Source of the DNA: Desulfobacterales bacterium
Lineage (GTDB): Bacteria; Desulfobacterota; Desulfobacteria; Desulfobacterales; Desulfobacteraceae
Assembly: GCA_022361395.1 (NCBI GenBank)
Contig: JAKSAX010000257.1
Coordinates: forward strand, 1 to 32,640
Direction of reading: 5' to 3'
Length of the DNA stretch: 32,640 bases
Shown: positions 1 to 32,640 of the stretch, piece after piece
Layout of the letters: each line of letters opens with the position of its first letter
Position numbering within the stretch: position 1 is the first letter of the stretch
Position numbers and translations under genes: made by a program
Notes under the pieces: generated by a model
Told to the model about the DNA's origin: nothing
What the model saw: only the letters and a program-made list of their open reading frames with translations
Database searches by the model: none

Positions 1-921
1 GGCCTGCATGTCTGTGGGAAATCCGGGATAAGGCAGGGTTTTGATATCAATGCTCCTGATCTCCCCGTTGCCCTGCACCCTGATGCTGTCTTCAAACACA
101 TCAACCCGTGCGCCGGCATCCCGGAGTTTACTGATAACCCCACCGATATGATCCGGAACGCAGCCCTTTACCATGACATCACCGCCCGTGGCAGCCGCGG
201 CCACCAGAAAGGTGCCGGTTTCAATCCGGTCCGGAATAACGTCTACCTCCACCGGATGCAGTTCTTCCACCCCTTCAATGGTTATAATGGCGGTTCCCGC
301 CCCTGAGATCCGGGCCCCCATTTTGTTCAGGGCCTCTGCCAGGCAAACGATTTCCGGTTCCCGGGCGGCATTGCGCAGCACGCTTGTACCTTTTGCGAGC
401 ACTGCAGCCATCATCAGGTTTTCAGTACCGGTTACTGTGGGGATGTCAAAGTAGATTTCACTGCCCACCAGACCCTCGGTCCTGGCCTCTATATAACCGT
501 GATCGATATTGATTTCAGCGCCCAGGGCTTCCAGCCCTGTGAGATGCATGTTCACAGGTCTTGCGCCAATGGCACAACCGCCGGGCATGGAAACTTTGGC
601 ATGACGGAACCGGGCCACAAGGGGGCCCAGCACGAGTATTGAGGCCCGCATCTTCCGGACCAGATCGTACTCAGCCTCAATTTTATGAATACCTGCGCCG
701 TCCACGGTCAGGGTATGATCCTCAAACTCACACCCGGCACCCAGATCTTCAAGCAGAAGCTTGATGGAACTGATGTCCATGAGTTTTGGCACATTGCTGA
801 ATCTGGTCTTACCGTTTACCAGGATGCTTGAAGCTATTAAAGGAAGGGCTGCATTCTTTGCCCCGCTGATGGAGACCTCTCCTTTGAGCTGTCTTCCGCC
901 GTTGATCTGAATCTTATCCAT
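1..921 (-). CDS. murA: UDP-N-acetylglucosamine 1-carboxyvinyltransferase (MurA), 3' end outside the window
   Basis: MurA transfers enolpyruvate from PEP to UDP-GlcNAc, the first committed step of peptidoglycan synthesis in the cytoplasm. The reading frame opens at ATG 921-919 with MDKIQINGG, followed by the family signature SGAKNAALP, and stays open to position 1 (307 codons of a usual ~420). The PEP-binding catalytic cysteine is present in the motif [10 protein letters not shown], and the inositol-like repeat fold is visible as recurring G-rich segments. It is partial because the window ends. No good Shine-Dalgarno sequence precedes the ATG, and a strong terminator hairpin ends only about 25 nt upstream, so it is probably not part of the upstream operon or is expressed in an unusual way. 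It is a housekeeping gene bordering the accessory locus. Confidence 0.95.
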
Positions 922-948
922 AGGTCTTTTACTCGTGGGGGTTGATTA

Positions 949-984
949 AAAAAGGGTTTTGGTAAAAAGGCCAAAACCCTTTTT
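949..984. terminator. Rho-independent terminator, usable in both directions
   Basis: A 14-bp perfect stem (949-962 with 971-984) encloses the 8-nt loop 963-970. It is flanked by T-rich sequence on the plus side (978-995) and by an A-run that reads as U's on the minus strand (947-952). It would end minus-strand transcripts coming from the DUF697 genes. It lies about 25 nt before the murA start codon. The remainder of the 922-1161 gap is AT-rich with no gene. Confidence 0.8.
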
Positions 985-1161
985 TTTCTTTTTTTGAGGG
1001 TACCTGGAACGGGAAATAAGCCCGTACACAGGGGGTAATGCCTTGTAAGCTTGATATCTAAAAATACATAGTCGCTTATACATGAAAAAAACTATAAAGA
1101 AAATATCAATGTGCAAAAAAAAGAGAAAGAGAAATATTTCAGCATCATAAGAACACAGCCA

Positions 1162-1662
1162 TTACCCTTTTTTAATATTTTTGGATACTTCCTGACCCTC
1201 TTTGAACATCTCCTCGTAAAACGATTTCACCTTTTCCGGGTCGAAACTCAATAAGGTTCCTCCTTCTGAAAAATGGCGGTTAAACACCTTGCCGACGGCG
1301 TATGTGGAAGCACCCGCCACAGCCGAGACACTCACCGCACCTGCTGCATGACCGAAAACCGGCACAAATTTCGCCAGGCTTCCACCGATACCGGCACCGG
1401 CCGATACGGGGATGACTCCGCCGATTAATGCCCCAAGGCAGTTTTTAACCAGGTCTTTTGAAAAAGGGGTGTTGTACACCCGGGCCAGTTTCCTTATCAG
1501 GTTCAATTGAATCCCGGTTATTCCGGCCAAATCGATGAACGGAATCGGAACAAGGCCTACACCCATGGAAGCCAGAAGGTGGTGTCTGATGATTTTGCCA
1601 GTATCTGCCCTGCCGGGCGCGTTTTTTTTCTCTTCCGGTTCATGTCCGGGTACTTCTTTCAT
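1162..1662 (-). CDS. DUF697-family small membrane protein, copy 1
   Basis: This 166-residue protein is one of four paralogues in the window, all with the same layout: an N-terminal HxxASxGxGLxPxPxxD segment (here LLASMGVGLVPIPFIDLAG), an IQLNLIRKLA helix, two glycine/alanine-rich hydrophobic stretches (about residues 75-125), the motif GASTYAVGKVF, then HFxxGGTLLSFDPEKVK and an EMFKEGQ tail. The pattern fits DUF697 (YcjF-like), a family often fused to or placed near Era-type GTPases; no GTPase is seen here. Molecular function is unknown. The start ATG has AGGGGA four bases upstream. It follows copy 2 after 21 nt, so the two are a tandem duplication in one transcript, ended by the hairpin at 949-984. 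Confidence 0.8.
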   Translation of the reverse strand: MKEVPGHEPEEKKNAPGRADTGKIIRHHLLASMGVGLVPIPFIDLAGITGIQLNLIRKLARVYNTPFSKDLVKNCLGALIGGVIPVSAGAGIGGSLAKFVPVFGHAAGAVSVSAVAGASTYAVGKVFNRHFSEGGTLLSFDPEKVKSFYEEMFKEGQEVSKNIKKG

Positions 1663-1683
1663 ATATTCCCCTATGGATCAGGC

Positions 1684-2172
1684 TTATGATTTCCCGCGTT
1701 TTATTTTCTCTTTGTATTTCATTTCCGCCACAACGGTTTTACCCTCTTCGAACATCTCCTTGTAATATGCTTTTACCCTTGCAGGATCAAAGGTTAAGAG
1801 GTTGCCTCCTGAGGCAAAATGCAGGATAAAGACCTTTCCAGCCGCATAGGTGGAAGCACCGCAGGCTAGCGGCATGGCAACCGCACCAATGGCCTGACCC
1901 AGTCCCGGTATGATTTTGACGGCACTTGCAAGGAACGGGAGGGAGTTGCCAAGAAGGAAGGCCCCCAGGAGAGTGGAGAGCAGTTTTTTCACAGCCTCTT
2001 TGATGAATGGCACGTCGTACAACTCGGCAAGCTTCCTCACCATATTGAGTTGAATGGTCATAAGCCCGGCAAGGTCGGCCAGGGGAAGGGGGATAAGCCC
2101 GAGTCCCGTGGAGGCTAATGTATGCTTATTCACGATGCTTTCAAGTTCTTCTTTTGAAACCGTTTTTGTCAT
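1684..2172 (-). CDS. DUF697-family small membrane protein, copy 2
   Basis: This 162-residue paralogue of the neighbouring gene carries the motifs LASTGLGLIPLPLADLAG, IQLNMVRKLAELYDVPF, GASTYAAGKVF and HFASGGNLLTFDPARVK, with hydrophobic segments between roughly residues 75 and 125. The last ~15 residues are rich in Lys (KYKEKIKRGKS). The start ATG is preceded by GGAGGGG at nine bases. It lies 79 nt after the binding-protein gene and 21 nt before copy 1. The family is associated with membranes and with GTPases in other genomes, but its role is not established. Divergence between copies 1 and 2 is considerable, so the duplication is not recent. Confidence 0.8.
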   Translation of the reverse strand: MTKTVSKEELESIVNKHTLASTGLGLIPLPLADLAGLMTIQLNMVRKLAELYDVPFIKEAVKKLLSTLLGAFLLGNSLPFLASAVKIIPGLGQAIGAVAMPLACGASTYAAGKVFILHFASGGNLLTFDPARVKAYYKEMFEEGKTVVAEMKYKEKIKRGKS

Positions 2173-2251
2173 AAATGCAGACCCCTCCAGTCTTCTTCAA
2201 ATCACCATTCGAATACCTGCCGACACCCGGCTGCCATACGGTTCCCTCCCG

Positions 2252-3475
2252 TCACTCCCGGTTTAACAAGGTCTGGAAAAAAAACGCACCGTTTTCACGC
2301 TTTTTAAAAAAGATCTCCTTGCCGGAGATGTCCCCGCGGGGCGTGAAGGAGTATGACCCGGTGACCCCGTTCCAGTCCTCCAGATACCTCAGGTTGGTAC
2401 TCATCACCAGGGGAACCGTTGAGCCGCTCTCCTGGATGATGTGGGCAAGGACCGAGACTGCATCGTACCCCTGAGCCGCCCAGGTGTCCGGAATCAATTC
2501 GTATCTTTCCTTGAACCGTCTTACAAAATCCCGGGTTTTTTTATCCGGGTATCCCGGATTGAAGACCGTGGGAACGACAATACCCTCGGCAGCTTTTCCC
2601 GCAGCAGCCCAGAAGCCGGGGGAGTCGAGGCCTTTCCCCCCGACAATGGGAACCCCTATCCCCATCTCACGCAATTGTTTCACCAGCTCAGCCGCACCCG
2701 GCCTGGTACCGGAGATAAAAATGGAATCAAAGTTAAGCTTGCTCCCCGGTTCAGGCTTCCCCCAAGCTTCCGCTTTCTTTTTAGATCTTTCCAGCACCTT
2801 TAGCAACGCGGCAATAACCTCCCGGAATTCCCGCTCCCACCCGAAATATGAACGGGTGGCCTTTATTTCGATACCAAGGGCTGTGGCCCTTTTCTTGAAA
2901 GAGTTCGCAAGGCTCTTTTGGGCTGCGTCCCTCTCATGGAAGACAACGGTTTTTTTCATCCCCCGGCTTTGGACGAACTCTGCCATTTGAACTCCGAATT
3001 TTTTCTGGCTCGGGATGTTTCTGAAGGTATAGTTGCCACCGTAAAGGGTCATTACCGGATTCTTGGCCCAGCACGATATGAACAGGATTCCGCTCTTTTC
3101 ATATATAACCGACGCCGGGATGGCCGTATTGGAATTGCCATGGCCGATAACGGCAACCACCTCCTTTTTCCTGGCCAGGGCGGTTGCCGCTTTCTCCCCG
3201 CGGCCGGCCTCATTCCTGTCGTCATGGACTATTATATGGAGCTTCCTGCCGAGAAGGCCGCCCCCCGCATTTATCTCCTCCACGGCCAGGGTAACCCCTT
3301 CCAGGAAAAAATTCGAGTATGCCGATGTGCGCACAATGCCTATTTCGATATCGCCATCTGCCTGGCCGGCCAGTTGCGCCCTTTTCTCCTCGGACGGCCC
3401 CATACCGCAGGATGCCGCCAGGCAGAAGAGAATGATGCCTAGCAAAATGCTTTTTCCGGGGGCGTCACCATTCAT
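2252..3475 (-). CDS. Periplasmic binding protein of branched-chain amino acid type (Peripla_BP_6), lipoprotein
   Basis: The protein has 407 residues. A hydrophobic signal (residues 9-22) ends in LAASC, so Cys23 is a likely lipidation site, with Ala rather than Leu at -3. The mature part reads as a type-1 periplasmic binding fold: IEIGIVRTSAYSNFFLEGV, AVEEINAGGGLLGRKL, VAVIGHGNSNTAIPASVIYE and, near the end, WAAQGYDAVSVLAHII. Such proteins bind amino acids, amides or aromatic acids for ABC uptake. No LivHMGF permease or ATPase genes are beside it, so it may act as an orphan sensor/receptor or work with components elsewhere. Its ATG overlaps the stop of the SPFH gene as ATGA, implying coupled translation and a shared envelope function. 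Confidence 0.8.
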   Translation of the reverse strand: MNGDAPGKSILLGIILFCLAASCGMGPSEEKRAQLAGQADGDIEIGIVRTSAYSNFFLEGVTLAVEEINAGGGLLGRKLHIIVHDDRNEAGRGEKAATALARKKEVVAVIGHGNSNTAIPASVIYEKSGILFISCWAKNPVMTLYGGNYTFRNIPSQKKFGVQMAEFVQSRGMKKTVVFHERDAAQKSLANSFKKRATALGIEIKATRSYFGWEREFREVIAALLKVLERSKKKAEAWGKPEPGSKLNFDSIFISGTRPGAAELVKQLREMGIGVPIVGGKGLDSPGFWAAAGKAAEGIVVPTVFNPGYPDKKTRDFVRRFKERYELIPDTWAAQGYDAVSVLAHIIQESGSTVPLVMSTNLRYLEDWNGVTGSYSFTPRGDISGKEIFFKKRENGAFFFQTLLNRE

Positions 3476-4449
3476 GGTTGCTTAACTTCCTCCGGCAATC
3501 CGGTTGGATTTCCTCCTTGTTCATCCGTGGGAACGGCTTCAGGCACATGGGGCTTCTCCTTTTCCGGTTCGGTCTGATCCTTTGTCATTTCCTCTTCGGA
3601 TTTCGGGGGATACTGGTTGAAGGGTTCCAGGGGGAGGCTTCCGATCAAGGGGAGGCCTTCTTTGCCCTGTCCTATAATAACCGTTTTGGCATTCTGGGAA
3701 TTGGCCACATCGATTGTGGCCTGAATACCCATCCAGTGGAGCACTTCCGAGGTAAGGGCCTTGCGGAACCTCTCAAGCCCTTCCGCTTCTATTCTTTTAC
3801 GTATTTTCTCCTGTTTTTCCCTCTCCAGCCTGAATTTATACGCGTCGGCCCTGTGCTTTTGCCGTATTTTCCGTTTGATGCTCTCTTCTACGCTGTCGGG
3901 CAGTTTCATTCTCTTTATGATGACGTCATCCACATTGACGTATCTTTGGGCGATCTCTTCGATGGCACCGTTGATGGCCTTTTCGAGCAGGGGCTGTTTT
4001 GTGGTGTAAACCTGTTCGGCAGTGTTCCGTCCTATGAGAACCCGGATAACATTCTCTATCTCCGGAATCACGACAATATTTGCATAATCCTCTCCCACCT
4101 GCTTATGCAGGACTCCGAGAAGCTTGTATTCCGGCCGGTACCTGATAGACATTTTAAGGTAGATTTTGAGGCCGTTCTTCGTGAGCACGTCAAAATCGTG
4201 GGGAACCTCCTGTACCCTGGTGTTGTATACGTACATTTTGTTCCACGGCCATATGAACTGGATACCCTCCTCGTAAACCCTGGTGGTGACGGTGCCCCCG
4301 GAAAATGTCCGGTAGAGCACGCCGGCTTCACCGGGGCCGATCAAAAAAACAATTCTGTTGAAGAGGAGCAGAAACAGAATCAAAATAATGAGGATGATGG
4401 TCGTAAGAAAACCCATATGGTCTTTCAGTTTTTGATATACCTTTGCCAT
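3472..4449 (-). CDS. SPFH/band-7 (prohibitin-like) membrane protein
   Basis: This 325-residue protein has a single N-terminal membrane segment (about residues 13-35), then GPGEAGVLYRTFSGG and YEEGIQFIWPWNKMYVYNTR, the hallmark start of an SPFH domain (about 36-210). A charged, probably coiled-coil helix (about 200-245, RLEREKQEKIRKRIEAEG) and a Pro/Glu-rich disordered tail follow. SPFH proteins oligomerise on membranes and organise microdomains or regulate proteases; HflK/HflC-specific partners are not present. The start is supported by AAGGA seven bases upstream. It is coupled (ATGA) to the binding lipoprotein and preceded by a 55-residue membrane protein, so the three look like one membrane unit beside the DUF697 genes. 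Confidence 0.85.
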   Translation of the reverse strand: MAKVYQKLKDHMGFLTTIILIILILFLLLFNRIVFLIGPGEAGVLYRTFSGGTVTTRVYEEGIQFIWPWNKMYVYNTRVQEVPHDFDVLTKNGLKIYLKMSIRYRPEYKLLGVLHKQVGEDYANIVVIPEIENVIRVLIGRNTAEQVYTTKQPLLEKAINGAIEEIAQRYVNVDDVIIKRMKLPDSVEESIKRKIRQKHRADAYKFRLEREKQEKIRKRIEAEGLERFRKALTSEVLHWMGIQATIDVANSQNAKTVIIGQGKEGLPLIGSLPLEPFNQYPPKSEEEMTKDQTEPEKEKPHVPEAVPTDEQGGNPTGLPEEVKQP

Positions 4450-4469
4450 TCGATTTTCCTTGAAGTCCG

Positions 4470-4637
4470 TTAGTTTTTTCTGGAATCCGATGCAAGAACC
4501 AGAAGCAGGCCGATGACCGGTGTCAGCAAGATGGAACCGTAGAAATACCCCCAGAACCCTAGTTTCCTGTTTCTCCCCATAAGTCCCATGAGAAAGGAGA
4601 GTAACAGATAGATGGTAACCATAAATATCAGATGCAT
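4470..4637 (-). CDS. Small two-helix membrane protein, 55 aa, unknown function
   Basis: The start is placed at ATG 4637 (MHLIFMVTIY) because GGGAGG lies five bases upstream; the frame could open 10 codons earlier but without a ribosome site. Two hydrophobic segments (about residues 2-18 and 28-47) are separated by a short basic turn, GRNRKLG, and the C terminus is polar. No family is recognised. It ends 20 nt before the SPFH gene and is probably co-transcribed with it. It may be a small partner of the SPFH protein, but only its position supports this. Confidence 0.65.
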   Translation of the reverse strand: MHLIFMVTIYLLLSFLMGLMGRNRKLGFWGYFYGSILLTPVIGLLLVLASDSRKN

Positions 4638-4674
4638 TGATTCCTCCCGAGCCGCCGGTTTAAACATGTTGAAA

Positions 4675-4706
4675 CAACGGTCCCCGGACGGGGCCGGGGG
4701 CCGTTG
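4675..4706. terminator. GC-rich hairpin between DUF697 copy 3 and the 55-aa gene
   Basis: CAACGG/CCGTTG (6 bp) and CCCCGG/CCGGGG (6 bp) pair around one mismatch with a 6-nt loop. On the minus strand it starts six bases after the copy 3 stop codon and is followed only by TTTC, so termination may be partial. On the plus strand it is followed by CGTTTTT. It may separate the upstream operon from the SPFH unit. Confidence 0.5.
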
Positions 4707-4711
4707 CGTTT

Positions 4712-5194
4712 TTACGACTTCATGCTGCTTGCCACGGTTTTGCCCTCTTTGAGCATCTCCTCGTAGTAATCCTTTACCTTGTCCGGATCAAAGGTGAGGA
4801 AGGTGCCACCCGAGGCAAAGTGCTGTAAAAAGACCTTGCCGACAGCATAGGTGATCGATCCCGCCGAAATGGGCATGGCAATCACGCCGATGGCCTGCCC
4901 AACAACAGGAACGAATTTCATCAGAGATGTCAGCGCTCCCGCCACCGGTATACTTCCCCCGGCTCCCACCAGGGAGGTGAGGATGCTCTTGACCTTGTTT
5001 TCGGTAAAGGGAACCTCATAAATCTTGGCGAGTTTCCTCAGCATGTTCAATTGAACCCCTGTGATACCGACCAGGTCGAGCATGGGCACCGGAATAAAGC
5101 CCACACCCATGGAGGCGAGAACGTGGTTCCTGATGACCCTGGAGCCGCATTCCTTTGTCACGTCGCACTCAGTGACAGTCTGTTCCTTTGTCAT
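4712..5194 (-). CDS. DUF697-family small membrane protein, copy 3
   Basis: The start is ATG 5194 (MTKEQTV), which has AAAAGGAG six bases upstream; a TTG two codons earlier is less likely. The 160-residue protein has the paralogue pattern: LASMGVGFIPVPMLDLVG, VQLNMLRKLAKIYEVPF, hydrophobic Gly/Ala/Val segments (about 70-115), TYAVGKVFLQHF and ASGGTFLTFDPDKVKDYY. It differs from the others by two cysteines near the N terminus (TECDVTKECG). Membrane association is expected from the family and hydrophobicity; the molecular role is unknown. It follows the 61-aa protein closely and ends in a GC-rich hairpin. Confidence 0.8.
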   Translation of the reverse strand: MTKEQTVTECDVTKECGSRVIRNHVLASMGVGFIPVPMLDLVGITGVQLNMLRKLAKIYEVPFTENKVKSILTSLVGAGGSIPVAGALTSLMKFVPVVGQAIGVIAMPISAGSITYAVGKVFLQHFASGGTFLTFDPDKVKDYYEEMLKEGKTVASSMKS

Positions 5195-5235
5195 CGTCAA
5201 CTCCTTTTGCTAATTGTTTAAAATTACAAAGGATC

Positions 5236-5421
5236 TCAGGTTTTCTCTTGCTCAGACGGCGCAAACTCCTGGGCATCCTTTTTCCCTTTCCACCATTCAA
5301 AGGCAATGATACCGCCCAGGGCAACAATCCCGAACGCGGGCGATAATACTGCCAGTTTGGCCGTTGTCAGCGCTCTGCCTGTTAATCCTCCGCACGCTGC
5401 AGCCACATTTGCCTCTGCCAT
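5236..5421 (-). CDS. Small single-pass membrane protein, 61 aa, unknown function
   Basis: The ATG at 5421 is preceded by AAGGAGAAGGAAA, a strong ribosome site. The N-terminal part is Ala/Gly-rich with one cysteine (ANVAAACGGLTGRAL), followed by one hydrophobic segment (LAVLSPAFGIVALGGIIAF, about residues 23-42), then a WWKGKK interface and a polar, acidic C terminus. No family is recognised. It sits between the exporter and DUF697 copy 3, about 40 nt from the latter, and could be an accessory subunit of the membrane assembly. Codon use and the ribosome site make it a credible gene despite its size. Confidence 0.6.
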   Translation of the reverse strand: MAEANVAAACGGLTGRALTTAKLAVLSPAFGIVALGGIIAFEWWKGKKDAQEFAPSEQEKT

Positions 5422-5457
5422 TTTCCTTCTCCTTTTGGTTCTGGTTATCGGTTAATT

Positions 5458-5478
5458 CCCCCATCCTCCGGATCGGGG
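5458..5478. other. Short hairpin after the exporter gene
   Basis: CCCC and ATCC pair with GGAT and GGGG around one mismatch and a 3-nt loop (5467-5469). It lies 25 nt downstream of the exporter stop codon on the minus strand. There is no U-tract, so it may act as an mRNA processing or stabilising element rather than a terminator. Confidence 0.3.
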
Positions 5479-5503
5479 AAGGCCACTGAAAAAATTGCCC
5501 TGG

Positions 5504-8500
5504 TCAGCCGGGAGAAAGTTGACCGTAATCAAGGTGCAAAACACGGTCAGCCGTATGGAAATACCTGTCATCATGGGTTACCGCGATGACGGTCTTTCCC
5601 TGTGATTTAAAATCGGGCAACAGTTTCATATAGAAATACTCACGAAAATGCGGATCCTGATCCGCAGCCCACTCGTCGAAAATATAAACCGGTTTGTCTT
5701 CCAGTATGGTTGTCAGCAAGGCCATCCGTTTTCTCTGTCCGGTGGAGAGATCAAGGGTGGAGAACTTCCCGTTAATCCACTTAACCCGCTTATCCAGTTG
5801 AAAAACCCTGAGCAGTTCGTTTATCTTTCCCTGGTCAGGGTCTTTTATTCCGTACAAAGCGTCAAACAGATGAAAATCGGTGAATATGGGGGAGAACAAC
5901 TCCCTGTAAGAGCGGATGTCCACCGCCCTGCCATCCAGATAAACCATTCCTGAATCTGCGGGATACAGTCCGGTCATGACATTGAGCAGGGTCGATTTTC
6001 CGCTCCCGTTTCCGCCGGTAATGAAGACCACTTCACCGGCAGAGAACGAAAGGCTCATGGGGCCGATGGAGAACGGCCTGGCATCCCTTGTCCTGTATAC
6101 ATAAGATATATTATCATACCGAATGACGCCCGGACATGCCGTTTCTTCATCACTTGCCGGCTCCGGTTCCCTCGTGATTCCCTTCATCATTGTTTCAAAA
6201 TCCATGAGCCGCCTTATGGACATGTAAGCCATGTGAAACTGCGAATACCTGTCAATAACCTGCCTGAGGGGCATGGTGATAACCAGCCCCACCACCACAG
6301 GCAGGGTGGCCGCCGGAATCCCGGCAAAAGGAAGGGCCAGGATCATTACAAGGAGTATGCCTTTCCAGAACCCGTAGGTAATCGTGGCGTTCCTGATGTA
6401 AAATCCAACGGAATCCGTCTTCAACTCCCTCAAATCTTCGGCCTCTTTCCTCAGACTTCTCTCATAGAAATCGTTGCTTTTCCTGTTGCTCAGTTTCAAC
6501 TCCTTAAACCCATGGATAAGGTGGTTCACCGATTCGAATAGTTTTTTCTGCCGGTACCGCACAAGCTCGAAAAGCCTTATCATCTTCGTATGGTTAGATA
6601 TGTACAAGGCCGCCCCTATTGATGTGAGCACAACCATCAGGGCCCCGGCAGGGGGGTATAGGTACGCGACATAGAAATATATCATGACCGTTCTCAGGCC
6701 CCCCTGGAAACAGAGCAGGATGATGTCCGTGGTTTCGGATATAGCCCTGATATCCGAGGTCAAAGCCGTATAAATTCTTTCGGCTCCCACCTGATTCAAG
6801 GTCTCAAGATCGGTGTTACGCACATGATCCATCACCTTTATCCTCAAGTTCATTATCCTGTTCTCCACGGCATTGAAAAAATATTTCTGGAGGTTTCGAA
6901 AGGTAACAACCATCAGGCAAAGCATGACAATAAACCAGAGATAGGTGCTCCCTTCTATGATCTGCTGCTCCGGAATATGAATGAGAATTACCACCAGGCT
7001 GACCAGGCTGAGTGCAAAAAGCGGAAGGAAAAATAAAACCCTTTTTACGGACTCTCTCTCCTCCTGAAACATATTCCGCATTTGTGCGAAAAACCCTTTT
7101 TGTTCTTCCGTCATCCGCGGTTTAGGCGGGATTTTTTGCTTCTGCCCCGGATAAACAGGTGCTTTTTCGGCAGATGGGATTGTTAAGGCTTTTTCCGGCT
7201 TTGAGAAGAGCGGATGCAGGGCCTTGTCCCGGTCCGGACGCCATTTTTCCGCGATGCGCCCGTAATCGATGCGGATAACCTCATCCGCCACATGGAAATA
7301 CCGGTCATCATGGGTAATGGCGATGACGGTTTTCCCTTTCTCCTTAAGGGAAGGAAGGATGGTCTCGTAAAAGTAGTGGCGGAAATGCGGGTCCTGGTCC
7401 GCAGCCCATTCGTCAAAGACAAAAACCGGCCGGTCCTCCATCATTGCGATTACCAGGGCAAGCCGTTTTCTCTGTCCGGTGGAGAGTTCCAGGGTGCTGA
7501 AACCGGTTTCACGGTATCTTGTCTTACCGGTCAATCCCGTCAAGTCAAGCAACTCTTCCACCTCTTCTTTATTTACCTCTTCCATACCGTAAAAACGGTC
7601 GAAGAGATGAAAGTCGGCAAACACACCGGAGAACAGGTCCCTGTGTTCGGACATATCCACTGGGCGGCCGTCAATTCTAACCATTCCCCTCTCCGGAGGG
7701 TAGAGGCCTGTGAGAACCTTCAAAAGGGTGGATTTACCGCTTCCGTTTCCACCGACGATAAAGAGTATCTTCCCGGACTCAATGGAGAGATCGTCTATTA
7801 TTATGGAAAACCCTTCCTCCCCTTTGGCCGGATAGGTAAAACAGATGTCACTCATCAGGATCTCATTGAATTCGTCATCCCCTTTATTCCCGCTCGTGAC
7901 CTCCAGATCTTCGCCTGATCCCCGCAGGGAATCACCCTGAAAAAGCATACCTAATCTTGCCAGAGCCACACTCCCTTCTGCGATACTCTGCCGGGAAGCA
8001 TTGATGAGCATGTCGTTTTGCAGGGTAAAGAAGAGTATAATGAGGATCCGCATAACATCCCCGGAAGAGAAAGACCCTGAAAACACCGTGCATGCGAGCA
8101 TCACCAAAAGACTGGCCAGAATACTTATTATCAGAAGCTCGGCACCGTAACGGCTGCTCTTGACCCGTATTCTCCTGTTCTCATCGATTCTGGGAAGGAG
8201 GTGGCAGTTGAAAATCTCCTCGCTCTTTTTACGGTTGAATTTCAGTTCCTTGAAACCGAAAAGATGGTTCCGGAACGCGGTGAACATCCCCTTTTCCTCT
8301 TTCATCTGCAGTTGGACATACCCTCTGATGATCTTAACGAACATCTCCTGGATGAGGATGAGTAAAAAACGGACCAGAAGGACGAACAATGCGAATACGG
8401 GGGAGATATACAAGATGTAAAGCCACCCCACAAAGAGGGTGATGTACGCCTGGAGGGATTCCATGTTTTTCGTTGCAGCACTTGTTATGCTTTGGGCCCT

Positions 8501-8842
8501 TGCGATGCTCAATATGATCTCGGACGGGTTGAATCCCTCGAATTCCGGCAGCTCCATATGACGCACCGTATTGGTTATTTGCAGGACCATATTCTCAAGG
8601 GCCTTCTCAGCCAGATGTTCCGTCTTTTTCTGGGACAGGTGCCTGGTGACGAGAAAAACGGCAACGGTCACCGGAAGGGATACGGCATAAAACAGGTAGT
8701 TCCCTTTTGCAAAGATTGCGAGCGCTCCGTTGGGGATGAGTATGAGAAGCAGGCCGCCGGCCAGCCCGTTGACAACGGACAGGACGATGATGCGTAATGT
8801 TGCGCTTTCGGATGCGCTCCAGAGAAACTTAAGAAGGTTCAT
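5504..8842 (-). CDS. Double-length ABC exporter: two fused cyclic-peptide-type (SyrD/PvdE-like) half-transporters
   Basis: At 1112 residues, this is twice the usual ~550-residue cyclic-peptide exporter. Each half has about six membrane helices followed by an ATPase domain. Half 1 has Walker A GGNGSGKST at 364, signature LSTGQRKR at about 453, Walker B VFVFDEW (Asp477/Glu478) and the switch His at 511. Half 2 repeats Walker A at 943, LSTGQRKR, and VYIFDEW with AADQDPHFR. A Pro/Lys-rich linker (about 540-585) joins them. Both sites keep all catalytic residues, so both should hydrolyse ATP. The halves are clearly homologous along their whole length, indicating duplication and fusion. It probably exports the sulfated metabolite across the inner membrane. 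Its ATG lies four bases after the ligase stop, implying coupled translation. Confidence 0.9.
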   Translation of the reverse strand: MNLLKFLWSASESATLRIIVLSVVNGLAGGLLLILIPNGALAIFAKGNYLFYAVSLPVTVAVFLVTRHLSQKKTEHLAEKALENMVLQITNTVRHMELPEFEGFNPSEIILSIARAQSITSAATKNMESLQAYITLFVGWLYILYISPVFALFVLLVRFLLILIQEMFVKIIRGYVQLQMKEEKGMFTAFRNHLFGFKELKFNRKKSEEIFNCHLLPRIDENRRIRVKSSRYGAELLIISILASLLVMLACTVFSGSFSSGDVMRILIILFFTLQNDMLINASRQSIAEGSVALARLGMLFQGDSLRGSGEDLEVTSGNKGDDEFNEILMSDICFTYPAKGEEGFSIIIDDLSIESGKILFIVGGNGSGKSTLLKVLTGLYPPERGMVRIDGRPVDMSEHRDLFSGVFADFHLFDRFYGMEEVNKEEVEELLDLTGLTGKTRYRETGFSTLELSTGQRKRLALVIAMMEDRPVFVFDEWAADQDPHFRHYFYETILPSLKEKGKTVIAITHDDRYFHVADEVIRIDYGRIAEKWRPDRDKALHPLFSKPEKALTIPSAEKAPVYPGQKQKIPPKPRMTEEQKGFFAQMRNMFQEERESVKRVLFFLPLFALSLVSLVVILIHIPEQQIIEGSTYLWFIVMLCLMVVTFRNLQKYFFNAVENRIMNLRIKVMDHVRNTDLETLNQVGAERIYTALTSDIRAISETTDIILLCFQGGLRTVMIYFYVAYLYPPAGALMVVLTSIGAALYISNHTKMIRLFELVRYRQKKLFESVNHLIHGFKELKLSNRKSNDFYERSLRKEAEDLRELKTDSVGFYIRNATITYGFWKGILLVMILALPFAGIPAATLPVVVGLVITMPLRQVIDRYSQFHMAYMSIRRLMDFETMMKGITREPEPASDEETACPGVIRYDNISYVYRTRDARPFSIGPMSLSFSAGEVVFITGGNGSGKSTLLNVMTGLYPADSGMVYLDGRAVDIRSYRELFSPIFTDFHLFDALYGIKDPDQGKINELLRVFQLDKRVKWINGKFSTLDLSTGQRKRMALLTTILEDKPVYIFDEWAADQDPHFREYFYMKLLPDFKSQGKTVIAVTHDDRYFHTADRVLHLDYGQLSPG

Positions 8843-8846
8843 GGGT

Positions 8847-10259
8847 CTAATCTTGGACCATCACTTCGAGTCTCTGCCTGTCCACCTTGCCGCTGGCAAG
8901 CAGGGGGAGTGATTTTAAAAACCTGATTTCGTCGGGAACCGCCCGGTTGGGCAGGAGATCGAAACACGATGCCCGGACCCTGGATTCATCTGTATCTGCC
9001 CCTTTTTCCGGGATTATGCAGGCTATCAATCTCTTTCCCCGCCTGCTTTCACCCTTTGCCACCACAATAGCGGAATCAATGCCGGAAATCTGCTGAAGGC
9101 CGGATTCCACATCTGCAAATGAGACTAAGAGGCCGTCCCGGTTGACGCTGTGATCGTTTCTCCCGAAGACCCGGATGCTTCCGCCGGGGAGTACCTCTCC
9201 AAGATCTTTGGTGCAGAACCAACCGTCATTCTCCCGGACACACTCACCCAAGGGGATTCCGGATTCGTCGATATATCCTCCGAAGCCGTAGGGATGTTTG
9301 CACCAGAGCATACTGCGCATCCCCTCCCCTTTGACTGCCTCTTTTTTTTCAGTGCGTATAAGCACGCCGTCCATGGGATTTCCGGCGGCTTCGGACCGTA
9401 CAGATATCGGCTCATCCGCTGACGCTGCAGTCATGGCCCCCATCTCCGTGCTCCCGTATAAATTCACCAGAGGGCCGAAAAGTGATTCGTACCTCTCAAA
9501 GCTCTCCTTGTTCCGGAACCGGTCACCGGCCGTCACCGTCAGTTTGTACTTCCGGGAGCTCCTTCTTCCCTTTAACAATGTTTCGCAGAACACCGGCGTC
9601 ATGAATGCCGTATCCGGATTGAAAACCGTCTCACGCTGTATAAATCTGAGCAGATTCGCCCCGGCCTGAAGATCCACTGCAGCCCCGGCAAGCATTCCCG
9701 GCAGAAAGGCAGCGCCCAGGCCGTACATGTGGGTTATGGGAACCGGTATGGCGATTCTGCTGTTTTCTCCGAGTCCCAGGCGTGTGATACAATTTCCGGC
9801 GTTACCTTTGAGCATGGTGTGGGAATGAACCGCCATTTTGGGTACCCCGGTGCTGCCTGAGGTTCTCAGAAGCAGCTTGGGACCGGTTTCACCCGTAAGG
9901 TCCGCCGGCACGTGGTCGTAGTTTTCGATTATGCGCAGATAGTCATCAGCGCCGGTCCGCTCCCCCTTTTTCTCTCCATAACCTGCCACGATCTTATACC
10001 TGCAAAAGCAGGGGAAATAGCCTGCACCGTCATCCGGCTCCATGCCAATCAATAGGAAATTGTACCCCTCTTCCAGTAAATAGAGGAGTGTCAGGGCACC
10101 GGGCAGGGAGTTGCTGCATGACAATACCACCGGATCATCCCTGCCGACGAAATTCCTGTGAAAAACCTTTTTTATACTCTCAAAATGACCGGCAATATCC
10201 GAAAACCGGCATGTGTCGTCTCCGTCACTAACGGCAGTGTTTTGATTTATAAACTTCAT
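8847..10259 (-). CDS. Stand-alone AMP-forming acyl/aryl ligase (adenylation enzyme)
   Basis: The 470-residue ANL-superfamily enzyme shows P-loop TSGSTGVPK (133-141), NLYGSTEMGAM (A5-like) and the C-terminal LLASGKVDR with the catalytic Lys at about 458. It has no carrier domain of its own. The core resembles aryl-acid and benzoate-type ligases (THMYGLGAAFLPG) more than amino-acid adenylation domains, but the binding-pocket residues cannot be decoded with certainty here. It sits 19 nt after a chorismate lyase gene, so 4-hydroxybenzoate is the likely substrate, activated as an adenylate and passed to the ACP at 22029-22295 or to CoA. It is slightly short for the family (500-550 residues), with a compressed N-terminal subdomain. 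Confidence 0.85.
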   Translation of the reverse strand: MKFINQNTAVSDGDDTCRFSDIAGHFESIKKVFHRNFVGRDDPVVLSCSNSLPGALTLLYLLEEGYNFLLIGMEPDDGAGYFPCFCRYKIVAGYGEKKGERTGADDYLRIIENYDHVPADLTGETGPKLLLRTSGSTGVPKMAVHSHTMLKGNAGNCITRLGLGENSRIAIPVPITHMYGLGAAFLPGMLAGAAVDLQAGANLLRFIQRETVFNPDTAFMTPVFCETLLKGRRSSRKYKLTVTAGDRFRNKESFERYESLFGPLVNLYGSTEMGAMTAASADEPISVRSEAAGNPMDGVLIRTEKKEAVKGEGMRSMLWCKHPYGFGGYIDESGIPLGECVRENDGWFCTKDLGEVLPGGSIRVFGRNDHSVNRDGLLVSFADVESGLQQISGIDSAIVVAKGESRRGKRLIACIIPEKGADTDESRVRASCFDLLPNRAVPDEIRFLKSLPLLASGKVDRQRLEVMVQD

Positions 10260-10278
10260 GGTTTCAAACCTTCCGTTC

Positions 10279-10845
10279 TTAAATAAAATAAGTTTCCGGA
10301 AATTTCTCCGTTATCATCATTACCGGCTTCCGGTCGGAATATACGAGATAAGTCCGGCAGAGAAGGGGACAAGTTCTTTCAACCTTGAAATAATCGGCAA
10401 TGTACCCTGCAGGTTGACAAAATGTGGCAACCACCTCCTTGAACGTCTCGGTTTTGCAGTCCTGCCACAGCTTCCCTATGGGAATATTCGATTTGATCAA
10501 CCCGTCCCTGAATCTTTTTTCCAGGCAATGGGGGACAATGATCGATTCCGCATAAAGGCAGTTCTTACCGCTGGAGACCCCTTGCAGAACCACCTTTCTT
10601 TCCATCACATCCCTTCCCGGCTCCACTGCCATAATCGGGATACCAGAAGCTGACGGTTTCAACTCTTCGGACAATTTCACGATCTTGATCGATTCCGACA
10701 TATAAATCTCCAGAATCTCCGTAAGGGTGCCGTCCATTGTCAGGAGGATTTTCTGGAACAATCCCAATGTCTCTTTGTTCACCGGTTCCGACTCCGGATT
10801 TTCAGACTTTAAATCGTAAACCGCATTTTCACTGTATTTCAGCAT
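10279..10845 (-). CDS. Chorismate pyruvate-lyase (DUF98/Rv2949c-like), forms 4-hydroxybenzoate
   Basis: The start is ATG 10845 (MLKYSEN) with GGGGGG five bases upstream; it overlaps the sulfotransferase stop by 17 nt. The 188-residue protein matches the mycobacterial Rv2949c type of chorismate lyase by recall: DGTLTEILEIYMSESIKI, then KVVLQGV and YAESIIVPHCL, IPIGKLWQDCKTETFKE and finally KPVMMITEKFPETYF. These enzymes cleave chorismate into 4-hydroxybenzoate and pyruvate. In mycobacteria the product primes phenolic glycolipid polyketides through a FadD-type ligase; the adjacent ligase gene here suggests the same logic. Ubiquinone synthesis is less likely, as no ubiA or other ubi gene is nearby. 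Confidence 0.85.
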   Translation of the reverse strand: MLKYSENAVYDLKSENPESEPVNKETLGLFQKILLTMDGTLTEILEIYMSESIKIVKLSEELKPSASGIPIMAVEPGRDVMERKVVLQGVSSGKNCLYAESIIVPHCLEKRFRDGLIKSNIPIGKLWQDCKTETFKEVVATFCQPAGYIADYFKVERTCPLLCRTYLVYSDRKPVMMITEKFPETYFI

Positions 10846-11524
10846 AGTTTCCCCCCATATCTTTGCAGCCGTCAAAAGTATAGCCGAAAAAAGCGATATC
10901 CTCTTTGAAGTACTCCCCTACCATTTTTCTGGTTTTGTCAGTGTAATAGTCTCTGTAATCCCTGTGCCCGGATCCGTTGATTTTCGGCAGAGCCCCTTCA
11001 ATGCCGAGGCGGTCGCAGACCCTTGCAAAATCACGTTCCAGGGTTTCGAATCTTCCCAGAAAATCCACCATTAACCGCCCTTCCCGGTCTGTAAGCATCG
11101 GTTTCTGAAACTTTGCCGCTCCCCTGGGATAAGGCCTGGGCGTATTGATGACCCACTCCAGGTATTCACCGAAACCGTTCATGGCGCTTACGGTTTCGTA
11201 CCGTACGTGTGTCGGGTCTTTCAGGATGAAATGGTACATGGAAACCTGCCAGTCCCAGGGGTTACGCACAAAGGCAAATTTGTAGCAGGAATTAAACACC
11301 TCCGGGGTCACCTCTTTTTTTACATCCCTGGCACTGGCATGATACAACGAATAACGCCAAATATCGTAGAGCGGGTTCGGTCTGCCGTCGATGGTTTTGG
11401 CAGGCCTTTTTATTTTGAATTTTTCCGGCTCCGAGCAGTGGGGTTCAAGTATCTTCCGGATGCTCATGCCGGCGGCCTTGGCAACATGAATGAAAATGGA
11501 TTTACGGCTGCGGGATATCAGCAT
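10829..11524 (-). CDS. PAPS-dependent sulfotransferase (family 2 type)
   Basis: The 231-residue protein has the 5'-phosphosulfate loop SIFIHVAKAAGMSIRKIL at residues 9-26 and the 3'-phosphate motif FAFVRNPWDWQVSMYHF near residue 90, both diagnostic of sulfotransferases moving sulfate from PAPS to a hydroxyl or amine. No membrane anchor is present, so it acts in the cytoplasm. The ATG is six bases after the anSME stop, with GGAGG and AAAGG just upstream. It is the second sulfotransferase of the operon and differs strongly from that at 22288-23556, so they probably sulfate different positions or substrates. The phenolic hydroxyl of a 4-hydroxybenzoyl group is a reasonable target but is not proven. 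Confidence 0.85.
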   Translation of the reverse strand: MLISRSRKSIFIHVAKAAGMSIRKILEPHCSEPEKFKIKRPAKTIDGRPNPLYDIWRYSLYHASARDVKKEVTPEVFNSCYKFAFVRNPWDWQVSMYHFILKDPTHVRYETVSAMNGFGEYLEWVINTPRPYPRGAAKFQKPMLTDREGRLMVDFLGRFETLERDFARVCDRLGIEGALPKINGSGHRDYRDYYTDKTRKMVGEYFKEDIAFFGYTFDGCKDMGGNYAEIQ

Positions 11525-11529
11525 TGCCT

Positions 11530-12723
11530 TTAATTGCCTCCTTTCCCGGCATCCTCACGGGCAATTATCTCCATGATCCGTGCCGGCGGCTGCCCGGTTT
11601 TCAGCAATTGGGCCATCGTCTTCATGGGCCGGTCTATGTGCGTGAAAAATGACCGGTATCCTTCACACAGATAGTTGAGGCCCGCTTCTCCGTCAGGTGT
11701 TTTTATGAACCTGTTTTTGGGGCATCCTCCCCGGCACCTTTGGCCGACTTCACATTGCCTGCAGTATTCCGGGAGTTTTTTCTTCTTGTCATGGCCGAAT
11801 ACCTTTTGTTTTGCCGAAGTCACGAGGCCGGCCATGCCGTTTTCCCCAATGTTTCCAAGACGGTATTTCGGCTCTACAAAATGATCGCAGGAGTAAAGGT
11901 CTCCGTTGTGTTCCAATGCAAGTGCATGGCCGCAGGCGTCTGCAAAGATGCACAAAGAGGGAGGCGCCCCCAGCCAGCTGCCCAGTGACACATCAAATAT
12001 CTGAACAAATACCCGGCCCACATCATGACGCACCCATTCATCAAAGACGGAATTCAGGAAGGAGCCGTACGCCATGCCCCCTATTGAATGTTCCGTCACC
12101 GTGTCCCCCTCCTGGAACCCTGTGTTGTTCTTTCTTACCACGATGGGGATGAACTGTATGAACTCTGCCTGGACCTCATCCCTCAAAAAGCGGTAGACCT
12201 CCATGGGATGGGCATAGTTGGCCGCGTGAACACAGGTGAGAATATTTACGGCCACATCATGTTTTTTTAAAAGTTCAGCCCCATTGAACACCTTGCGGAA
12301 GCTCCCTTTCCCACTTTTATCCACACGGTATGCATTGTGAATATTTTCCGGGCCGTCCATGCTGAGGCCGATGAGGAAATCATGGGTTTTAAAAAATTCG
12401 CACCATTTGTCATCAAGCAGCACCCCGTTGGTCTGCATGGTATATCTTATTCTCTGTCCCGGTTTTTTGTACCGTTCGGCCAGTTCCACCGATTTCCGGA
12501 AAAAATCAACGCCCATGAGGGTCGGTTCCCCGCCCTGCCAGGCCACTTCCACCTCAGGCCCCTGTTGCCCGCCTATGTACTGGCGCAGGTATGAGTTCAA
12601 CGTATCAACGGTCATGCGGAATTTACTGCCGGGATAAAGCCTTTCCTTTGACAAAAAAAAGCAGTATTTACAGTTCAGGTTACAAACTGCGCCGGTCGGT
12701 TTGGCCAGAAGATGAAATAACAA
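11530..12723 (-). CDS. Anaerobic sulfatase-maturating enzyme (radical SAM/SPASM)
   Basis: This 397-residue protein starts at TTG 12723: an in-frame stop lies upstream and no ATG precedes the radical SAM cluster motif. The motif CNLNCKYC (Cys14, 18, 21) binds the SAM [4Fe-4S] cluster. The SPASM region near the C terminus has the pattern CIFADACG, YSCDHFVEPKYRLGN, YCRQCEVGQRCRGGCPKNRF and YLCEGYR, typical for anSME with two auxiliary clusters. The enzyme oxidises the Cys or Ser of C/S-x-P-S-R in sulfatases to formylglycine without oxygen. The sulfatase at 30028-32505 carries CSPSR and is the evident client. That the gene is placed inside the biosynthetic operon links sulfatase activation to production. 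Confidence 0.92.
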   Translation of the reverse strand: MLFHLLAKPTGAVCNLNCKYCFFLSKERLYPGSKFRMTVDTLNSYLRQYIGGQQGPEVEVAWQGGEPTLMGVDFFRKSVELAERYKKPGQRIRYTMQTNGVLLDDKWCEFFKTHDFLIGLSMDGPENIHNAYRVDKSGKGSFRKVFNGAELLKKHDVAVNILTCVHAANYAHPMEVYRFLRDEVQAEFIQFIPIVVRKNNTGFQEGDTVTEHSIGGMAYGSFLNSVFDEWVRHDVGRVFVQIFDVSLGSWLGAPPSLCIFADACGHALALEHNGDLYSCDHFVEPKYRLGNIGENGMAGLVTSAKQKVFGHDKKKKLPEYCRQCEVGQRCRGGCPKNRFIKTPDGEAGLNYLCEGYRSFFTHIDRPMKTMAQLLKTGQPPARIMEIIAREDAGKGGN

Positions 12724-12759
12724 GATTGAATCCCTTTTCCGTTAAAAAACTGTTCGTAT

Positions 12760-13539
12760 TTACCTTAGCCTATCCCCTGCCCAGGGCATGAGAAACCTGC
12801 CGAGCAGTTCCAGGCCGTTGCTGAAAAGTATTCCCAGGATGGCTATCACCGCCAGCCCTGCGTACATCTTACCCACGGCAAGGGTGGACCATGACATCCA
12901 GATAAAATATCCTATACCCTGATCCGAGGCCACAAACTCCGCTGCCACGATAATCAGCAGGGAGATGCTGAGGGAGAGCCTGAGGCCGGTGAAGATATCC
13001 GGCAGGCTGGCCGGAAGAATCACCTTCACGAAAAGCATGGCCCCTTTTGCACCGTAGTTCCTTCCGGCCTGGATCAGCACAGGGTCAATGCCCATTACCC
13101 CTTTCATGGTTGTAATCAGGACCAGGAAAAAACCGCCCATGGCCACGGTTACAACCTTGCTAAGCTCCCCTATGCCGAACAGGATCATGAAAAGCGGCAG
13201 CAGGGATATCTTCGGGATTGGAAACAGGGCTGAAACAATGGGGTCTAAGAGGGCACGTGCAATTCTGCTCCACCCCATGATCATCCCCAGCAGGATTCCG
13301 GGCACGGCACCCATGGCAAATCCGAGGAATATGCGGCCCAGGGAGACGGATAAGTGCCCGAAAAGTTCTCCGCTGCGGATCAATTCAAAAAGCACCCGCC
13401 CCACAGTAGTCGGAGGCGGAAAAAAGCGCCTGTCCAGAAGCCCGGACTGAACAACAACCTCCCACAGGCTAAGGGCTATGAAAGGCGAAATAACCGATAG
13501 TACAAAAAGACGCTGTTCTTCCCTTGATTTATCGGCCAT
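12760..13539 (-). CDS. ABC importer permease, SsuC/TauC/NrtB type
   Basis: Start ATG 13539 (MADKSREEQ) overlaps the ATPase stop by 11 nt; a TTG three codons earlier is possible but lacks proper ribosome-site spacing. The ~259-residue protein has six predicted membrane helices and the permease family's EAA-like loop (IDPVLIQAGRNYGAKG then VILPASLPDIFTGLR). The family imports sulfonates, taurine, sulfate esters, nitrate or thiamine precursors. With the ATPase and binding protein it forms a complete importer, placed among sulfotransferases and the sulfatase-maturating enzyme; uptake of a sulfonated or sulfated compound is therefore the favoured role. Confidence 0.88.
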   Translation of the reverse strand: MADKSREEQRLFVLSVISPFIALSLWEVVVQSGLLDRRFFPPPTTVGRVLFELIRSGELFGHLSVSLGRIFLGFAMGAVPGILLGMIMGWSRIARALLDPIVSALFPIPKISLLPLFMILFGIGELSKVVTVAMGGFFLVLITTMKGVMGIDPVLIQAGRNYGAKGAMLFVKVILPASLPDIFTGLRLSLSISLLIIVAAEFVASDQGIGYFIWMSWSTLAVGKMYAGLAVIAILGILFSNGLELLGRFLMPWAGDRLR

Positions 13540-14323
13540 CCGGTACAAGCCCCCCCAGACCCGATTTCTTCACCTCCTTTACCAGGTCATCCCACATGGA
13601 TTGGCATACACTGACAAATTCCGGTGATTTCCGCATGGTCATCTCCCGCGGACGGGGCAGGTTCACACGGTATATCTTTTTTATCCTCCCCGGTGCGGCT
13701 GTTAGAAGGACCACCCTGTCTCCCAGGATCACCGCTTCCTCAATGGAATGGGTCACATAGACCACGGTTTTTCTCTCATGGTTCCAGATGTTCAGCAAAA
13801 CCTCCTGCATGACGGTCCGGGTCTGGGCGTCCAACGCCCCGAAAGGTTCATCCATGAGGAGCACCTCCGGCTCATTTGCCAGGGCCCGCGCGATGGCCAC
13901 CCTCTGCTTCATTCCGCCGGAAAGTTGATAGGGGTAACTATCTGCATAGGCTTTGAGTCCCACCTTACCGAGGTATTCCATCCCCCTGTCCAGCCTCTCT
14001 CTTCCCGGGACACGGCGCATCTCCGGGCCGAAGATCACGTTGTCCAGCACCGTCCGCCAGGGAAATATGGCGTATTCCTGGAACACCATGGCGTTCAGGG
14101 GCGTCTCTTTTTTTCCGGAACGGGATATTTCATACTCCCCGCAGCTTTGGGGGAAAATGCCGGCAAGTATTCGGAGCAGGGTAGATTTACCACATCCGGA
14201 AGGACCGATGATGCACAGGAACTCCCCCTCTTTCACGGAGAGATCCACCTCCTCCAGGACATAAGAGGACTGTTCCGACCCGTAGTATTTACCTACATTT
14301 TTCAGCTCTATCTTTGCAGGCAT
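13529..14323 (-). CDS. ABC importer ATPase, SsuB/TauB/NrtD type
   Basis: This 264-residue ATPase has Walker A GPSGCGKST at 39-47, the Q-loop in NAMVFQEYAIFPW, signature LSGGMKQRVAIARAL, Walker B VLLMDEPFGALD and the switch His in YVTHSIEE. The pattern is typical for SsuB/TauB/NrtD. Its ATG is one base after the binding-protein stop codon, and its end overlaps the permease gene, so the three are translated together. It energises uptake by the adjacent permease. Confidence 0.9.
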   Translation of the reverse strand: MPAKIELKNVGKYYGSEQSSYVLEEVDLSVKEGEFLCIIGPSGCGKSTLLRILAGIFPQSCGEYEISRSGKKETPLNAMVFQEYAIFPWRTVLDNVIFGPEMRRVPGRERLDRGMEYLGKVGLKAYADSYPYQLSGGMKQRVAIARALANEPEVLLMDEPFGALDAQTRTVMQEVLLNIWNHERKTVVYVTHSIEEAVILGDRVVLLTAAPGRIKKIYRVNLPRPREMTMRKSPEFVSVCQSMWDDLVKEVKKSGLGGLVPDGR

Positions 14324-14324
14324 T

Positions 14325-15329
14325 CTACTTAATCCCCCGGTCTAAGGCATCTTTCCGTAAACCGTTCTCGATCATCCGGGACAAAGGGAGCGGTTCCTGG
14401 AATTCCGTGTAACCGCGTTCCACATGATAGGCCTGCTGTGCCATGATATTTTCCCCGTCAATCTCTCCGTTTACATGAAAAACCGGTGGCGGGCATCTCC
14501 TGATGAGTGCGGGGGGAAATTTTACATACTTTTGGTAAATTAAAAGGTGTTCGTCTTTCAGCCAGTCTTCACCCCGGATATCCCTCACGGCCCGGATATA
14601 TGCGGTCAAAAACCTTACCCCCGCATCCCGGTAGGCCGGTGTAAGCATCCGCTTTCCAAAATAGACAACCGAGCCCTGGATGGTTTCGATCTTTTCCAGC
14701 GGCATTTGAACCGCCATCTTTGCATCGAGGATCCTGGCGGCCATGGGATAAGCGGTTGCACCGGCATCAATGGCGCCGTTGGCAAAGGCCGTGGGAATCT
14801 CATGGAAGGGGAGCGATACCAGCTGCACATGGTCGATGGTCAGCCCGCCCAAAGCCAAAACCCGGGAATAGACATACTCCATCAGACCCCGATAAGAGGT
14901 TAACGGCATCTTCCTCCCTTTAAGACCCTTTGGCTCAGTTACCTTGCCGGAATCAAACAGATCCTTTCTCGCCATAAAAACAATGTCAAACTTCTCGCCC
15001 CCGGCCACGATCTTAATCTCCAGACCCTGGTGAAATGCATTAAAAAGATCTGTTCCGATCCTCCCCATGGCAACATCGAGCCGGCCGGTACTCAATGGGG
15101 CGAGCATATGCCCTCCCGACCGGAAACGGGTGAGGCGCACATCCAGGCCTTCCTCCCTGAAATACCCTTTCTCCATGGCGATGAAAAAAGGGGAGAATCC
15201 GAAATGGGGCGCGTATGCAACCTTCAGGGTTTCTATATTGCCTGGCTTCTCTTTGGCCTCAGCCCCGGTATAAACGCCGGCAAGAACTGTCAGGAAAAGA
15301 ATAATTACCGTTTTTGCAAGTTTCGGCAT
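14325..15329 (-). CDS. Periplasmic substrate-binding protein, SsuA/NMT1-like
   Basis: Start ATG 15329 (MPKLAKTVII) is chosen since AAAGGAGG sits just upstream; the frame is open further but overlaps the methyltransferase gene. Residues 1-25 form a Sec signal with a likely cleavage after AEA. The mature 309 residues fit the SsuA/NMT1-like fold: LKVAYAPHFGFSPFFIAME and KGYFREEGLDV, LSTGRLDVAMGRIG, and FANGAIDAGATAYPMAA. These proteins bind alkyl- or arylsulfonates, sulfate esters, nitrate or thiamine pyrimidine precursors. The substrate cannot be read from sequence. Its context suggests a sulfated aromatic, possibly the pathway's own product. Confidence 0.85.
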   Translation of the reverse strand: MPKLAKTVIILFLTVLAGVYTGAEAKEKPGNIETLKVAYAPHFGFSPFFIAMEKGYFREEGLDVRLTRFRSGGHMLAPLSTGRLDVAMGRIGTDLFNAFHQGLEIKIVAGGEKFDIVFMARKDLFDSGKVTEPKGLKGRKMPLTSYRGLMEYVYSRVLALGGLTIDHVQLVSLPFHEIPTAFANGAIDAGATAYPMAARILDAKMAVQMPLEKIETIQGSVVYFGKRMLTPAYRDAGVRFLTAYIRAVRDIRGEDWLKDEHLLIYQKYVKFPPALIRRCPPPVFHVNGEIDGENIMAQQAYHVERGYTEFQEPLPLSRMIENGLRKDALDRGIK

Positions 15330-15339
15330 ACGCCTCCTT

Positions 15340-16344
15340 TCAACTTTGCTTTTCTGCCCGGATAACACTCATCACGGATCCGGTGGAGATGATATCCGGC
15401 TTTTGGAATCCAGCCTCCCGGAACAGGCGGGAAAACTCATCCTTTGTGCGGATCCCGCCGCCGGTCATGATCAGCATGTTCATATCCGCTAAAGAGACCC
15501 GCCAGGGCGTTTCCGGTGCGATCATCCTCTCCACTGCAAAAACCAGGCTTTTTTCCGGCATGGCATCATAGCAGTTTTTAAGAAGCCTCACGGCGTTGTC
15601 ATGGGTGAGCGCATGAACAAGCCCGGTGAGATAAGCATCCGCGGACGGAGGAACAGATGCCAGAAAATCATCTTTTATAAATGTATATCGGGAACCCAGG
15701 CCTTGTTTTCTCAATACGGCATCCCCGGTTTCCCCCATATCCATTAGAACACCTTCCATATCCGGATACTTTTGCAAGATGGCGCCAAAAAGTATGGACT
15801 GGTCCCCGCCCACGAGAACGAGCCTGCGGATTCCGGAAAAATCGCAGGCGTTCATCACGGCTTCGTTGTTCCCGCCGGCGGATATACCTGCCATGGCACG
15901 GTTGTAGCGTTCCGCCGCCTTAGGATTTTCCTTCAGATACTCCGCCCGGTTGGATCCGTACACCTTTTCAAAGGCACTTTCACCGGTTTTCACGGTGTGA
16001 ACCACCTCTTCCCATGGGGCAAACTCCTCTTCCCCCCGGAGGAGTATAAACTCTCTCAGGGAGCCGGGAACGTCCCTTTTGAGGCACTCCGCTTCCGGGG
16101 TCAGCCGGAACCGGCCCGGATCTGTCTCTGAAAACATACCGACACCGGCAAGCGCTCTCATAAGCCGGTACAAGGATCCAGGATGCGTACCTGTATCCTT
16201 AGCCAGAGTATCGCAGCTCATTTCCCCTCCGGTAAGATGGTCGGCAATCCCCAGCTTGGCTGCGGCGTAAATGCAACGGGAAATTGCAAGGCCCATTGTC
16301 ATCTCAAGCACTTTCTCCCGTGGCGGCTTGTTCCCTTTATCCAA
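15340..16344 (-). CDS. O-methyltransferase-fold protein (plant-type OMT/DnrK-like) with a degenerate SAM motif
   Basis: The gene starts with TTG 16344, which overlaps the PKS stop by 8 nt and has GGAG six bases upstream. The 334-residue protein has the N-terminal winged-helix dimerisation domain (about 10-100, CIYAAAKLGIADHL and GSLYRLMRALAGVGMF) and a C-terminal Rossmann domain. The usual glycine motif DVGGGxG reads LVLVGGDQS (175-183), missing two of the glycines and the leading Asp; the catalytic His region, normally LHDW, reads LVHALTHD (His244). The Glu in VERMIAP is kept, as is MTGGGIRTKDEF. It could still bind SAM weakly or have become a non-methylating enzyme, as known for RdmB-like relatives. 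It follows the PKS directly, so it acts on the polyketide. Confidence 0.8.
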   Translation of the reverse strand: MDKGNKPPREKVLEMTMGLAISRCIYAAAKLGIADHLTGGEMSCDTLAKDTGTHPGSLYRLMRALAGVGMFSETDPGRFRLTPEAECLKRDVPGSLREFILLRGEEEFAPWEEVVHTVKTGESAFEKVYGSNRAEYLKENPKAAERYNRAMAGISAGGNNEAVMNACDFSGIRRLVLVGGDQSILFGAILQKYPDMEGVLMDMGETGDAVLRKQGLGSRYTFIKDDFLASVPPSADAYLTGLVHALTHDNAVRLLKNCYDAMPEKSLVFAVERMIAPETPWRVSLADMNMLIMTGGGIRTKDEFSRLFREAGFQKPDIISTGSVMSVIRAEKQS

Positions 16345-19300
16345 GACAGGCTCCGATTCTCTTGGCCATAGGTAAAACGTTTTCCCCGTAATTCATGGTG
16401 ATATGATTTCCGGGAACCGTGTTTATCTCTATTCCTTCCCCGGCATAATCCGTCCAGAAAAATTCCGGGCGATAGGACCCGTTGACGTTCCAGGACTCCT
16501 TTGCCCGAAAATAAATCAGGCGGCCGGGATAGGTACTCGGTGAATACCTGTTCATCGCTTTTTCGTTGGCCTTGAATACCCTGATAAGCCGCATAAGCCC
16601 TGAAGCTTCGTAATCTTCCGGAAGGCTTCCGTTGTGTTTCGCCTCCTCCAGAAGCCGGTTTATCTGTCCATTGAGGTCAAGTTGCCGCAATTGATCCCTC
16701 GATATTCGATCTTTATCAATTTTCAGGATATTGCGGGCAATGAAGACCACTATGTCGGAATCGTCATCCAGTTTGAAAGGCGTCTTTTGCGGCATGGGGG
16801 AGTCGATGAGGAAAAGCAGTTCCACCGATTCCCCGGCTGCAGTGAGTATCTGGGACATTTCAAATGCAACTATTCCGCCAAAAGAGGTTCCCCCGAGCAG
16901 GAAGGGTCCTTTGGGCTGCTTCTCCAGCAGGGAGTCAACATAATGGGCCGCCATATCGGGGATTGTGGTAAAAGGCTCCTCACCCCTTCCCAAGCCCCGG
17001 GCCTGAAAGGCGTACACCCTCCTGTCAGTGTTCAGTCCCAGGGCCAGATCACGGTAGAAAAAAACCTGGCCTTCAATCGGATGAACCAGGAAGAGGGGCC
17101 GTTTTGATCCGGATCCGCCTTTGATCCTCATCATGCATTTGGGCAGGGATTTTGGTTTTGGGGGATTTTTTATCTTTCCGCTTTTGTTTTCACGGGAAAT
17201 GTCGATGATCCCCGAAAGCTCTGAGATTGTGGGGAAATTTAGGAAATCACGCACGGTCAACTCCACTTTAAGGGCAGTTTTCAGCCTTGAAACCAGTGCC
17301 ACGGCAATGAGAGAATTTCCCCCCAGTTCGAAGAAGTCGTCGTGCTTTCCGATGTTATCTATGGTCAGCACATCCTCCCATATCTGCTTTATCCTCTCCT
17401 CTTTGGGACTCATGCCGGCTTTATCCCCGGCTGCCGGGTCACTGACGGTCTCCTCATTTTCCATATCATCAATCTCGGGGCGTACATAGGTACCCGGAGT
17501 GACAGTGGTTCTTTTGGGTGTATCAATCCAGTACCGTCGCCTCTCAAAGGGGTAGGAGGGAAGCGGCACCCTGTGCCTGCGTTCATTCTTGTAGAATCCC
17601 GCCCAATCTGTTTTCACACCTGCCAGCCATAATTTACCGAGGGTCATCAGAATGAAGGCCACATCCGAATTAACTCTTTCCTTGGGATGGCGAACGGATG
17701 TGAGGGAAACCTGATCCCCGGACTTATCCGGATGGCGGACGGCCAGAGTGTTCAGGGTTCTTCCCGGCCCCACCTCCAAAAGCACCAGGTCGGGATCTTT
17801 CACCAGGACGCCCATTCCGTCGGCAAAATGAACCGTATGCCGCAGATGCCTGCCCCAGTATTCCGGATCCATGGCTTCCTCATCCTTTATCCAGTTTCCG
17901 GTAACATTGGAGATATACGGTATTTTCGGCGGGGATAGCGTCATCCTGCCGACTCTCTCGACGAACGGCCCGGCAACGGGCGCCATCATATGCGAATGAA
18001 AGGCATGGGAGGTATGAAGGAGAGTTCCTTCTATGCCGTGTTCTTTCAGTTTTGCCTTCAAACCGGCCACGGATTGCGCCGTCCCTCCGGCAACGCAAAG
18101 ATCGGGGCCGTTTACCACGGAGAGAGAGAGGTCTTTGTCAAGGAACGGCCCGAGCTTTTCCGCGGGCAGCGGAACCGCAAGCATATCACCCGGTGCCATC
18201 TCCTGCATCATAATTCCCCTCTCGACCACCAGGGCAAGGGCGTCTTCCAGGGTGAATACCCCTGACAGGCAGGCTGCTACATATTCCCCTATGCTGTGTC
18301 CTATCATGGACACCGGCTCGACTCCCCAGGACATCCAAAGCCTCGCCAGGGCATACTCCACGACAAAAAGAGCCGGCTGGGTTATGGCCGTCTCCCGCAG
18401 TTTCTCTTCGGCTTCCTTTTCGCCGCCGTTCCCGGGGTAGATGATGCCGCAAAGGTCGAAGCCGAGATGGGAACGCAGGATCTCGGAGCAGAGATCCACC
18501 TGCTCTTTGAAAAGCAGTTCCGTGACGTACAGCTCCTTTGCCATATTCACGTATTGCGCTCCCTGGCCGGAAAACATGAAGACCACCTTTTTCCCCTCTG
18601 TTTCACACGTGGAGGAGAACATACGTTTGGGATCGCACTCCGAAAGCACCTTTGTTGCATCGGCCGTATCCCTGCACAGAACCGATCTTCTGCACGGCAT
18701 GGCTTTTCTACCCAGTTTCAGGGTGCAGGCTGCATCCGCAAGGTTCAGGTCCGGGTTTTTTCCAAGGTGGGCCGCCAGGTTCTCCGTCATGGTCTCCAGC
18801 GCCGACAATGTCCTTGCGGAGAGTGTAAGGAGTTGCCATGGCCTGGACGGGCCTGAAGGGGGAAGATCCGGTGCCTCTTCCAAAACCACATGGGCGTTGG
18901 TTCCCCCGATGCCGAAGGAGTTGACCAAAGCCCTCCTGGGGATGCCGTTGGTCTCCCACTCTTTCAACGAGGTATTTACATAAAAGGGGCTGTTCTCGAA
19001 ATCCATCTTCGGATTGGGTTCCTCAAAATGGAGGCTCCCTGGTATCATCCTGTTTTTAAGTGACATCACCGTCTTGATGAGTCCGGATACCCCGGCGCCG
19101 TGGTTGGTGTGACCCAGGTTCGTCTTGACAGAGCCTATGGCGCAATATCCCTTCTCCAGATTTTCCCGGTCCTCTGCCGTGGCCCTGAAGGATCTGGTGA
19201 GAGATTCGAACTCCACCGGATCACCCAGAGCCGTGCCGGTACCGTGGGCCTCTACATAGGTTATGGTGTCTGAGGGGATATCCGCAAAGGATATGGCCTC

Positions 19301-20203
19301 CACAGTGGCCTTTTCCTGCCCTTCAACTCCCGGGGCCGTATATCCTAATTTTGTGGCGCCGTCGTTGTTCACTGCGGTGCTGAGGATAATGGCGTTTATG
19401 CTGTCACCGTCCGACAGGGCGTTTTCCAGCCTCTTGAGGACCACAACGCCACCGCCGCTCCCGATGACAATACCCTTTGCCTTTGCGTCAAAGGCCCGGA
19501 TATAACCGTCATCGGAATAGACGGTTCCCTCCTGGTATAAATACCCCTCCTTCTGGGGGACACGCACGAACACCCCGCCGGCGAGGGCCATGTCACACTC
19601 GTATGTCTTCAAAGACTGGCAGGCCAGGTGTGTGGCTACCAAAGAAGTGGAACAAGTGGTATTGACGTTGATACTCGGTCCTGTGAGGTTCAATTCATAG
19701 GAGGCCCTCATGGGCATGAGATCCTTTTGATTGGTGATGGCCATCTCCAAACGCTCGGCCGACACATAGGTGAATATGTTGCTCGGCATAAGGTTCCGCA
19801 AAAGATATGTGGAGAGGCCGGTTCCGGCGTATACCCCCACTCTTCCATCGTAATTGTCCGAAACGTATCCGGCGTTCTCCATGGCTTCCCATGCACATTC
19901 CAGAAAAACACGATGCTGGGGATCAAGTATCCTCGCCTCCCGGGGACTCATGTTGAAAAATTTTGCGTCGAACAACTCTATGCCGTTCAGAACCCCGTAG
20001 GCCTTCACAAAATCAGGGTTCTCAAGGAATGCGGGATCAAGGCCGGATTCCAGAGCTTCTTCGTCGCTGAAAAAGACTATGGAACAGACTCCGTCCCGAA
20101 GATTCTGCCATAATTCCTCCGTATTTCTTGCTCCGGGAAAACGTCCGGCCATGCCTATAACGGCAATGGCATCCTCAAGGTGCTCAGTTTTCAGCTTGTT
20201 CAC
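16337..20203 (-). CDS. Type I modular polyketide synthase, KS-AT-ACP-TE
   Basis: The 1288-residue protein starts at GTG 20203, two bases after the C-PCP stop region, with an AGGAGGAGG ribosome site. Domains: KS about 11-440 (Cys184 in NTTCSTSLVA, His320 in EAHGTGTALGDP, His365 in TNLGHTNHG); AT about 540-860 (Ser637 in GHSIGEY; HAFH at 733-736 predicts malonyl-CoA); ACP about 930-1000 (Ser964 in FFELGGNSL); TE about 1030-1285 (Ser1107 in GGTSFGG, Asp1134, His1267 in PGNHITM). There is no KR, DH, ER or MT domain, so one unreduced two-carbon extension is expected followed by release. The KS motif NTTCSTS differs from the usual DTACSSS. It may accept an aroyl or aminoacyl chain from the C-PCP protein. 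Confidence 0.95.
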   Translation of the reverse strand: MNKLKTEHLEDAIAVIGMAGRFPGARNTEELWQNLRDGVCSIVFFSDEEALESGLDPAFLENPDFVKAYGVLNGIELFDAKFFNMSPREARILDPQHRVFLECAWEAMENAGYVSDNYDGRVGVYAGTGLSTYLLRNLMPSNIFTYVSAERLEMAITNQKDLMPMRASYELNLTGPSINVNTTCSTSLVATHLACQSLKTYECDMALAGGVFVRVPQKEGYLYQEGTVYSDDGYIRAFDAKAKGIVIGSGGGVVVLKRLENALSDGDSINAIILSTAVNNDGATKLGYTAPGVEGQEKATVEAISFADIPSDTITYVEAHGTGTALGDPVEFESLTRSFRATAEDRENLEKGYCAIGSVKTNLGHTNHGAGVSGLIKTVMSLKNRMIPGSLHFEEPNPKMDFENSPFYVNTSLKEWETNGIPRRALVNSFGIGGTNAHVVLEEAPDLPPSGPSRPWQLLTLSARTLSALETMTENLAAHLGKNPDLNLADAACTLKLGRKAMPCRRSVLCRDTADATKVLSECDPKRMFSSTCETEGKKVVFMFSGQGAQYVNMAKELYVTELLFKEQVDLCSEILRSHLGFDLCGIIYPGNGGEKEAEEKLRETAITQPALFVVEYALARLWMSWGVEPVSMIGHSIGEYVAACLSGVFTLEDALALVVERGIMMQEMAPGDMLAVPLPAEKLGPFLDKDLSLSVVNGPDLCVAGGTAQSVAGLKAKLKEHGIEGTLLHTSHAFHSHMMAPVAGPFVERVGRMTLSPPKIPYISNVTGNWIKDEEAMDPEYWGRHLRHTVHFADGMGVLVKDPDLVLLEVGPGRTLNTLAVRHPDKSGDQVSLTSVRHPKERVNSDVAFILMTLGKLWLAGVKTDWAGFYKNERRHRVPLPSYPFERRRYWIDTPKRTTVTPGTYVRPEIDDMENEETVSDPAAGDKAGMSPKEERIKQIWEDVLTIDNIGKHDDFFELGGNSLIAVALVSRLKTALKVELTVRDFLNFPTISELSGIIDISRENKSGKIKNPPKPKSLPKCMMRIKGGSGSKRPLFLVHPIEGQVFFYRDLALGLNTDRRVYAFQARGLGRGEEPFTTIPDMAAHYVDSLLEKQPKGPFLLGGTSFGGIVAFEMSQILTAAGESVELLFLIDSPMPQKTPFKLDDDSDIVVFIARNILKIDKDRISRDQLRQLDLNGQINRLLEEAKHNGSLPEDYEASGLMRLIRVFKANEKAMNRYSPSTYPGRLIYFRAKESWNVNGSYRPEFFWTDYAGEGIEINTVPGNHITMNYGENVLPMAKRIGACLG

Positions 20204-20204
20204 T

Positions 20205-21995
20205 TTACCTCCTCCTGACTCTGATCGCTTTTTTTTGTCGCCTCTTCATTGCCTCTTTCTGCATTTTCCTCCTGTCACGAATGGGACGGGTGTTTATCTC
20301 CTCTTTGACTCCGTTCAGGCTCAGGTAGTCTGCAATCCCTTTTACCGTTGGGGCCTTCAGGAGTTCCATGGCCGGAATTTCCCGGCTTAAAATCTGCTGC
20401 AGCCTTCCGCAAATCTTAACCATGCCCAGGGACCTGCCGCCCAGGTCGAAAAAGGAGGTATTTATATCCACCGCAGACAAACCCGTCACCTCCATCCAGA
20501 CTTTTGCAACGGTCTTCTCCATCTCGGTTCGGGGCAGGGTCAACGTCTCCCCCTTTCGAGGCTTTTTCGGCTTACAGGCAGGTTCATCTCCGTACATGGG
20601 CAGTTCCCCCAGGTGAATATCCGGAGAGGCCGTAAGCAATCCAAGGAGATTTTTCAAAACCGCCAGCATTCCTGTTATGGTCTCTCTCGTGAAAAGTCCT
20701 GTTTTATAACGCATGACCCCGGTCAGGCATTTGCCGTTCTTCTTGAATGAAAGAGAGAGATCAAAGTTCGAGATACCTTCTTCCAGGTCTACCTGTGTAA
20801 GGGCGAGATCCGCCATCTTGTCCGGCTGGTTCGGGACGTTCTGGAAGGCAAACATGCATCTGGAGATTACCGCTCCCGGAATTCCCAGTACATCCGCAAG
20901 GTGCTGCAACGGTATTTCCTGGTGGGCCATGGCCCGGGTTGTGCCCTGCCCCACCCTTTCAACCAGCTCCCTGAACGTCAGGGAATCCGCAAGCTCCGTC
21001 TTCATGGGAAGCACATTGTTGAAGTAGCCGATGAGTTTCTTTGTCTCCGGCCTGCTTCTTCCTGCAACAGGGGAGCAAAGAATCATTGTTTTCTGGCCGG
21101 AATACCGGAATAAAAGCGTCTTGAATGCTGAAAGAAGTAGCACATACAAAGAGATCCCGCGGTCTATGCAAAATCTTTCCAGCCTGTTGGAAAAGGCCTG
21201 GTCAAGAACCAGATATTCGCTGCCTCCCCGGTAGGAGAGGATTTTGGGCTCCCCTGCATCCTCGGGCAAACGCAATACAGGGAAGTTGCCGGAAAAATGT
21301 GCCTTCCAATAATCCGTATGGGAGGTTAAAAGCTCTCCTGTCATCCTTTCCCTCTGGAAATGGGCATAGTCCTTGTATTGAATGGGAAGGGGCTTCAGGG
21401 GGGAGGGCCTGCCTTCTTTGAAAGCGGTGTAAACAGCCGAAAGCTCCCTCATGAACAGGCTGTCGGACCATCGGTCATTGACGATATGATGGATGGTCCT
21501 CAGCAAAATATAGTTCATTTCCCAAAGGCGGAGAAGCCTGACCCGTACAAGCGGCCCCCTGGTCAGATCAAAGGGCTTCCTGGCCTCCCGGCCTGCTAGT
21601 TTCCTTATCTCCCCCTCCTGGCGTGACACCGGGATATCATTCAAATCCTCTGTGGCAAAATCAATACAGACATTCGTGGAGATAATCTGAAATCCATCAT
21701 CTCCACCGCCCCCAAAGGTGGTGCGCAAAACCTCGTGCCGTCCGATTATCTCCCTGAGGCTCCTCTTGAGGATATCCTCGTCAAGGTGGCCCCTGAGGCG
21801 GATGGCGCTTCGCAGGTTGTGCCCGACATTCCCCGGATTCATGCGATCGATCTGCCATAACCTTTCCTGACCGAATGAAAGAGGCGGTTTTTTGGTGACG
21901 GGAGCAGGTTTGATGGGACCGGCCTCATGTGTAAGCCTCACCCCTGCCTTTACAGCCTCCCAGAAACCCGAGGATTCTCCTGGTTTTTCAAGCAT
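20205..21995 (-). CDS. NRPS condensation domain plus peptidyl carrier protein, no adenylation domain
   Basis: Start ATG 21995 (MLEKPGES) has AGGAGA three bases upstream; an earlier TTG is unlikely. The 596-residue protein has a C domain (about 35-460) with LSFGQERLW and RHEVLRTTF, and the active-site motif HHIVNDR (His169, His170, Asp174), in which the usual DG glycine is Arg175. A PCP follows (about 480-560, Ser522 in FFDLGGRSL). The last 27 residues are strongly basic (15 Lys/Arg), a possible docking tail for the PKS or ACP. No A domain is present, so its carrier must be charged in trans, perhaps by the stand-alone ligase. The C domain may make an amide or an ester bond. Confidence 0.9.
   Translation of the reverse strand: MLEKPGESSGFWEAVKAGVRLTHEAGPIKPAPVTKKPPLSFGQERLWQIDRMNPGNVGHNLRSAIRLRGHLDEDILKRSLREIIGRHEVLRTTFGGGGDDGFQIISTNVCIDFATEDLNDIPVSRQEGEIRKLAGREARKPFDLTRGPLVRVRLLRLWEMNYILLRTIHHIVNDRWSDSLFMRELSAVYTAFKEGRPSPLKPLPIQYKDYAHFQRERMTGELLTSHTDYWKAHFSGNFPVLRLPEDAGEPKILSYRGGSEYLVLDQAFSNRLERFCIDRGISLYVLLLSAFKTLLFRYSGQKTMILCSPVAGRSRPETKKLIGYFNNVLPMKTELADSLTFRELVERVGQGTTRAMAHQEIPLQHLADVLGIPGAVISRCMFAFQNVPNQPDKMADLALTQVDLEEGISNFDLSLSFKKNGKCLTGVMRYKTGLFTRETITGMLAVLKNLLGLLTASPDIHLGELPMYGDEPACKPKKPRKGETLTLPRTEMEKTVAKVWMEVTGLSAVDINTSFFDLGGRSLGMVKICGRLQQILSREIPAMELLKAPTVKGIADYLSLNGVKEEINTRPIRDRRKMQKEAMKRRQKKAIRVRRR
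20208..20216 (-). promoter_or_regulatory. Ribosome binding site of the PKS, made of three arginine codons
   Basis: The last three codons of the C-PCP gene are AGG AGG AGG, followed by TAA, one A and the GTG start of the PKS. The triplets form an ideal Shine-Dalgarno sequence four bases before the GTG. This supports the GTG start and tight coupling of the two synthetase genes. Confidence 0.75.
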
Positions 21996-22028
21996 AACTC
22001 TCCTATCAACCAATCAAAGCTCCTGTGG

Positions 22029-22295
22029 TTATGCGCCTTTTTTCAATTGATGCCTGGAAACCGCCTCGGCAACAGCTTTCAGATTATCGAACATCTCCAT
22101 TGTGAGTTCCGCTTCGGAAAACTGAAAACCGAAAGTCTCCTCGATAAGGGTGATGAACTCCACGATAACAACGGAATCCAGTCCTATACCCTCTTCGAAA
22201 AGGGAGGTATTTTCGTCTATCTCCCCGACAGAGATATTCACATCCAGCTCGCTGGCAATAATCTGTTTCAGGCTTTCAATAATTTGATTACTCAT
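22029..22295 (-). CDS. Discrete acyl carrier protein
   Basis: The 88-residue protein has the carrier fold with the phosphopantetheine serine Ser41 in GIGLDSVVIVEFI and an acidic N-terminal half, with a downstream FGFQFSEAELTMEMFDN helix. Its ATG overlaps the preceding sulfotransferase stop by 8 nt. As an unattached carrier it could be the loading site for the 4-hydroxybenzoyl adenylate made by the ligase, or a carrier on which the radical SAM or sulfotransferase enzymes work. No dedicated phosphopantetheinyl transferase is in the window, so a host enzyme must activate it. Confidence 0.9.
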   Translation of the reverse strand: MSNQIIESLKQIIASELDVNISVGEIDENTSLFEEGIGLDSVVIVEFITLIEETFGFQFSEAELTMEMFDNLKAVAEAVSRHQLKKGA

Positions 22296-23556
22296 CTGCC
22301 GTCCTTTCCTTAATTAATGCTTCCAATCTATTCATAACCGGTTTTACCGCCGGTAAGACCCTCATGATATCTTCGTAATTCATCCGCCATTTTTCAGGAG
22401 CAGGTTTGGTCAGGGCCAGGGTCGAAACAGGGAGTGGCTGTGATACTTTTTTTTCGATCCCCTCGTCCCAACGTAAATCCGCAAAAGTGGCGATTCCTTT
22501 AACTGTTTCCCCGGGTTTTTCCACCAAATCACGGAAAGAGACCGGAAGCCACGAGTCCGTGGGAATTTGCTCCAGATCATCCATGATACTATTGTTTGCG
22601 GTCATCCACTGGAAAGCGGCTATCTCGGCAATGGAGGCTTCCGCAAGGCCGGTCCAGCCCGGGACCAGAAGAAAACTCCACTCCCTGAACGGCCAGCCGG
22701 GCAAATCCCTGTAGGAGACGTACCTGCGTGACCGCCACCCTTCCATCAGGCTGCTGATGCTCTCCTTTGGATCGCGGTATAAAAATATGAAACGCGCTCC
22801 GGGAAAGACCGTATTCAGGAACGGCACACGGAGGGCGTTTTTAGGGGTTTTTTCCAGAAACCTGACACTTCGGAGACGCTTTTTGCCGGAAAGATTGAGA
22901 AAAAGCCGGCCGTCGCGGTCTTTCAGTTGCCGGGCAAAACGCTTTTTGAGTTCGGATGCCAGGTGCTGCGTTGCGTTTTCCTGTGTAAGCCTGTTGGAAA
23001 CGTATCCGAACCGCGAAGGATGGAGTTCTTCTATCCCCTCTATAGTCTCATGGCTTTCCCGGCCGATTGTCCAGATATCCGGAAAAGTGGTCAGGGTTTC
23101 GAAAAGAAGGGTGCTCCCCACCCTGGGGGCGGACAGAATAAAAACAGGTTTTTCAAAGACCGGCGGTTGGAAACCGTTTTTGAGTCCCCGGAAATCCCTT
23201 TTCCGTTTCATTTTATCTAACAGCCAACCCAGGTTCCCGGGCTGGAATGAAAACATGGACGTACGGATTGTTTCCATGGCTGTTTTGCCGCTGTCATCTA
23301 TGAGGCCCTTGCTAAGGAAGGGCTTGATTTGATGGAGAAAGCGAATTATCAAATCCCGGAAGGTCAACTCTCCCGCGGGATCATCTCCAAAAGTCGTCCA
23401 GGCATTTTCCCATTTGGTGCAAAAATCAGCAATAGCCGAGGTCAGCGCCAAACTATCCTCTTTGTGCTCTCCGTTAAGCGTCTTCCCCGGCAGGATTTTA
23501 TTCGTGACTTCGAAAATCTCCTCCGGCGGCATCAGGCGGAATCCGGAGTTGTTCAT
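22288..23556 (-). CDS. Large PAPS-dependent sulfotransferase (Sulfotransfer_3 type)
   Basis: Start ATG 23556 (MNNSGFRL) overlaps the HemN-like gene stop as ATGA and has GGAG eight bases upstream; an ATG eleven codons earlier is less likely. The 422-residue protein carries the 5'-phosphosulfate loop VFILSAPRVGSTLLFETL about 140 residues in, and the 3'-phosphate motif RFIFLYRDPKESISSLMEG. The ~135-residue N-terminal extension resembles no domain I recognise and may bind a carrier protein. Related large sulfotransferases act in polyketide pathways on carrier-bound or free chains. Its place between radical SAM and ACP genes suggests sulfation of an ACP-bound intermediate, but terminal-alkene chemistry of the CurM kind is not expected, as there is no ketoreductase to make a beta-hydroxyl. 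Confidence 0.85.
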   Translation of the reverse strand: MNNSGFRLMPPEEIFEVTNKILPGKTLNGEHKEDSLALTSAIADFCTKWENAWTTFGDDPAGELTFRDLIIRFLHQIKPFLSKGLIDDSGKTAMETIRTSMFSFQPGNLGWLLDKMKRKRDFRGLKNGFQPPVFEKPVFILSAPRVGSTLLFETLTTFPDIWTIGRESHETIEGIEELHPSRFGYVSNRLTQENATQHLASELKKRFARQLKDRDGRLFLNLSGKKRLRSVRFLEKTPKNALRVPFLNTVFPGARFIFLYRDPKESISSLMEGWRSRRYVSYRDLPGWPFREWSFLLVPGWTGLAEASIAEIAAFQWMTANNSIMDDLEQIPTDSWLPVSFRDLVEKPGETVKGIATFADLRWDEGIEKKVSQPLPVSTLALTKPAPEKWRMNYEDIMRVLPAVKPVMNRLEALIKERTADE

Positions 23557-24827
23557 TTTCCCATCTCCACAAGTGGGGCTGCCAGGCATCTGCCTGTGTA
23601 ATCTCCGTACAGTATCCCCTTTCGGGTAAGGGTCAAGGCGTCTTTGGTTGTTGTGATATATCCTTCACCCTCCATCTTATCGATGGCTTCCCCGCACAGG
23701 GTTTCAAGGGGGATTCCAAATCTCTGCCTGAATTTTTCCAGGTCAAGACTGAGCAGTTTCATCCCCAGAAGCACCGTTCGGATCATCTGTTCCAGACCGG
23801 TCAGGTGATAGCCCCGGTTTACCGGCAGTTCCCCCGCTTCCAGCCTTGACATGTATTTCTCTTCGTCGTTGGTGTTCTGATAGAGCCGGGAACCCAGTTC
23901 TCCAAAGGCGGATGCCCCGAAGGCAAAGCAATCGTTCCCCTCCCATACACTCGATATATAGGTATGCTTGTAGTTCCCGTTTTTTGTAAAGGTGAAGAAG
24001 CACCAGGGAAGATAATCAGCCTTTTCGAATTCATCCAGAGCATGGTTCATGAAAGAGAGCTCATTGTCGTTATCCGGCAACTCTATCTTTTTCCGGCGGA
24101 GGCTCTTGTAGTAATCGGTATTGGCATAAAGCTCCATTTTGTAAATGGTGATGCTTTCAGCCCCTGAAGAGAGGGCCCGGTCTATGGTATAAGCCCATGA
24201 ATCACCCTTTTCCGCGGCTAAACCGCTCAGCAGGTCAATATTGACCACAGCTCCCATGCTACGGGCGATATCAACCGCTTTCAACGCTTTCTCCTCGTTA
24301 TCCAAACGGTTACAGATTTCAAGGATTTCGTCCCTGAAAGACTGTACGCCGAGGCTTATGCGATTTACATGCATCTTCTTGAGAAGCGCTGCTTTCTTCG
24401 GGGTCAGGGTGACCGGTTCGGCCTCCACCGTGAACTCCGGGCTATCCACGTTCAGATGTTCGAAAAGTGTCTTTCCCAGCCTTTCCAGCTGATCCGAGGT
24501 CAGTATTGTTGGCGTGCCCCCTCCGAAATAGATGGACAGCACCGGCCTGTCCTGAAGATGAAACTTTTGGGCAGTCAGCTCAATCTCACGGCATAATGCA
24601 TCCACATATCTGTTCAGGAATTTTCTCCTGTCTATCCCTTTCAGGTCGTTTGTCCTGTAGTAGCAATACGCGCACCGCTGGATGCAAAAAGGGATATGCA
24701 CATAAACATTTATCGGTTTGCCCGGCAGGATCGACTCTGCTGCCGTTCTCTTCCATTGCCGATAAGGAGGATAGTTGGTTATAAATCCCTTTCTGGACGG
24801 GGTCGGAAAAATAAGTTCTTTTTTCAT
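23553..24827 (-). CDS. HemN/HemW-like radical SAM enzyme, probably biosynthetic (class C methylase/cyclase-like)
   Basis: The 424-residue protein has the radical SAM motif CIQRCAYC (Cys48, 52, 55) within NVYVHIPFC, then IYFGGGTPTIL, the EAEPVTLT strand and RISLGVQSF, all typical of HemN relatives. The C-terminal HemN domain is present (GLEQMIRTVLLGMKL). The fourth Cys of HemN (CxC) is replaced by Tyr57, and the heme-binding HNxxYW of HemW reads HTYISSVW, so neither coproporphyrinogen oxidase nor heme chaperone is a safe call. HemN-like class C enzymes in natural-product clusters perform C-methylation or cyclopropanation with two SAM molecules. Its ATG overlaps the DUF697 stop (ATGA) and its stop overlaps the sulfotransferase start, placing it firmly in the pathway. 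Confidence 0.8.
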   Translation of the reverse strand: MKKELIFPTPSRKGFITNYPPYRQWKRTAAESILPGKPINVYVHIPFCIQRCAYCYYRTNDLKGIDRRKFLNRYVDALCREIELTAQKFHLQDRPVLSIYFGGGTPTILTSDQLERLGKTLFEHLNVDSPEFTVEAEPVTLTPKKAALLKKMHVNRISLGVQSFRDEILEICNRLDNEEKALKAVDIARSMGAVVNIDLLSGLAAEKGDSWAYTIDRALSSGAESITIYKMELYANTDYYKSLRRKKIELPDNDNELSFMNHALDEFEKADYLPWCFFTFTKNGNYKHTYISSVWEGNDCFAFGASAFGELGSRLYQNTNDEEKYMSRLEAGELPVNRGYHLTGLEQMIRTVLLGMKLLSLDLEKFRQRFGIPLETLCGEAIDKMEGEGYITTTKDALTLTRKGILYGDYTGRCLAAPLVEMGK

Positions 24828-25378
24828 GAACCGGTATCCGCTTTGGTCTTTCCTTTTTTCTTTTTTGCGGCCGGCGTCTTCTTGATTACCTCTACGTCTT
24901 CCGCTAATTTTTCGCCTTCACCGGCAACTTTCTTCCCCTCCTTGAACATCTCGGCATAGTACTCCTTTGCTCTGTCGGGATCGAATGTGAGAAATGTGCC
25001 ACCGGTACCGAAATGCTGTACAAAAACCTTTGCCACGGCATAGGTGGAGGCGCCGGCAATGGCCGGCATGGTGACTGCGCCTGCGGTCCATCCGATGACC
25101 GGAATGCTCTTTGTGATACTGGCCGCCAGGGTCGGCCCGACCGAACTGGGAAGTGCGCTACCCAGAAGGCTTGCAATTATGTTTTTCACCCTGTCCCTTG
25201 AAAACGGAACCTCGTATGACTTTGCGATTTTTCTTACGAGATTCAACTGAATAGCCGTTAAAGCCACCATATCCACAGCAGGAACCGGTACCAGGCCGAT
25301 TCCGATGGAAGCCCACACATGATGTTTTATGACCTTGTCCAGATCCTCCTTGACGACTGTCTCTTCTACGGTTTCCAT
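24824..25378 (-). CDS. DUF697-family small membrane protein, copy 4, with Lys-rich tail
   Basis: The 184-residue paralogue of the three genes at 1162-5194 shows VWASIGIGLVPVPAVDMVAL, IQLNLVRKIAKSYEVPF, hydrophobic segments (about 70-120), GASTYAVAKVFVQHF and GTGGTFLTFDPDRAKEYY. It is the only copy with a long charged C terminus (about residues 150-184), with a KKKKGK cluster. The ATG has GGAG eight bases upstream. Its TGA overlaps the ATG of the radical SAM gene, so it is made together with the biosynthetic enzymes. That, and the multiplicity of the family around the locus, makes a role in the pathway likely, for instance as a membrane anchor; the biochemical function is unknown. Confidence 0.82.
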   Translation of the reverse strand: METVEETVVKEDLDKVIKHHVWASIGIGLVPVPAVDMVALTAIQLNLVRKIAKSYEVPFSRDRVKNIIASLLGSALPSSVGPTLAASITKSIPVIGWTAGAVTMPAIAGASTYAVAKVFVQHFGTGGTFLTFDPDRAKEYYAEMFKEGKKVAGEGEKLAEDVEVIKKTPAAKKKKGKTKADTGS

Positions 25379-25446
25379 TCTTTAATCTCCTGTTTTTATG
25401 GGTATTTAAATGTCTTGCGCGGTCTCTTTCTAAGTGCCGGTGTAAA

Positions 25447-26277
25447 TCATTTTTGAAGTTCCCTCTTGAAAAAATCCGCCACCGGGTGAAGAACCTCTTT
25501 TGGGGTCTCTTTTCCGAATCCGTGTCCAAATCCCGGCAGGATCCGCAGTTCCGATCTCGCCCCTTTCTTTGTCAGGGCGTCGTGGAGCAGTTTACTCTGA
25601 TCCGGCAGAACAGCGGCATCGTTCTGGCCGTGCATGATCAGGAAAGGGGGGCAATGCCCGTTAATATGGGTGATCGGATTCGCCTCTTTCACCTTATCCG
25701 GCACATCCCGGATAGGAGCTCCGAGAAATTTGGATTCAAAGGAATCAGGGGCGTCATGGTCGTACATTCCGGGGCGGTCGTTCATGCGGGAAAAATCGCT
25801 GGGCCCGCACCAGTCACAAACGGCCTGGACATTGCTGGGCAAATCCGGGAAAGGGCCCACATTGTCCCATGACCTGACTTCCTCGGTGGTTCCGAGCATT
25901 GCCGCCAGGTATCCTCCGGCGGAATCCCCCCATGCGCCGATGCGTTCCTTGTCTATATTGAACTTATCCGACATTCCCCGGACCCATCTCACGATTGATT
26001 TTGCATCCTCGATCTGGGCGGGAAACTGTGCCTGATGGGAGAGCTGGTAATCGGGGCAGACAATGGCAAAGCCATGCGCCAGCAGGTGGAGAGCCGGCTC
26101 ACAGCAATGCCTGTCTCCCATGGTCCAGCCGCCCCTGAAAAACCAGATCACCGCCGGCGTCGAGGACTCGGCCTCCGGATGCCACCAGACAGTTACCTTG
26201 AGATTGGGGTCGATATCATCCCGAAACGTCAACTCTGGCTCACATTTCACATGAGCTGGAATCAGGGGGTTCTCCAT
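25447..26277 (-). CDS. Alpha/beta-hydrolase esterase (BD-FAE / carboxylesterase type)
   Basis: The 276-residue cytoplasmic protein has no signal peptide. The nucleophile elbow is GDSAGG (WGDSAGGYLAAMLG), the acid is the Asp in IMHGQNDAAVL and the base the His in GFGHGFGKE. The oxyanion segment, normally HGGGW, reads FFRGGWTMGD, so the first His is replaced. It probably hydrolyses a carboxylic ester, perhaps an aromatic or aroyl ester in this context. The ATG has GGGAGG five bases upstream. It is the first gene of the long minus-strand operon, 68 nt ahead of DUF697 copy 4; being first could reflect a protective or editing function, but this is only inference. Confidence 0.85.
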   Translation of the reverse strand: MENPLIPAHVKCEPELTFRDDIDPNLKVTVWWHPEAESSTPAVIWFFRGGWTMGDRHCCEPALHLLAHGFAIVCPDYQLSHQAQFPAQIEDAKSIVRWVRGMSDKFNIDKERIGAWGDSAGGYLAAMLGTTEEVRSWDNVGPFPDLPSNVQAVCDWCGPSDFSRMNDRPGMYDHDAPDSFESKFLGAPIRDVPDKVKEANPITHINGHCPPFLIMHGQNDAAVLPDQSKLLHDALTKKGARSELRILPGFGHGFGKETPKEVLHPVADFFKRELQK

Positions 26278-26293
26278 CTTTTCCTCCCGATGC

Positions 26294-26314
26294 GGGCGCG
26301 GGAAATAGGCGCCC
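26294..26314 (-). promoter_or_regulatory. Leader hairpin just before the first ribosome site of the operon
   Basis: A perfect 6-bp GC stem (GGGCGC with GCGCCC) around a 9-nt loop ends about five bases upstream of the GGGAGG ribosome site of the hydrolase gene. On the minus strand it lies in the 5' leader and could influence translation of the operon's first gene. On the plus strand it is followed by TTTT. Confidence 0.4.
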
Positions 26315-26396
26315 TTTTACCTGTGATTGTATCTATCAAAGGGAAGCGGGCCTGATGCGGATCACAATTTTGGGCGCTAACAGGCCTCCGACAATA

Positions 26397-26425
26397 ATGA
26401 TACTTGTTGTGGGATCGCGTAAGAA
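26397..26425 (-). promoter_or_regulatory. Candidate sigma70 promoter of the biosynthetic operon
   Basis: On the minus strand TTCTTA (26425-26420) is followed after 17 bases by TATCAT (26402-26397). The -10 matches five of six consensus bases, the -35 only three, so an activator may be needed. The leader would be about 115 nt. It lies inside the left arm of the large palindrome described separately. Confidence 0.3.
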
Positions 26426-26507
26426 TTAGTTCACATTCTGTTTGCAAAATACCCTATGTTTTAAGGGTTTTTGTAAACAGATTAGGTGAAGTTATTTTTG
26501 CGCGATC
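26413..26507. repeat. Large imperfect palindrome (nested inverted repeats)
   Basis: The inner arms 26438-26455 and 26464-26480 pair over 17 bp with one G-U and one bulged base around an 8-nt loop. Outside these, concentric arms GATCGCG (26413-26419) and CGCGATC (26501-26507) pair perfectly, and the segments between match at about 11 of 15 positions. Further matches (TAAT-GATA against TATC-ATTA; CTCCG against CGGAG) may extend it to 26386-26543. There is no U-tract. It could be a decayed miniature transposable element, a regulatory site or a structured leader. Confidence 0.65.
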
Positions 26508-26820
26508 ACTCTGTTTAATTGTTATCGATTACAAAATCCGGAGCGAAAATAGTGTAAGACTGGTTGCAAAATTGAACTACCGGCTGGCCTGACTGTCGAA
26601 GAAATCCAAGAGGGATTATTTTCGCCACCGGATCGGACATCAATTTTTCAGAAATCAGATAGTTGCTTGCTCCGTTTAATACTAAGAAAATTCTCCCCGA
26701 ATATGGTGCCGAGTGGTGGGGAAATCCTATATTTTTACAAATATTTTCTCAAACTTTCATTGGAATCTATACCAAACTTGTTTCATATTTTTGACCGGTT
26801 TACAAGGAATAAATGAATTT
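26508..26820. other. Intergenic stretch without a recognisable gene
   Basis: This AT-rich sequence lies downstream of the molybdenum hydroxylase gene. A short reading frame covering 26404-26592 has no ribosome site and no recognisable composition. An AT-only 6-bp hairpin near 26730-26745 may be a weak terminator. Nothing else is supported. Confidence 0.5.
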
Positions 26821-29409
26821 TTATTTCCCCACATTCCGGGTCCCCGGGCTCCTCTGCCGCTTCAGAGGCTCCAAAGGCAAGGTTCTCCTTTTCAGGCCGT
26901 CAAAGGATTTATACGCAGCCGCCACAGCAGGAGCGGTTGGAATGATGGCAATTTCACCCACCCCTTTTGCCCCTAAAGGCCCCTCGGTATCTTCTATCTC
27001 AATGGGAATGATTTCGATCTCAGGCACATCCGTGGAACGGAGCAGGCCGAGTTTGCCGAGTGTGCCGTTAACGATCTTTCCTCTTTCCAGCCGGAGTTCT
27101 TCGGAAAGAGCATAACCCAATCCCATCACCAGGCTGCCCTGTATCTGTCCTTCGAAAAGGGATCTGTTGATCACCCTGCCACTGTCATGGGCCGTGACGA
27201 TTTTCCGGATTTCCCCCGAATCGGACAATACGACGACCTGGGCTGCAAAACTATAAGTAAAGTGTAATATCCCACCATTTCCGGAAATTTCCGGCGTTGT
27301 CTTCGAATAAATATAAACGCCCCTGTACTCTCTTCCCTTGAGCGCTTTCAGGCTGCCGTGCATCTCCATATCCGCTTTCAGCTTTTTTGCCGCATCCAGC
27401 AGGGCGTTTCCTCCCAGGAAAGTTCCCCGGCTGGCAACCGTGGGACCGCCTTGTGTTTCGTTCTCCGTGGCCACCACAACCTCGATCTTTGTTATTTCAA
27501 ACGGTTTTACGTATTCACAGAGCAATTGCTGGAGAACCGTATCAATACCCTGCCCCATTTCACTCCAGCCGTGGCACAATCGAATTTTACCGTTCTCCTC
27601 AACTTCAAGGCTCACCTTGCTCACTTCCGGAATGCCGAAGCCTATGCCGTTATTCTTCATTGCACAGGCAACACCGGCGTATTTTGCGTTTTTGTACTCG
27701 TGCTTCAGTTTTTCAAGGGCCTGTTTCAGGCCAACCTCTTTCCTCAACCTGTCCCCTCCCGTGGTGGTAAGATCCTTTTCCAGGGCGTTTTTATACCGGA
27801 TTTCCCATTTGTCGAATCCCCCCTTTTCGCAGAGTTCATCCACAAGACTTTCCATGGCAAAGGTTGCCTGATGGGTTCCGAATCCGCGCATTGCGCCTGA
27901 AACCGGGTTATTGGTATAAACCACAGTTGACTTCACATCCACATTTGGGATGAAATAGGCGCCCCCGGCGTGGGCCGCAGCCTTTTTCATAGCCGGGATG
28001 CCAAGGGACGCATATGCCCCCGTGTCCCCCAGGATCCTGGCGTACAGGCCTGTAAACCTCCCTTCCCCGTCACAGGCAAGTTTATAGGTCATGTAAACAG
28101 GATGTTTTTTCGGATGCATCCGCACCGATTCCGAGCGGTTCAGTTTCACCTTTACGGGCCGTTTCAATAGAAACGCCCCCAATGCCGCATGTGACTGAAC
28201 CGTGATATCCAGCTTGCCGCCGAACGCTCCCCCGGCCGGGACAAGGACGATATTCACCTTTGCCGTCTCCAGGCCCAGCATTTCCGCAATCTGATCTCTG
28301 TCTTTATATATGCCCTGGGATTGTGAGTAGACCGTGAGTTTATCATCCTCATACATGGATATGCAGGATTCCGTTTCCAGAAAAGCGTGTTCGACCATTT
28401 GAGTCCGGAATGAACCCGAGACCACATGTGGAGAAGATTCAAAGACCTCTTCAACGGATTCCCCGCGGCGGAACACGGCCTCCTTGAGTATGTTTCTCCT
28501 TTTATGAACTTTGATATGGCTTTTCAATGCAGACTCAGGATCTGTCAACGGTTCGTGGATCTGATAATCCACCTGTATTGCACCCACCCCTTCCCTTGCC
28601 CTCTCTTCGGATTTCGCGATGACGCATGCGAGCACATCGCCAATAAAAGCCGTGTTTTCTCCTTCGGCGATATATACCGGCCAGTCCTTGACGATCAATC
28701 CGATACGCCTTTTGCCCGGGATATCCTTGGCCGTGAGAACCTTTATCACCCCTTCCATGGCTTCGGTCTTAGACGTATCGATCTTCATGACTTTTGCCCG
28801 GGGATGCTCGCTAAAGCATAAGGCCCCGAAGACCATGTTTTCAGCCTCCATGTCATCCGTAAAAAGCGGTGCTCCCAGGGCTTTCTCCAATGCACGGTAT
28901 TTAGGGGCGGAATTACCCGGATCCGCGGGAGCGAAGTCTATCTTTCTTTTGTTTTTCAGGGTTTTGGCAGCGAGAAGAATCGCGTCCACTATTTTGACAT
29001 ATCCGGTGCATCTGCATAAATGAGGTTTTATGGCTTTTACAACTGCCTCCCTGGAAGGGTCGGGGGTTTTCCCAAGGAGGATAGCCGTTCTCATGAGCAT
29101 GCCCGGGCTGCAAAAACCGCATTGAACCCCGCCTGAAGCCACAAAAGCCCTGCCTAAAACAATTCGGATTTCTTCGGGGATTCCTTCCAGCGTGACAATA
29201 TCCGCCCTGTTCAATTTTTCCATGGGAACGGAACAGGACAACTTTGGTTTTTTGTTTATCTCCACCAGACATGCGCCGCAGGTACCTTCTTTGGAGCAGC
29301 CGTCTTTTACGCTCGTGATTTTTTTAGCGTTCCTCAACCAGTTCAGCAGGCTTGTTTTTCCGCTTCCCGAATATTCGGTTATTGTCCCGTTCAAAGAGAA
29401 ACTTATCAT
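26821..29409 (-). CDS. Molybdenum hydroxylase, xanthine dehydrogenase / aldehyde oxidoreductase family, single chain without FAD domain
   Basis: Start ATG 29409 (MISFSLNG) has AGGA six bases upstream; a GTG eight codons earlier is less likely. The 862-residue chain has a plant-type [2Fe-2S] domain (Cys38, 44, 47, 59), a second [2Fe-2S] domain (CGFCSPG and HLCRCTGY), and molybdopterin domains with GGAFGGK, AMRGFGTHQATF, GWSEMGQG and the catalytic Glu in GAKGVGEIAI. The FAD subunit is missing, as in Desulfovibrio Mop aldehyde oxidoreductase and in selenium-dependent xanthine dehydrogenases, which it resembles. Substrate could be a purine, an aldehyde or an N-heteroaromatic. The first cluster motif is C-x5-C rather than C-x4-C. 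It is divergent from the sulfatase and has a good promoter. Confidence 0.88.
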   Translation of the reverse strand: MISFSLNGTITEYSGSGKTSLLNWLRNAKKITSVKDGCSKEGTCGACLVEINKKPKLSCSVPMEKLNRADIVTLEGIPEEIRIVLGRAFVASGGVQCGFCSPGMLMRTAILLGKTPDPSREAVVKAIKPHLCRCTGYVKIVDAILLAAKTLKNKRKIDFAPADPGNSAPKYRALEKALGAPLFTDDMEAENMVFGALCFSEHPRAKVMKIDTSKTEAMEGVIKVLTAKDIPGKRRIGLIVKDWPVYIAEGENTAFIGDVLACVIAKSEERAREGVGAIQVDYQIHEPLTDPESALKSHIKVHKRRNILKEAVFRRGESVEEVFESSPHVVSGSFRTQMVEHAFLETESCISMYEDDKLTVYSQSQGIYKDRDQIAEMLGLETAKVNIVLVPAGGAFGGKLDITVQSHAALGAFLLKRPVKVKLNRSESVRMHPKKHPVYMTYKLACDGEGRFTGLYARILGDTGAYASLGIPAMKKAAAHAGGAYFIPNVDVKSTVVYTNNPVSGAMRGFGTHQATFAMESLVDELCEKGGFDKWEIRYKNALEKDLTTTGGDRLRKEVGLKQALEKLKHEYKNAKYAGVACAMKNNGIGFGIPEVSKVSLEVEENGKIRLCHGWSEMGQGIDTVLQQLLCEYVKPFEITKIEVVVATENETQGGPTVASRGTFLGGNALLDAAKKLKADMEMHGSLKALKGREYRGVYIYSKTTPEISGNGGILHFTYSFAAQVVVLSDSGEIRKIVTAHDSGRVINRSLFEGQIQGSLVMGLGYALSEELRLERGKIVNGTLGKLGLLRSTDVPEIEIIPIEIEDTEGPLGAKGVGEIAIIPTAPAVAAAYKSFDGLKRRTLPLEPLKRQRSPGTRNVGK

Positions 29410-29545
29410 TTTTGATCCTTTTTTCCTGCCCACCTGTAGAATTTATTTTTTGAATGAAAAAACCAGACAATGGTTCGAATTCTTTCATATTTTGCTGTGG
29501 GCCCGCCCATGAATATTGTTAAGATTACAGGATTTGATCTTCAAT

Positions 29546-29575
29546 CTTTTATTCATTTAAAAATAAGATTGTCAA
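29546..29575 (-). promoter_or_regulatory. Sigma70-type promoter of the molybdenum hydroxylase gene
   Basis: On the minus strand a perfect TTGACA (29575-29570) is followed after 18 bases by TAAAAG (29551-29546), in AT-rich surroundings. The leader to ATG 29409 would be about 130 nt. It faces the plus-strand promoter 60 bases away, so one regulator could serve both. Confidence 0.5.
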
Positions 29576-29634
29576 GTAAAAAGCTGCCGGACAAAAACCA
29601 TCTGAAACAGTATAAATTTCGATCCATATTTTCC

Positions 29635-29663
29635 TTGACTAAAGGGTCTTTAGTTCAGATAAT
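29635..29663 (+). promoter_or_regulatory. Sigma70-type promoter of the sulfatase gene
   Basis: TTGACT (29635-29640), a 17-base spacer and GATAAT (29658-29663) each match five of six consensus bases with ideal spacing. Transcription would start near 29670, leaving a long leader of about 355 nt before the sulfatase start. Confidence 0.65.
29638..29654. promoter_or_regulatory. Operator-like palindrome within the sulfatase promoter spacer
   Basis: ACTAAAG (29638-29644) and CTTTAGT (29648-29654) are perfect inverted repeats separated by GGT. The palindrome overlaps the -35 end and most of the spacer, a classical place for a repressor. No regulator gene is present in the window. Confidence 0.55.
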
Positions 29664-29669
29664 ACACTG

Positions 29670-30027
29670 ATCCGATTTGATCCAATAACTAGTCCCGAAA
29701 TAAGCATATCTCCCCCTCTTCATGCGGAACGGATTAAAAATGAATTCACTGGTAACACTTTAATATTGTAGGATTTCCATTATCGTACGCAAAGAGAAAT
29801 TCTCTTAGGTTTTTCTGTTTTTCGCTGATGGCGAAATGTTGTTTCGGATCATATTATTCTATCTGACACCAGTTTTTATACGGCCGATAAGCCCCCGTTG
29901 TTTTTCGAACGTTTCTCAGAGGGTTAAGGCTGTCATCGAAATAATGTTTAAAAGATCAAAATAGAGCGTAAGCCGGTATAAATTTCTCCGGCGGTATCAG
30001 GCAAAAATAAATTCAAAGGAGGTTTAC
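29670..30027 (+). other. Long untranslated leader of the sulfatase gene
   Basis: No gene is seen. The leader holds a 7-bp perfect palindrome (AAGAGAA-A-TTCTCTT, 29792-29806), a small hairpin TTTCGC/GCGAAA near 29820-29840, and a GCCGG/CCGGC hairpin about 20-45 bases before the ribosome site. The ribosome site AAAGGAGG (30015-30022) is near-consensus, five bases before ATG. None of the known riboswitch classes is recognised. Confidence 0.4.
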
Positions 30028-32505
30028 ATGACAGAGGATCTTGGAAAGGGTGCCTATGTGAAAAAGGCCCCCGGGACGGAGAAGTCCAATATTTTGGTTA
30101 TCATTGCCGACGATCTCGGTACTGATGTGGTGAAATTTATTGATGACCAAGCGATTGCCCAGGCACCCGGGACAAAGAAATATCCCCTGCCGAACCTGGG
30201 CAGGCTTTTAAAAAACGGTGTAAATTTTACAAGAACATGGGCCCACCCTGTCTGTTCGCCCTCCAGGGCCACCATGTTTACCGGATTGCATCCCTGGCAA
30301 AGCGGCGTCGGTTTCGCAGGGTTTGGCATCAATCCTCCTGTGGGCAACCCGTTTACTGAGGCGGAAATCAATGACGGTTCAAAAACAGTGCCGCCGCGTC
30401 AGCGAAATGCCGTTTATGAGATTCCCCTAACCATGCAGGACGGGCAGCCCATAGAGACCTATGCGGAGATTTTGAAAACTGCCGGGTACACCTGTTCATT
30501 CTTTGGGAAGTGGGATCAGGGCTATATGCTCGGAGACGCGAAAAACGGCCCCATAAACAGAGGTTGGGATCACTTTGAAGGGGTCATGGGCGGAGGGGTT
30601 GATCCCCGGGCCAGCGCCACCCCTTCTTTGGATCCCAGGTTATATTGGACATGGGTCAAGGAGATTCAGGATGTAAGTGAGCAAAAGGACGGGCAGGTCA
30701 TCCGGAAATTCCGGAAATCCCCGGAACCGGACGCCGTGGATGTCAATTACCCCATGAAACTGCCGGAAGGGGCTGTAGTCGAAGGACCACGCAAACATGC
30801 ATACGCCACAGCAGACAGTATCTATTCCGCCCGGGAATGGATAAAGAATAATTCCGGCAAGCCCTGGTGTACGACACTGGCACTTCACGCACCCCATTAT
30901 CCCTATCATATGCCCCCGGACGGAACCTTTACCGTGGATGAATTCAAAAAAAGCAGGAATGAACTCAATAAAATAGGTAATAACGGCCTGGAGGAACAGG
31001 CTAAGTTCGTGGCTATGATTGAATCCATGGACCATTATTTGGGAGAACTGCTGAATGATCCGGATCTTCAGGATGAATTCAGGAATACGGTTATTTTCTT
31101 TATCGGTGACAACGGTTCTCCCACATCAGTCGTTGATCTGGACAGCCAGGCTCTGAAACGTTCTGAATATCCCCAGGATGATGACGGGCAGAAAGCGTTT
31201 GATAAAGATAATAAAACATATATTGTGGATCCCATCAAAGACGGCAAACGTACCATCTACATGGCAGGTGTCAATGTCCCGATGGTTGTGGCCGACGGGG
31301 GGGCACTGACCGGAAACGCCCCCTGCTACCTGGACAGGGATGACCTGGGATCCGATAATACCTCCCTGGTCAATATTTCAGATCTTTTTCTAACCTTTAC
31401 GGAGATGGGACAGGGGGCAAGAAAGAGCACCTATGAACTTGATGCATACAGCCTTGTACCGTATTTGCAGGATTCCGCATCCCGGACGGATTTTAGAAAA
31501 TATAACTTCGGCCAATACTTCGTCAATGTCAGGATCGTCAATCCCCGGAATGGCAATGTAGTCCCCCCCTTTCCCACCAACAGGGCCACCATAAGCGATG
31601 GGGAATACAAGCTGAATTTCCGGGGCAAGGTCGAAATAAATCCCAATGAGTTCGAAAAAGAAGATGTGTATGAGTTTGCCAAGCTGGAGTCGAATCCTGT
31701 TACCGGTCTTCAAGTGGAACGTTATATTGATGATTTCAATCATCCGAAGGCCAGGGAATTGCACAGGGTTTTGACGGAAAAATTCAAGGCGAATTCGGGC
31801 TCCGGCGATGCCGGTACAAACTACATAGCCACTGGTGAGTGTGCAAGGTTTCCCGAATTGCCGCAGCAGTTCAACAGACTGATCAGGATACCTGCCGGCG
31901 GCACGTACACCCAGCAGTTAGCCGGTTTCGGCACGGTCAGACCCGCTCAGTTACAGATCGGCGGTGTTAAGGCCATGCCCTATGGGATCGGGGGGTTGGA
32001 AGCATACCGTGGTAAAGTTACATTTGACCTCTCCCATATTCAAAAGGACACGGTCAAAAAGGCGTCGCTTTTCCTTACTCCAACGGAACTCGAATCCATA
32101 GTTGTCCATGTGGAGCCCTTGGTGGACTCCGTTGTCGTATACCCCCCCGATGCATCGGACGAAAGCCGGCGCGTGAGCATGAGAATGGGCGGAGACGACC
32201 GGTATGAATTCGACGTAACCTCGATTGTTCAGGGATGGGTGGCAAAGCCGGCCACCAATTTGGGATTCCGGGTAGATATGCGGTACCTGACCGATAACCA
32301 GGTTACCATATGGGACAGGATGAAGTCATATGGAGGTGGCGGAAACAGGATTTACAGCAGTTCATCGGGACCATTTGAAGCGTATGACGCATCCCATCTC
32401 GGAGCGTTTCCGCCCCCGGATCTCGTTTTCCATAATCATCAGAATACTGTTTTCGGGCCGCTGCTCGTTATCGAAAGCACAGAAGTCATCCAGTATAATC
32501 CTTAG
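30028..32505 (+). CDS. Cys-type formylglycine sulfatase with C-terminal DNRLRE-like domain, no signal peptide
   Basis: The 825-residue protein belongs to the type I sulfatase family: metal-binding Asp28/Asp29 in IIADDLG, the formylglycine site CSPSR with Cys76, Lys161 in FGKWD, His287/His290 in LHAPHYPYH and Asp361/Asn362 in FIGDNGS. Residues about 610-800 form a beta-rich domain with VTFDLSHIQKDTVKKASLFL and YEFDVTSIVQGWV, resembling DNRLRE (CBM96-type) modules. No Sec or Tat signal is visible, so it likely acts in the cytoplasm, unlike many sulfatases. Cys76 requires anSME for activation in anaerobes, supplied by the gene at 11530-12723. It probably desulfates an imported or internally stored sulfate ester. 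It has a near-perfect AAAGGAGG ribosome site. Confidence 0.92.
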   Translation: MTEDLGKGAYVKKAPGTEKSNILVIIADDLGTDVVKFIDDQAIAQAPGTKKYPLPNLGRLLKNGVNFTRTWAHPVCSPSRATMFTGLHPWQSGVGFAGFGINPPVGNPFTEAEINDGSKTVPPRQRNAVYEIPLTMQDGQPIETYAEILKTAGYTCSFFGKWDQGYMLGDAKNGPINRGWDHFEGVMGGGVDPRASATPSLDPRLYWTWVKEIQDVSEQKDGQVIRKFRKSPEPDAVDVNYPMKLPEGAVVEGPRKHAYATADSIYSAREWIKNNSGKPWCTTLALHAPHYPYHMPPDGTFTVDEFKKSRNELNKIGNNGLEEQAKFVAMIESMDHYLGELLNDPDLQDEFRNTVIFFIGDNGSPTSVVDLDSQALKRSEYPQDDDGQKAFDKDNKTYIVDPIKDGKRTIYMAGVNVPMVVADGGALTGNAPCYLDRDDLGSDNTSLVNISDLFLTFTEMGQGARKSTYELDAYSLVPYLQDSASRTDFRKYNFGQYFVNVRIVNPRNGNVVPPFPTNRATISDGEYKLNFRGKVEINPNEFEKEDVYEFAKLESNPVTGLQVERYIDDFNHPKARELHRVLTEKFKANSGSGDAGTNYIATGECARFPELPQQFNRLIRIPAGGTYTQQLAGFGTVRPAQLQIGGVKAMPYGIGGLEAYRGKVTFDLSHIQKDTVKKASLFLTPTELESIVVHVEPLVDSVVVYPPDASDESRRVSMRMGGDDRYEFDVTSIVQGWVAKPATNLGFRVDMRYLTDNQVTIWDRMKSYGGGGNRIYSSSSGPFEAYDASHLGAFPPPDLVFHNHQNTVFGPLLVIESTEVIQYNP

Positions 32506-32525
32506 GCAATACCTGACAACTTTTC

Positions 32526-32560
32526 CCGCAGATGGGAGGATTATCCCCTCCCATTTGCGG
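32526..32560 (+). terminator. Strong hairpin downstream of the sulfatase gene
   Basis: A 14-bp stem (32526-32539 with 32547-32560; one G-U pair) with a 7-nt loop begins 21 bases after the stop codon. There is no following U-tract, so it may stabilise the 3' end or stop transcription inefficiently. The remaining sequence to 32640 shows no feature. Confidence 0.5.
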
Positions 32561-32640
32561 TATCCGTCCTGGGGGCATCCACGGGCAAGGCGTTTCACCC
32601 CAATTGGCATTGTTCCATAACCGGTTCCCGGACCAGGAAA

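Follow-up and report, generated by a model that had tools for sequence, protein, structure and literature searches.

A candidate gene cluster from a Desulfobacterales bacterium for a sulfated aromatic compound of NRPS-PKS type, with a proposed mobile starter cassette

A gene island found in a 32,640-nucleotide stretch of DNA from a Desulfobacterales bacterium (hereafter the window) probably directs synthesis of a sulfated aromatic compound of NRPS-PKS type, based on a mobile cassette of starter-unit genes and with one-carbon addition to an ACP-bound ring; we give this reading a probability of about 0.6. It is built on gene content, intact motifs, conservation, synteny and a separate group of HemN-like proteins, all of which are observations. 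The original prediction, that an anaerobe makes a sulfated PKS/NRPS product primed with 4-hydroxybenzoate, agrees with the family and conserved residues of the chorismate lyase, the pairing of ligase and ACP, the sulfotransferases, the malonyl-type motif of the AT domain and the placing of the host, on the basis of named relatives, in Desulfobacterales, although it lacked a role for the HemN-like enzyme and overstated the novelty of the cluster.

The operon and its genomic setting

The operon is intact and real and lies on the minus strand at the predicted place, with genes that, from position 25378 down to 5504, either overlap or are separated by no more than 36 bp (ORF coordinates). Every gene named in the prediction is present on that strand and backed by Pfam, namely chorismate lyase (PF01947), AMP ligase, ACP, Condensation plus PCP, KS-AT-ACP-TE, HemN-like radical SAM enzyme, O-methyltransferase, Sulfotransfer_2, Sulfotransfer_3 and exporter; overlooked were an anaerobic sulfatase maturase, an SsuABC/NMT1-type importer, a DUF697 protein and an alpha/beta hydrolase. 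All genes given below with both end coordinates are on the minus strand and, unless otherwise stated, were assigned by Pfam.

The assembly line consists of a C-PCP didomain with a basic C-terminal tail (20205..22013) and a KS-AT-ACP-TE protein (16337..20203) forming one polyketide module, the AT domain of which carries a malonyl-type motif; apart from the stand-alone ligase, Pfam detected no adenylation domain in the operon. An O-methyltransferase (Dimerisation plus Methyltransf_2) is encoded at 15340..16344. The sulfonate-type ABC importer (12760-15368) comprises an NMT1/SsuA-type substrate-binding protein (14325..15368), an SsuB-type ATPase (13529..14323) and an SsuC-type permease (12760..13548); the search of related regions gave no match to the binding protein. 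The exporter (5504..8842), of the PvdE/SyrD type, had been described as double and does contain two TIGR01194 (cyclic-peptide exporter) stretches (579 bits, cut-off 286), but as tandem-fused halves of a single 1112-aa chain, whereas some of its relatives are pairs of proteins, each about 540 aa long, encoded next to each other.

The conserved unit exceeds the predicted limits of 5504..26277. Downstream it reaches about 1162, because the region is collinear in genome G494, and includes a small membrane-like protein conserved in G494 (5236..5421; no Pfam match), a DUF697 protein (4712..5200; also by related-region comparison), another small membrane-like protein (4470..4667; no Pfam match), an SPFH/Band_7 protein (3472..4449; 69% in G494), a Peripla_BP_6 binding protein (2252..3475) that is fused to SBP_bac_5 in G494, and DUF697 proteins at 1684..2172 and, as the last gene before murA, 1162..1662. 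Together these genes form a conserved flank of membrane-protein type. Upstream, a DUF697 protein (24824..25378) has a 65% homologue preceding HemN in G494, and a BD-FAE alpha/beta hydrolase of uncertain membership (25447..26277) matched nothing in the related regions that were compared. The unit probably extends to 29433, taking in a single-chain Mo hydroxylase of the D. gigas aldehyde oxidoreductase type (26821..29433; PDB 1dgj, 7.8e-97), because a 70% identical homologue sits inside the G265 cluster, between KS and ligase; other homologues are at 33-35% in the same genus and at 51-54% in three other relatives.

The island lies 5' of murA, a position at which it is missing in all three congeners inspected. 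Contamination was ruled out as the origin of the contig: at its murA end it shares 77-86% identity with 17 of the 18 congeners searched (one of the 17 matching partly; no match in the eighteenth, an incomplete genome) and has an overlap of 141 identical bases with contig C9. Searches for tRNAs and Rfam families gave no match within the window.

Starter-unit genes and their spread

The Rv2949c-like chorismate lyase (10279..10875) matches PF01947 at 1.3e-16 (61.4 bits; gathering cut-off 22) and, as judged by eye, probably starts at an ATG at about 10845 and not at the listed TTG. R93 and E190, which by numbering and motif comparison we take to be the UbiC catalytic Arg/Glu pair, are invariant in 12 sequences. 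Structural comparison placed the DUF98 structure 2nwi at the top and GntR effector domains, whose fold is related to that of chorismate lyases, above UbiC structures, including E. coli chorismate lyase, and the score against the cyanobacterial chorismate lyase equivalog NF037993 (30.3 bits) was below its cut-off of 175. A UbiC-type lyase in the genome was ruled out, PF04345 giving no match. Adjoining the lyase in both the window and G494 is a 470-aa adenylate-forming ligase (8847..10259), predicted to be a 4-hydroxybenzoate--ACP ligase; the substrate specificity of ANL enzymes cannot be deduced from its sequence. The stand-alone carrier protein of 88 aa (22029..22295), with a GLDS phosphopantetheine site, is the predicted aryl carrier.

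The HemN-like radical SAM enzyme (23553..24827), of a dedicated subfamily, has the HemN fold and the CxxxCxxC motif of HemN-like class C radical SAM methyltransferases and scores below the cut-offs of the heme-enzyme NCBIfam profiles (HemN, 163.5 against 325; HemW, 179.1 against 205; HutW, 201.4 against 400). Ten HemN proteins encoded in such clusters fall into a single well-supported group, separate from 14 paralogues in the same genomes. A resident heme gene was ruled out, since the paralogues reach at most 143 bits and fall outside that group, as was an absent or broken HemN in G494, where the frame is open and the protein 65% identical. The original prediction gave this enzyme no role; its usual position beside ligase and ACP, together with the precedents of CoeI and NosN, suggests a one-carbon addition on the carrier-bound ring, and its predicted reaction is methyl or hydroxymethyl transfer to ACP-bound 4-hydroxybenzoate.

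A second Desulfobacterales genome has an almost collinear copy of the cluster, and a third has a partial one. The core of chorismate lyase, ligase, ACP, HemN-like enzyme and sulfotransferases is found, not always complete, also in Cyanobacteria, Gammaproteobacteria, Sorangium and Chitinophaga; ligase, ACP and HemN recur in five phyla, and with a sulfotransferase in four. Forty ligase loci were found, from which eight weak ones (L112-L119) were excluded before counting, and gene presence in the remaining 32 was called by tblastn bit-score thresholds set by hand. Sulfotransfer_3 homologues were present in 13 of these and sulfatase genes in eight.

Proposed pathway, sulfation and alternative readings

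Substrates, step order, the position of the added carbon and the product are what we infer from these genes. The chorismate lyase would yield 4-hydroxybenzoate, which the ligase would adenylate and load onto the 88-aa ACP. The HemN-like enzyme would transfer one carbon from SAM to the carrier-bound acyl ring, most likely ortho to the phenol and as a methyl or hydroxymethyl group, and the two sulfotransferases would transfer sulfate to the phenol and/or hydroxymethyl groups. The aryl-ACP would serve as donor for the C-PCP protein, the amino acid of which would be loaded in trans, because the operon has no A domain. KS-AT-ACP-TE would add one malonyl unit and release the product, a short amide/polyketide, which the O-methyltransferase would tailor and the exporter would carry to the periplasm.

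The genes for sulfation are a Sulfotransfer_3 sulfotransferase (22288..23589) and a Sulfotransfer_2 sulfotransferase (10829..11524; 61% in G494, 55% in G265), accompanied by an anaerobic sulfatase maturase of the radical SAM/SPASM type (11530..12723; TIGR03942, 482 bits, cut-off 349). The clusters of G494 and G540 encode, adjoining the maturase, a sulfatase with a lipoprotein-like signal and Ser at the catalytic position (SxPSR), suggesting that sulfation may partly be a removable mask. G528 has a different NRPS-PKS cluster, with an exporter and flank of the same kind; there, about 6 kb separate the maturase from a sulfatase whose N terminus is lipoprotein-like and whose catalytic position, by eye, is Ser. 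Within the window a divergent Cys-type sulfatase at 30028 was rejected as the cluster's sulfatase, having weak matches of 22-31% to the others and no evident signal.

Sulfation could serve as a temporary mask only, the sulfated product being exported and stripped by a periplasmic, maturase-activated sulfatase to give an unsulfated active compound. The Ser-type sulfatases of G494, G540 and G528 and the presence of sulfatase genes in a quarter of the ligase loci speak for this; it is nevertheless unlikely, as the window operon has no sulfatase, the cyanobacterial sulfatases of L088 and L092 have, by eye, no evident signal, and aeruginoguanidines are isolated with their sulfates on. A further-reaching form of the preferred reading, which we put forward as tentative, includes masking as an additional function: a horizontally moving starter cassette, in which the dedicated HemN subfamily hydroxymethylates carrier-bound 4-hydroxybenzoate before sulfation by the sulfotransferases, would feed a one-module PKS in sulfate reducers, and in some of these sulfation would also act as a reversible mask for export, taken off by a Ser-type lipoprotein sulfatase that the co-encoded radical SAM enzyme matures.

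Two other readings concern the starter unit. Priming by plain 4-hydroxybenzoate, with a ring lacking the extra carbon and HemN acting later or elsewhere (for example on the completed chain, or in the manner of a cyclopropanase), would agree with the absence of HemN from four of the 16 long ligase loci and with the many natural-product reactions, cyclopropanation included, that HemN-like enzymes catalyse according to PMC9714029. Yet in 15 of 17 loci with otherwise differing genes, no more than 700 bp separate HemN from the ligase; this links HemN to the charged ACP and not to a particular chain and makes plain priming unlikely. It is quite improbable that the acid activated is a different one, such as an acid taken up through the SsuABC-type system, and that chorismate lyase serves another purpose. 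ANL specificity is not legible from sequence and G265 has a 47% ligase with no lyase nearby, but lyase and ligase occur together in nine of the 16 long loci, from three phyla, and are neighbours in the window and G494, and among the related regions the importer was matched in the window only.

Relation to described systems and significance

Three Microcystis loci (L092, L094 and L095) carry together homologues of the ligase (46%), ACP (47%), HemN (46%), Sulfotransfer_3 protein (46-47%), lyase (48%) and O-methyltransferase (38%), and we infer that they are the aeruginoguanidine/microguanidine (agd) cluster, the product of which contains a sulfated 4-hydroxy-3-hydroxymethylphenyl unit. The chemistry is therefore not wholly undescribed, and the statement that no described cluster has this content was too strong with respect to the lyase-ligase-ACP-HemN-sulfotransferase starter set; what does look new is the coupling to a PKS in sulfate reducers and the occurrence of the cassette across phyla. 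L092 encodes NRPS modules that contain A domains, together with an N-methyltransferase-type domain and a thioester reductase, whereas the window has neither A domain nor thioester reductase but KS-AT-ACP-TE; agd has adenylating NRPS modules for the arginine part, the window operon C-PCP only. L092 also encodes, by eye, a cis-prenyltransferase-like protein, while in the window genes Pfam matched no family for prenyl supply or prenyl transfer. Published texts describe agd as a 34-kb NRPS cluster (PMC10304443), aeruginoguanidines as N-prenylated peptides (PMC4413215) and a tie of aeruginoguanidine to an NRPS cluster (PMC8222398), or merely cite or list it (PMC12838216, PMC6477967, PMC12737578, PMC12367966, PMC8225149). 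Our literature search found no text stating the aeruginoguanidine aryl unit and no published cluster matching the window; a chorismate lyase plus sulfotransferase in PMC6520454 proved unrelated.

The analogy with mycobacterial phenolic glycolipids, in which a PKS is started by 4-hydroxybenzoate (Rv2949c, FadD22, Pks15/1), holds for the lyase family PF01947 and the idea of priming and goes no further: that locus has a FadD22-like ligase-ACP fusion and Pks15/1, whereas the window has a separate 470-aa ligase, an 88-aa ACP and one KS-AT-ACP-TE module, as well as HemN and sulfotransferases. Nosiheptide is made by a thiopeptide system in which a ligase and a carrier feed the ring (NosI/NosJ/NosN), and neither this system nor that of coelulatin is known to include a chorismate lyase or sulfotransferase. 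According to PMC9714029, NosN and the coelulatin enzyme CoeI are HemN-like and transfer one carbon to an aromatic ring, as predicted for the window, with coelulatin arising, unlike the window product, from a type II PKS system.

For this previously unassigned HemN-like subfamily, a likely role is to methylate or hydroxymethylate a ring carried on an acyl carrier protein ahead of sulfation; this is a testable hypothesis. One shared starter unit would connect sulfate-reducing bacteria, giant sulfur bacteria, methanotrophs and bloom-forming cyanobacteria, and the cluster marks anaerobes as a source of unknown sulfated metabolites.

The operon and its genomic site

The assembly from which the window was drawn comprises 6.57 Mb in 611 contigs, of which the window's contig is C378; its host is presumed to belong to the order Desulfobacterales. 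All genes named in the original prediction were borne out by Pfam, and its compact biosynthetic operon was confirmed and extended by genes for an anaerobic sulfatase maturase, an SsuABC/NMT1 importer and a DUF697 protein. Intergenic gaps were 36 bp or less throughout, from the DUF697 gene (25378) to the exporter gene (5504; ORF coordinates). The exporter described as double does consist of PvdE-type halves, but these form one protein, a tandem fusion of both, and not a two-part system. The SsuABC/NMT1-type importer lies within the operon at 12760-15368 and had no matched counterpart in the related regions searched; its cargo could be a sulfonate, a sulfate ester or a precursor.

The first bases of the window lie inside murA, with 77-86% identity to murA in 17 of 18 congeners (one match being partial), and 141 identical bases of overlap are shared with contig C9. 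No island genes were found in the murA surroundings of congeners G014 and G008 or on the short contig of G011, where only generic ABC ATPases matched. Of 389 genomes of the order, 7 had the predicted 4-hydroxybenzoate–ACP ligase (470 aa), among them that of the window; none of the 17 congeners listed had it. The PF01947 chorismate lyase was found in one of 59 genomes, that of the window. Combined, these results indicate that the island is patchy in distribution and was probably acquired. Two congeners carry other inserted-looking genes 5' of murA (L134 and L135; transposase-like and recombinase-like by eye), so this region may be an insertion hot spot.

Assembly line and sulfation

Judged by their motifs, the assembly-line domains look active. 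Those read by eye in the KS-AT-ACP-TE protein were TTCSTS, with the KS cysteine, and EAHGTGT for KS, GHSIG and HAFH for AT, LGGNSL for ACP and GTSFGG for TE; C-PCP contains HHIVND and LGGRSL, and the stand-alone ACP contains GLDS. The residue after HHxxxD is R, K and R in three Desulfobacterales C domains, in contrast to the usual glycine. C-PCP ends in a basic tail of about 22 residues (window 20208-20280), conserved in all three Desulfobacterales copies, which may mediate docking to the KS. The operon lacks an A domain; elsewhere in this genome, condensation domains were found solely on a 4.9-kb NRPS fragment that also contains A and PCP domains.

In the relatives G494 (Desulfobacteraceae S08.Bin136) and G540 (a Desulfosudis oleivorans MAG) the neighbour of the maturase gene encodes a sulfatase whose N terminus is lipoprotein-like and whose catalytic-site residue is serine. 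In G528, which has a different NRPS-PKS cluster with an exporter and flank of the same kind, about 6 kb separate the maturase from a sulfatase of this type. This association suggests that in some relatives sulfate is taken off after export. By contrast, the window retains the maturase and has lost the lipoprotein-like sulfatase, and its product may therefore remain sulfated. The sulfatase at 30028, divergent and Cys-type, seems not to be the orthologue.

Related Desulfobacterales clusters

The G494 cluster is nearly collinear with that of the window. Identities were 65% for DUF697, 65% for the HemN-like radical SAM enzyme, 49% for the Sulfotransfer_3 protein (ST3), 69% for ACP (across 65 residues), 45% for C-PCP, 57% for KS-AT-ACP-TE, 42% for the O-methyltransferase (OMT), 37% for the maturase, 61% for the Sulfotransfer_2 protein (ST2), 54% for the lyase, 57% for the ligase and 61% for the exporter, followed by a small protein, DUF697 (68%), a small protein, Band_7 (69%), Peripla_BP_6 (60%) and additional DUF697. 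G494 differs in adding a DUF481 protein, the sulfatase and a second ST2, and the importer had no match in its cluster. A P-type ATPase gene lies near the cluster in G494 (L058 10632-12647) and in five methanotroph loci (L090, at 11409-13505, L093, L098, L104 and L108).

In the cluster of G265, identities were 59% for the exporter, 49% for ST3, 55% for HemN, 55% for ST2 (with a second ST2 present), 39% for C-PCP, 53% for KS, 70% for a Mo hydroxylase, 47% for the ligase and 57% for ACP. The lyase, OMT, importer binding protein, importer permease and maturase had no match there; an APS kinase, DUF481 and a C-terminal piece of a sulfatase are also present. The APS kinase gene (L032 12325-12972) would provide PAPS for the sulfotransferases. 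Mo hydroxylase homologues reached 51-54% identity in three other relatives and at most 33-35% within the genus; given the 70% homologue inside the G265 cluster, this enzyme is probably part of the system. In the G540 cluster no HemN was seen, and a thioester reductase and two B12-binding radical SAM proteins (L060 845-2719 and 4390-6336) are encoded, perhaps for a different ring alkylation.

The flank at 1162-5421 encodes three proteins of the DUF697 family, one each of the Band_7 and Peripla_BP_6 families, and two very small membrane-like proteins. Parts of it recur next to exporters in G494, G528, G509, G540 and methanotroph loci L093 and L098, and also adjoin differing NRPS/PKS genes; a role in a membrane domain or in product sensing is possible. 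The Peripla_BP_6 protein has 407 aa in the window, as against 941 aa in G528 and 912 aa in G494, where it is an SBP_bac_5 fusion (L058 2738-5476).

A proposed starter cassette across phyla

When the species-genome collection was scanned with a ligase alignment, 40 loci were obtained, of which 32 clear matches were kept: in cyanobacteria (Microcystis, Aphanizomenon, Dolichospermum, Xenococcus, Spirulina, Moorena, a Trichodesmium MAG and others), Gammaproteobacteria (Thiomargarita, Halobeggiatoa, Methylobacter and other methanotrophs, Pseudoalteromonas), Sorangium, Chitinophaga, a Rhodobacterales MAG and Desulfobacterales. With hand-set thresholds, several short contigs and several loci that are near-copies of one another, ACP was counted in 21/32 loci, any sulfotransferase in 19/32, HemN in 17/32, lyase in 12/32, and sulfatase and thioester reductase in 8/32 each; the 16 loci with at least 9 kb on each side gave 13, 13, 11, 9 and 8 for ACP, any sulfotransferase, HemN, lyase and sulfatase. 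Ligase and HemN lie within 700 bp in 15 of 17 loci, the exceptions being L090 (1.9 kb) and L109 (6.2 kb).

Three Microcystis loci hold ligase, ACP, HemN, ST3, lyase and OMT together. L092, the one examined by Pfam, additionally encodes NRPS modules (A, methyltransferase, PCP, C), a thioester reductase and, on inspection by eye, a protein resembling cis-prenyltransferases. Aeruginoguanidines contain 1-(4-hydroxy-3-hydroxymethyl)phenyl-1-hydroxy-2-propylamine trisulfate and prenylated arginine, and their aryl unit would need a starter of this kind; we infer that the three loci are the aeruginoguanidine cluster agd. The Aphanizomenon and Dolichospermum sets add a TPP enzyme, a Sulfotransfer_1 protein and a reductase-condensation protein, which would fit synthesis of the propylamine side chain. 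In the open-access literature searched, no description of the cluster outside Microcystis was found.

The HemN-like enzyme scored below every named NCBIfam cut-off, and CxxxCxxC is conserved without exception in 16 homologues. Its predicted structure (pLDDT 87.5) matched HemN 1olt (5.8e-30), and PDB sequence matches were to 1olt (5.4e-28), the radical SAM methyltransferase NocN (2.6e-18) and, more weakly, Elp3 chains. In 10 genomes every cluster copy was much nearer the window's copy than any paralogue was (the Thiomargarita record yielded no paralogue). In a 24-sequence tree, with some paralogues long-branched, a branch supported at 100/99 separated the 10 cluster copies from the other sequences. 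The closest chemical precedents are CoeI and NosN: according to PMC9714029, CoeI is needed for the C2 hydroxymethyl/methoxymethyl group of an anthraquinone and methylates in vitro, and a hydroxymethylated shunt product was obtained with NosN. Given these relationships and precedents, the enzyme is proposed to add one carbon to 4-hydroxybenzoate on the ACP.

The original reading, a new system for a sulfated, 4-hydroxybenzoate-primed metabolite, thus stands in part; its remark that no described cluster was recognised with this content is too strong, since the starter cassette is common to cyanobacterial loci for putatively sulfated peptides. In this sulfate reducer the cassette is coupled to a PKS of a single module.
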